Program-made: the position numbers and the translations under genes
DNA from: Ceratodon purpureus
Taxonomy: Eukaryota > Streptophyta > Bryopsida > Pseudoditrichales > Ditrichaceae
DNA length: 64,000 bases
Direction of reading: 5' to 3'
Assembly: GCA_014871385.1 (NCBI GenBank)
Contig: CM026429.1
Coordinates: forward strand, 1,834,554-1,898,553
Shown: in pieces, positions 1 to 64,000 of the stretch
How the letters are laid out: each line of letters starts with the position of its first letter
Numbering within the stretch: the stretch's first letter is position 1
The notes under the pieces: generated by a model
The model's database searches: none
The model's input: only the letters and a program-made list of their open reading frames with translations
Told to the model about the DNA's origin: nothing

Positions 1-569
1 TCTTGAAACTTAATAAATCCCAAATAGATTTTAACTTCACCTTGATTTGGCGCTGGCGTCATCTGGTGCTCGAGATTGATTTCCTGACACGTCCCGTTGG
101 AGGCATTAAATGAACTCCCTAAACTGTACAACCACCGGCTGCTTTGTTAAAAAATCTTGGAAAATATAACCATCAGTAATATGGCAGAATTATTAATGAT
201 GCCGTAAGTACTTCTCGTCGGATTTTAAAAATGCCGTTAGTGCTTCTCGCCGGACAGCGTATTGCAGTTCGAATTTGCAAAGGGCTTACTAGGTTGTTAA
301 ATGACAAGCTAATGGTCGAATGGCGCCGGCGCCAATTGAACTCGGGGGGGATCCCAAGGTTGCAACCGTTAAAATCAATCCATCCACTCAAATTCGTTCA
401 GGAAAGTTATCTCATGAAATGTATATGAGACTCTCTCCAGGATTCTCCGTCACTCCAAATCAGAACAACAAAGAGGAGGCTTGTGATATTCGGTAGACTG
501 TAGCTTTGGGTCGATCCACATTGTAGCAGATTGAGAAATTGTCCCTTCTGCATCGACGGCATTTCAAGG
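1..569. other. Non-coding stretch upstream of the RING-H2 gene
   Basis: I see no convincing gene here. It holds a degenerate copy of the dispersed palindrome at 49-60 (GGCGCTGGCGTC) and a perfect copy at 322-333. The second lies about 240 bp upstream of the ATG at 570. The frame used by the downstream gene stays open back to about 531 and is preceded by a possible splice acceptor (tgtagcag), so an upstream exon or 5' UTR intron is possible. Confidence 0.5.
322..333. repeat. Dispersed palindrome GGCGCCGGCGCC (perfect copy)
   Basis: This is a 12-bp self-complementary motif, TGGCGCCGGCGCCA with its flanks. Other non-array copies, perfect or with one to a few changes, start at about 49, 1985, 2187, 2581, 2945, 3297, 3652, 4405, 6220, 8855, 19329, 19762, 32560, 32930, 34554, 34779 and 36331. 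One copy also sits in each macrosatellite unit. I found none between 36.35 and 64 kb. Confidence 0.9.
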
Positions 570-1424
570 ATGCCGCCATCTCGAATTGCGTCAATACTGG
601 CCCATAAGGCAGAGTTAGTTATCGATGCAGAACGGCGTGTTCAGATTGCCCGAATTGAAGAGCGCAGTGTTTGTGAGCAATTCGAGTTAGACGTGCCGGA
701 GCTGCCGGAGGAAGGGGCACAGCGCAATGTCGTGCTGGAAGCGGATGGGGTTTTGCGCGATGTTCATTCTCGATATTTGCTGTGTTTAGCATCAGTTAAG
801 GATGCCTTAACTCAGGCGCAGAGGATAGATGCGATGACAACCGATGCAATTGTAAGGATGGAAACTAGAGCGAACTTGATGGAGCTAAGAGAGAAGCAGT
901 TAGAACTTCACCACGACCGTCTGCGTGCGGAGCTTGATTTACGCGCCCTTCCTGGATTCCAGGACTCATCGAGTATCTTAGCAAAGCTTCTGAAAACTCA
1001 AAGGGAGTTGGAGAAACTTCAGGAAGAGTACCAGGAACTTCAGGCCGATCGGCGCATGGCGGTCGACACTCTAAGAAACTACGGTGAACACACTCAGCTC
1101 AGCTTGTCGAAGCGAATTCATCTCCCGAGAATTCCTTTACGAGATGACGGAAGACGTTGCGAGATGTGCAACACTGGATTTCCGGCAGGGGAAGTGGAGA
1201 TTTCACCGTGTGGTCACTTTTATCACATCTTTTGCTTGGCGATTCGAGTCGCGATGTACCCAGAATGTTGCGGTCGTGGGTGCACTGTTCCGTTTCCTGC
1301 ATGCTGGCTTCAGAATTACGGGTTCCCTTCGCAGACAGTCGCTGACTCAGACACGGGCAGCTCGTCTACCGACAACGACAGTATTAACGGTGTGGTTGCT
1401 CCGTCCACCTCATCCTCCTTTTAG
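570..1424 (+). CDS. RING-H2-like protein with coiled coil, orphan gene
   Basis: An intronless reading frame of 284 residues from the ATG at 570 (open upstream to 531 without an ATG). Residues ~75-170 are rich in Leu, Glu, Gln and Arg in heptad-like spacing, which suggests a coiled coil. A C-terminal zinc-binding pattern follows: C197-x2-C200, C214-x-H216-x2-H219-x2-C222, then C233/C234 and C238. This is RING-H2-like, but the last pair is irregular (CCGRGC instead of CPxC). The tail is Ser/Thr-rich. By family knowledge a RING-H2 domain would recruit an E2 enzyme, so a ubiquitin ligase role is inferred. The gene lies in the palindrome-marked zone with a perfect palindrome 237 bp upstream. I recognise no ortholog. 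A missing upstream exon (the CPFC just before this ATG) cannot be excluded. Confidence 0.6.
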   Translation: MPPSRIASILAHKAELVIDAERRVQIARIEERSVCEQFELDVPELPEEGAQRNVVLEADGVLRDVHSRYLLCLASVKDALTQAQRIDAMTTDAIVRMETRANLMELREKQLELHHDRLRAELDLRALPGFQDSSSILAKLLKTQRELEKLQEEYQELQADRRMAVDTLRNYGEHTQLSLSKRIHLPRIPLRDDGRRCEMCNTGFPAGEVEISPCGHFYHIFCLAIRVAMYPECCGRGCTVPFPACWLQNYGFPSQTVADSDTGSSSTDNDSINGVVAPSTSSSF

Positions 1425-2519
1425 TGAAACTTGATCATTTCGCATAATGAGGACTCACTAACTATGAAGGGTCTTGCCTGTGATATTCTTACAGACTTGG
1501 AAGACGTAAACGAGGTGCTGAGTGTTCAAGCTGATCAAGTAGTCCCCGGCCCCAGCACTTGTCGGTCCCCGCCAACGCCGCTCTTTAAGCGGCCAAGAGT
1601 TTTGTAGGCTTGGTTTGCTGTACCCGGACCAACTTACAAACTCGGATCTAGTTACAAACGCTTTCTTTATGATGCAAGCGTTTTTTTAGGCACACTCAAG
1701 CGAATATACAGTTTTTACCGAATTAGATCCTGTCGCAGTCATTCTTACTATTCTTAATGTTCTGTAATATTTTTAATATTTATGGTCCCATTTCATATAC
1801 AAAACTGCCATGTATGACCTCTACCATTTATATCTGTATTATCATTTAGAATGTGGCAATCTGGTCAACTCTGAGGGAGGTAGCACAGCAGGAGCCCTTG
1901 AGCATTATGAATCTTTCCTTTTCATTGGCATAATCCACATGTTCATAGTGAGACTTATGGAAGAGTGTATGACTGCCCTCTGGTCGCCGGCGCCATCTTC
2001 CTCCTCAATCTCGAATTGCTTGGGGGATGCTATTCCTGGCTGATGCTACTTGCATTTGACTTGGTGCTTAGTTTTTCTTCTTGCAGCTTGTTTCTTTTGG
2101 ATAGATCGGATATGTCCTTGTCCTTTCAATCCTAATCCGTGAATCCTAAAAGTCATGATCAGACAGTATATAGTTTTAACAGCAATGGCGCCGGCGCCAT
2201 TGCCATCCATTGTTTCAGTCGTCTAAAATGTTTTGATAAACTGAATTCTAGAATTCTGCTCCAGAATGCTGGAAAAGTGTTTCTGATTGCTTGGACTTTC
2301 GTTGCTTTGGGAACGCTCTATTTGTAATCTTCATTGGTTCCCTTTATAGTCAGAAGTATTTCACATGTCGTTTGATACGCTATCAGCCGAGGGAACGTGG
2401 TATTTGCTTTCATACTTGTGACTGGCCTTCTCATAATTTGATATCCAACCCATCCTAGATTGGCTACCATGTTCAGATGCTACCCTCGAAAGTCTCCGTC
2501 AAGCCATTCCTGCTAATTG
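1425..2519. other. Non-coding stretch with palindrome copies
   Basis: No gene seen. It holds an imperfect palindrome at about 1985-1994 and, at 2182-2203, a copy whose symmetry extends to a perfect 22-bp palindrome (GCAATGGCGCC followed by its reverse complement). Short ORFs here are unremarkable. Confidence 0.6.
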
Positions 2520-3850
2520 TTCCGTTACGAAGTAATGCTGCCAATAAAATGAATCGTTTATGATACAATTTGACAGAGTTGGCGCCGGCGCCATGACCAT
2601 TAACTTGTCAGTGCAATTGCAACGTTGATCTAAACTTAATTCGGTTTGGTCCGCCTGAGATGGCACATGCTTCGAACTGACTGTTGTTCCCTAGACATGA
2701 TGCTTGTATTTTGCTGATTGTTTTCTTTTAAGACTGCATTTCAGGGCGACCCTGCTAACTGCGCACTCGTCTTGCAGCTTGGTATTAGCTTCCGATGTTA
2801 TGACTGGTACTTGCTTGCATTGTATGTGGTCATTGCATGCATTGTATGTGGTCATTGCATGCATTGTATATTGACCTAGCTTGCATAAGCCGTGAAACCT
2901 GCAGCTCATAGAATGAATTGTTTGTGTATTAATTCGACAGTGTTGGCGCCAGCGCCATGACCACGCAGTTGGCAGTGGAATCGAAATGTTCCTCTAAAGT
3001 TATTCGGATTCGTCAGCTTGAGAATTTTTGCGGGACATGACATATGCTTTGAACTGAGTGACTGTTTTTCTTTTGACTTGATCCTGGTAGTGTTTTTCGC
3101 TGATTCATATATTCCTAAGCAGCGTTTTAATTCGACCCGTTGAACTGCGCACTCGCTCTAGCACAGTGGTATTTGATTGCGATAACGTCACTGGTAGTTC
3201 CTTGCATTGGTTGAATTGATTATGGACTTTGCTTGCATAAGCCGTGAATCCTGCTGCAATTAATATGAGTTGATTGTGTATTAATTAGACAGAGTTCGCG
3301 CCGGTGCTATGACCTCTAATTGGGAGTGAAATCTCCATGTTCTCTATAACTATATCATTCGGATTGGACTGCTTGAGAATTTATGCGAGTAATGCTTCGA
3401 ACTGAGTGTTCTTCTTTTGAGTTGATGCTGGTAGTGTTTTTCGCTGATTGTTTTTCTAAATAGACTGCATTTCGGTGCGACCTTCAAACTGAGCACTCGG
3501 TTTTGCAGCCTGGTATTTGCTTGCGAACTCATGATAAGTACTTCCTAGCATTGATTGTGGTCATTGCTGGCATTGTATGTGGGCTTGCAAAGGCTGCGAA
3601 TCCTGCTGCTAAAAACAAAATGTATTTTTTCTGTACGGAATCGACAGTGTTGGCGCCGGCGCAAGGACCTTCTATTTGTCAGTGCAATTTCGATGTTCCT
3701 CTTCACATCTTTGGATTGGTCTAATTGACAATTTTCACGGGGGATAGCATATGCTTCGAACTAAATGTGTTGGACTTTTGACTACATGGTGGTACTGTTT
3801 CTCGCTGGTAATGTTTATCCCCGCATGCAATTCAGTTGGATTCTGCTCGG
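2520..3850 (+). repeat. ~355-bp tandem repeat, about 4 units, each carrying the palindrome
   Basis: Palindromes at 2581, 2945, 3297 and 3652 are spaced 364, 352 and 355 bp. Each is preceded by similar sequence (tgtattaattcgacag, then tgttggcgcc) and followed by CATGACC or a close variant. Units share a stretch reading roughly ctgattgttttcttt, then ttgcagcttggtat, then a run like gtacttgcttgcattg. Units are clearly diverged, so this is an older tandem family than the 861/892-bp array. Parts of the unit recur near 34,780-35,070. Confidence 0.75.
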
Positions 3851-5160
3851 GCTGTACTTGTGTTGTGTTGCAGCTAAACTCGGGGTTTTTGATTTGAATA
3901 TTGTTTTTTCGTTTGGTGATCGCTAGCGGGTTCGTTTCGTCTGTTTTTATATAATTTCCCCCTACTTAACAGAAAGAGCCAGTTACTCACTCTGTTTGCT
4001 CACCGTTTTATTATTCTCATGAGCTCCCTCACTTCTCCTCCTCATTATCGATTTCGGCAACGCTACAGCACTTACAATATGTAAAATTAAGTCGGTGCTT
4101 TTCCCATTATCCTGCAGTTCTTGTCAAGCTAAAAGTACCACATACCATTTGTACCGACTGCACTAGTCAGACAATGACGTCTGTACTTGAATCCCCGGAT
4201 ACTACTACTATTCGAATTGGGGAGTGTTTGACTTAATTTGGTCGTCGTATCATACTGCATGTTCTGATCGTTGAGTTCATTTTCGCCCCTTCCCTACTGC
4301 TAACTCGGTCCCTCAGTTCAAATTTCCTGGATTTGCGTGACTGGCATATAAGCGTGACTGGCATATAAGCTGATAATGGAGACTATCGCCGAGTCAGTCC
4401 TCATGGCGCCGGCGCCAAATGAGTCAACATGTGTATGGAATTCTTCCATAATCAGTCAACCAACCATATCCGAGCTTCGGTTCGACGGAATAGATTTCTC
4501 TCCCACCTTATCATTGATTCAGTGCTGTCCCCTTGTGCGCAATCACTTTTCTGCAACTTGTCTACTCAGCCGGAACACGGCATACTAATTAATCAACATT
4601 TAGAGTAGAATTGATTTCGTAATTACGTGTCTAATAACAACTTGCACTACAATGCACATCCTCCGGTAAAACTGCAACACTGAAGAAAGCAACTTGCAGT
4701 ACATTTCAAATCCTATAAACAGAATCACGGCACAAAACCATTCAAGAGAATCCAACTATAACTGTTGTTTCCACATTTCTAACGCTACAACTTGGCAAGC
4801 ACACTTCTAACTACACATCCAAAAGCACTTCCAACATATTCTACTCCGAAATTCTATTATAACGGGAAGCAAGGGACACATTGCCATCCAAAATCATTAC
4901 AAATATAACCAATTCCACTGCCAAGATTGAGGTCTGTATACAGGTGACTAATAATCGACATCGCAAATCTCGATGGGTCTGAAGACAGTTTTCAGCACGA
5001 AATTTGGCGGCTCCACTCCGAGTAAAAATTTCATACTACCGTGACTATCAATTATCAAGTAATGTTATGGACCACATGCGCGTAATTCAAGCTTATACCA
5101 AACCGGTCTCATTGCAACTCAGAGCTCGCTTCTCTCTCCGATCAAACTAAACGAAGACCG
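3851..5160. other. Non-coding stretch with 17-bp duplication and palindrome
   Basis: No gene supported. A 17-bp direct duplication (gtgactggcatataagc type) lies at about 4336-4371. A perfect palindrome at 4405-4416 is flanked exactly as in the macrosatellite (TCCTCAT before, AAATGAGTC after); here the right flank completes TGAGTCA, an AP-1/GCN4-type bZIP site. Confidence 0.55.
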
Positions 5161-5817
5161 TTACACGTGGACAGCATTCACAGTTGCATTCACGTTTTGA
5201 ATCCTTCGACCACTTACAGAACCTCCGCAAATCCAGCTCTCTTCCACACGCCTCCAGGATGTGATTGTCCGCAGCTCCCCTTCATCGGTGGACAAACTAT
5301 CATCAATGGCAAGAACGCCTAGCTTCGCATACGCTTCGTCAAAGTATTCATCTTTCCAGAAGTCAACTCTTAGAAATATTGGACCCAAAGGGGCAAGGGG
5401 CTGAGTAAAGCACATTGCGATACAGTTTCCGCTGGGCCAATTATTACCCTGTCCCCTTGGAGGATCTGGACTATCGGCCACCGGCGGCACTTCGGGAGCC
5501 ATTAATCCGCCACCCAGGGCCTCCTTGAATCCATGGCCATGCTCCCAGACATACAGAATCATACACTTCATCCTTTTGACAGCGCGCTCCGGGACTTCAC
5601 TCGACGGATCCTGAAATCGAACTGGGCATGATAATACTTTGAGCAGCCACGTCTTTAAGTTCATAGAATAGTCCTCCGGCCCCTCGTAAAGTGAGTAGTC
5701 CACTGGCGAGGAAGCGTCAAGCTTGCGAAGCAGGATATCGCCGACCTGGGGATGATCGAGTGACCTGTTGAATAAAGCATACTGGATCGAGCCAGTAACA
5801 AGGTAGAGGGGAGTCAT
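5161..5817 (-). CDS. Hypothetical protein, 218 aa
   Basis: An intronless reverse-strand frame from an ATG at 5817 to a TAA at 5161. I recognise no family. The protein is mixed polar and hydrophobic with no obvious transmembrane segment or signal peptide. A Pro/Gly-rich central stretch (residues ~115-135) separates an N-terminal part with several Leu-rich helices from a C-terminal part with Trp/Arg pairs. It is divergently arranged with the F-box-like gene at 6345, leaving a 527-bp shared intergenic region that contains a GGCGCCAGCGCC palindrome. Length and composition argue for a real gene, but no homology supports it, so it could be a chance ORF. Confidence 0.45.
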   Translation of the reverse strand: MTPLYLVTGSIQYALFNRSLDHPQVGDILLRKLDASSPVDYSLYEGPEDYSMNLKTWLLKVLSCPVRFQDPSSEVPERAVKRMKCMILYVWEHGHGFKEALGGGLMAPEVPPVADSPDPPRGQGNNWPSGNCIAMCFTQPLAPLGPIFLRVDFWKDEYFDEAYAKLGVLAIDDSLSTDEGELRTITSWRRVEESWICGGSVSGRRIQNVNATVNAVHV

Positions 5818-6219
5818 TGCAAGCAAAGTAGAGAGTGAGGCAGAACGATACCGAGTCCCAGCGAGGTTTATACTTGACCCCGAAGTTCAACATTTAATCC
5901 CACACATGTCAAGTTACAAATTTGAATGTTGCTTTAGAAAAGCCGTATCATGAGAATCTTAAAAAAATACAATATTTCTTGCGGCACTAACTTCAACCGC
6001 CATTTTGAAGTGTGCAGAGGTGACAGTACGTTTTTACTGAGTGCTTCTGTATTCGTTTTTCTGCCATCTATGTTAACTCCAACGACTACAGTAGCCGCCA
6101 ACAGCAACATACAGCACAGAAAACTACGTCCTCATATATGAATATTAACATGGTACGGGATCAATAACTCGGTAATATGGTGATAAATACTTTGGAGTAA
6201 CGTTCGCATGTATCCGTTT

Positions 6220-6231
6220 GGCGCCAGCGCC
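6220..6231. promoter_or_regulatory. Palindrome copy upstream of a TATA box
   Basis: GGCGCCAGCGCC (one change from the consensus), preceded by GTTT so that TTTGGCGCC is formed. It lies about 60 bp upstream of the TATA box of the F-box-like gene. TTTGGCGC matches the E2F consensus; binding is inference only. Confidence 0.4.
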
Positions 6232-6290
6232 ATCCCCTTTGGACATGCTGACATTTGAAAACGCCTATTCCAGAGTGCTCTACTTCCCCG

Positions 6291-6299
6291 TATATAAGG
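6291..6299 (+). promoter_or_regulatory. TATA box of the F-box-like gene
   Basis: TATATAAGG lies 54 bp before the ATG at 6345, as expected for a TATA box with a transcription start near 6320-6325 and a short leader. Confidence 0.6.
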
Positions 6300-6344
6300 T
6301 GTGCAACAAACCATCCTTAACAACGTTTACACTTTCTAGGAGAC

Positions 6345-6996
6345 ATGTCTTTCATCGAGGGACTCCCGAACGAGGTCATAGTAGATGTCATCTTCCCGAA
6401 GCTCTTAGTTCCATTGAATCGCCGAAGGCAAATTATCTGTGACCATGATGCCATCATTATCCTCCTACACAGACTTCGAAGGCTGTGGGCAACATCCAAC
6501 CAATGGAAATCAAGAATCGAGGAGACAGTGGAATGGGCCGCGTGGAGACTGGGCCGATGGGAGGCCGACCTCTATGCAGCAGAATCCTCCGGCCCTGGTG
6601 CGAAATGCAAGCATGGTGCGGGTGTCCTTGAAATAGTGTCCCCAACTGTTTGAGAGTTCACGATTTTCCTCTCATTTCTAACGCTTTTTAATGATGTATT
6701 CATCTTGTGCAGGGTACTCTTTGGTGGATATAGATCCGATGCATCCACTGTTTGGGAAGTCAGATCCAGTTCAAAATTTCAAAATGAATGTAAACCACTT
6801 CTCCCGTTCGAAGGCGATTTGGGTTCAGTGCAAGAAACACCAAAAACTCAGCAGGAGGGAGTTGTTATCACCGTTGAGGGAGCTATCATTGATTGAGCTG
6901 CAGCGACTGCGAAACACTCTACAGAAGGCTGTAAGAGCAAAGGATAAGTCGTCGGCCGGGCAAACATGGGTGACTCCTCAGGATAGGTTAGACTAA
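6345..6996 (+). CDS. F-box-like protein, two exons
   Basis: Exon 1 is 6345-6621 and exon 2 is 6713-6996, with a GT-AG intron of 91 bp (donor G|GTGTCC, acceptor TTGTGCAG). The join is in phase (GCG-G|GG-TAC) and gives about 186 residues. The start is the ATG 54 bp after a TATA box. Residues ~6-20 read LPNEVIVDVIFPKLL, the hallmark first half of an F-box, which binds SKP1 in SCF ubiquitin ligases. Exon 2 encodes a Lys/Arg- and Leu-rich C-terminus (LSLIELQRLRNTLQKAV) that may be helical. No Kelch or LRR repeats are visible, so the substrate side is unknown. It lies in the palindrome zone and is divergent to the gene at 5161-5817. The F-box assignment rests on one short motif. Confidence 0.55.
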
Positions 6997-7939
6997 AGTC
7001 ACAGGTCATCGCAAATCAATTCGCAAGGGCGACTAACCTACCCGCTAGAACAACAAACAGCAGAATCCGCTCATGCAAACAGGGCTTGCAGATAATTTAA
7101 CAATGGCCAGTGCCATTTCAGTATCATTTCATTCGACCTTTCCACTGCGACTGAATTCTTTTCTAGACGTTGATAGAAATATCGCGTATACTATTGGTTC
7201 TGTATTTGTTTTTAGAGTGGACACCCTTTAAAGATTCTACATTGAATGTAATGGAATCGTTTTCACAGACTCCTAGAGTACATTTTCGCATAACGCCTCC
7301 CTCCATTTCATTAGCCGGAAAACTCAAATTCGAGTTCATGTCTGACTTCACTACTGCCATGTCCATGTATGCATCATCTAGTACTACATTGCTTAAGAAA
7401 ACAGCACACGAGATTAGAAGAGTAATAGTCGTACTCACATCAAAACCACATCATAAGGAAAAAACAAACGGATAACATCCCAAATCTTTCGAGCTGTACA
7501 TCACAAAAATAGCAAATATATGGCGACCAAAATCTTTAATTAGAATCAATTCAGCACTTCTAATGATATTTGAATTGCTCAATCGCACTCTCTGAAATCA
7601 TGAAAAGCAGTTAAGATAAATTTTACAATACAAAATTCATAGAAATTATCGTATGACACCTTGTGGCAATTATTCAGGCTCTATTATCTAGGTTAGAGTA
7701 CTTATCGATTATATCTGGGAGTGAGGACTTTCCAAATAAAATAGAAGCCCAGCAATTTAGAAGCAATTTCTACAGTGAAAGCAAATAACAAACTGGTAAC
7801 TAACTAAATAAATGACAGAATTTACTCCTACCAATTACCCACGAGCCTGTAAATGGTTGGGCTACATTGCATATGGTCGGGCTCACAAGTCACTCTGAGA
7901 GCAATGTTGAAGTCACTCTGAGAATTCATGCTACGACTT
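6997..7939. other. Intergenic, no gene seen
   Basis: AT-rich sequence with only unremarkable ORFs on both strands. A short direct repeat (agtcactctgagag type) occurs near 7890-7922. Confidence 0.5.
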
Positions 7940-8866
7940 CTGATAAAAGTTGATCATGTAAAGATTATGAAGACAATCCTTTTCCTGATAAAGGATGTTC
8001 TGAAAGCGACGTCAGAATTCGATATTCCAGTTTGGGTGCTCATTATGCCAGTTTGATCCGGACTCTGGCGAATTTCGTTGGCGACTTACGTTGCTCCTTC
8101 CGATTTCTCGCGTTAAGTAAACCACACCGAGGGTACTGAGGATTGCCAAGTGACGAGGGTAAATCGGATAGCGTCGGCTAAATACATGAGCTAGACCCAG
8201 TAATTACGAAGCTCGGGCTGCGGGGGTTCGAACCGTGAAGCGCGGAACTCTGGTAAATCAAGTATTTTCAGCCTTTCTTGACCTGCTGTTCAGTGGAATA
8301 CTTAACGCTAGTATCTTCGCCGTGGAGGACATTGCTCACAAGTATTGATCTTGTCTCCCATTTGTTTCATTTCGGGAGAATTCATTTCGTTTTTTTCAAG
8401 TTTTTTACTTTTTATAAATTTCCGTCACATTAAAATTTGTAGCTCCAATCCAATTGCCACCAACGGCGACTGAGTCCTAATTTTTATGCAGAAGTTGAAA
8501 AACGCCTGTACTTGACAGCGTCGCTTTGACACTGGAAGAATTGTCATAGTCGTTCCTAGCTTGGGTTAGCTCCAGTATGAAGAAATGTGAATGCAGAAGT
8601 ACGTGATGCTTGGGTTGGGCGAGCTTCAGTATGCAGAGATATGAAAGCACAAGTTTGTGATGGTTGGCTAGAACCACAAACATATTGATTATCGTATCAC
8701 CTGAAGAGCTTGGGGATACATTATACTGTTGCGGAGACATTATTCTGTTGTTAATTAAAGGGAAGTAGACCTACAAAACTTACTTTAATCCAAGGAAACT
8801 GACTAAACACTTTAAACTAGCTTGTGTCTTCTTAGAACTAGCTGCTTTCCTGTTGGCGCCGGCGCC
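7940..8866 (+). repeat. Diverged dispersed copy of the 861/892-bp macrosatellite unit
   Basis: Collinear with the array units at 20-30 kb: ggatgttctga, gtcagaattcgatattcc, the 31-bp A-type segment, ccaagtgacgagggta, gcgggggttcgaaccgtgaag, the mid-unit segment, and ttctgttgttaattaaag. Its internal palindrome has decayed (around 8455-8475), but the palindrome opening the next unit at 8855 is intact and followed by AAATGAGTCC. It carries the 31-bp segment that B-type units lack, so the A type appears ancestral. Confidence 0.85.
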
Positions 8867-8966
8867 AAATGAGTCCTTGAAAATCACCTTACTGAATCTT
8901 TTAAAGAATTACCTTTCATTGAAAGTTCCGCGACCCTGTTTGAACTCCAATAGTTACACTATGCTC

Positions 8967-9300
8967 CTATGCTTATGACCAGGCGCGTGTCTGGCATATG
9001 TGTTCTTCTTGCAAGGGTTTATATGATTGTGCTCCGTATTACGATAAGAAGATGTTTTGAGAGCAGAAGAATTCAGAAAAAGGATGTTCTGGGAGCAACG
9101 TCAGAATACGATATTCCATTCACTTTGGGTTTTCTGTATTTCAATTTGGTCCTGGCCCCCGCGAATATTGATCGTGGCTCCTCCCGATTTCTCTCCTTAA
9201 CTAATACACACCGAGGCCATGTGCCAAGTGACGAGGCTAATACGGATGGCGGTGGTAAATACCAGCTTGACCCAGTAAAAAATTATTATCATTTGATAAA
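8967..9300 (+). repeat. Second, partial dispersed copy of the macrosatellite unit
   Basis: From about 9067 the order ggatgttctggg, cgtcagaatacgatattcc, ctggcccccgcgaat, cacaccgaggcca, gtgccaagtgacgag, agcttgacccagtaa follows the array unit. It ends in the TA microsatellite. The reading frame equivalent to the 79-codon ORF of A-type units is still open here (shared LVLAPAN, RFLSLT and VPSDE), despite much nucleotide divergence. Confidence 0.8.
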
Positions 9301-9309
9301 ACAAGTTAT

Positions 9310-9311
<2 letters not shown>

Positions 9312-9377
<66 letters not shown>
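9312..9377. repeat. (TA)n microsatellite
   Basis: About 33 uninterrupted TA dinucleotides. It marks the right end of the partial macrosatellite copy and the left edge of the AT-rich island. Confidence 0.95.
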
Positions 9378-9381
<4 letters not shown>

Positions 9382-9721
9382 AATTGTTACGGAAATATTA
9401 TGTCTTCAATGGAATGGTTCGTGCGGTTGACTTGAAGATATAGATAGCGGAATCAACGTTTAGTGGAGGTTTGGCACAGTCGTGCAGGAGTAGCCAGACG
9501 TAGTATTTTACATGTTTTTTTAAATTTACTCGATTACCACTAGTCCAGGGATTTCTGTTCATTATTTTCAGGTTTAAACTTATTCTCTACCCGTGGTTTA
9601 TATCTCGAAATTATCAAATTTGAGAATATTGAATTTTCTCGCAATGTAATAGGTTCATACATTAACTACATATGAACCTCAGAGCCATAGCTCAATATCG
9701 TGCAGTGGTGCGCTTGGCCGT

Positions 9722-9838
9722 TTCATTGACTGGTGGCATTTTTATATGAGCATGGCGGTGATGTTTGCTCACGGGAACGATCAGCAAAGGCAGAAGTGGA
9801 TTCTCTTGTCAACGCAAGCATGTTTGAAGTTGCCAAAG
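9722..9838 (+). pseudogene. Exon relic resembling peroxisomal acyl-CoA oxidase
   Basis: A 39-codon open block ends at a plausible donor (CCAAAG|GTAGTT). The peptide has RFID directly before and GNDQQRQKW inside. This resembles the plant acyl-CoA oxidase stretch with FID, then an LHWGM-type segment, then GT(D/E)EQQxKW. The intervening segment is shorter than in functional enzymes and nothing else of the gene is visible nearby, so it looks like an isolated relic in the AT-rich island. Acyl-CoA oxidase would catalyse the first step of peroxisomal beta-oxidation. The match is short and was judged from memory. Confidence 0.3.
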
Positions 9839-10464
9839 GTAGTTAGTACAGTTGCAAGTTTTTGAACTGTTGGTGGTTTTTTGTGGAAATTTCTAGAGCA
9901 CACTAGCAAATGGAAGTAACATTTGCGTAAAGACACTTAGAAGCCCAATCATATCTATGGTGCTCACTGTTATAAAAGTTATAATCGTAGAATATGAAGC
10001 CTATCACAGTGGTAGAATTTGAAGCTTGCAAAGGGTATCTAGAATCCCAGAATGATTGGATATTGCATATTTGTCACAAGTATAACCTCGTGTGAGTAAA
10101 TTATGCCTTACAAGCCTTACGTTACACAATGGAACCTCGTACACTATATCTACACTCAAATATTGACCTTCATATTTGAGGAAGAATTCTTGAACATACT
10201 TATTTAATTATTCCAGCCATAATTTCATGCACAGTTTCACATCTTCGCGTGCGTGGCCGTGCTAATTCTCATGCAGAGAATGATAGCTGATTGCCAATGT
10301 AAATATTTCTCAATACCACATGCTCACCTCATAAATCCCTTAATTGTAACATTGTTTTTTTGAATCTTTATTTCTTGTTTAGGAGCAGCCTCACTTAAAA
10401 GCTTTCAATCTCATATGAACAAAATCATCAGATTTTAAAGGATGCTCGTACTTGAATTGGTGGT

Positions 10465-10725
10465 TTACCTCTTGGAGTTCCCTCCACGTCTCGGTCCACT
10501 TATCATGGAGTTCTTCTTGATGGCATGACAAGATTTCACAAATAAACAGAATTTGGTGTAGTTTAATTCAATTTCAGATGGCACTTCGCTGTCGTCGCCA
10601 ATGATGACAAGAACACGATGACTTGCGATTGGGTCAAATAGACGATTCGAAGAAGACGTATCTCCAACCAAATTGAGCCAAACCTGGGAGCCTTGCATCC
10701 CAATAGCTCGTGTTCCCTCTTTCAA
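10465..10725 (-). CDS. Hypothetical short ORF or exon relic, 86 aa
   Basis: A reverse-strand frame with mixed composition (VWLNLVGDTSSSNRLF, then VLVIIGDDSEVPSE) that reads more like a protein than its AT-rich surroundings. No family is recognised and no partner exons are evident. It may be an exon remnant of a decayed gene; chance is also possible. Confidence 0.25.
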   Translation of the reverse strand: MKEGTRAIGMQGSQVWLNLVGDTSSSNRLFDPIASHRVLVIIGDDSEVPSEIELNYTKFCLFVKSCHAIKKNSMISGPRRGGNSKR

Positions 10726-11319
10726 AATGTATACGAACTTCGTCGTTTATGAGTTTCGTCTTTTGTGTAGCGAATCGATACCAAAACCAAGTCATTTAAT
10801 TGCAATTTCATTTCAATACCATTCCACACTCATCTGTTGAACATAGATAAATCTTCGAATTGTACGCGAGACTTCTACCTTAATACAACTAATATGAACC
10901 AAGTTTGTTACCCCTAAAGCATCAACGCAACAGTTTTAGTATCAAATTTAATCAAAATTGGCTCATTCAACCGTATCGTAGATGATCTTTCTGTATTAAT
11001 GATGGAATGACATATATTTCAACGTACCTTGGATACCACATTGTGATTGTGAAGCATCTACAGCACAAGCAAGAGTACAGAGATGAAATAATGGATCATC
11101 GTAAAAACAAGTACAGCGTATTAAATCCAAAAAGCAATGAAATACTTTGACTATATGATACTTCAAAATTGAGATTAAAGGATACATACTATTGTAAAAT
11201 TACATAAGGATACATCGTTCTGTAGAATTACATAAGAATACATATTTACTATAGAAATTTGAAGATCATTTATCACATATATCTTTGCAGAAGATATATT
11301 GTTCAAGAATATTAAAGAC

Positions 11320-13570
11320 ATTTAAATTTGTAGAGTAAACTAAAGAACCATTTAAGAATTTTTTAATTTAAATAAATTTCCTTCCTTGATTTTTATATAG
11401 TAAATAAGTGAGGTCGTTACTTATTCTACAATTATTGATTTAAGTCATTTATTCTTCTATAGAAAATATATCAAGTCCTTTAGAATTTCGTAGTTAATGT
11501 CTAGAGGTGTTTGTTTATGTTTCACCATTCTTTTTTCATCTAGTTAGTGATTATCTATTATTTCTTAACTTCTTCTTTAATGCATTCACATTCTTCAGCG
11601 CGTCTTCTATTGTTCTAATATTCCGAAACCTCGATGAATAGTTTTTTTATTCATCCCACGAGAAATGGTTGAAGCAATTACCGCACAGGGCAACTAAGCA
11701 GAACAAGATTTTCATGTTAGAGAATAATAACGTGCTTTATCACATGTAAATAAATGGTTATATGCAGTTTCAACATGTAGAGTAAAGCATTCAAAAAGTA
11801 TTTTTTTAATTTTAAAATTATATAAATGACGTAAAATAATATTTATCTTCAATTTTTGTAGAGTAAAGAATTGAAGTCCTTACTTATTGTACAGTTATTG
11901 ATTTAAGTCCTTTATTTTACCATAGTAAAAATGACAAGTTAGTTTTTTATTAGTAAATGTTAGCAGTCCTTTACTTTTGTATGATAAAATATTCTAATCC
12001 ATTTAATTTCTTAAAAGACATGACTAAAGACCATTGATTTGACCTATTTTATAATCAAATTTCCTTGTTGTTTACAATAAATGTGTTTGAGTCGTTTATT
12101 TTTTTATAGTAAATAGATAAAGTATTTAAATTTGCTATAATAAACGCTAATTAGATGAAGCTTTGCATATAATTTGTAATTGTAATTGAACGATAGTGAA
12201 AATGACTAAAAACCATCAATTTCGTATACTTATTGGTTAAAGTTTTTTAAATTTTTATAAAAAAATGCAGTATTTATTTTTTTCTTGTATTGACTACAAG
12301 GAATGGAGAATACGAGGTTAAGATGTTCAATAAACGCATTTGAAAAGTGTGTCCGTGTGAGATATGTTTTGAGTTATATTGAGAAGGAACTGACATAGAC
12401 AATTTAAGCATTACGTGGTGTAAACTGCGGTCTTCAGAGCGTGAGATTCATTAGTTGCTTTACGCACATATGCGATTTTGAAGAACGCGGTGGTCGTAGA
12501 TTTAGAGAAATATAGTGAGGCAAATGCAGAGACACATTGAATGGTCTTTTTTGTCTAATATATTTGAAGCGTATAGTTGTCATTGCTTTAGTTAAAGTTT
12601 TTTTAATTTTTATTAAAAAAAAGGTTAAGTACTTTAATATTTCTCATATTAAATAAATGAAGTATTTTATTTTCCTTAGCAAACTCTAATTACATGAAGC
12701 TTGATATATTAATAATTAATAGAAAACGTTAACAAACAACAACTGTATGGCAGAAAGAGAATCTCGCTCTAGAACGATTCAGGACAACAAACATTTCTTT
12801 AACTTCAATAAGATTGAACAACATATTTCTAAATACACAATGCTGCACAACATTGGTATGTTGTATCTAAGCAACGCATATGTAATCATTCGTTCCGCCA
12901 TTTTACATGCACAAAAGAATGCGTTTGAATGCGTTTGATTCCGTCTGTGCAAGTTTGTACTTTATGAGAAAACCTTATATATATAATCTATCAACATTCT
13001 TCATATTTAGAAAGTGCAATTTGCGAAATATACTTTAAAATGTTTTCAAAATTTGGTTGCGTTGTTTTAATTGGCTGCAAATTGAGGCTAATTCGTTGTT
13101 GAGTGAAGTTGAATTAAAGTCCAGTCAATTCTTCACGAGTCTCCGGTTCAAATAGCAAGATTCATCTGGATTAAGCTACTCAAGGCTTTGACGATGCTTT
13201 ATTTCCGGACTGAATGGAGCAATTTCATGAAGGAGAATAATCTATATGTGACCGATAGTCATAAATACATGCGGGAGGTGAGGCAAAAAATTTGCTTCAA
13301 ACATATATTGCTTCGTTCTTTGTTGTTCGAAAAGTTTGAGCAAACTGTGCTCAATTAGAAGATTGGAACTACAACAAATTTATGAACTACAACATTTTAT
13401 ATTATATCTATGAAATTACGCTAAAAAAACGAGTAAAAAATATTGATTTCACATAGTTAGTAGGTAAAGTCTTTTATAGTCTTGTAATATATGTGTTGAG
13501 TATCTCATTTCTCTATATTAAATAAGTAAAGTTTTTAATTTCATATCATAAATAAGCAAAGTCCACTCGT
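11320..13570 (+). repeat. Degenerate ~40-50-bp AT-rich repeat
   Basis: Variants of a phrase like 'tagtaaataagtgaagtcctttatttttata' recur irregularly near 11395, 11450, 11870, 11905, 12065, 12100, 12640, 13440 and 13525. They are too diverged to set a clean period. The likeliest reading is an old, decaying tandem family. Confidence 0.5.
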
Positions 13571-15014
13571 TTTTTTTTAGAGTAAATGTTTTGAAGCCAC
13601 AAAGCGTTAATAACAATGTGTTTTAAAAAAATAAAAACAATTGCAATTAGATTATCGTTAATGTAAAAAGAACAATTAATAATCTTCTTAACGACATTTG
13701 CAAAAATGAACACATTCACTTCCAATGACCATACAAAAATCCTAAAGAGGACACACACTTCAAGCCAATGGACTGCCCAATGCAATATTGCAGAGACGTT
13801 GAAATAAATGATCAATCTCTTACAGTTAATTCTGTTCTTTACAGGAGTTCGTCTTATCGTGAGGACAATTCACCGAAAACCCCTAAACACTACATGATCA
13901 ATTTAAATAATACTCTATTTCGATAAAATTGGTACGCGTTTTAACCACCTAAGGCATTTCACAATTTCCATTGAAATTCATGTGGAATAAAACACTAAAA
14001 TTTATTAATGTAAAATTCTTAAAGATCATAATATGTTAGATTTTTACGTAAAGCAAATAAATTTAATGCCATTTCCATACTAAAAAAAAACATAAAACTT
14101 GATGATAAAGGATAAAATTAATCAAAACATTAAACATCTTAAAGATTTTAATTTTTTATAAACAATCTAAATTTAAAGACGTATCTAGTCAATTAAATGT
14201 TTGTAAACTATTCTAAAGTATTTGGTGCAGGAACTTCAATAATACGCATTTTAGAACGGTTATTTAATTAACTTTTAATAAATTTTCTTAATCGAACCAA
14301 GAACTTACATTGTTCGCATAATAGATCGGTTCATTTAATTGAAGTGTTATATAATTGGCACATGAACTTCGATTACTTGCAACAATGGAAGTTCCTGCTC
14401 CAAATATGAAGCATGTCATAGGAATATACCCATCCAGTAGATTTTGATTTTTTTGAGAATGTGCGCTAGAAGGGCGGTCCAATTCTGTCATTCATATAGT
14501 GCTTCATGAAGCTACACCTCAAACTTGAGGCCTTTGAATAACGTATTAAACTGCAATATGCGAATAATTATAATATAATTTTTATATTACTTATTAGATT
14601 TTAGAACTGTAAATCTAAAGGACATAGACATAAAGACCACATCTAATTGTTTGGTCCTGCATGTCATTGGAGCTATTCTTCAAGCTTGAAGCCTTCGAAA
14701 AACGTTGTTAAGTGCAGTATTCGAACCATGACGTTGCAAAATACAATGTTATGTTGCACATTTTTTGAATCCCTTCAATTCATAAGATTAGAGTTTTTAT
14801 GATAACAAGGTTACAATTAAATGTCGTGCGTTTTGCAACCGCGTTTCCACTCGCCAAGGCGCTCGCTGTCCTTGAAATGAAATTAAGGTAACTATAAAAA
14901 AACATCTATATTAAATAAAATTTCATTGAATGTTTATTACTCTAAGACTCACTAAGTTTTGCCATCTTCAAACTGTAGAAGTCGAATTTAAAAGGATTCG
15001 AAGGTATTCTATTA

Positions 15015-15130
15015 TGCAAGTGCATAATCAGCTGACTTTTTGGAACATGTTCTCAAATAGTTGAAGAGTCTTAAAAAGACAATGTCAAGTTTTTAATGTT
15101 TACATTCTGAAAATAAAGTCTTTTTAAGCT
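15015..15130 (+). pseudogene. Relic of RING gene exon 4 and following intron
   Basis: Positions 15015-15074 align without gaps to 51361-51420, the end of exon 4 of the RING gene. By my count 49 of 60 bases match, and six of the eleven differences are G in the gene to A here. Similarity appears to continue into the following intron (aagtttttaatgttta against aagttttctaatgttca). In-frame stops destroy the coding sense. Confidence 0.7.
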
Positions 15131-15989
15131 TGTTTTTATAAGCTATTATTTTTTAATGTTATACTCTTAAAATGAAGTCTTTCTAAGCTATGATGATAGG
15201 CTTGAAAGCCGTTCCAATCCGTCTAAGCTTTCCCAACTCTCTTTATACTAGTATTTTTTAATTGTGAAGCTCAAAGAGCTGAATTTCAAGGACTACACTC
15301 GCACATTACGCTTACTACCTCGCAATATTCTATGGTCGTAGATCAGTAACTAATGTTTGAGGGTGGATGGGAAGTGAGTGCTTTCCTTTCCATGTTTCAA
15401 TTGTAATTAAATTATATAATCAGTTCAAAAGTTTAAATACTCTTTTAAACATCTGATTATTTTGAACGCATTAATAGTTACGATTAAAAGCATTAATACA
15501 ATTGCTAAAGGCATCATTCATAAACAATAATAATTATTTCAAACACTTACAACATATAATTTACAACCGCATAAGAGTAGGACACCATTTTCAAGTAATA
15601 CTCTAAAGTATTTGTTTTGTCCATTCTGAGCACAAAGCTCTTGAAAGCTCGGTGTTCCAAGGAGGACATACCATCTTCTGCACATAGATTTATGAAGTGG
15701 GACCTCAAATTCATACGTGCAAAAGATCTAATTTTATTTACAAGTATCAGTTCACAATTCTTGCTTGTAATCACCGATTTTAAACATATTTGTTTTATTT
15801 ACAAGTCGATTCTTTGCAACTGTGACTTCAAATTTATATGCAATACATATCTATTTGTCCTCTAATTTATCCATTTCGTCTAATGGATGCCGGTGTGACA
15901 TATAATTGAATATCACTTAGCTTGATATACTAGATTGTCTGATGAGTTCGTGCAATTGTTGTTGCTTATCGTACTTATTCACAAAACAA

Positions 15990-16166
15990 TGATGAAGTTC
16001 ATCGGGAGTAAAGTGGAGGACTATTTTGGCGATGCTGCGCATGACTACATGTCATGACTTAACATGATGTTTCTAATCATTACACTTATATTATAAACAA
16101 AAAATTCCAAAAAAAAGAGACATATATAAAGGTTGTGCTACAGTGCATTACCATTACATACATTTG
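15990..16166 (+). pseudogene. Relic of RING gene exon 6 end and intron 6
   Basis: TTTCTAATCATTACAC at 16070 matches TTTCTGATCATTACAC at 51884 (end of exon 6). Then 16131-16166 matches 51945-51980 at all but about two positions. The spacing between the two blocks is 61 bp in both places, so this is collinear descent rather than chance. It is in the same orientation and order as the exon 4 relic at 15.0 kb, with about 0.5 kb extra between the two, perhaps an insertion. Confidence 0.7.
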
Positions 16167-17403
16167 AATATTTCTTGGAAGATCTAAATGCGTCTTATTA
16201 TAAACGGCTTGCGGACGAGATTCCTTTGGATCCGAATTTGTGCCACTCTTACAACTGCGTAAGTTGTGTAATCGGTTCTCCGATTAATGAAATTGGGAAA
16301 AGGAAAGCACGTAGAAGTTGCGTTAGATATATGCATTGAATTAGCTTCAAGTGCTTGTTTTCCAAATGCATGAGCTATGTATTTGGATTTTTAATTAATG
16401 CAATTGAGAAATAAAACGTTTTGTAATTTGATGACATGCATTTAACGAAGAGCAGCTTGAAATTTGTGATAATGAGCATACGGGAAGCTTGATTTCATAG
16501 ATCATAAATAAAGTTTTAAGATCTCACTTTTGAAAATATAAAAATAAATATTCTACATAAAGAAAGTAATTTTAATTTGTTTTCATTCTACATAAATTCA
16601 TAGTTTGCGCATATACAATTTTTTGCATAAAATTAACTAGTAGCCAAGAAATAGCTTGTAACTAGTAGCTACGAAATGCCACAATTTAAAAAAAAATTAA
16701 AAAATTGTACTACGAAAAACCATTTTTGATTTCTTTTGTTGTAATTCTATTATGATACAATTGTTGCTTAGAAGTCTATTTTATTTTAGAAAAGCTCAAT
16801 AGTAAAACACTTCAATATATATACATTTTTTGATTAAAGTAAATGTGTAATGGCAAAATTTAGGCCATAAGACTATGACTTAAGCTTTCACAAGATTTTG
16901 TATAAAGGGAATATGGTGCCGTTTAGAATAACTAAAAGGATCTATTTCATTTTTTATATTTCAAGTGAAATCAAAAAACTATTTTATTTGAAAAGTTTAA
17001 TGTTTTTATTAGTTTGGCATGAATAAGCATGGATTTTTTGATATTATGAAGATTGCAAACATGTGTGTGAAACTAAGGAACTCAACAATGTTAGCTTTGA
17101 CTCTAGTTACGACATAAAAAGTGCACAATAGAGAGCAATAAGAGCTTTACATAAGACGACCTTAACAAGTAAATATGGGTATTTTAAAGTGAGTATACAT
17201 TCATTGCTAAAGATGAATATGTATTTTTTTTCATAAATTCTAGCCGATGTATTTTAAGTGTCGATTTAATTCCATAAATTCAGTTGCTGTTCAATTACTT
17301 TGCAATAAGTCCAAAAAATTACATTTATTTAAATTTGCAAAACTAAAACGTAGCATGATACTAAACCATGGCACTACAAATATTAATCAAGGCTCTACGT
17401 ATG

Positions 17404-17518
17404 AAACAATTTGATAAAATTAAAACAACAATTTGATAAAATTCAAACAACAATTTCATAAAATTAAAACAACTATTTTATAAAATTAAAACAACAATTT
17501 CGTAAAATTCGAACAATA
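17404..17518 (+). repeat. 24-bp tandem repeat, about 5 copies
   Basis: Units of the type acaatttgataaaattaaaa followed by caac, with small changes from copy to copy. Confidence 0.9.
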
Positions 17519-18650
17519 AATTAGATACGTGGATATGCGACTACATGCGTATGCTACAACAATGAGATTTGTGTGGGGATCAATAACAAGGAAAATTATA
17601 AAAATATGGATGCAAAAAGATGTCATATTTTTGAATTTTGCCTCATGTGATAATTAGAAACCGTCAATTCTTACTTAAAAACCAAAATTATGCACCAAAG
17701 ATACTAGTTTTTTGAATAAGATTATTAAAACTTATTATAAAATTATAAGGAAAACAGTGGAAAAATTGAATCAATATAAATTAAAAGGTAAAATTCAATT
17801 GAAACTTTCAACATAGGAATAAGGAATAAAAAAATTAAAATCCAAGGAAATATGAAAAGCAACCTTCTTAAAGAATATTCATGATACGGTAATTCTCTTT
17901 ACTTCGGTGATGTGATATGTGAAATGTTCATAATTCTTTCAGAACTACAGTAACATTTGAGGAGCAAAATTTGCCTCCATTTTAAAAAGTATAATATGCT
18001 TGTAAATATTGCCAGCTTATAGTGAATTTCTAATTTTTTCGTCATCCTAGCTAAAGATACAAGTATTATAAATTTGATATTTAAAATTTAATAAATTTTG
18101 TATACTTCTTAACAATATACTCTGGTTTGCGAAGTTTTAGAAAGATTGTTTTTTTTTTTTGTATTTTGTTTTTTTTTGAAAACACGTCATAAAGTTTGTA
18201 ACTGCAAAAGGGGGAGTTCCAGAAAGATTTTAAAGGGTGTTTTGGGCATGTATCTCCCGAACCAATTTTTTTTTTTTGAAGCGTCGGTTGATTTCTTGGA
18301 AAGTTCTAAAAGTACTCTACAATGTGGTAAAATCAGAAAAGTTCATATGATCTTAATGTACTCAGTGCGAGCCTAACTGGACTAGAATCGACCCTGATCG
18401 GGTTGGTTCGAACCTTACGGGTTATTAACATGTTGTGTCGTAGGCTCTCTAAACCCTAGATTTTTTGGACCCTTCACTTTGCAGTCGTCCGACGGCATAC
18501 AGTCGCAAACCCTTCGTAAGAGTGGGGAGTTAGTTGGTTCTAGCTCACGAGCTATTTCAGTGAGGATCAGTTGCCTCTAGTTTAGATGCTTCTTGTTTAG
18601 TCCCTACTTCAATCCTTCTAGTTCTCCTCGCTTCTAGCTTAGTTATCGTG

Positions 18651-19299
18651 ATGAGGAGGACAGGTGCCGGTGCAAGGAGGAGGAGTAGCTCCGCGGCCCC
18701 TTTGCCAGTTCAAACCCCAGAGAGACTCGACGAGCTCTCTCCATGGTTTATGGCGGTGGAGCGTGCCCGTGGTCCCACCTCATCCATTCCCCCATTCCAT
18801 TACCTCGCACGCCTGATGGAGCCAAATGCGGAGTGGCGGTGGACTGTTGCGTGTTCCATTGAGCTGGTGGAGATTATGCAGGCTTCCGGCATCGACTTTC
18901 CTCTCTCGAATGGAGAAGACAACTATGGGGCTGATTCAAATCTGGAGGAGAGCCAGGGTTCCTGTAGTCTGCAGGAGAGCCAGGGTTCTTGGAGCCCACC
19001 AAGGCAGTCACGAGGTGAGATATCAACTCGCCTTTTGATGTATTCACCCTCAAAGATCCTTTTTATTTGTGTGGGTTGTTGATAGTTTTGTGCCTGTGCT
19101 GCTTGTTTTTCAAACCTTTTCTGTGGGTTGTTGATAGTTTTGCGCCTGTGCTGCTTGTTTTTCAAACGTGTTCATCGTGGTAAGGCACGAGGCTGTGAAA
19201 GTAACTGACTTAGTAACAGAATTTGTATCCGATGACTTCCCATTGCGATATTAATCTTTGTGTTCTATGAATGCAGGGGGACGGCAAACTCGACGCTGA
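18651..19299 (+). CDS. Small orphan gene, two exons, ~128 aa
   Basis: Exon 1 is 18651-19014 and exon 2 is 19277-19299, joined in phase across a GT-AG intron (donor CGAG|GTGAGA, acceptor GAATGCAG). The ATG at 18651 opens a basic N-terminus (RRTGAGARRRSSS) that could be a targeting or nuclear-localisation sequence. A middle part follows with ELSPWFMAVERARG and WRWTVACSIELVEIMQ, then a direct repeat of ESQGS (two copies) near the end. No family recognised. Exon 1 is markedly richer in G+C than the AT-rich island just upstream, which supports coding. The alternative is readthrough into the intron to a stop at 19080. A palindrome variant lies 30 bp past the stop (19329). Confidence 0.4.
19071..19167 (+). 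repeat. 52-bp tandem duplication inside an intron
   Basis: Two adjacent near-identical copies of a segment starting gtgggttgttgatagtttt, within the intron of the small gene at 18.65-19.3 kb. Confidence 0.85.
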
Positions 19300-19858
19300 T
19301 GCAAATTTGTAGTCGTTATCCCCCAGCTGGCGCCGGCGAAATGATTCCCCCACAAATTCTACTCTTCCAATATTCTAGAACTCTTGCTTGCACCCGAGGC
19401 TCGTCAATGCTTCGTTTAGCCGAGGCTCGTCTAGTGAATCTGCATTTGGAGATATTATTTCATTGACGAACTTGTAACATTTGCATTGCTTTGTTATTTG
19501 TTACCCATCATTTTTATTTGTCTTCAATGTGCAAGTCGACTAATATGAATGGTAATGCTTTCGGTATCATTTCGGATACCGAAATTCCTTAATATTAGAA
19601 TTGATATCTATTCTCACTATTTAGTAACAAATGCTAGTTGAGTGTATATTCAACGAAATGCTTGTTAGTTGAGTGTATATTCAACGAAATGCTTGTGGCC
19701 ATAACCAGCAGTTCTCAATTGGGAACCTTTGAAAAGCTTGGGGCGGTTTAAAGGAGGGGTTGGCGCCGGCGCCATCCGCCTATCTATGTCCACGCGGTGA
19801 CTTAGGTGATCTCCGCGTCCACACGGAGACAGATGATACAGCTCTGCATTGGTTATTT
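19300..19858. other. Spacer before the macrosatellite
   Basis: No gene. It contains palindrome copies at 19329 (imperfect) and 19762 (perfect), a 9-bp-arm inverted repeat (TTCGGTATC, 6-bp loop, GATACCGAA) at 19560-19583, and a 31-bp direct duplication at 19636-19697. Confidence 0.7.
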
Positions 19859-22800
19859 CACCGAGGCCAGGTGCCCAGTGACGAGGGTAATATAGATAGC
19901 GTCGGTAAATATATCAGCTTGGCCCAGTAATTACAAATACCATGGGATAAATACTGCCAAGCACAGGCTGCGGGGGTTCGAACCGTGAAGCGCGGAACTC
20001 TGAGAATTCAAGTATTTTCAGGCTCTCCTGTCCTGCTGTTCAGTTCAATACTTAACACTATTATCAGCCCTTTGCCGTGGAGGACTATTAGTCACGAGTA
20101 TTGGTCTTGTCCCTCATCTCTATTCTCTCAGTATTTTAGGATCGTCTTGGCAAGAATTCATTTCGAGTTGGCTGAGTTTTTTATTTCTCTAAAAAATTCC
20201 GTCACCTTAAATACAGGTGCTCCAATCCTCATGGCGCCGTCGCCAAATGAGTCCCAATTTTCATGGAGGAGAGGAAGAACGCCTGAACTTGAAGCAGCCG
20301 TGTTGAGGGCGTGGCTTCGACAGTGGATGAAATGTATCAGAGTTTCCTAGCTTGGAATAGCTCCGTGGGGATAAATTGTATAGACACATATACATTCAGT
20401 ATCGTATCAACTGAAGGATAAGTTATTGTGTTGCGGATACATCATTCTGTTGTTAATTAAAGAGAAGTAGAATATTAACTTACAAAACTTACCTTCATCC
20501 AAGGAAACTGGGTAAACACTTTCACCACTTGCATTTGCTATGATGGCCATTTGAAAATCTCCAAGCATTTATGCCGTGAATTATGATAAAGGAATTAACA
20601 TGCAAAGATTCTGAAAAAGGATGTTCTGAGAGCAACGTCAGAATTCGATATTCCAGTTTGGGTTATAATTACGTCAGTTTGGTCCAGGCCCCATCCGATT
20701 TCTCTCGTTAACTAAACCACACCGAGGCCAGGTGCCAAGTGACGAGGGTAATAATGATAGCGTCGGTAAATATATCAGCTTGGCCCAGTAATTACGAATA
20801 CCATGGGATAAATATTGCCAAGCACAGGCTGCGGGGGTTCGAACCGTGAAGCGCGGAACTCTGAGAATTCAAGTATTTTCAGGCTCTCTTGTCCTGCTGT
20901 TCAGTTCAATACTTAACACTATTATCAGCCCTCGGCCGTGGAGGACTATTAGTCACGAGTATTGGTCTTGTCCCTCTTCTTTATTCTCACAGTATTTTAG
21001 GAACGTCTTGGCATGAATTCATTTCGAGTTGGCTGAGTTTTTTATTTCTCTAAAAAATTCCGTCACTTGAAATTCAGGTGCTCCATTCCTCATGGCGCCG
21101 GCGCCAAATGAGTCCCAATTTTCATGGAGAAGAGGAAGAACGCCTGAACTTGAAGCAGCCGTGTTGAGGGCGTGGCTTTGACTGTGGAAGAAATATATCA
21201 GAGTTTCCTAGCTTGGGATAGCTCCGTGGGGATAAATTGTATAGACACATATACATTCAGTATCGTATCAACTGAAGGATAAGTTATTGTGTTGCGGATA
21301 CATCATTCTGTTGTTAATTAAAGAAAAGTAGAATATTAACTTACAGAACTTACCTTCATCCAAGGAAACTGGGTAAACACTTTCACCACTTGCATTTGCT
21401 ATGATGGCCATTTGAAAATCTCCAAGCATTTATGCCGTGAATTATGATAAAGGAATTAACATGCAAAGATTCTGAAAAAGGATGTTCTGAGGGCAACGTC
21501 AGAATTCGATATTCCAGTTTGGGTTTTGATTATGTCAGTTTGGTCCTGGCCCCGGCGAATTTCGTTCGCGACGTACGTCGCCCCATCCGATTTCTCTCGT
21601 GAACTAAACCACACCGAGGCCAGGTGCCAAGTGACGAGGGTAATAACGATAGCGTCGGTAAATATATCAGCTTGGCCCAGTAATTACAAATACCATGGGA
21701 TAAATACTGCCAAGCGCAGGCTGCGGGGGTTCGAACCGTGAAGCGCGGAACTCTGAGAATTCAAGTATTTTCAGGCTCTCTTGTCCTGCTGTTCAGTTCA
21801 ATACTCAACACTATTATCAGCCCTCGGCCGTGGAGGACTATTAGTCACGAGTATTGGTCTTGTCCCTCTTCTTTATTCTCACAGTATTTTAGGAACGTCT
21901 TGGCATGAATTCATTTCGAGTTGGCTGAGTTTTTTATTTCTCTAAAAAATTCCGTCACTTGAAATTCAGGTGCTCCATTCCTCATGGCGCCGGCGCCAAA
22001 TGAGTCCCAATTTTCATGGAGAAGAGGAAGAACGCCTGAACTTGAAGCAGCCGTGTTGAGGGCGTGGCTTTGACTGTGGAAGAAATATATCAGAGTTTCC
22101 TAGCTTGGGATAGCTCCGTGGGGATAAATTGTATAGACACATATACATTCAGTATCGTATCAACTGAAGGATAAGTTATTGTGTTGCGGATACATCATTC
22201 TGTTGTTAATTAAAGAAAAGTAGAATATTAACTTACAGAACTTACCTTCATCCAAGGAAACTGGGTAAACACTTTCACCACTTGCATTTGCTATGATGGC
22301 CATTTGAAAATCTCCAAGCATTTATGCCGTGAATTATGATAAAGGAATTAACATGCAAAGATTCTGAAAAAGGATGTTCTGAGGGCAACGTCAGAATTCG
22401 ATATTCCAGTTTGGGTTTTGATTATGTCAGTTTGGTCCTGGCCCCGGCGAATTTCGTTCGCGACGTACGTCGCCCCATCCGATTTCTCTCGTTAACTAAA
22501 CCACACCGAGGCCAGGTGCCAAGTGACGAGGGTAATAACGATAGCGTCGGTAAATATATCAGCTTGGCCCAGTAATTACAAATACCATGGGATAAATACT
22601 GCCAAGCGCAGGCTGCGGGGGTTCGAACCGTGAAGCGCGGAACTCTGGGAATTCAAGTATTTTCAGGCTCTCTTGTCCTGCTGTTCAGTTCAATACTTAA
22701 CACTATTATCAGCCCTCGGCCGTGGAGGACTATTAGTCACGAGTATTGGTCTTGTCCCTCTTCTTTATTCTCACAGTATTTTAGGAACGTCTTGGCATGA

Positions 22801-25800
22801 ATTCATTTCGAGTTGGCTGAGTTTTTTATTTCTCTAAAAAATTCCGTCACCTGAAATTCAGGTGCTCCATTCCTCATGGCGCCGGCGCCAAATGAGTCCC
22901 AATTTTCATGGAGAAGAGGAAGAGCGCCTGAACTTGAAGCAGCCGTGTTGAGGGCGTGGCTTTGACTGTGGAAGAAATATATCAGAGTTTCCTAGCTTGG
23001 GATAGCTCCGTGGGGATAAATTGTATAGACACATATACATTTAGTATCGTATCAACTGAAGGATAAGTTATTGTGTTGCGGATACATCATTCTGTTGTTA
23101 ATTAAAGAGAAGTAGAATATTAACTTACATAACTTACCTTCATCCAAGGAAACTGGGTAAACACTTTCACCACTTGCATTTGCTATGATGGCCATTTGAA
23201 AATCTCCAAGCATTTATGCCGTGAATTATGATAAAGGAATTAACATGCAAAGATTCTGAAAAAGGATGTTCTGAGAGCAACGTCAGAATTCGATATTCCA
23301 GTTTGGGTTATAATTACGTCAGTTTGGTCCAGGCCCCATCCGATTTCTCTCGTTAACTAAACCACACCGAGGCCAGGTGCCAAGTGACGAGGGTAATAAT
23401 GATAGCGTCGGTAAATATATCAGCTTGGCCCAGTAATTACGAATACCATGGGATAAATATTGCCAAGCACAGGCTGCGGGGGTTCGAACCGTGAAGCGCG
23501 GAACTCTGAGAATTCAAGTATTTTCAGGCTCTCTTGTCCTGCTGTTCAGTTCAATACTTAACACTATTATCAGCCCTCGGCCGTGGAGGACTATTAGTCA
23601 CGAGTATTGGTCTTGTCCCTCTTCTTTATTCTCACAGTATTTTAGGAACGTCTTGGCATGAATTCATTTCGAGTTGGCTGAGTTTTTTATTTCTCTAAAA
23701 AATTCCGTCACCTGAAATTCAGGTGCTCCATTCCTCATGGCGCCGGCGCCAAATGAGTCCCAATTTTCATGGAGAAGAGGAAGAGCGCCTGAACTTGAAG
23801 CAGCCGTGTTGAGGGCGTGGCTTTGACTGTGGAAGAAATATATCAGAGTTTCCTAGCTTGGGATAGCTCCGTGGGGATAAATTGTATAGACACATATACA
23901 TTCAGTATCGTATCAACTGAAGGATAAGTTATTGTGTTGCGGATACATCATTCTGTTGTTAATTAAAGAGAAGTAGAATATTAACTTACAAAACTTACCT
24001 TCATCCAAGGAAACTGGGTAAACACTTTCACCACTTGCATTTGCTATGATGGCCATTTGAAAATCTCCAAGCATTTATGCCGTAAATTATGATAAAGGAA
24101 TTAACATGCAAAGATTCTGAAAAAGGATGTTCTGAGGGCAACGTCAGAATTCGATATTCCAGTTTGGGTTTTGATTATGTCAGTTTGGTCCTGGCCCCGG
24201 CGAATTTCGTTCGCGACGTACGTCGCCCCATCCGATTTCTCTCGTTAACTAAACCACACCGAGGCCAGGTGCCAAGTGACGAGGGTAATAACGATAGCGT
24301 CGGTAAATATATCAGCTTGGCCCAGTAATTACAAATACCATGGGATAAATACTGCCAAGCGCAGGCTGCGGGGGTTCGAACCGGGAAGCGCGGAACTCTG
24401 GGAATTCAAGTATTTTCAGGCTCTCTTGTCCTGCTGTTCAGTTCAATAGTTAACACTATTATCAGCCCTCGGCCGTGGAGGACTATTAGTCACGAGTATT
24501 GGTCTTGTCCCTCTTCTTTATTCTCACAGTATTTTAGGAACGTCTTGGCATGAATTCATTTCGAGTTGGCTGAGTTTTTTATTTCTCTAAAAAATTCCGT
24601 CACCTGAAATTCAGGTGCTCCATTCCTCATGGCGCCGGCGCCAAATGAGTCCCAATTTTCATGGAGAAGAGGAAGAGCGCCTGAACTTGAAGCAGCCGTG
24701 TTGAGGGCGTGGCTTTGACTGTGGAAGAAATATATCAGAGTTTCCTAGCTTGGGATAGCTCCGTGGGGATAAATTGTATAGACACATATACATTCAGTAT
24801 CGTATCAACTGAAGGATAAGTTATTGTGTTGCGGATACATCATTCTGTTGTTAATTAAAGAGAAGTAGAATATTAACTTACAAAACTTACCTTCATCCAA
24901 GGAAACTGGGTAAACACTTTCACCACTTGCATTTGCTATGATGGCCATTTGAAAATCTCCAAGCATTTATGCCGTGAATTATGATAAAGGAATTAACATG
25001 CAAAGATTCTGAAAAAGGATGTTCTGAGAGCAACGTCAGAATTCGATATTCCAGTTTGGGTTATAATTACGTCAGTTTGGTCCAGGCCCCATCCGATTTC
25101 TCTCGTTAACTAAACCACACCGAGGCCAGGTGCCAAGTGACGAGGGTAATAATGATAGCGTCGGTAAATATATCAGCTTGGCCCAGTAATTACGAATACC
25201 ATGGGATAAATATTGCCAAGCACAGGCTGCGGGGGTTCGAACCGTGAAGCGCGGAACTCTGAGAATTCAAGTATTTTCAGGCTCTCTTGTCCTGCTGTTC
25301 AGTTCAATAGTTAACACTATTATCAGCCCTCGGCCGTGGAGGACTATTAGTCACGAGTATTGGTCTTGTCCCTCTTCTTTATTCTCACAGTATTTTAGGA
25401 ACGTCTTGGCATGAATTCATTTCGAGTTGGCTGAGTTTTTTATTTCTCTAAAAAATTCCGTCACCTGAAATTCAGGTGCTCCATTCCTCATGGCGCCGGC
25501 GCCAAATGAGTCCCAATTTTCATGGAGAAGAGGAAGAGCGCCTGAACTTGAAGCAGCCGTGTTGAGGGCGTGGCTTTGACTGTGGAAGAAATATATCAGA
25601 GTTTCCTAGCTTGGGATAGCTCCGTGGGGATAAATTGTATAGACACATATACATTCAGTATCGTATCAACTGAAGGATAAGTTATTGTGTTGCGGATACA
25701 TCATTCTGTTGTTAATTAAAGAAAAGTAGAATATTAACTTACAGAACTTACCTTCATCCAAGGAAACTGGGTAAACACTTTCACCACTTGCATTTGCTAT

Positions 25801-28800
25801 GATGGCCATTTGAAAATCTCCAAGCATTTATGCCGTGAATTATGATAAAGGAATTAACATGCAAAGATTCTGAAAAAGGATGTTCTGAGGGCAACGTCAG
25901 AATTCGATATTCCAGTTTGGGTTTTGATTATGTCAGTTTGGTCCTGGCCCCGGCGAATTTCGTTCGCGACGTACGTCGCCCCATCCGATTTCTCTCGTTA
26001 ACTAAACCACACCGAGGCCAGGTGCCAAGTGACGAGGGTAATAACGATAGCGTCGGTAAATATATCAGCTTGGCCCAGTAATTACAAATACCATGGGATA
26101 AATACTGCCAAGCGCAGGCTGCGGGGGTTCGAACCGGGAAGCGCGGAACTCTGGGAATTCAAGTATTTTCAGGCTCTCTTGTCCTGCTGTTCAGTTCAAT
26201 AGTTAACACTATTATCAGCCCTCGGCCGTGGAGGACTATTAGTCACGAGTATTGGTCTTGTCCCTCTTCTTTATTCTCACAGTATTTTAGGAACGTCTTG
26301 GCATGAATTCATTTCGAGTTGGCTGAGTTTTTTATTTCTCTAAAAAATTCCGTCACCTGAAATTCAGGTGCTCCATTCCTCATGGCGCCGGCGCCAAATG
26401 AGTCCCAATTTTCATGGAGAAGAGGAAGAGCGCCTGAACTTGAAGCAGCCGTGTTGAGGGCGTGGCTTTGACTGTGGAAGAAATATATCAGAGTTTCCTA
26501 GCTTGGGATAGCTCCGTGGGGATAAATTGTATAGACACATATACATTCAGTATCGTATCAACTGAAGGATAAGTTACTGTGTTGCGGATACATCATTCTG
26601 TTGTTAATTAAAGAGAAGTAGAATATTAACTTACAAAACTTACCTTCATCCAAGGAAACTGGGTAAACACTTTCACCACTTGCATTTGCTATGATGGCCA
26701 TTTGAAAATCTCCAAGCATTTATGCCGTGAATTATGATAAAGGAATTAACATGCAAAGATTCTGAAAAAGGATGTTCTGAGAGCAACGTCAGAATTCGAT
26801 ATTCCAGTTTGGGTTATAATTACGTCAGTTTGGTCCAGGCCCCATCCGATTTCTCTCGTTAACTAAACCACACCGAGGCCAGGTGCCAAGTGACGAGGGT
26901 AATAATGATAGCGTCGGTAAATATATCAGCTTGGCCCAGTAATTACGAATACCATGGGATAAATATTGCCAAGCACAGGCTGCGGGGGTTCGAACCGTGA
27001 AGCGCGGAACTCTGAGAATTCAAGTATTTTCAGGCTCTCTTGTCCTGCTGTTCAGTTCAATAGTTAACACTATTATCAGCCCTCGGCCGTGGAGGACTAT
27101 TAGTCACGAGTATTGGTCTTGTCCCTCTTCTTTATTCTCACAGTATTTTAGGAACGTCTTGGCATGAATTCATTTCGAGTTGGCTGAGTTTTTTATTTCT
27201 CTAAAAAATTCCGTCACCTGAAATTCAGGTGCTCCATTCCTCATGGCGCCGGCGCCAAATGAGTCCCAATTTTCATGGAGAAGAGGAAGAGCGCCTGAAC
27301 TTGAAGCAGCCGTGTTGAGGGCGTGGCTTTGACTGTGGAAGAAATATATCAGAGTTTCCTAGCTTGGGATAGCTCCGTGGGGATAAATTGTATAGACACA
27401 TATACATTCAGTATCGTATCAACTGAAGGATAAGTTATCGTGTTGCGGATACATCATTCTGTTGTTAATTAAAGAAAAGTAGAATATTAACTTACAGAAC
27501 TTACCTTCATCCAAGGAAACTGGGTAAACACTTTCACCACTTGCATTTGCTATGATGGCCATTTGAAAATCTCCAAGCATTTATGCCGTGAATTATGATA
27601 AAGGAATTAACATGCAAAGATTCTGAAAAAGGATGTTCTGAGAGCAACGTCAGAATTCGATATTCCAGTTTGGGTTATAATTACGTCAGTTTGGTCCAGG
27701 CCCCATCCGATTTCTCTCGTTAACTAAACCACACCGAGGCCAGGTGCCAAGTGACGAGGGTAATAATGATAGCGTCGGTAAATATATCAGCTTGGCCCAG
27801 TAATTACGAATACCATGGGATAAATATTGCCAAGCACAGGCTGCGGGGGTTCGAACCGTGAAGCGCGGAACTCTGAGAATTCAAGTATTTTCAGGCTCTC
27901 TTGTCCTGCTGTTCAGTTCAATAGTTAACACTATTATCAGCCCTCGGCCGTGGAGGACTATTAGTCACGAGTATTGGTCTTGTCCCTCTTCTTTATTCTC
28001 ACAGTATTTTAGGAACGTCTTGGCATGAATTCATTTCGAGTTGGCTGAGTTTTTTATTTCTCTAAAAAATTCCGTCACCTGAAATTCAGGTGCTCCATTC
28101 CTCATGGCGCCGGCGCCAAATGAGTCCCAATTTTCATGGAGAAGAGGAAGAGCGCCTGAACTTGAAGCAGCCGTGTTGAGGGCGTGGCTTTGACTGTGGA
28201 AGAAATATATCAGAGTTTCCTAGCTTGGGATAGCTCCGTGGGGATAAATTGTATAGACACATATACATTCAGTATCGTATCAACTGAAGGATAAGTTATT
28301 GTGTTGCGGATACATCATTCTGTTGTTAATTAAAGAGAAGTAGAATATTAACTTACAAAACTTACCTTCATCCAAGGAAACTGGGTAAACACTTTCACCA
28401 CTTGCATTTGCTATGATGGCCATTTGAAAATCTCCAAGCATTTATGCCGTGAATTATGATAAAGGAATTAACATGCAAAGATTCTGAAAAAGGATGTTCT
28501 GAGGGCAACGTCAGAATTCGATATTCCAGTTTGGGTTTTGATTATGTCAGTTTGGTCCTGGCCCCGGCGAATTTCGTTCGCGACGTACGTCGCCCCATCC
28601 GATTTCTCTCGTTAACTAAACCACACCGAGGCCAGGTGCCAAGTGACGAGGGTAATAACGATAGCGTCGGTAAATATATCAGCTTGGCCCAGTAATTACA
28701 AATACCATGGGATAAATACTGCCAAGCGCAGGCTGCGGGGGTTCGAACCGTGAAGCGCGGAACTCTGGGAATTCAAGTATTTTCAGGCTCTCTTGTCCTG

Positions 28801-30710
28801 CTGTTCAGTTCAATAGTTAACACTATTATCAGCCCTCGGCCGTGGAGGACTATTAGTCACGAGTATTGGTCTTGTCCCTCTTCTTTATTCTCACAGTATT
28901 TTAGGATCGTCTTCGCAAGAATTCATTTCGAGTTGGCTGAGTTTTTTATTTCTCTAAAAAATTCCGTCACCTGAAATTCAGGTGCTCCATTCCTCATGGC
29001 GCCGGCGCCAAATGAGTCCCAATTTTCATGGAGAAGAGGAAGAGCGCCTGAACTTGAAGCAGCCGTGTTGAGGGCGTGGCTTTGACTGTGGAAGAAATAT
29101 ATCAGAGTTTCCTAGCTTGGGATAGCTCCGTGGGGATAAATTGTATAGACACATATACATTCAGTATCGTATCAACTGAAGGATAAGTTATTGTGTTGCG
29201 GATACATCATTCTGTTGTTAATTAAAGAGAAGTAGAATATTAACTTACAAAACTTACCTTCATCCAAGGAAACTGGGTAAACACTTTCTCCACTTGCATT
29301 TGCTATGATGGCCATTTGAAAATCTCCAAGCATTTATGCCGTGAATTATGATAAAGGAATTAACATGCAAAGATTCTGAAAAAGGATGTTCTGAGAGCAA
29401 CGTCAGAATTCGATATTCCAGTTTGGGTTATAATTACGTCAGTTTGGTCCAGGCCCCATCCGATTTCTCTCGTTAACTAAACCACACCGAGGCCAGGTGC
29501 CAAGTGACGAGGGTAATAATGATAGCGTCGGTAAATATATCAGCTTGGCCCAGTAATTACGAATACCATGGGATAAATATTGCCAAGCACAGGCTGCGGG
29601 GGTTCGAACCGTGAAGCGCGGAACTCTGAGAATTCAAGTATTTTCAGGCTCTCTTGTCCTGCTGTTCAGTTCAATACTTAACACTATTATCAGCCCTCGG
29701 CCGTGGAGGACTATTAGTCACGAGTATTTTTGTCCCTCATCTTTATTCTCTGAGTATTTTAGGAACGTCTTGGCAAGAAGTTCTTTATTTCTATTAAAAA
29801 TTAAGTCACCTGAAATTCAGGTGCTCCAATCCTCATGGCGCCGGCGCCACATGAGTCCAATTTTTTTTGGAAAAGAAGAAGACCGCCTGAACTTGAAGGA
29901 GCCTTGTTGAGCGAAGACAGTGGAAGAAATGTCTCGGTCCTTCCAACCATGGCACAGCTTCAATATGCACAGATGTGAATGCATAAATACGTGATAATTG
30001 GCTTGGGCTACCTGAATTAACAGTGTGCAGAGATGTGATAGCATAATTGTGTTGCGGATACATCATTCTGTTGTTAATTTAAGGGAAGTAGAATATTAAC
30101 TTACAGAACTTACTTTGATCCAAGGAAACTGAGTAAACACTTTCATGCCCATTTGAAATCTCCAAGCATTTATGCCGAGAATTATGATAAAGGAATTAAC
30201 ATGCCAGAATTCGATATTCCAGTTTGGGTTATCATTACTTCAGTTTGGTCCAGGCCCCATCCGATTTCTCTCGTTAACTAAACCACACCGGAGCCAGGTG
30301 CCAAGTGACGAGGGTAATAATGATAGCGTCGGTAAATATATCAGCTTGGCCCAGTAATTACAAATACCATGGGAGAAATATTGCCAAGCACAGGCTGCGG
30401 GGGTTCGAACCGTGAAGCGCGGAACTCTGAGAATTCAAGTATTTTCAGGCTGTCTTGTTCTGCTGTTAACTTCAATACTTTACAGTACTATTAGTCACGA
30501 GTATTGGTCTTATCCCTTAACTCTATTCTCTCAGTATTTTAGGAACGTCTTGGCAAGAATTCATTTCGAATTTATTGAGGTATTTACTTTTATTTCTGGT
30601 GCTCCAATCCTCTTGGCGCGGGCGCCATATGAGTCCTAATTAAAGACAATATGAATATCACTTTACAGAACTTAGCTTAATCGAAGGAAAGTGAGTAAAC
30701 ACTTTGACCA
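19859..30710 (+). repeat. Macrosatellite: tandem 861- and 892-bp units
   Basis: The palindrome recurs at 20233, 21094, 21986, 22878, 23739, 24631, 25492, 26384, 27245, 28106, 28998, 29837 and 30615. The spacings are 861, 892, 892, 861, 892, 861, 892, 861, 861, 892, 839 and 778 bp. The ten inner intervals have only two exact lengths, differing by a 31-bp segment; the last two are shortened and diverged. Every unit holds CACCTGAAATTCAGGTG (or a near form) just before the palindrome, a GGTTCGAACC box, and no long ORF. All units point the same way. Edge units are more diverged than inner ones, the pattern expected from unequal crossing-over. I see no transposase, reverse transcriptase or rRNA sequence in the unit. 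Confidence 0.97.
22336..22575 (+). other. 79-codon ORF present in A-type macrosatellite units
   Basis: An ATG-to-TAA frame identical in the four A-type units (also at 24089, 25842 and 28456). In another A unit (near 21526) one substitution turns CGTTAA into CGTGAA and a different frame is read. B-type units lose it through the 31-bp (non-triplet) deletion. Part of the frame is also open in the diverged copy at 9.1 kb. No family recognised; expression is unproven and it may simply be a chance ORF copied by amplification. Confidence 0.25.
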
Positions 30711-30837
30711 TTTGATCATGGTGCTGATTCGCCATGATTTGGTTCATGGCCGCATCGGCATGCATACAAGCAGAATTTAGCCAAGATGAATCAGCCATGG
30801 TATGATGATTAGTAGCAGATGATCTGGATACAAAAAA
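30711..30837. other. Short spacer between macrosatellite and TIR element
   Basis: No gene; it contains several catggt/ccatga-rich near-symmetric words of no clear meaning. Confidence 0.4.
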
Positions 30838-31592
30838 TTAACCCCTAAACGCCTAAACGACCAAAAACTTGTCGATGTCATTTTTCCAAGTTCCAGAACT
30901 GTCATCCAAATGACAAATTTTCATCCATTTTTTGTGTTGAAAAGTTGTGGAGATCTATCTAACCTCATCAATGAATCCTCAAAATGATGATTTCATAAAT
31001 TTTGGTGCCTCCCTTAAGTCCAAAACGTCAATACCGTGTGTGTCTTCAAAAATTCCTTGAAACAGACAGCTGAAACGCAATTTTGACTATCGAGATGATC
31101 TTTTTTGCAATTGAGGTAAACAAATAAAATATAGCTTTACGAATCTACTTTCCATTCCAATTAAGAATTTCGAAAAAAACCTAAAATTGAGAGATTTATA
31201 GCTGGTATAAGATGAAGGGGTATAACCGTGGCTATTTCTTGTTTTTCCACGGTTTTAGGTTTTCTCATCATATCTTTGGATTAAAACATAATTTTTGAGG
31301 ACGGTAACCAGTATAAGGTTTTTGGTTGTCATATACATGTATGGTAAATATTTCGTAATTTTTTGATATAATCCATATTTGATATGAGTTTTCTTTGTTT
31401 GTTTTGAATTCAAAATTTATTATAATTACATAATGAAACCATTAATTTTAAAAATTATTGCTTGTAGATTACATGTGTTTCTATCTAAGAAAAATTAAAG
31501 TTTCATATTTTACATTATAATTAGTGGGAAAATAGAGCATCCACAGTTAAAGTCTATTCCCGTTGTCATAGGCTCAGGCATTTGGGGGTTAA
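30838..31592. mobile_element. TTAA-flanked TIR element, non-autonomous (747 bp)
   Basis: TTAA at 30838-30841 and again at 31589-31592 brackets a segment whose ends are imperfect inverted repeats: CCCCTAAACGCCT on the left, and CCCCCAAATGCCT when the right end is read on the other strand. There is no transposase ORF inside, so it would be a non-autonomous element. TTAA target duplications with C-rich ends are typical of piggyBac-type and Sola3-type transposons. The same end sequence bounds the element at 55.3 kb. Confidence 0.65.
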
Positions 31593-33290
31593 CATTCAGT
31601 TGTAGGAAATCAGTGGCACGGTGATCTCGACGGTGAAGAAACAGTTGGCCCACACCATTTTCGAAGTAATCCAAATAGCCAGCCGAGTTCCCACTGAGTA
31701 CTAGGTCTATTTTACAGAGTCAGAGATTGAGCGCATCAAGGATGTTTGCAAGGGCCGGTGGTATATGTTGACGTGTGATGCTGTAAGCGAAGTATACTTC
31801 AAGGTAAGAAATGTGGTTGTAAATTCCTAACTCAATCTGTCCACGGATCGCTGTTGGTAAGCTTTCGATAGGAAGACCATGCAGTGTTCTATGAGATGGC
31901 GGCAGTCTCTGTTTGTCTCTCATGTATTACTCGAATACATTTGAGTGAGTTTGCCGCCAACTCTTTTTCGCAGTCATCGGAATTCTGTGTTATGAAAATA
32001 GTCTCGTGATAGATAAGCCATGTTCATATGATATTGACAAGAGGATGGCTAAACTTTCAGTGAACTGTATCAGTTGTGCTTAGACGACCTTGGATGAGGC
32101 AATTAAAAGTAAACTTTGAAGGCATTTGTGTTGAGAGGGAAATTCGTTACCAAGTTCACTATTTTGGGAATTCGTTTGATGATAGAATATGTTAAAGTAG
32201 TGGGGACTTTATTGCGTATGAAATCAGACATGCCGAACGGGCTTCACGACAACATCACCAGTCAAAATCACCTGTGATGATAGTCTGAGAGAGTATAGGT
32301 GATGTCAACACTCGATTAACCTGATCCTGCAGATTTTTACATCCTCGAGCTCGTTTAATTTGTGATTTACTCATTATATAGGTTGTTACATCATTCCATA
32401 GACTGTTTTAATAATTGATCGAGCATAATCTGCAATCTAGCAGCTAGCAGCCGGCATTTGATTTTTGGTCACGACACTAGGACTGACGATAAGCACGTAA
32501 AAGTCTCTTAGCAGCTTCTGTTCATTTTGCCCTATCCTTCTCTTCGACTAAGTCCAAATGGCGCCGGCGGCATGACCCGAGAACAATGGCGCAATCCATC
32601 ATACTGACCTGATTCATAAATTGTTGCTGTACTTCGGTTCTGTTCCGTAGTGATTCTTACTTTGATTCCGAGTTGTCCTTGCCTTAATTTTTGAGCTTTA
32701 TCAGGGGTCTTCAACAGACTAACTTAGGTTTATTTTGTTTGGTCGCTTCATATCAACGGAGCGTGAAATTAGCGTGGCGGAGCGAGACTGAGTAAAGCTG
32801 CTTCACAACAAATTCAACAATCCAACCTCCCTGGCCATCGAGAATGTGAAGCACGCACGTCCTTAGATGCTATTTCGACTTTGCAGCCCAAAGTATCATC
32901 CGCATCTAATCGAGGACGTGGTCATCAATGGCGCTAGGGCCAAAGAAAACACGATTGGCTTAATGACCGTTGACAACCTTTATATTCTCCTTGGAACCTG
33001 AGCTGTTGAGACTAGAAGGTGTTGCAGTCATGGAATCCTAGCAGTAATGAGAAGAGGAGTTACAGTTTTCCGGAGTTAGGAGAAGAGGGGTTACAGTTTT
33101 CCGGACCTGGACTTCACGAGAGCCGCATTCCAGAAGTGACTAAGTCGGAGAGCCTGGTGGGAGCACGTCACTTCACCCTTTTACGAGTACCAGTAAGCAA
33201 GTCTACGACAATGATGAGGATCCTGCCGAAACTAAGGTTTCGTACATTGAATTGAAAATACTAGATCGAAGTTTTGCATGACATCCAGCA
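31593..33290. other. Mostly non-coding, with palindrome variants
   Basis: Palindrome variants lie at 32560 (followed by CATGACC, as in the 355-bp repeat) and about 32930. A reverse-strand ORF of 67 codons (31720-31923) starts with ATG and reads RTLHGLPIESLPTAIRG, but has no supporting context. At 33058-33102 a 17-bp phrase (gttacagttttccgga) is repeated. A frame at about 33019-33255 could be an upstream exon of the gene beginning at 33406. Confidence 0.4.
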
Positions 33291-33405
33291 GGCATGCAGT
33301 CGGCTCCATGTCCATTTCCTTAGTTTTGCATGGTTTCGTATCTGGTGACTTTGAGATTACATCCAGCAGGCATGCAGGGATGATCACTATGATTCTCCGC
33401 ATTTG

Positions 33406-33957
33406 ATGAGCCTAGGATGGTATATCGAGGACAGTGAAAGATTCACCAACTACCTCGACTCCGCGGACAAGATCCTCCGAGATCAGGTGCTTCTACAGAT
33501 CCAGGCTACAATGGATGCGTCCCTGCCAGAGAAGGCTGCGGTTCTTTCGGAGACACTGCAGATGGTCAAGTCGCAGGTTGAGAGCTCCGATCGCGATGGA
33601 AATGGCGCCCGTGACATGGTATCTCTCACCCCATCGTCTGACCTACTTGGTGCGCTTGAGGGTAGAGTCAGTTATGTTTACGTCCCGGTTACTAACAATG
33701 GGTTGCTGATGCATTATGGCCCCATTCTATTTACTGAGCTGCAGGACCTAATTGAATCATCAAAACGGGGAGATATTTCGCAAATCGAAGACGCGAATGA
33801 TGTCATTAGGGGGTTCTCGGGGACATGTCGAAATCGGGAACTGCCGATGAAGACGACGATTTACAGTTTCTACGCCAGACTCAGGGAGAGCCGATTGGCA
33901 AGCCGGCTGAGGGTGAGGGTGATCGTCGAGGTCCTACGTTGCGGCCTCGTATTGTGA
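33406..33957 (+). CDS. Orphan ORF 1 of duplicated gene, copy 1
   Basis: 183 codons from the ATG at 33406. The first ~70 residues are Leu/Glu/Asp-rich and probably helical (DSADKILRDQVLLQIQATMD), then a Ser/Asp linker, then a hydrophobic stretch (RVSYVYVPVTNNGLLMHYG). The natural protein may leave this frame before the end: the last ~45 codons overlap ORF 2, which starts at 33825 in the -1 frame and looks equally coding. An intron in the overlap, or a -1 frameshift, could join them, but I cannot decide. No family recognised. An identical copy lies at 35182. Confidence 0.45.
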   Translation: MSLGWYIEDSERFTNYLDSADKILRDQVLLQIQATMDASLPEKAAVLSETLQMVKSQVESSDRDGNGARDMVSLTPSSDLLGALEGRVSYVYVPVTNNGLLMHYGPILFTELQDLIESSKRGDISQIEDANDVIRGFSGTCRNRELPMKTTIYSFYARLRESRLASRLRVRVIVEVLRCGLVL

Positions 33958-34364
33958 AGGAAACACGTGAGCAGGAGGCCGGTTTAAACAGTCAAGTGGC
34001 ACCCCATAAACGACCGCCTTCGAAGTCCGGGAAGAAATTTCATAAAGCTGGCGAGGATGCAATACCCCTCGTTAGATATATGGCCCTCCCTGTCGATGGC
34101 GTGGCAGAGACAGTTAAATTGTCCCTAAATATTGCCTTTGAGTCGCTCCTCGAGGGCATTCACCGATCGATGTTCATCACTTTCCTGAATTGCATCAAGC
34201 GGGTGAGTTATTTTAAACCTTCATTTGCATATGGTTATATAGCAGTTTGTGTACCGCGCTCTTGTGGTGATCGTATACCTGCAAGCTTGCGGCTCTCTTT
34301 ACTAATTCGAGCTTCTCGGTTTGCCTCGGATTACCATTTCCCTGAATTCCCGTCTGCAGTCTAG
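33825..34364 (+). CDS. Orphan ORF 2 of duplicated gene, copy 1 (probable exon to 34202)
   Basis: An ATG-initiated frame overlapping ORF 1 by 133 nt in the -1 frame. An in-frame TAG about 20 nt before the ATG prevents extension upstream. The N-terminal part is charged (DEDDD, then basic KRPPSKSGKKFHK), followed by a hydrophobic, helical part (PVDGVAETVKLSLNIAFESLL). A strong 5' splice site, AAGCGG|GTGAGT, lies at 34202/34203, so coding sequence probably ends there and continues in an exon I could not identify. Function unknown. An identical copy starts at 35601. Confidence 0.4.
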   Translation: MSKSGTADEDDDLQFLRQTQGEPIGKPAEGEGDRRGPTLRPRIVKETREQEAGLNSQVAPHKRPPSKSGKKFHKAGEDAIPLVRYMALPVDGVAETVKLSLNIAFESLLEGIHRSMFITFLNCIKRVSYFKPSFAYGYIAVCVPRSCGDRIPASLRLSLLIRASRFASDYHFPEFPSAV

Positions 34365-34476
34365 AATACCCGTCTCAGCTTGTTCGAAGTGCTCCTCACT
34401 TGTGTGAGATTATTTTCTGATTTACTTATGGGGGCCGCAATATCATTTCACAAGTCAATGGGCGCCTAACCTGTAA

Positions 34477-35066
34477 TTTGCGTCTACAAATGACGATTTT
34501 TCTGGTAAAGCTTTTGTTTAGAGGTATCACTGGAGATCGCTTTTGGTAGACATGGCGCCGGCGCCAACAGCAAGTCCCTTACTCATTTATTTCTGATGCA
34601 GTAATTAGAGGTTCTCAAATGCCGAAGCACGCATTCAGTATATGCTTGCTGCACTTGTAATTGGCTTCGAAGTCAATTTTTCGAGGAGTTATCTCAGGGA
34701 TTGATGGCAGGATGGTCTGTTGCAGATTCCTATAGATACTGTTCATTTCTTTACCGACCTAATTCATAAAATTGGCATGGCGCCGGCGCCATTGGACCAT
34801 CCTTCTCATGGTCGCTGTATAATTCTTGCTTTTGATAATTTGAATTTCTCTTTCTAATAATGCCTTTGTGGACCTGTCAGATCAATGGTGGCATGATGGT
34901 GTAGCTAGCCCCAACTGCGTCGACTTGATTATTTGCGATACACCGGACAATAACAGGGTGCCTAGTGTATTGGGAAATGTTCCCACGTGGAACATGGTGA
35001 AGAAGTCCACTTTTGCAGCCATATTTCACATTGCAGTCATGACTCGTACTTGCTTGAATTGTATGT
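34477..35066. other. Spacer between duplicated copies
   Basis: Holds perfect palindromes at 34554 and 34779, a segment alignable with 36253-36480, and, from ~34780, pieces of the 355-bp repeat (ending near gtacttgcttgaattg at 35047). A frame at ~34868-35015 (SDQWWHDGVASPNCVDLII) precedes an acceptor-like cttttgcag and may be an exon piece, unproven. Confidence 0.5.
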
Positions 35067-35181
35067 GGCATGCAGTCGGCTCCATGTCCATTTCCTTAGT
35101 TTTGCATGGTTTCGTATCTGGTGACTTTGAGATTACATCCAGCAGGCATGCAGGGATGATCACTATGATTCTCCGCATTTG

Positions 35182-35733
35182 ATGAGCCTAGGATGGTATA
35201 TCGAGGACAGTGAAAGATTCACCAACTACCTCGACTCCGCGGACAAGATCCTCCGAGATCAGGTGCTTCTACAGATCCAGGCTACAATGGATGCGTCCCT
35301 GCCAGAGAAGGCTGCGGTTCTTTCGGAGACACTGCAGATGGTCAAGTCGCAGGTTGAGAGCTCCGATCGCGATGGAAATGGCGCCCGTGACATGGTATCT
35401 CTCACCCCATCGTCTGACCTACTTGGTGCGCTTGAGGGTAGAGTCAGTTATGTTTACGTCCCGGTTACTAACAATGGGTTGCTGATGCATTATGGCCCCA
35501 TTCTATTTACTGAGCTGCAGGACCTAATTGAATCATCAAAACGGGGAGATATTTCGCAAATCGAAGACGCGAATGATGTCATTAGGGGGTTCTCGGGGAC
35601 ATGTCGAAATCGGGAACTGCCGATGAAGACGACGATTTACAGTTTCTACGCCAGACTCAGGGAGAGCCGATTGGCAAGCCGGCTGAGGGTGAGGGTGATC
35701 GTCGAGGTCCTACGTTGCGGCCTCGTATTGTGA
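35182..35733 (+). CDS. Orphan ORF 1 of duplicated gene, copy 2
   Basis: Same protein as 33406-33957, residue for residue. Its upstream flank differs: here the copy is preceded by 355-bp-repeat-like sequence rather than the 33.0-33.29-kb flank, so the two copies may have different promoters or first exons. Confidence 0.45.
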   Translation: MSLGWYIEDSERFTNYLDSADKILRDQVLLQIQATMDASLPEKAAVLSETLQMVKSQVESSDRDGNGARDMVSLTPSSDLLGALEGRVSYVYVPVTNNGLLMHYGPILFTELQDLIESSKRGDISQIEDANDVIRGFSGTCRNRELPMKTTIYSFYARLRESRLASRLRVRVIVEVLRCGLVL

Positions 35734-36140
35734 AGGAAACACGTGAGCAGGAGGCCGGTTTAAACAGTCAAGTGGCACCCCATAAACGACCGCCTTCGAA
35801 GTCCGGGAAGAAATTTCATAAAGCTGGCGAGGATGCAATACCCCTCGTTAGATATATGGCCCTCCCTGTCGATGGCGTGGCAGAGACAGTTAAATTGTCC
35901 CTAAATATTGCCTTTGAGTCGCTCCTCGAGGGCATTCACCGATCGATGTTCATCACTTTCCTGAATTGCATCAAGCGGGTGAGTTATTTTAAACCTTCAT
36001 TTGCATATGGTTATATAGCAGTTTGTGTACCGCGCTCTTGTGGTGATCGTATACCTGCAAGCTTGCGGCTCTCTTTACTAATTCGAGCTTCTCGGTTTGC
36101 CTCGGATTACCATTTCCCTGAATTCCCGTCTGCAGTCTAG
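35601..36140 (+). CDS. Orphan ORF 2 of duplicated gene, copy 2
   Basis: Same protein as 33825-34364. The probable donor is after 35978. Downstream sequence differs from copy 1 only beyond 36252. The palindrome past it is GGCGCTGGCGCC at 36331, the last one in the window. Confidence 0.4.
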   Translation: MSKSGTADEDDDLQFLRQTQGEPIGKPAEGEGDRRGPTLRPRIVKETREQEAGLNSQVAPHKRPPSKSGKKFHKAGEDAIPLVRYMALPVDGVAETVKLSLNIAFESLLEGIHRSMFITFLNCIKRVSYFKPSFAYGYIAVCVPRSCGDRIPASLRLSLLIRASRFASDYHFPEFPSAV

Positions 36141-36252
36141 AATACCCGTCTCAGCTTGTTCGAAGTGCTCCTCACTTGTGTGAGATTATTTTCTGATTTA
36201 CTTATGGGGGCCGCAATATCATTTCACAAGTCAATGGGCGCCTAACCTGTAA

Positions 36253-39200
36253 ATCGCGTCTACAAATGATGAGGTTTACTGGTATAGATTTTGTTTAGAG
36301 GCATTACTGGAGGTCGCATTCGGTAGACATGGCGCTGGCGCCTGCAGCAAGTCCATTACTCATTTATTTCTGATGCAGTAATTAGAGGTTCTCAGATGCC
36401 GAAGCACGCATTTAATATATGCTTCATGTACTTCTTATTGGTTTCGAGGTCAGTTTTGCGAGGAATTATCTCGAGTTTCATTGGTTTCATTTGGAGAGAA
36501 GACTCGCGGTCAGAAAAGGGAGCTCGCACCTACTCATCATACTCAGTCACAGTATTTTGTACATATGATGTACGATTGCATCCGTTCTCTATACGTGTAG
36601 AGTACATATTAGAAGTTCGTACTTTTGCGGTCTGTATTCTGGGGATCGTTATCCAAAGTTCATCGTATGGATGATGTATTTGGATACAGATACGTACGGT
36701 CTTTGTATCGTATTCCACTTTGATTTTTGTCAACTAGCAGTGGATGAATGCGCGGCATCTGAGAGTTTTCTCATTACTGCTGACTTTCTCGTCACTGACA
36801 GATTTTGAGGAGGAGGCCTATCTTTGTACAGATTCTGCCTATATATCTACCTGTGCACCCTCAACGATGCACTCTCATTCGCTGTCCTCCATTGCTTGAA
36901 CAGCAATTCTTGCAGCAGGTTGTAGCAATTTCAGCCCCCTCTACCTCGTGTGCAGCGCCACCCTGACCACCAACACTTTCAAAAGGAAAAGAAAAGGAAC
37001 AAAGTCTGTTACTGCACACAAGTTCTCTGCCTGTCACTTACTTAGAATTCTAACACAAACACAACACTGCTCATCTCCTCAGCTTCTCATCTCTAGCCGT
37101 GCCTCCGCCTTAGTGCTATGTAAGTTACTGCAGACTTCATGAATGTGCCAGCAAAGTACCCAAAAGTTGGTGTAGTTTTCTGGGGTTGGTAATGCATTGG
37201 CAGACATTTGCAATTGTAAGTATGGTTGATCTCCTACATGTGAATAGGTGGAAAACAAGTGAAAGAAGTCACTAGTGGAAAGATGGTATGGGGCAACCAT
37301 GGAGTATACTAGTGAGATGGTGGACTAGCATTTTACACCAACTCTCTGATATACTTGTTGGTTGCCTCAAACCCTCGTTCTACTAGTGAGTAGTCTTGAA
37401 TTGTTGGCAAACTTTTCCACGTAATGAATAAGTCTATTCTTTAATTCAATTCTTTTTCATATATGATGTATTATTTCATAACGCAATAAATATGGGCATG
37501 ATAATCTTTTTGTCTATATAATGTCCACTTTACAGAATGATAAAAACTATACTTAATTTTAGATATTTAGTTATGCAACCACCAAGTTTTAGACATTGAG
37601 ATATGCAACCACTAAATCATAATTGTTTAATGTTCAATTTAGGGTATTTAGAAACAAAAAATTTCTTACTTCATAAATCTCTCACCCAATTATTCATGTG
37701 AATGAAATTGTGATGGTAATAAGTGTAGGTTAGAGATCGCATTTGCTACAGTGAAAAAAATGGACTTGTAGAGAAAATAAAAATTTCCTTCATTGTAAAG
37801 TTAAGCTTCTTGTGAACGATGTAGAATGGCACCCTCTCTGATAACAAAAGAAATTATTGTCTTGTTTGAAATATGAATGTTAACTTGATAGTAAGCTAAT
37901 TGTGCACTCAGAAGTATTTTATTGGCATGCTGTAGAGCTACTAAGTCACTTGGATAGGTAATAGGTAATATTGTGTCGTACTGTGCAATAGGTAATAAGC
38001 ACTAATGGTGTATAGTAAGCCTACACCGTTATTAAGACATATTAATTGGAGAAAAGTGAGAGAAGATAATCACTTGCTTGTTCAGGTTGTAAAATGAGAT
38101 TCATGGGCTATACGAGAGGAATTTAATCATTGATGTAATTAGCAAACAAAGGAAGATAATCCAACCCCTCAAAATATGGACAGAATTCATATCGGTGAAG
38201 TCAATGAAATTTGGCATAAAAATGAATAAACTTACATGTGGATGAGTACTAAACTCCTATCTTTCAATGCGTTTCACCAATTTTGCCAACACATGTAAAT
38301 AGACCCTTACCCCAAAGCCACACCCTTGCAGCATCCCGAGGCAGGTAGCAAGGCAGCATCTCTCAAGTTCTAAACATCTCATCACATTTTCGTGCTGCCT
38401 TGTGGCAAACAATTTCATGCAAAGCTCACATCATCACCTAATCTATGGAAACCGCGTCATGGATGGCCCCATAGTCAGCTTTCTAGCTACAGTTCTGTTA
38501 AAGTTATGGTACCGTCCATATGCTGTACCAATGCACAGTGCATAAATGTCCTCATGTTCATAGTCACTTTTCCAAGTGTTTGAACATGACCCAGGTCCCA
38601 GTTTGTTGCAAGAGTAAGTTAGGTCTGGTACAGTCCATTCTTCTTGCTCTAGGATCTGCTTTCCAACAGGAAGGAAGGTACATACTAATAGACACTAGGT
38701 TCAGAGACGTCAGAATCCCAACAACTGCATCAACAGCAGTGGTTGTATCAAAATTCCTTCCCAGTTCCTGCAACGCAAAGTGGACGCCTGGCTCAGCAAC
38801 AACTCCCTCCCTTCTAGAATCTAGAATTTAGAAAGATAGAACATATTAAATCGGAAAGGTGGTCCAGCAAGGTGGCAAAAAGAGAATTGCCCTGGTGGAC
38901 CCTAAGGTGACTCAAGCAAGGTGACAATGATCTTTCGCCGTCCTGACGTGGGACCCTGGCATTGCTCCATCTCTATTTTACTACCATAAAAATGCCACTC
39001 TTTCACACCTGTTACAATGGCCCCACAAGCAGAGTCGCTTTGCTCCCAAATATCAGCACCTCGCAGCTCTCCTGGCCGAGATGGAGGAGCGCATCCCACT
39101 TGCATCGTTGGAAAATTGGGCGCCTGCCTGCGCTTGAAGCGATCGATCTGACTGATCATCTGCTTCTCTGTGTCCACTATCAGCCATGTCAGTACTGCTG

Positions 39201-40042
39201 CTATAGTTTTTCCAGATTGCCGGGGTATAGTACACTGTACAGTACCGAAGAAGGGCCTAGTCACGGTGCTGTGAACTCATGATGCTTTCTCGGTGTGGAC
39301 TCCTTTGACGCTGCTTAAATTTGGAAAGAGAGTTTCATTTGGGCCGGCGCTGATAGCGGGGCTGCCTTACCCTGGGTCACTGGGTGCACTGGTGCAGTAC
39401 AATCATGGATTGAACCAGTCGTTGTTGTCACTCTGAGCTTGTATGTGACCATTCACAGCAGACCGAAAGATCGATGATTGATGGCGTGGATGGCAAGCTC
39501 GTTCTTATGCTAATGTTAAATGATTGATTATGTTAGTATTCGAATCTTGGATGCTTAGACACGGCGCAGGAGAAGGGAGTAGGAAAAGAGAGGGAAAAAG
39601 TAGTATGGCTTGGCTCCTAAGTTGCCTGAGATGATATTATTGTTGTGGAGGATCATTTTCAGCGTCATAATTGTCTAGACTTGCGTGATGTTTTGCGTCT
39701 GAGCGAACTTGTGGATATACATTGATTGTGCGAGGATTAATATTGTCCCTGTTTTGATGAACTCGTGCAACGTTCGTCGAATTAGCTGCGTCGCTAGTTG
39801 AAAGTCTAGTAATACCGAGTAGATGGTTGTTGGGTACTCTTGGACGTGGTAGTTGAAGGATTGGTTGAAGTGGGGTTGGTTTTATGGATCAGGGAGTTTT
39901 CGAGGTGAAACTAGTTGAGACTGCTGCGAGAAATCATCCTGATTTTGAAAAGGGGGACTAGCAGTGCGAGTCTCGGTTTAGGTAGACTGTGTTGTGGATT
40001 ATTGGTAGGATTCAAGTGATTGATCAGAGTTCGGTATCAGAG
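36253..40042. other. Intergenic region, right edge of the palindrome zone
   Basis: 36253-36480 is the diverged tail of the tandem duplication, with the last palindrome at 36331-36342. From 36.5 to 40.0 kb I see no convincing gene. ORFs at 38.4-39.3 kb are short and overlap on both strands without splice support. 39.5-40.0 kb probably includes the promoter and 5' leader of the gene at 40043. Confidence 0.5.
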
Positions 40043-42407
40043 ATGGCGCCTGTGAAGACGGCCGCGAGGTCGAGGCGAACGCACTCGTACTCGTGGTCCA
40101 GTGACTCTAGCGCACTGCGGCCGGTGTACCAATGGCCGGATCTTGAGAGTACGAGCAGTGGGCGCACATCGGCCGACGACATGAGCGACGGAGTGAGCGA
40201 GCACGAGGCGCAGCACCAGACGTCGCCGAGTGATTCTAACGATGTGAGCGACTTGGGTGGCGAGGGCAAGAGCATGCCATCCGAGGTGAGCCAGTTGGGG
40301 CGGAAGATGAACTACGACAGCGACAGCTGCTTGACGCCACGCTCGCGGCGCACGCTCAGGCGCACGCTGTCCGGTGACACGGAGCCATGGCCGAGCGTGA
40401 AGACGCCGGTGAAGCCTGCGCTCGACACCATCTACAGCCCCACGCATGAGATTCTGCACCCCATGCAGTCACTCCTCCTGGAGAAGTCCTTGTCCAACGC
40501 GGGGGAGAAATCTCTGGGCAGCACTGCGGTTCCCGTTCGCCGGGCGATGTCCGTGGACTTCGACAGCCGCAGGAATTTCGACCCCGCCCCGAAGGAGGTC
40601 AAGCCGAATCCTTTCAAATTCGAGACCTACGCGTTTCCCGAGCCACAACTGCGGGAGGAAGATGAAACCTCTGAAAGTACGCTCAAGACGGAAGAGGATG
40701 AGAATGAAAATTTTCCAGGAGCGAAGGCGAAGAATGTTGTAGTGATCATTGTGGATGCCGAGAAGAAGCTGACCAAGTTCACGGCGTTGGACTGGGCTAT
40801 TAACGTCGCTGTGCAACCCGGCGACGAGATTGTTGTTCTGGGCGTTCTAAAGCATGTCTCCAGTCCAAGTACGTGGTTTTCAAGATCACTCCTCATTATC
40901 CTTGTGTCGTTCATTCATTTATTCAATCAATCAATCAACTAAATTGTGTGAAATAACAATTTGTCAGAGAGTGTTTAGTGAATGCTTAGTAAATCATAAG
41001 TCTTTAATTTTAGTTGAATGGTGCAACAGCGGGGTACAAGGTGGTGGCCAACACCGATCCGCTGGTGGGAGTGAATCAGGAGATTCTGCAATCGGAGGTG
41101 AAGAAGACGACGGAAGTGTTTGAGCACAAGCTGACTGACAGCGGCAGACGGGCCCAATGCGAGAAGAAGAATGTAAGAGAATTGTTTCTTTCGTGAAGTT
41201 GAAGCCGGTCTTATATATATTCTACAACAAGCTTTAGTGCCTGTTTGCCACTACTGTAATTCAAATCAATTACGTTTAAAGTTCTGATTGATGTCGAATT
41301 TGGATTTGATTGAGGTGCAGGTCAAGTTGACAGTGCGGATAGCCCCAGGTGCTCGCGCCAGAACGGTGGTGGTGCGAGAGCTTGCAGCTCTCACGGCTAC
41401 CTATGCAGTTTTCGACAGGTATTTGAATTAGTCACCAGCTAAGGATGATTTTCCTTTATCCTGCTTCAGTGGGATTCATTGTGTAAATGGGATATATATT
41501 GCGAGGGTCAATAGCAGCAATGTTCCATCAGGAAGGGGTAACGAATATAATTCAGACCGGTTCTAAATTATAACTCTACTGAAATCCAAGAATCATTTTC
41601 AAAATTCTCATTAGCTAATAATAAAGACAAAATGGTGGTAGCATACTGAAATCGTTTTAATGAAAGTCCAAATACATTAAAATTCTTCACGATTGTGTTA
41701 TTAGTACTGCACCTGATACTACTGAGTATAAGATGCGATTAGAATTTACTGTCTTGAGTCACTCGAATGTCTTTGAAGGAGATGAAAGCCCACTTCTATG
41801 TATTTATATTGAGATTGAATTTGGCAACTTCGGAGACTAAAAGTGGGGATCATGATATTGATTTTGCAGGAAGCTAGTGAGAGGTAGACGATATTACGGA
41901 AAACATCTGTCATGTCACGCAGTCAGGATGCGAAGTAATGGACGCTCCATCAAAACAATCTTCACCATGGCGACCAATTCAACTCCGACAAAGACCACCA
42001 CCATCAATTCCCCGAGTACAGCAAGCACCTCACCGACATCCGAGACATCGCCATCTCCGAGCCCCACGTACTTCTGGCGGCGCTTCACTCACTTCAGATC
42101 TAGCCGGAACAGCCGCCCCACTATCACCAGCCCACGCAGCTCCACAGCCAGTTCCGAGGCCAACGTCTCGCCATCCAAGACGGTGGATAGCCTGAACCTC
42201 GATTCGTTCATGTCTGAAATGCAGGATTTCTCTATTTCGTTGGACAAGTCTAAGGCTTTTGATACCGTTGGCAAGGATTCTGCGTCGAAGCTGGCCTTGC
42301 AGTCTTGTGTTGTGGCGGATGCTTACTCGTACAAGCAGGGCATGGACTCCCACCGTATCAAGCACCGCCCCATTTCGGTCACCATACCTCCCATATGCGC
42401 CACTTAG
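40043..42407 (+). CDS. USP-domain protein of the plant inactive-kinase family, lacking the kinase domain
   Basis: Four exons: 40043-40868, 41030-41172, 41321-41418 and 41870-42407. All introns are GT-AG and the joins are in phase, giving 534 residues. Residues 1 to ~230 are Ser/Asp/Glu-rich and disordered-looking. Residues ~230-385 form a universal-stress-protein-like (nucleotide-binding alpha/beta) domain: NVVVIIVDAEKK, ALDWAINVAVQPGDEIVVLGV, then VFDRKLVRGRRYYGKHLSC. This matches the N-terminal domain of plant kinases annotated 'inactive protein kinase SELMODRAFT_444075-like'. Family members continue into a kinase-like domain; here a Ser/Thr/Pro-rich tail follows, then a stop. No kinase motifs appear downstream. 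The start is the first ATG in frame (SEMAPVK). An alternative acceptor at 41013 breaks the frame. Role inferred: signalling or adaptor, no catalytic activity visible. Confidence 0.8.
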
Positions 42408-45400
42408 AGACCATCGTCAGCTTTGTATCATCACACACCAATTTAACCAATTCCAGGTGAATTGATTCTCCTCTCAGACGCCTCAACTTCCATTGCATTC
42501 TATGGCGGAGACAGTTTAGGTGATGTGCTTTTAATTATACAGTCATGATATGTGTAAACTCTCTCAATTAACTCGGTTAAAAATTTAGATCCAAGAGATG
42601 ACAGTCTGGAAAGAGATTAATTATTTTGCAACCTTTGAGGTATCTCTGTGCTTCTTCTTATAATTATTATTTTTGTTTCGGGTGTTCGGCATGGTTACTA
42701 CCGTACCAGTCGTTCTGATGATGCGTCATATAATTTTTGCAGAACATACAAATTTGGACTCCAACAATGGAGCATTTGGGTAATGGCAGAATGAGCCGGA
42801 GACAGGAAGGAAGGGGATTTTTGTTGGAGGTCTGTGATAGTGCTACTGCGGGTGTGTAAATAATACAATACAGGCCTCTAGGCAAGTTGTGATTTTTGGT
42901 CACAAGTGCTTATGATTGATTGGTAGACCATGTAGGTAAGACGTTTGGATTTACTCTGGGGCGCTCCGTTTGTCTGCAAGGAATGGATTTCTGTTGAAGA
43001 ATGCTGCAACCATATCCTTAGGAATGACAATACAGTGAGTAGCTGGGAATCATGCGTCATTTTTGTCTCCTTGGAAGTGTATCATATCAATATGTATAGA
43101 ACGAGCTAGCTTTAGGACTTACACATTCTGTGTACCAGGCTGCCATGAGCAACCACAGCTAGAGTTCTTTGTTAGGACTCTTTCCTTTTACAGATATGGC
43201 AGTTTGAGCTATTTAGTCTTTGTTGGGTTCTGTTCTTTCAGTGCCCAGGCCTCTCTTGAATTCTGATCAAGAATTAGCACAACCATATATTTTAAGTAAT
43301 GTATATCCCATTTCTCAAAAGAGGTATTAGTGTTGGGTATTACACTATTGGAATTTGGGTACTAGTGTTGTTATGCCTTTTATATCCCCTTTTGATATAT
43401 AGTTTGTGTATAAGTGATTATTATATTTTCTTACGCCAATGTTGCTTGGCATATATGCTGTCAATTTCTTATGTCTACACTCCAAGTGTTACACAATTCT
43501 TGATTCATTTTCATCAAATGCTAAACAAATGATTTACATTTAAATTAAAGTTGTTATCAAGAATTGATACATTTTTCACTAGTGGAAACCATGCTTGGGA
43601 TGACCAGAGCTTGTGACCAAGAACATGACCATTTTGACTAGATTTTGGACACTCTAATATCAAGACTCTAATCTTGACTAAATGATGAAATCCATCATCA
43701 TTCCAACTCAATTCATGAATAAAGAAATCGAAGAATAGACTAAAGGTTCAACATTAACCTTCCTTTACATTGACCTTTATAGGGCAAAGACAAAGGAAGT
43801 GGATAGGAAAAAACCATCAACATAATATAGATGTTACATTACTTCCTTCTTCTAAGTTACATTTGCAATTGCATGGTCCCACTACATCATGGTGGCAATG
43901 ATGAAATTTTTAATTTGCATTGGAAATATTTATCAAATTTTCAACTAGTTCTTACAAATTTTCTTTTGGCCTATAGCCATTCCATAAAACAAGATATTAA
44001 TTTTTTTCCAACAACCATGTACTTGAAAGTCTAACATTTCATGGACCTCCAATTCAATGTCTCCTTTGAGTCACAATTGGTGGAAGACGTCTATGTGGTC
44101 GACGTGCAATAATGTCCTTATGATACTTTCGAAGAAGAAAAACATGAAATACATTGCAAAGGTTATGCTATAACATAAGCCAACATCCTTCATAGTTGTA
44201 ACAAAGAAGAGAACCAAAATTTCTCAAGCCAATTTCTATGATAATGCTATTGTCGAAATGTTATCATGGCAAAGTAAGGTGGGATACCCTATGAGCGCCT
44301 ATATTAGTGAGTGTCTATATTTGAAGGAGACACATACTTGTAAAATTATTTTTCCGTCAATGTAAAATATATTACAATTTTAGCCCAAGAGATTTCATAT
44401 TTTTTTGAAGAATGAGATAAGTTATAAACTTTGGAATTGTCCTGCCTTATTTAGTCCATGAGTGCCACTACGTACCTCTCTCATTCTAGTAACTCATCCT
44501 TACATGGAACAAGCATCAACTCCTCCACGACTACTAGGTTATTTCTCTAAGTTCCTCCGTGCAACTAACACAACTGTAGTTTTACAGACCCTTGAGACCT
44601 CAAAGTGCAAGATGATTACTGCAATCTTTCTATTCTTTTTTACTTTTACACTTAGACTTTGTTTTAGTCATTAATGCGGCCTATAGTAATGGTTGTAACA
44701 TGTGTAAGGTTGAGTGTCCTAAAACCAACCACTTAAGCAGTTTAGGATATTTTGAGCAGTGGTAAATTTTGAAAAAAAATATGAGAGGCTTCAAAATAGG
44801 ATTCCAGAAGGATTGGAAAAAGTTGCAACAAGTAATATGCATTTCTCATTTTCTACAAAATTCCAAAGTCTAAAGTAACATATGACCCCTACTTGATATG
44901 GTCCTAACCTATGATGAACCTTCAGTGAACTCAAAACCAACCACTACATGATGCAAAAACTGTTGTGGGCAAGAACCAACCTTATCAACGAATGAAAATA
45001 AAAAAAAACTATGTAAAAAAACGGCCTTTGCAGCGACCTAGAACGCAACCCAAAAGCTTGTAAAGCAACCAATGTGTGACCCTCATCCCCTTGCCACAGC
45101 TCCTGACTCAATTCGCATGGGCAGCCTGGAATCGCGTGGGCCCGTCCCCTTTGCTGCACATGCAGACCTCCTTCTCCATGGTCGCTGGTCCCCGGATGCG
45201 GATCTGCAACCGTGGCTCTTTCCACGCCCCCACCATCCTTCCCCGCTCACTACTTTGGCCAGCTCCGCTCATTGCATGCTCTTTGTTAGGGTCTTGGTGC
45301 ATGTGTTGGACCTTGGAATGGTTGTTGGAATTGCGCCATGGGTTTCGTAGATTGCGAAAGGATGTGGAATTGCGAAAGAGGAGGGAGGATGGACGGTGAG

Positions 45401-45420
45401 GGCATGAAGAAGTCAGATCG
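42408..45420. other. Intergenic, AT-rich, possibly old retroelement debris
   Basis: No intact gene. On the reverse strand near 44.1-44.25 kb a stretch reading roughly VFHVFLLRKYHKD resembles the end of Ty3/gypsy pol proteins, but frames are broken and the match is short. The rest is featureless. Confidence 0.35.
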
Positions 45421-45423
45421 GTG

Positions 45424-45904
45424 CTATTGTTGATGGAGAAGATGATGGAACAATGCGCCATGCATGTGTTGCATGTACGCACCTAATGGTGGCATGTATG
45501 CGCCAAAGCTGTCTTGGTGCTCCAAGCTCGAAGGAGTTGTTGGTCCGGTTCCAACTTCTCTCCCGCCTTGATGCCCTTTCGTAGTCTTTATGAACCTTCC
45601 GGCGCGACGCACCCTCTTTGCGGCCTTCATTGCCCAAGTTGTTGCAGCCTTGTACAAGCTTGCGACCTTGACTGCCGCAACGGCTTCCTTCGCAGCAGCC
45701 TTCTCCACGGCCATTGCAGCTCGCTCTTCCACACACTATTGCTTCAAGCGGAGGCTCTCCTCCCTCTCTGCGACCTTTCTCCCGTTTAATTCCTCTCTCT
45801 CTGCAACTTTTCCTTTTTTTCCTCTTCTCTTTGTTGTTTCTGTTGCTTCTTCTCTCGAGCTGCGCTTTTCCTTGGTACAATGACTCCCACAACTGCATTC
45901 TCAT
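45424..45904 (-). pseudogene. Possible Lys/Ala/Arg-rich C-terminal part of the pogo-like transposase relic
   Basis: Reverse-strand frames encode charged, repetitive, helix-prone sequence (KRREEKKEKLQRE type, then AVEKAAAKEAVAAVK) with frame breaks. The stretch lies directly downstream, on the same strand, of the transposase core at 46.0-47.6 kb. Charged C-terminal tails occur in this transposase family, so it is probably the same dead gene. The link is positional only. Confidence 0.35.
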
Positions 45905-45989
45905 ATTTGGTGCTCGTCAGGATGACAGACTTGGTGAAGTCAACAATAGAATCTCTGCGCCTTGAGGAGGCTCAAGTGGTGCCAAAATC

Positions 45990-47629
45990 AGTGATAGACT
46001 CTAGTTGATGGACTCTGGTTGCTCCTAGTTGGGGTCAAATCGGGCAACTTCCTCCTCAATTTCAACTTGGTAAAAGAAATTGACGTCCACAAAAAAATGC
46101 TCGGCCTCACCGGAGGGTTGTCTACTAAAGTTGACCTCAAGGTAGTCTCTCTCTACTTGATCAGGTTCGTCACTCCCCATGCCCTCCACCTCTGTTGGGT
46201 CCTCTTGCATGTCAACTCCGATTCTTTGTGCGCCTTTAGCATATTGCTGTCCTCCTCTTGCCTCATCTGTGATCCCCGGCTCTTGAGCATATGTCTCTAA
46301 GGAAACAAGGTAGTTGTCAACAACATGAGGGTTGAGGGGAAAAATTCCAGCTCCTCTAAAGCCACTTTGACTATTAGATTCTAAGAGGGCTTTTTAGAAA
46401 GAGAGGGAAACCCACTGGGCTAGGATTTCCTTGCCAATGGATTGATTAATGTTGCTTGACATCTAAAAATCCTTGTACTCACGGAAATGCCCCTTCAATG
46501 GTTTAAAAACAGTCACATCAAGTGGTTGCAATGCGTGTGATGTGTGTGAAAGCAAGCTCACTAAATCAAGTCCAGTTGTCTTTGCTGCCTTTGCAACTTC
46601 TAACGTATCCTGACTGTTATGTTGATCTAGCAAAACGAGGTGGTGTTGCGTGGGTAATATGCCGGTCGTTCGTTGGATGGAATCAACAAAGTAGGATATC
46701 CAAACAGTGAACAGATAAGAGGTCATCCACGCTCTTGGTTGCATTGACATAGTTGCTCCTGCCTCACAATGTTGCATATAACTTTTTCTGAATCTCCTCC
46801 CTTGTAATTTGTAGAAGGAAGGAATTGCAAAGTTTGGCCGCATTCACACAGGCAAGGACAGACAACCACTCCCGCTGGTTGGGGATGATTGATTACACGC
46901 GCTTGGCTCTTGTTTGGGCAATAACCATTCCTCTACCGGCCTTGCCTCCAAGTGCACATGGTGAGTTGACTTATGCTCCACGTCCACATTCATGTTGACA
47001 TGCTTGCTGGTCACCCTGTGAACTGCAGCATGTTCTTCAATTTCTTAATTTTTTTTTTCAGTTAACAACTTGAGGGGAAGAGCACATTACTTATCTGGGC
47101 GCTGGACTTGTCATAGTTCCATATGCACTAGGTTAGGTAGTTCTGCTATACGTATCTGCTCTCCAAATTTTGGTACATGAACTAAAAATTCTCCGAGCAC
47201 AATGCCTTGGCGCGCGCACTCTCAAGTATCTGTGCTGATCTTATGGTGAGCTCTAGGTGCTATTGTTTGGACCAGTGCATCCACTCGCCACTGGGAATGC
47301 CATCCTTGAAAGGTGTCCATCTAGTTTTTGTTATCACATTCACCTTCATTTTCAATGCACTAGATGAGAGGCTTATCCACGCTTGCACATGAGGAGCAAG
47401 AATTCAAATATATGTGCCTCTTTTGCTGGGCTGAAGACCCCCTTAATGCCCCTCTTGCGACTCCTTGTGACCTTGTCCAGCCAGAAGCCCAATTCCGGAA
47501 TGATGAGTATGGCATGTTGTTATTTTGTGCTGCTTCCTCCAAACTCTTATTGTCATCCACCTTTGCTAATGCTTTGCATAGCTGCTCATCAGACCAATTT
47601 CCATTCCTACAAATTCCTTGTCTTCTCAC
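45990..47629 (-). pseudogene. pogo-like (DDE_1) transposase pseudogene
   Basis: Reads right to left. At 47629-47500 a psq-type helix-turn-helix (WSDEQLCKALAKVDD, then MPYSSFRNWASG). At 47.4-47.18 kb the second DNA-binding region of the CENP-B/pogo type (MKVNVITKTRWTPFKDGIP, ILESARAKALC), broken by frameshifts and an in-frame TAG at 47260-47262. At 46843-46463 the DDE_1 core, with LLDQHNSQ (Asp at ~46626) and SHTSHALQPLDVTVFKP (Asp at ~46518). At ~46379-46318 the conserved AGIFPLNP segment. A functional enzyme cuts and pastes its element; here stops and frameshifts make it inactive. Terminal inverted repeats were not found. The order and spacing fit one ancestral gene of about 2 kb. Confidence 0.85.
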
Positions 47630-49106
47630 TCGTGGTTGCCGGACATGGGGGCACTCTGGAGTGTAGGCGGTTGTGGCAGGTTGGAGGACATGCTACAAAC
47701 GTGTTCCATAGGAGGCTTGTTTTCTTGAAGAGGGTCAATCCAGAGATCGTCAATGTGAGCCTGCTCCATGCCACGTGTCGCGACTTCTAGTCCGCTAGCT
47801 ACTGAGAATCCTCCTCCCTTGCTGCGGTTGCACCTCCCAATGGTCCCCGCTCCTTAGGTGGGTCTCATTCTCTCGCTGCTCTTGTGCCGCCCCTCCCTGA
47901 GCTCACCTCCTAGTCCTTTGGTGATGAGAATTTAACTCCAGATTCCTCCTCCCACGGTCTCGCGCTCGCTATGCTATCTCAAGCTCGTTGTAATCGCAGA
48001 GGTGTGACCCTCGGCCACCATCCTCTTCACCGCCACTGCTTGAGAGGTCTTCATCTTCTCAGTCCCTCTCCATCTGATCAAATTCGCCCCCTATATCCCC
48101 TCGGTCCATTTTGTCTTCCGAATTGGAGAATCCGTCTATAGTTGCGAGGACTATGGCCGCCATCCTCTCCTCTATATGTCACATGTACAATTGACATTCT
48201 ATCAACAATGCTCAATTTTGGTGCATTGAGAGTCTGTGAACATCTGTCATGAGAATCTGTGGCACTTAAGTTCCATGTACTATGCCTCACTTTTGCTTGC
48301 TTGGTTGATTCGGTGCACATTGATGATAGCAACTCAGGTCCGCCACCCCCCTCCCTTGCAACAATCACATCGCACTGATGATCTCTCACCTCCTACTCGA
48401 TGCACTCCGATGATAGCAACTGAATTTTGCCCTATGTCCCCCCCCCCCTTTCTCCTCTGCCTAGCTACAATCACAACGCATTGTTGATCTGAATCGATGT
48501 CCTTTCCTCTCATTTGCAACAATTATAGTGCAACCTTTCTTCCATTCACATTCATCGACCTTGTTATGTTGATTCATCGAGTTCATTTTTATGTGCTCAA
48601 TTAGTTCTAAAACCAACTGCATGGAAACCATAAACGTCATCAATGGCCCTCAAATCTGCTTGGCAAGTGCAATTTGGTTGTCGTCTCCATAACCACAAGC
48701 CGTCATGCTTTTGTTAGGAAAACGTATGCAAAATTAACCATTTCTAATTTTATAGGTGAACTAAACATATTATCACGGGATGCCCAAACGTGCGGCCCTT
48801 GCCACCCCACGTTGCACACCACACCAATCCAAAACCAACCTTTTATGCACTTTGAACTGTTCCAAGTTCCACAAGTCACGAAATTCAGTGCTCAGTTGGA
48901 CGGAATTTAGACAAGTCAACGTAATGGTTTCGGAGGAGTGGTTGATAATAGGACAACCAACCCTAGTTGTTAGCTTTCTAATAGAAAATGATTCACAGAA
49001 AGTCTAGGTTAATCCCTAATTCCTACAACCCTAACCAAATTGGGTAGTTTAACAAAGAAACATTATAAAATGCAATTAACCCCTAATTGGTCGCGACCAT
49101 TTCTCA
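47630..49106. other. Intergenic, no gene seen
   Basis: Relatively C-rich to ~48.5 kb, possibly the remaining 5' part of the pogo-like element, then AT-rich. A near-direct repeat (gcactccgatgatagcaact type) lies at 48318-48422. TTAACCCCTAATTGG at 49074 resembles one end of the TTAA elements, but no partner end was found. Confidence 0.45.
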
Positions 49107-49436
49107 CCAAAAACTACTATTTCTAAAGCAAGAGTGAATGAACCAAAACTTGAGCTCTCTTTGCATCTCCAACCGTAGAATTTAACTTATGATTTTTAGA
49201 AGATCATGGGTAAACAATTTCAATAAATTTGACCGCATGGATTAGAAGATTATAAAGTTTGAATCAAAAACATTGTTTTATTTTATTCTACCCAAACATG
49301 ATCAATAGACTTTGACTTTTCTTTGCATTTTTTTTTTGCATTATACAAGTTGGAATTTTGTACTAATATGATGTACATGATGTATGTTGCTTCTTTACCA
49401 AATTTTAGAGGTGACAATTAGGTGAAGCATTGTGTT
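49107..49436 (+). repeat. Interspersed repeat, copy 1
   Basis: About 320 bp closely matching 57675-57992 in the same orientation: aaaactactatttctaaagc, ttttagaagatcatg, atggattagaagattataaa, ttgtactaatatgatgtaca, ctttaccaaattttagaggt. Gaps are small. The element class is unknown; it could be a retrotransposon fragment. Confidence 0.9.
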
Positions 49437-50599
49437 ACCCATTGTGGGCCTATCTCTCTAGGGGCCTATCTTAGTGTCGGCACCATGGTGGACATCAAGG
49501 CGCGCCGTCATGCCTTATTCTTCCTTGCATGCGACTTGGCGTTCTCCCTAAAAGTGTAGTTGTAGCACACACTTATTCATGTTGGAATCGATAAATAGTT
49601 TGAGAAGTAGTTGTTGTTTGATCATTACTATAAATAGTGGAAGTCCAATCCCATAATCTACAAGTTGAAAAAAAAAATTCATAGTCGAAGTCCAATCTCA
49701 TAACCTGTAGGTCTCCCCATAACCGCAACTAGGCTGAACTAGCATTGTCAGAACACTCAATTCAAACTGACCAATCAAAACACTCAAAAAGCTGGTGGTT
49801 TTTGGGTCGGATCATGAGTGAAAATTAGTACGAGCTAGGGTGTGACAGTGGAAAAGTCTACAACTCAATTTTGGGTCACGAAGTACTTTTATGTTTAGAA
49901 ATTTGTATCTATTTCAATACTGGGAAGAAATTTTTGAAAAAAATTGCATTATGTTAGAAAACAACTTTCCTACATGGGACAATTATACCCCAAAAACAAC
50001 CCTGAAAAAAAAAAGCTCAAAATCCTTAAGTTGGTGGTTTTAGGCACATCAACCCTAATTTCTCGATTGTTGTAGTAGCCGTTTTTTTTATTGCTATCAA
50101 CTCGGCACTTAACCCGACGATTACACACGCTCTGTGTTTTCAGGTGGGAGTCTGGGAGCTTTGGGCCTGCATTGGTGCAATGGCTGTCTGAGCAATGGCG
50201 GGTTTGAAGTTTCTCGGTTGTGCTTAACAACAACTGCAGAGTAGTTCGATCATACTTGTGCATTGCACACCCTGGTATGTACCTGCATTGCATGGAAGTT
50301 GTTGTGCTTCGATGCCTCATGTACTCTCGATCGATTGCAGCTTGAAAGTTTGTGCTTTCGGCCTTACAGCTTCTCAATGCATACTTTGTCTATGGCTTCA
50401 TTCTAGAAGAGCGACGTTTTGCATGATGGGCGTCTTGCTTAGATCGATCGCCATTCGCTTGGGCTGAGGAGGCTGCCAATTTGCGAGAGGTACAAGATCA
50501 GAGTCAGCTGAGTAGGGGTAAGGAAGGTGCCTTAACATGGGTGGAGATTTGTACACAGTGGGTTTCAAAGCAAGTGGCGCCGACTGAAGGTGGGTGGGG
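49437..50599. other. Intergenic upstream of the RING gene
   Basis: No gene supported. It presumably contains the promoter and leader of the RING gene starting at 50600. Reverse-strand ORFs at 49.97-50.38 and 50.4-50.73 kb are shadows or chance. Confidence 0.5.
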
Positions 50600-53500
50600 A
50601 TGGGTGTTGGACTGGAGCCCAATGTGGCCATTGCCAATTCGACAAAGTTGGAGCTGAGCGATGTTCTAGAGTTGGAGGACCGCCTTGTTTCTACCTGGGT
50701 ACGGAACCAGAACATCGTCAATATTGAAACCATTTTGTTGTTTTCTTTTACTGCAGAAAGGAATCTCTGATTTCACTGAAGTGGCTAGAGGAGGAGAACA
50801 TAATTTTTAGGTGCATTGATTATGACTTCACAGTCGACGAATTCTTAAAGGCAATTTCTTACCTGTGGCCTTTTTCCTTGACTGGGACTTTCAACTCGTT
50901 TTGAAGCTCATCTGCATAATTTTCTTTTCTGAACACGCAGGTGAAATATTGTCTGACGTTTGTAACCAAGAAGAAGAAGGGAGTGGTGCTAAAAGAGAAG
51001 GACTTTTTAGCTCTAATTAAATGTAGTCATGACTATTCTATCTACGCGTCGCCTGACCAGGTAATCAAGAATTTAATGATGGTTCTGCGAGTTTAGTTTA
51101 GATGAAAGTCTTTGCAATTATCAAGGTCCTTGCATTTTAGTAGAGCGGAGGTTTTCTCTGTTTCTGCTGTTTGAATTGTTTCTGCTGTTTCTGCTGATTA
51201 GGCTAGCTTGAACTCGACTCACATTCTAATGTTTGAAATTTAACCAGGTAGGAGAGTTGTGTTGGATGAATTCGATACTTGGCCTGCTTGTATCTTACTT
51301 CCATGTCTTGTTCCTATTTCTCCAAACTCAGATGATAGCTGCTATGCTGGATGAACTTGATGCTAGTGCATACTCGGCTGGCTTTTTGGAACGGGTTCTC
51401 GAATGGTTGGAGAGTCGTCAGGTGATCATGTCACATGAAATACTGCATGGATTGAAGTTTTCTAATGTTCAACTCTTGAATGGTAGTCCAGATTTCAAAG
51501 CTGAAGTTGCATGCCAAAGATTGCGTTTGGACTTAGTTGCTTGTTCTTGATTATATCATTTCAAAATCTCTTGATCACGGTCAACACAAAGACAAAATGA
51601 AGTCTTACTAAGCTGGTGTTTTTCACGTTGGCAGGCTGATTCAGCTATCTATGGTTCAAGAATCTTCTTTATTCTAAGGAAGCTCCTCACCATCGACAAG
51701 GAGAGAACTTGGGAAAAAAGGTGCGAACATATTTACAAAAATATCCAGAAATTGGATTATGTCCTAGTTCCTGGACTCTACAGTAATCTGAGAGTGTTTG
51801 TTTGTATGATAGGTTTTTGATTCTGATGAAGAAGCATTCGGCTGGCCTTCGGAAGAAGGACTTGGTGGACTGCCTGTGTGAAGTTTCTGATCATTACACG
51901 TCCCATCATGTAAGCATCTGGTTCTTAAAATGAGACCGGTCTGAGGTTGTGCTGCAGTGCATTACCATCACATACATTGAAAGTTACTGTGTTGAAGTTT
52001 GTCTGCTGTGCCTCTGGCAATAAAATTCTTTTCATGGGTTAAAAAACCACATGAAACAAGCACTTGAATTGCTGTTCATGTTGACACACTGCGAGGTCTA
52101 CTGGGATTTGTATATGTAAGGTTCCTTCTTTTCTTTGTTAAGACTGGCCGTCTGCTTGTATTTGTTTGAATTGTGATCACGTATTGTACACAGGGAATTG
52201 AACCTGTGAAAGACACTCATTTGCAGCCGAGTGACCAGCAAGCAAAACTTCTGCAGGCTTGCTTCAGTGCTGATATGACATCCTGTATTTCCACAGACAT
52301 GGGTGATGTTCTTGAGGATTTAAAAGAATACTTTGTAAGTAGAACGTGAACTTTTCTCTTAGGCAATTATGTTGAGTGTGCATATCTGGAACAAAGTGTG
52401 TAAGTTTCTGTCTACTTCTTTGGATTCTTGTTACGTGTTCAAAATTGTGGCTTTATTCTATCGATGGCAGCAGTCTTTACAAAGCCCGTGCGAGGTTTTA
52501 TTTCCAGCTTGTACCATGCACATGCAGGAAAAGAAAGCTGAAACGTGGAAGTCTCAGGAGCTGGATCTTTATGCAACTACTTCGTCAGAGCTCGCAACGA
52601 CTCTTGCAATAGATTTTCCCATGACCAGGCATGAGACTGCGAAGAAGTGCCTTGATCGCTTAGTCTTGGCTAAGAGTTTCAGCATCAAATTCAATGTTGA
52701 TGTCTCGTAAGAATGCTGAACACCATCTATTTGTGAGCGTAATAGATACACTAATGAGGTGTAGGTTTATTCAGAAATTCAAACTTCAGTCAAGTATTGA
52801 CTCTGGAATAACTCTGCATTTATTTGATTATCGTAGCTGGATTGGTTGACGGTTGTACCATATGGCGAAGGCAGTTTCAAAAGCTGAGTGTTCATATAGT
52901 TAAATTTTGGTATTTTTGCAACTCATAACATCTCACGAAACATATATGGGGTTCCAGAGCATTTTCTCATTTTGGGGTTTTGATTTTTACTTATTGTAGA
53001 ATTGCTATTAAACATATAATTTCCTCTTTTTTTGTAAGCATTGTTGCTCAGATTTCTCGGAGTCTGGGCGTACTCCAAATGATTTCATTAATTATTTACA
53101 AATTTGACTTCTAGCTACTGTATTGCTTTTCGAAATGGGTTGTCTGTTCGACATGGTCTGGAACCAGGAGTTTTTGTGATTTCATTCATTTCATCTGTTA
53201 ATAACATCGGATTCCTTTGTTCCAACAGTGAGGTTGTTAGTTTTGCTAATATTTAGAATTGATGATGATATTGCCACGCCTTAGCCAGTTGCATATTGTC
53301 TTAACTTGTTCGCTAACTTCTATACTTCACATCATGTTCTCTGGGGTGTGCAGTGAGACGTCTATGGCGCCTAATGTAATGGCAGCTGAATTGCAACTAT
53401 TGGAAGCCTTGAAGGAGGAGAGCTTCGTTCATTGCAATGTTATTCGACAGGTAGAAGACCTTGGCCAGAAGCACGCAAAGGGTTATGATGCGCTGAGGCA

Positions 53501-54410
53501 AAAGCAGCACAGAAGTCTCAAGAAAGTAAGACTCGCTTCCTTACTGATCGATATTTTCGGAAGCTCTGATAGCATTATGTGAGAAGAATGCGTTTTGGAT
53601 TGCGAATGGTGACTCGTCAACATCGGGTGGTTTATAGATGTTTGATTGTAAATTAGAATAGGAAGTGATGAAATAGATTGAAATGTGCTCCCGCTAATGC
53701 TGCACTTCTGTGTCCAACAGTACCTGGAAGTCTGTCGCAAAGAGAAGGAGGATGTGATTTGGGAAGCGTTGTATCAGAAGGCGAAAGTGTTAGCAGGCAT
53801 GAAGAGAGCCAGTCTTGGAACAGATGAGGACATACTGAAGAGGCTGCTTCAGAAATCCCAGGATGCTCTTCAGAAATCCCAGGATGCTCTGAGGGAGGTG
53901 ATGGACTAGCTTGTCTGTGATTTTGATTTGCGATTGTTGATGCGTTGCTGGTTTTGATTGCACTGTGGTCATTGTGATTTAGTTGGTATTTCTGAAATGC
54001 ATTGAACTTGTAGTACACTTCTAGTGTGCACTTGCCAATATTACTGGATACAACGATGCAGAGTATCTTATGTACTCGCTAAATTGCAACCTTGATCGAG
54101 CGCTTCTTCCCTGAGCGCTTCAGTTGTTCCTGACGTGTTTTTCATAAAATCATACCCCCTAAAGGTCTTGATGTTGCCACAGGTGGTCGGCAAACACAGG
54201 GAAAGTTTGGAGAGGGTGCCCAACTCCAGTTGTGTTGTATGTTTCAACAAGTTCTCCCGGAAACGGAAGCGTGCGTGCCTTGAACCATGCGGGCATTCAA
54301 GTGCGTGTATTGACTGCACCACACAAGAGTGGAAGAGGACGAAGAAATGCCCTATGTGTGTAACTGATATTTTGAAGCCCATCCCTATCCCTTTTAAATT
54401 GTTTTTTTGA
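50600..54410 (+). CDS. RING-finger (C3HC4) protein, 11 exons, 492 aa
   Basis: Exons: 50600-50698, 50761-50850, 50941-51060, 51332-51421, 51635-51720, 51813-51909, 52194-52334, 52528-52706, 53354-53525, 53721-53897, 54183-54410. All joins keep frame (492 codons plus stop). Residues 1 to ~300 are a helical, Leu-rich region (e.g. SAGFLERVLEWLESR, IFFILRKLLTIDKERTWEKR). Residues ~300-415 look like a coiled coil with a 21-bp (7-residue) duplication, LQKSQDALQKSQDAL. The C-terminus is a RING: CVVC, CLEPCGHSSACIDC, CPMC, as in E3 ubiquitin ligases with a C-terminal RING. Intron 2 has a GC donor (AAG|GCAATT). No named ortholog recognised. The ATG at 50600 is the first in frame. The order of modules suggests a ligase whose N-terminal helices bind a partner. 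Decayed copies of exons 4 and 6 lie at 15-16.2 kb. Confidence 0.75.
50851..50940 (+). other. GC-AG intron in the RING gene
   Basis: The coding frame is continuous only if the intron begins GCAATT after AAG and ends CACGCAG. No GT donor nearby keeps the frame. GC-AG introns are a known minor class in plants. Confidence 0.55.
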
Positions 54411-55264
54411 TGTAGGGGATCAAGATCGGTATCTGCTTTTGTGACAAAGGAAGTCTAGGTTGGAACAGTTTGCCAGTAGCCCTCATTTTACAAAAAATGA
54501 GAAGTTGAGAAGTTGATAAATTCTTATTTGATGTCACTTCTTAAACTTCCACTAAAAGTTCAGTGATATTTTTGGTGAGGCCTGATCACGACTAGTTTTG
54601 AGGACAGTCTGCCGAGTCTTCAAGGGATTGTAAGAGATTGTGAGTACCACAGTGTGTTATCTGAAGTGGAGATGAAGCCAATTTTATTCATAAGATGCAG
54701 CCTGTATGGTGCGAAGTTTTGAACTGTTCAAGTTTTGGCCATAAGTTTCTATTACTGTGACCAAGGGTCTCAGCTCACCTGTTGTTTTGGATGAGTTGTT
54801 TAACCCTGCATTTACTACTTTAAGCCTTCTCAGACCTCTTGGAAATGTGTGTTCATGTAAGCTCTTTGCACACAAGTTAGTCCATATATTTGAGCAGTAA
54901 TCTACCATGCTGAAAAAATGGAAGTGCTTGAATTGAAGCGTATATGGAAGTAAGTTATATAGAAATAGAAAATAGTCAAAGCTTTAGCATGACATAAGAG
55001 TATATTTAGATTTGAAATCTTATTGAATGGCTTTGAAATGATTGAATTGGATGCCCTAGGAAACAATTATAATGTTGTAAATCATTGCTTGTCAATTTTG
55101 ATAATCACAAAATCTAACTTCAAATATCAGAAAAGGAAGCTTGTATTGAAACATTGAATAAGATCATGCCTAATTTGATGGTTGTTAAACAAGCACACTA
55201 TTCTATTAGTTAATTTTTTTTAATTACATCTTCATAATTTTTAAGGAAGTTTGGATTCTTCAAG
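54411..55264. other. Intergenic, no gene seen
   Basis: The 3' flank of the RING gene, AT-rich, without supported features. Confidence 0.5.
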
Positions 55265-56123
55265 TTAACCCCTAAACGGCCATTGTCCTAGAATAGGTGT
55301 TTTTGAAATTTGGGCAGGTTCCTAAAAATTCAAATTTACTTGAAATTTTTTGAAATTTTTTGTGGTTAAAGGTCTTTTCAAGAGGTTTATGGGGATATTT
55401 TTATTTTATTTTTTGGATGAAGTGAGAAAAAGTTATGCTCCTCTGAGCATAAAACGCCCTTCCACGGGCAGGCTCTCAGCCACTGTGAATGCAGCAATTT
55501 CTGCCCAAAACTGCCCAAAACTGCCCAAATCTGCCCAAATCTGCCTCAAGACGAAACTTTGAAATTCCACCAAAAATTGAGATTTTGATATTTTATAAAA
55601 ATAAAAATTTCTATTTGTAGATAAGGTAGTAGAGCATGTTATCACCGTTCGGATTTTCAATCCAAAGTTTTTTCATATGCTATTTTTATTGTCCAAAAAC
55701 GGCCTTTGTTTGTGAATTTCAGTACACCCCCTAGCGGAAAATGATTGTTTTGGCAACCTTCCACAACTTTTTTGAATACAATTTTTTTAACACAATTAGC
55801 TAACTCAGTCTTCTTTGACGTGCATCAAAACCCCCAAAATCCATAATGGAAAAAAATGGTTTTTTGGGCCTTCAAAACTCTGCTGATCCCTTTTTGCGCA
55901 GGGAAAAAATACTTGTTTTTCAACTTTGAACGTTACGATCTTGCAATTGGTGAGGAATGAGTGTGTAAGATTTGGTGGACATGTAGACATAGAAGTCAGC
56001 TACAAGATCTTACGGTTAGATGTACTAATTAAGACCTCAACTTTGCAAAATCCACCTTGCTTTGAAGAGGGGCTGGTTTCAGGCAGTTTTGATGAAAAAC
56101 ACCCTTGGCCGTTTAGGGGTTAA
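55265..56123. mobile_element. TTAA-flanked TIR element, non-autonomous (851 bp)
   Basis: TTAA at 55265-55268 and 56120-56123 brackets perfect 14-bp terminal inverted repeats, CCCCTAAACGGCCA at each end. The inside shares no obvious sequence with the element at 30.8 kb except the terminal CCCCTAAACG. It contains a short tandem array of a ctgcccaaa(a/t) phrase at 55501-55550 and no transposase. It is likely mobilised in trans by a piggyBac- or Sola3-type enzyme; no such gene lies in the window. Confidence 0.8.
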
Positions 56124-57674
56124 AGATTAAAAATGTGGACCTTTGTGTTCATGTCACCATCATTAAACATTGATCATGTCATCCTTTACATGCTAATTAG
56201 ATGAATGAACAAATACTCAAATTACACCTCATGCATAATAAAAATAAGACATTGTTGCTTGTTCCACTAGTATATCCCCATTATGACACCTTTTATGTCT
56301 TTTAGTCTAAAATTGGTTGATGTTCCTCTCTTTTAGCCTACATTGAAAACAACTTAGTTTAGATTGTACAAAGAGAAAACCTTATCTATCTTTGAAAACT
56401 CACCTAATACTACGGAATTTTTTTCACAAAAAACAAGATAATAAAACAACTATAGAAAAAAAAATCATAACTTTAGGATCAATTCTCTATTCTTTAGAAT
56501 CTCTACATGGCATCAAGTATCAATAAAAATATTAAAGAGGAAGTTCATAGTGCAGATAGTAAGTTATACCATTCATAGGTCAAAGTACCTTGACTAGTAA
56601 TTCAATAAAAAATGAGCTTTGAAAGAGATGGAAAAGAACACAAAGTTAGGATCAAAAATGAAGAGGGGCTATTACTACTTTATATAGTGGGACTCCCGTT
56701 TTAACCCTTTTTGGGGTCTCTGCCCATAATGGCCTATGGTTTTTCAGTCTACTAGGCGAGAGGGTGGGAAGGAGGGTTTACTTGCAAACAAAGTAAACTA
56801 CATTGTTGTGAGTATATGTAGATTCGGAATTGACAAATTTTCTTTGGATTAATTAATGAACCTAGTGGATGACCATGAGGTCAATTAGAAGGGTGATTTC
56901 TTTGTATGTCAACACCGAATCTATATGTGTGGCAATATACACTAGTGCAAGGGGGCATAGATTATAGGTATTCACCATGGCGACATGTGACCGACTCGGA
57001 GGGTCAGAAAGCAGTTAGGATACGTCACCCTTTCCAATTCCTCATGAAGTCCTTTTGGATGCCGGATACGGGTTTTCAAGTGAAGGAATTGTCGAAGTGT
57101 GTCGCGCAATTTTTTAGTAGTTTTTGTTGCGGGTCGAGGCACGAGGTGGGCATCGTGGGTGTGCGGAAGTGTTGCAATAGAGGTCGACATTTGGAGGACA
57201 TGGAATTGGAGAAAAATTTAGTTTTCAGGGGATTTGAACAGACTAGGGAAGGTAGGGATGCAGTGGGATTCAAAGGCTGTGCCTTTTTGGTGGTTGCAGT
57301 GACCCAATGGTGATCTATGGAGATGAAGTTGTCGCTTGTCTTCCCATGAAGTTGATAATGTGCCTAGTTGGATCTCTGTAGGAATTTCCTACGGCATTCA
57401 CAAAGAGGACGGCTTGATCGGAAGAAATGGAGAGCAACTTTGTGATGTCAATCAAGACACTGAATGATTGGCTGGTCCGTTTCGAGCAGTCCGGCTCTTT
57501 AGGCAGCACCCTGGTGTGGGTTAGTGTTGGGATAGGGTGGCAAAAATTCCTTGACAACAAGGTGGGCCTCGGTGTGCTACTTGCCTTTGAAATGGTGGCG
57601 GTTGTACGCTGGTGGCCACCATCCACCGTGGCGATAGTGATTTAGCAAAGAAAGTGCTTACCAAAAACACTCCA
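56124..57674. other. Intergenic with a GC-richer block
   Basis: 56.7-57.65 kb is richer in G+C than its surroundings and has overlapping ORFs on both strands (for example 56906-57313 on the plus strand). I recognise no family and see no splice support. Possibly the body of an old mobile element ending at the interspersed repeat that follows. Confidence 0.4.
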
Positions 57675-57992
57675 AAAAAACTACTATTTCTAAAGCAAGA
57701 ATGAATGAAAAAACTACTATTTCTAAAGCAAGAGTGAATAAGACTTTTAGAAGATCATGCATAAACAATTTCAATAATTTGACCACATGGATTAGAAGAT
57801 TATAAAGTTTTAATTAAAAAACATTGTTTTATTTTATTCTACCGAAACATGAAATATGATCAATAGTCTTTGACTTCTCTTTGTATAGATTTTTTGCATC
57901 ATACAAGTTGGAATTTTGTACTAATATGATGTACATGATGTATGTTACTTCTTTACCAAATTTTAGAGGTGACAATCAAATAGAGCATTGTG
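57675..57992 (+). repeat. Interspersed repeat, copy 2
   Basis: Partner of 49107-49436. Its left end carries an extra tandem duplication of the aaaactactatttctaaagc segment. The RING gene lies between the two copies, so they are not simply the LTRs of one element. Confidence 0.9.
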
Positions 57993-60833
57993 TTTTTTTG
58001 GTAAAAGGAACATAGCTTTATATTATTCCTAGTCTTCCATTTTTTTTTCTGAAATCTCACAATTTTTTAGAGTATAAATCCACGCGGTTAAAAAAAAAGG
58101 ATTATATCTATTCTTAAAGTAGAATATAAAGAATAGAAAAAAAGAACAAAGACTTTATCTTTTATGTCATAAAAATGCTATTTTGCATCTTGACCAAAAA
58201 AGGTGAGAAGACTTTGATTCCTCGTAGAATGAAATTATCCACTAAAGAAGATTTTCTTTGATAACCTCAATTGCAATCATATTGGTTACTTGTATAAAAA
58301 TTCCCAGAGGTAGTTGAGGGATATAGCAAAAAAATTGAAGCTACCCGACACATACAAAAACTCATGTCTAGCGCCATAAATATATTTTTCAATGTTTAGT
58401 GTAGAAACAAATTATGTTTTGGCAAAGCTCTTGCAATTCCTTTCATCTACAAAAAAATCAAAAAAATCACATCCAAAATTGACATCATAGGAACTTGCCC
58501 TAAATCTCACAAAGCCCATTCTAGAACTATGACTATGACTATGAGTAATTAAGGGTTCAGAGGGAAATTTTGAACAAGATGTATGAATCAAAGTTGTACA
58601 TTATGAATTCAAGATCCTATCCATATAGTTAGATCTATTATTGCTATCACCAAAAACAATTTATAGAATTTGAAAGTCAAAATTCAGTAGTATTTTGTAA
58701 TTTCATTCCGAATAAAACATTGACAATCTATGAATCAAATTTGTTGTCATTGGTTGACACGTGACATTCTAAGTGTAGTGATTTTTGGAGATTTTTGGTT
58801 GCTTAATTTTATGGTTTGACTTTTTTTAAAGCCTTTTTACTCACTGAAATCTTTGAAATTTTGGGTGAATCACTTTAACATGGAACGAAGCATAATTTTT
58901 CTAGAAATTGTACCCTTTCTAATTGGATAACACATATATGAAGCTAACTTTCCATAAAATATATAGAAAAAAATCAACCCTGCAACAATCAATACCGGAT
59001 GAGAAAAATGTGTTTGATTGTATACATTGTTCATTTTATGAGCGGTTGGATGTTTGGAGGTTAATAAGTTGCCTTGGAGTTTGCACAAGGAGTGTTGCTT
59101 GAGTACTTAAACCGGGGAGTACGGGTATTTCTAACCCTAATCCTATGAGGGCTATCCACCTCTCTCGGATCTCTTTTTTACCACACGAGTAGTGAAGCTT
59201 CTTTTGACCTCCGCATAGAGTAATTTGAAGCAACTCCTTCTCTGTACTTTAGGCTTCCGCTTTAAGTTTAAAATGACCCTCCTTGATGAACACGTTTGAT
59301 CTCGAGCTGTTGGGCTTGCTCTGAGGTATAACTCTTCAAGAATGTAGACAAAATTGTAAACTCAAAGAACGTGGAAATTCAATAAACAAACAACAGAGCC
59401 CTAATTGCAATGTCATTTCAATACTGGAGTATCGTAGACAACCCTATTTCCAATGTGGTTTGTGACTTGGGTTTGTTGGCAATTAATTTTATGGTACTAG
59501 AGTTTTTTTTAAAGGTGTGGAAAAGTATTGTGGATATGTTGCAAGTGTCAAAATATTTTTTCAAAGTAGTATGTAATTGATAAAATTATCAAGGTGAAAA
59601 ATTAGAAAAATGTTGAACCGTCAAATACGACATACAATGCCCACCGCATCTTCAGCAAAAGTGCCTATCTCCGACATACCATGTACTCATCACCATCAAA
59701 ACCTCTCCATACTATCAACGCTACCGTTATCAGAAAATATAATCTCGGATTTAAAGGCTACAAACTAATTGATATCATGTACATAGTATAATAGTTATCA
59801 AGTATTGTACACATATTGTATATGCAACAAGGCAATACGGATTACATGTTGGTTTCACAATTAGTCGGAAAGTCGGAAATAGGTGTAAATCCAACAAAAA
59901 CACAAAACAATGGAAACGAACTTAGAGAACATTAAAAATAAAGGAAAAGAAGGAATGAGTATCACACCAAACCCGCAACATTCTCACCCTAATGTAAGAA
60001 TATCCATTTGGAGACTCTGTAACGTCTAGTAGTGGTGTTTTTATTGTATGAATTTAGACTTTGATGGACGTAAAGTTTTGAAGCGATGAGCATGATGGAT
60101 GAAATGGCATAAAACATGGATGTGTTCCAATATACAACTCACACGTGTCAAGTTCAAATAGAACATTTAGTTTTAAAAGTTACTGTTGCAATTCGCTTTC
60201 CGAATGCTGCCATTGAAGCAGAAAAATCCATTTCCTTCGTGAAAACAAAATTCACTTGAGAAACATTGCTAAATGGCGCAGCTACAGGAGAAGCTACAGA
60301 AGCAGGAGTAACTAATCCTACTGAAACAGGAACTATAGGCGCACTACTTACTAGAAGCGCTAGTTGTAACAACAACTACACTAGGTGGAGGAACAGAAGC
60401 AACATCAGATTGTTCAATCGACGGCACAACTTCCTGTACACCTGCACAATTATCGTGAAATGTGATCAGATGTCATAGATAGGAAAACATTAAACAAGAA
60501 CAAGACCAACAACACAATAATTTAAACCTCACAAATCGGATGTAACGAATATAAATTACCTTGAGTAGATTGCGTTGGAGTAGTAGCAATCTATATACCT
60601 GTCTCAAATATCCCATAGGGTCATGGACTCTTAAGTTGTGTTCCTACACTCTTTTTACAAGAGAAAAAATTAACCTCGACCAGTTGCTCAAAAAATATGT
60701 GCACCACAAAGCCATGACCTCTTCAAAAGGAATATGGGTGTGGTTGGACCTAAACGATTTTTCTACAACCTCTGTGCATGAGCTCTCCCTCTTGAGCCAA
60801 CTCAAACACCTTCTAAAGGACTGGTGAATAATT
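57993..60833. other. Intergenic, AT-rich, no gene seen
   Basis: No supported coding sequence. It ends with the 3' flank of the ZNF598-like gene, whose 3' UTR would lie just below 60834. Confidence 0.5.
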
Positions 60834-63763
60834 TCAATTCTTTCTAGTGCCAGACACTAATCGACTGCCACCACCGTTGGCCCAAGCTCCCCGACCAAAA
60901 CCTCCCCTAACTTCAGTGGCTGGCACAGCTGGACTCCCTACATCAGAAATTACTCCCCAAGGATTTGGATTAGCTACACTGTCCAGCAGAGCAGCCGCAG
61001 AACCATCACCTAGTCGCACCCTCTGAAACTTCGACAACTTCTTCTTTCGTTTGTCATTTCCTGCACTATCGGTTCCTTTTCCTGATCTGGAAGCAAGGGC
61101 CCATTCAGGACCATCACTACCACACGCAGCACACTCAGGAGAATCTCCTCGGTTCTCTAGAGTGCAAGCTTGACAAGTCCAACCTTTAGCTCGACCAGAA
61201 CTCGCTGGCTGCTGTGTAGAGTCAGATGAGGGTTCCAACAGGCCTCCAGTTGCCTTGACCAACACCTGTGGCTTTCGGCTTGTAGGACGACTCTCTGTTA
61301 CTTCCGACGTGCTACTGTTGCCTTCGTCTGGTCTGGATTTGCCTTTTCCAGTGCGATATCCGTCTTTTGAAAGTACTTCTACTTCCTCATGAAGTGGCTG
61401 GCGAGAAGAACCTGGCGGGGATACCCTACTAGACTGTGAACTCCCTTCTAGTACTCCCTTGCCCTTCCCTGCGCCAGTTTTAGCTAGCTGGGACACAGAA
61501 GAACTGCTAGGTGCAACCGGAGGAAATGCTCGTTCACGAGCAAGCTGAGCTGCATGTGCGTCGACCAACTCTTTCCCTTTTACAGGATCTGGACAAAGTC
61601 TACTAAGCTCAGGCACTACAGAAGAAAGGCCTAGTCGGATGATGTGTTTATAATAATCCAAAGTGATCATCTCCCCTCTATTGTAACGTGCTGAAACATC
61701 CTTAAAGTCGGCAAAGGCTTGTTCATTGCCCCGTAGTCCAGTTTTAACGCTTTCAATCAACGCCTTGTTGGCTGCGCGCAATTCCTCCATGCTTAATTTC
61801 TGAACAACGTCTATACCACCAACTCTACTTCCTGATGCAGATGTTTCTTTAACCCTGGTGCTTCCATTTGATCCATCAGTAGCACCGCGCCCGTTAACTG
61901 ATGGAGGTCTCGCGGCAGTGACGGGTGGAAAAGATTCGTCTTGATTGCTAAAACTAGCACCAACCTGAGGTCTTCGATTAGGACTTACACTTGTCCAACC
62001 TCCAGGCCTCGCCTCACTGCTAGCCGTAGATGGACGTGGATTGCTGCTAGCCCATCCTCCGCCTCCAGTATCTCCATTAGCAGAAGGTGGGCGAGAACTC
62101 GATCCAGCTGACGGAGGCCTAGAACCTGCAGTATTCAGAATTCTTATACCGCTACCTCTTCCTCCACCGCCACCCAAGAGGGCAGCCATCGAAGCTGGAC
62201 CTTTCTGATTCTTTGATTTGTGCTTGCCTTTACCAGCACCTCCTGGTAGGGGTGGGAATGCAGAATCGACTAATGTAGACGGACCAGTTCCTGAAACTGC
62301 ACTGGCATATCGTGAAGGGGGGGGAGCTTCTCCATCAACTAATTCAGTCTCACTTTCACTAAGAGCAGCAAACGAATTCTGACCCTCACGCGTGTCCCCA
62401 CCATTACTAACTACTGCTGCTGAATCAGAGCTTGCAGCCATTGCTGCTGATTCACGAACAGCATCGTCTAGGATTGCTTGTTCTACACTCGCTTGAACAG
62501 CTGCGTCCAAGCCATCAGATTCAAATTGGACGTTCCCTCTTCGACCTCTACCGCGGCCATATCCTTGCCGGCCGTTATTACCGCCACCTCTGCTACCTTC
62601 GCCACCGGCTTGCCCTGGTCTTCGAAACTCGAACACAACTGGAAGCTATCATATGGAAAAGTCACAAACTTAGAATAACTATTCTCACAATCATGTAAAG
62701 AGAATAACAAAATGAAACAAAAAGAAAAAAGTTCTAAGAATGCTATACAACTCAAGGCTCAAGGCGAAGTTCGACCACTTTACCTGAAGTGCAGCATTAC
62801 GTTGAGAACGGGACATACTGCCTCCATGTGTTGTGGCATTATGACGCTGCAGCATAAGAGTGAATTGCCGACGAAAAACACGATAAGTATATATGGCACC
62901 AGTTACATCTATCCAATTCTAGTAAGAGCGCACAGTAAGCATAAAAGTCAACAGAAACTAAGGTGCAAAAATGGAACGAAACATACCTTTAACTCAGCTT
63001 CACTAACGAAGACTACAAACTTCTTGCTTAAACAATCGGGATGCTCACATAGCGAATGCTTATCTCGAAAATGCATCTGTTCAAGTCATGAAACACAACG
63101 TTGAAAACCGTCGGATGAGGAAACCACCAGATCGCGACAAGATCAAACATCAAATTGAGAATACGTGCCCAGGATCGGATTTTGTAAGAAAACTTAGCTT
63201 CTATTCCAGATACATCACTTCCAGAGGCAAAACAATAGCAGGTTACCACTATCAGGCTAAAGTAAAGTGAAGATAGGGTCTAACCTCGAGGTCATCGTAA
63301 TTGCGGTAATACTCAAAATGTCCTGGCCTAGCACTGTACACAGCAATGTAAGAAGTCAGTCATAGATGTTAGAATTACGCTTAACTTACTGTACCCGCTA
63401 TCCATACGCCTCACAAAAAACCTGTGCTGCAGAAATACGTTATCCAATTCATCCTTTCACCACTCCTAGATACTCTCTACGCACTAGCCCAAGTTGCATT
63501 TTGTAACACTAGAAGCAAAATTTAACAGTGTGAATAGATAGCGAAGTACTCTACCGTTGACAAAGGTGACAGGTGTAATGTTCCGTGGACATATGCTGAT
63601 ACAGTTCATGTTCCCCATAAAAACGCTTCCGACAGAACTCGCACATTGGGTGACCGGTGAACCCTCCTCTCTCCTCTTCGGTGCCATCTACTTCGGAGTC
63701 ACCCTTCTCAGAATGCCTATCCAGCTGGCTTCTAGAAAACAAATTTTGTTCGCACACAAACAC
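60834..63763 (-). CDS. ZNF598: ZNF598/HEL2-type E3 ubiquitin ligase, partial at the 5' end
   Basis: Exons (reverse strand): 63763-63555, 63327-63285, 63076-62987, 62846-62784, 62627-60834, all joined in phase; ~732 residues are visible and the stop is TGA. The first exon carries HPMCEFCRKRFYGEHELY, then MSTEHYTCHLCQR. Next come HFEYYRNYDDLE, a second zinc finger (LCEHPDCLSKKFVVFVSEAEL, RHNATTHGG) and MSRSQRNAALQ, the diagnostic series of ZNF598/Hel2. An RG-rich tract, long Ser/Gly/Pro-rich linkers, a conserved helical block (VKTGLRGNEQAFADFKDVSA) and a RanBP2-type zinc finger (WTCQACTLEN, then ECAACG; ~61.11-61.18 kb) follow. Family role: ubiquitinates 40S proteins on collided ribosomes in ribosome-associated quality control. 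The N-terminal RING exon lies beyond 64 kb. The acceptor of the last exon (62627) was chosen to keep frame. Confidence 0.92.
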
Positions 63764-64000
63764 CTGTCTCAACGAAACGCCCAACAAAGCGCAGAGATAA
63801 GAACCACATAAGTACTTAAGCAGCTTCTCAAAAAACAACACGAATCTCAATCTCAACCTGGGTTCTAAGCTCTCATTCAACTAGAGATTATAGAGTACAC
63901 AGCTCTAAAGGAACCTGGGTTAGTTAAATTGGTAATCGCATAAGAATCCTTAAACTCATGATTTGAAGAGCCCACTAACTACCGAGCATCCGTCAGATGC
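63764..64000 (-). other. Intron of the ZNF598-like gene (cut by the window end)
   Basis: Upstream of the acceptor at 63764 (…GAGACAG|GTGTTTGTG on the reverse strand) no RING-type coding sequence is visible, so the RING exon must lie outside the window. Confidence 0.6.

Follow-up and report, generated by a model that had tools for sequence, protein, structure and literature searches.

Dispersed 14-bp dyads inside giant Mutator-type transposons of the moss Ceratodon purpureus, putative sites of an element-specific protein

A 14-bp dyad with the 12-bp palindrome at its core

Why does a GC-only 12-bp palindrome recur in one part of a 64-kb stretch of the Ceratodon purpureus genome (the whole stretch analysed, called the window below), and what does it mark? 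A preliminary description had held its density to be beyond chance, and this was borne out: the exact palindrome has 938 copies genome-wide against 24 in the reversed control, and with up to two mismatches the window contains 29 matches, all between positions 49 and 36,342, against a mean of 0.25 in the shuffled window (0 of 100 shuffles reached 29). Thirteen of the 29 lie in a macrosatellite, as had been counted (all 13 with at most one mismatch), and 16 elsewhere rather than the 'about 18' given earlier. The reported absence from 9.4-18.6 kb and from 36.4-64 kb was reproduced at up to two mismatches; allowing three added two weak matches beyond 36.4 kb (39340 and 41348).

The 12-mer did not hold as the unit. 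What is conserved is a dyad of 14 bp, TGGCGC-NN-GCGCCA, with the 12-mer as its core: inverted half-site pairs in 144 kb had a spacing of 2 in 65 cases and any other spacing from 0 to 30 in none, and the dyad is found in 1390 copies genome-wide against 2 in the reversed control. The 2-bp spacer is variable, A or T stands outside each half-site, and C or G is preferred four bases out. Both flank styles of the preliminary description were found: AAATGAGTC is a minor one, with 31 exact places genome-wide, and the ATGACC flank (searched as TTGGCGCCGGCGCCATGACC) has 11. At less than 50% flank identity, 103 distinct dyad contexts separated into 52 context families.

Exact dyads in the window, with coordinates converted from distances to the left end of the element described below, form two groups: seven copies of TGGCGCNNGCGCCA within 321..8867 (starts 321, 2186, 2580, 2944, 4404, 6219 and 8854) and fifteen within 19761..34791 (starts 19761, 21093, 21985, 22877, 23738, 24630, 25491, 26383, 27244, 28105, 28997, 29836, 30614, 34553 and 34778).

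The dyads lie in a giant Mutator-type transposon

The host of the window dyads is almost certainly one complete Mutator-type DNA transposon of 58,331 bp (C9:1813112-1871442), the right 36.9 kb of which occupies 1..36889 with the left end outside the window, as recognised by a shared end, a duplication and inverted termini. At its right edge, 21 of 49 matches stop at window positions 36888-36893. The right terminal inverted repeat (36853..36889, minus strand, beginning GAGG) has its counterpart at the left end, C9:1813112, and the 9-bp target-site duplication CATTGCTTG follows at 36890..36898, its other copy lying at C9:1813103-1813111. Eight further elements of 47-63 kb have both ends located and a perfect 9-bp duplication each, the duplications being different in all 9 of 9 elements. 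The termini are fixed and common to the elements, imperfectly inverted, about 27-37 bp long and with G first. For the element at 20.3 Mb on C1 the other (left) end was not found, a guessed pattern giving 0 matches.

Mutator-like elements (MULEs) have target-site duplications of 8-11 bp and terminal inverted repeats of 14-500 bp (PMC6446971), and the moss elements fall within both ranges. The name 'Mutator-type' rests on these ends and duplications because the proteins gave no MULE profile match. The elements also resemble the Mutator superfamily in DDE-like and C/H/SWIM-like motifs recognised by eye; they differ in being larger, in carrying more genes (ParB-like/methyltransferase-like, RING and orphans) and in giving no Pfam Mutator match. 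A Mutator-type element usually measures a few kb, and here nine units of 47-63 kb have intact 9-bp duplications. For comparison, a review of Polinton/Maverick and other giant DNA transposons states that the size of a 7-kb full-length element was exceeded and that large cargo lowers DNA transposition (PMC6431247). The moss elements share with those transposons a size of tens of kb and the joint movement of several conserved genes (PMC6431247), but have Mutator-like ends, and the 23 ORFs or exons scanned, a part of the total, yielded no recognisable polymerase, integrase or capsid gene. An endogenous giant virus was considered and set aside as unlikely: transposon ends were found, and IMG/VR scans with two single proteins, which detect close relatives only, gave no relatives in viral contigs. 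No description of such giant elements in mosses was found in the open-licence literature, itself incompletely covered.

The sharp edge at 36.4 kb and the strong clustering had suggested that the palindrome marks a host chromosomal compartment or chromatin boundary. We reject this reading, now extremely improbable: what ends there is a transposon, complete with target-site duplication; element genes and ends are, moreover, dispersed over different chromosomes. What the dyads mark is the interior of this giant transposon, which on the right reaches window position 36889. The ParB-like exon encodes a 100% identical protein in the C1 element and the two C3 elements, all three flanked by duplications of their own, so that whole giant blocks have moved, probably recently. 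The flank too is common to both members of another pair with a 100% identical ParB-like exon (C1 20.3 Mb and C4), which by this similarity may be a larger duplication.

Genes and repeats of the elements

A common block of orphan genes comprises a long transposase-like ORF, a ParB-like/methyltransferase-like gene and a RING protein. By eye, the long ORF contains DDE-like, C/H and SWIM-like motifs in that order and an N-terminal zinc-like region; all 8 members scanned lacked a Pfam MULE/Mutator transposase match, PDB profiles gave nothing relevant, and no homologue at E <=0.001 turned up for a portion of the ORF. In the window, the RING-type orphan ORF (531..1424, plus strand; a helical region and a RING), which adjoins the long ORF in other elements, was modelled as helices plus RING with pLDDT 75. 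Searched against PDB, the model had 783 matches at E <=10, among them RNF165 (E 0.27, probability 0.99, target TM 0.75), and none at E <=0.001. Further orphan ORFs are a 'QVGDI' family member (5161..5826, minus strand; relatives at L039 and L005), an ORF family in two pieces (6321..6993, plus strand; relatives at L035 and L038, the latter with no Pfam match) and an ORF common to other islands (18648..19082, plus strand; L042 and L047). Altogether, none of 23 element ORFs or exons, a part of all ORFs, scored above a Pfam family cut-off. Rfam gave 0 matches in the window.

The 355-bp and 861/892-bp repeats, which had been taken for unrelated families, turned out to be parts of the same transposon. 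The tandem repeat of about 355 bp (2536..3819) has a dyad or decayed dyad per unit; its relatives in the element's left part are inverted. The macrosatellite (19827..30553, plus strand), with related tandem arrays in other islands, has 13 units, 12 with an exact dyad and one with a one-mismatch dyad; tandem arrays in general carry about one dyad per unit. Between the repeats, the former 'AT island' is an AT-rich, dyad-free part of the element (9313..18600) that aligns to other elements near 16.2-18.1 kb. A similar AT-rich, dyad-free stretch is seen in the C1 element.

Duplicated, inverted pieces of the ParB-like/methyltransferase-like gene lie at 33355..36137 (plus strand), the methyltransferase-like piece at 34844-35179. 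In bacteria, parS sites of ParB and KorB operators are dispersed palindromic sites on mobile elements, and the moss element likewise pairs dispersed palindromic sites with a protein having ParB-like motifs (N-terminal IPLCR..VR and VWDGNHR, presumably of ParB/Srx type). This protein might load at the dyads and mark, compact or segregate element DNA by a parS-like or self-methylating mode. The gene is present in 4 of 4 islands sufficiently read, its central exon has 104 matches genome-wide, a Pfam match to N6_N4_Mtase is weak and below cut-off (E 0.0018), and ParB folds fused to N6/N4 methyltransferases are described in phages (PMC12704722). Set against this, the ParB-like exon had no ParB match in Pfam or PDB profile searches, the catalytic motif is degenerate (CDTPDN), the fold model of the central exon was useless (pLDDT 46), the setting is a plant nucleus and DNA binding by the protein is putative; we regard the idea as quite improbable. 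Among five distant ParB-like paralogues, Pfam gave weak DUF1015 matches in two (E 0.15 and 0.16) and no ParB.

Confinement and conservation of the dyad

In the two complete elements read together with their flanks (C9 and C1), 52 exact dyads lie within 105,448 bp of element and 0 in 42,552 bp of flank; the host flank in the window (36899..64000) holds no exact dyad and one two-mismatch match at 41347. A genome-wide search found a few isolated dyads or 12-mers outside elements, far from any ParB-like exon. The preliminary description had named membership of all copies in one ordinary transposon family as the case against it. That largely came true as regards a single family, apart from the isolated sites; 'ordinary' does not describe multigene elements of 47-63 kb with 52 context families among 103 contexts.

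Exact dyads aligned at 73-80% regional identity were identical at 12 of 12 positions in each of 16 comparisons counted by direction, which represent 8 distinct site pairs in alignments of at least 150 bp, against 7.1% of 8848 background windows. The test was confined to some dyads (6 of 20 in the C1 21.8-Mb element) and based on BLAST alignments, in which exact words are favoured. The long ORF, in eight pieces of it, contains 15 MAPAP-coding sites in which alanine is encoded by GCG in 30 of 30 codons versus 15% elsewhere, the codon position within the dyad spacer varying; on sequence grounds, dyads inside this ORF are shown to be kept at the DNA level. Two of the 20 dyads in the C1 element fall within the coding sequence of this ORF.

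Two readings depend on where in the element the dyads stand. A subterminal transposase-binding or transposition signal, of the kind known from TNPA sites in En/Spm, would accord with dyads lying 0.3-0.8 kb in from left ends and, in the C1 element, 0.4 kb in from the right end. Yet dyads occur throughout the interior over 47-58 kb, and in the C9 element the exact dyad nearest the right end is still 2.1 kb away from it; such a role is very unlikely. Also unlikely is a promoter or enhancer at which a transcription factor of the host, whether E2F-like or some other dimer, co-activates transposon genes. Several dyads do precede element ORFs (RING, QVGDI and a 434-aa ORF) by 0.1-0.8 kb, and with hand-picked gene starts and the 12 dyads of the C9 satellite set aside, 5 of 20 dyads were upstream of genes in C9 against 2.6 expected (P 0.10), whereas in C1 the count in the 1 kb preceding gene starts was 5 of 20 against 3.8 (P 0.33). 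Promoter function as the sole explanation was dropped, there being no clear enrichment near gene starts. Dyads also stand within coding sequence and satellites, and their absence from the flanks would be odd for a host regulator. The half-site GGCGC resembles part of an E2F site. The E2F core is TTTSSCGC, and the earlier claim that the palindrome with its flank forms this core (TTTGGCGC) was not borne out: when non-redundant contexts were compared, just 12 of 104 half-sites had TT before TGGCGC (TTT before GGCGC), and an E2F site was rejected.

A putative self-recognition signal

A sequence-specific protein-binding site, one of the options raised at the outset, is the best reading, and the dyad is very probably such a site, with the protein putative. 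A dimeric, element-specific DNA-binding protein, probably encoded by the element, would dock at the dyad; candidates are the product of the ParB-like/methyltransferase-like gene and the zinc-like region at the N terminus of the long ORF. Occupying many dispersed dyads, multiplied by tandem repeats, the putative reader would recognise the whole element and keep it from silencing, as VANC does for Arabidopsis VANDAL elements.

VANC proteins target short motifs, which lie in non-coding regions and form tandem repeats (PMC5735166, PMC10398659). The dyad has this pattern, being element-specific, short, dispersed and present in tandem repeats, and the moss elements resemble VANDAL21 and VANDAL6 in being Mutator-type with such a motif, mainly in non-coding DNA and multiplied in tandem; the likeness is one of element type and motif pattern. 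Differences are that the moss dyad is palindromic, 14 bp long and GC-rich, as against YAGTATTAY or AGTTGTCC in VANDAL, and that it also occurs within a coding region, whereas VANC motifs are mainly non-coding. VANDAL elements are small, compared with 47-63 kb in the moss. By this analogy a VANC-like anti-silencing role of the dyad is plausible, though we hold it at somewhat below even chances. For the explanation as a whole, dyads in giant Mutator-type elements read by a putative element-specific protein against silencing, the chances seem to us evenly balanced. Rather doubtful is the extension by which the giant elements would carry an addressing system of their own, with tens of dyads each, convergent with Arabidopsis VANC and built of bacterial-type parts with an element-encoded dimer as reader. 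Under that extension the dimer, perhaps ParB-like/methyltransferase-like, would keep the whole giant element unmethylated or mark it as self. The dyad offers a testable signal for how a giant element may escape host silencing. The host moss has large sex chromosomes, and its giant elements are numerous.

The ratio of observed to expected CpG in the window is 0.90 in the element and 0.61 in the flank (36899..64000). Across 11 element stretches, AT-rich parts included, it is 0.79-0.99, compared with 0.28-0.68 in flank stretches without main genes and 0.71-0.95 in gene-bearing host stretches. Raised CpG inside the elements is compatible with VANC-like anti-silencing or a self-recognition signal; it can instead reflect young age or unmethylated gene-like DNA.

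A dyad of fixed spacing

Matches to the 12-bp palindrome GGCGCCGGCGCC with up to two mismatches numbered 29 in the window (C9:1834554-1898553 of Ceratodon purpureus), all between positions 49 and 36,342, relative to a mean of 0.25 in shuffled versions of the window (0 of 100 shuffles reached 29), and genome-wide (362 Mb, 151 contigs) 938 exact matches were obtained, relative to 24 for the backwards-read pattern; the density was thus beyond chance, as the preliminary description had held. When inverted TGGCGC/GCGCCA pairs were counted in the window and in eight 10-kb stretches from other clusters (one of them partly N), 65 occurred at spacing 2, and all remaining spacings between 0 and 30 were unoccupied; the real motif is therefore the dyad TGGCGC-NN-GCGCCA, with CG as the most frequent spacer and others tolerated. 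The dyad was found 1390 times in the genome (2 in the reversed control). Its 103 distinct contexts fell into 52 families with less than 50% flank identity, among which A/T was favoured just outside the half-site and C/G four bases out. The TT required by an E2F site was present in only 12 of 104 half-sites, and the E2F core that the palindrome was said to form with its usual flank was not upheld.

Dyads reside in giant Mutator-type elements

When a 3-kb stretch of the C1 20.3-Mb cluster was used as query, 84 matches were obtained. Homology was lost at one place (query 1656-1671) in nine copies on C1, C4, C6, C8, C11 and C12, and that base is one element terminus. Two matches (the query itself and one on C4) continued past this break, and most of the remainder were matches to a 600-bp repeat lying past it. 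This repeat, outside the element (L037:5629-6228, roughly 600 bp), has inverted ends of about 31 bp and copies 88-96% identical on many chromosomes. At C1:20.2994-20.3453 Mb two element copies are neighbours, their sites recurring with an offset of about 45.94 kb, and the flank beyond the element end is common to the C1 and C4 copies, which suggests a larger duplication. A search with a guessed left-end pattern gave no match for the C1 20.3-Mb element.

A complete element, 47,117 bp long and with ATGTTGCAA at both sides, makes up the C1 21.8-Mb cluster. With a window query, 21 of 49 matches ended at query 789-794 (window 36888-36893); the right terminus of the C9 element lies at window 36889, followed by CATTGCTTG, and as the same nine bases also precede the opposite terminus at C9:1813103, this element measures 58,331 bp, its right 36.9 kb lying within the window. 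A genome-wide search for the C1 subfamily's terminal core gave 39 matches (3 in the control). By hand, 16 of these cores could be combined into eight pairs, each with opposite ends separated by 47-63 kb and enclosing a ParB-like exon, leaving 23 without a partner. One pair was the C1 21.8-Mb element; the other seven all had a perfect 9-bp duplication exactly where predicted, each different, and such a duplication was present in 9/9 elements with both ends located.

Visual inspection of the long, transposase-like ORF showed a zinc-like region at the N-terminus, a SWIM-like CxC..CxH at the C-terminus, and acidic residues and a C/H pattern arranged in the order typical of Mutator transposases. 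Pfam gave a Mutator match in 0 of 8 members, and a profile search against PDB returned nothing relevant. The duplications of 9 bp and the short inverted ends are as expected of a Mutator element (8-11 bp duplications and 14-500 bp terminal inverted repeats, according to PMC6446971), and the elements are therefore Mutator-type by ends and duplications, not by protein profile.

Inside the two fully read complete elements, 52 exact dyads (20 + 32) were present in 105,448 bp, compared to 0 in 42,552 bp of their flanks, where two-mismatch matches were limited to one per flank set; the dyad belongs to the element. The possibility raised at the outset that all copies sit in one transposon family was borne out to this extent, but a few lone sites fall outside it. 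Among the first 50 of the 1390 dyad places (all on C1), 46 lay in two clusters also bearing ParB-like exons (hand count), and the remaining four comprised one lone site at 130 kb and three near 2.7 Mb without a ParB-like exon. More lone GGCGCCGGCGCC sites occur at 24.2 and 26.6 Mb on C1, and lone sites may be relics or chance occurrences.

Gene content and related sequences

Different clusters share orphan genes in conserved order: an orphan (minus strand), a gene of several exons, also on the minus strand, that combines ParB/Srx-like motifs with a beta-class methyltransferase-like part (assigned by eye), the long ORF of about 1460-1506 codons divergent from it, a RING protein and then more orphans. 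One ParB-like exon used as query gave 104 matches on C1 to C12, C26 and C33. Internal stop codons were counted by hand in 34/54 matches on C6 (110.5 Mb contig) and 6/50 on other contigs, as if element copies were decaying on this sex chromosome. ParB/Srx-like ORFs of another, distantly related family (25-32% identical to the exon) are present in several dozen copies across the genome among the matches listed; all five copies read (L061-L065, short stretches on C3, C8, C4, C6 and C10) carry a DGNHR motif and two a weak DUF1015 match, and the family perhaps represents other large elements.

Conservation and putative role of the dyad

In element-element alignments of 73-80% identity, the 12 fixed dyad bases were kept in 16/16 directional comparisons (8 distinct pairs), relative to 7.1% of 8848 background windows being all-identical, the true contrast being smaller because only exact dyads in alignments of at least 150 bp were taken and BLAST seeding prefers exact words. 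Stronger evidence came from the long ORF, where dyads encode MAPAP within a linker that otherwise changes fast. At 15 MAPAP sites in eight long-ORF pieces, which are not independent of each other, the Ala codons were GCG in 30/30 cases (15% elsewhere in the ORF), and the codon position falling in the dyad spacer varied. Synonymous positions fixed in the dyad and free in the spacer argue that constraint on these dyads acts on DNA.

A palindrome of fixed spacing would be read by a dimeric protein, and the element's ParB-like/methyltransferase-like protein is a candidate dyad binder. Pfam and PDB profile searches gave no ParB match; a weak methyltransferase match was below the Pfam cut-off (E 0.0018), and the catalytic motif is degenerate. 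A role as promoter site alone is a weak explanation because the 1 kb ahead of gene starts showed no clear excess of dyads, with 5/20 in the C1 element (3.8 expected, P 0.33) and 5/20 in the C9 element (2.6 expected, P 0.10), for hand-picked starts and excluding 12 satellite dyads of the latter. Dyads occur throughout the element, and tandem arrays with units of 355, 861/892 and 1046 bp, most of which carry a single dyad, add to their number. This pattern of dispersed short motifs multiplied as tandem repeats resembles that of Arabidopsis VANDAL elements, in which, according to PMC5735166 and PMC10398659, VANC targets short motifs that form tandem repeats in non-coding regions and lifts silencing through them.

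Searches of open-licence papers listed no account of a giant Mutator-type element from a moss. PMC6431247 deals with giant transposons of other types, and PMC12704722, whose text makes no mention of moss, plants or transposons, with phage ParB-fold fusions with methyltransferases. The element would be a giant Mutator-type transposon with a dispersed dyad that is VANC-like or parS-like.

CpG content and neighbouring host sequences

CpG observed/expected was 0.79-0.99 inside elements (11 stretches; 0.70-1.26 in single 2-kb windows), including 0.94 and 0.99 in AT-rich dyad-free parts, and 0.28-0.68 in flanks without main genes and 0.71-0.95 in gene-bearing flank stretches. TpG/CpA was 1.08-1.17 in elements, 1.17-1.35 in most flank stretches and 1.11-1.14 in three. 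These values fit long-term protection of elements from CpG methylation, and young age could add to it.

The host flank in the window holds a DDE_1 superfamily transposase fragment (46463-46843, minus strand, Pfam E 1.4e-14), presumably pogo/Tigger-like, and a gene with a ZNF598 PAH domain (60834-62636, minus strand), whose RanBP-type zinc finger was slightly under its cut-off. Directly adjoining the C1 21.8-Mb element are host ORFs (L054:2-6109) in which PHD and RING fingers were recognised by eye, and which we take to be VIM-like.
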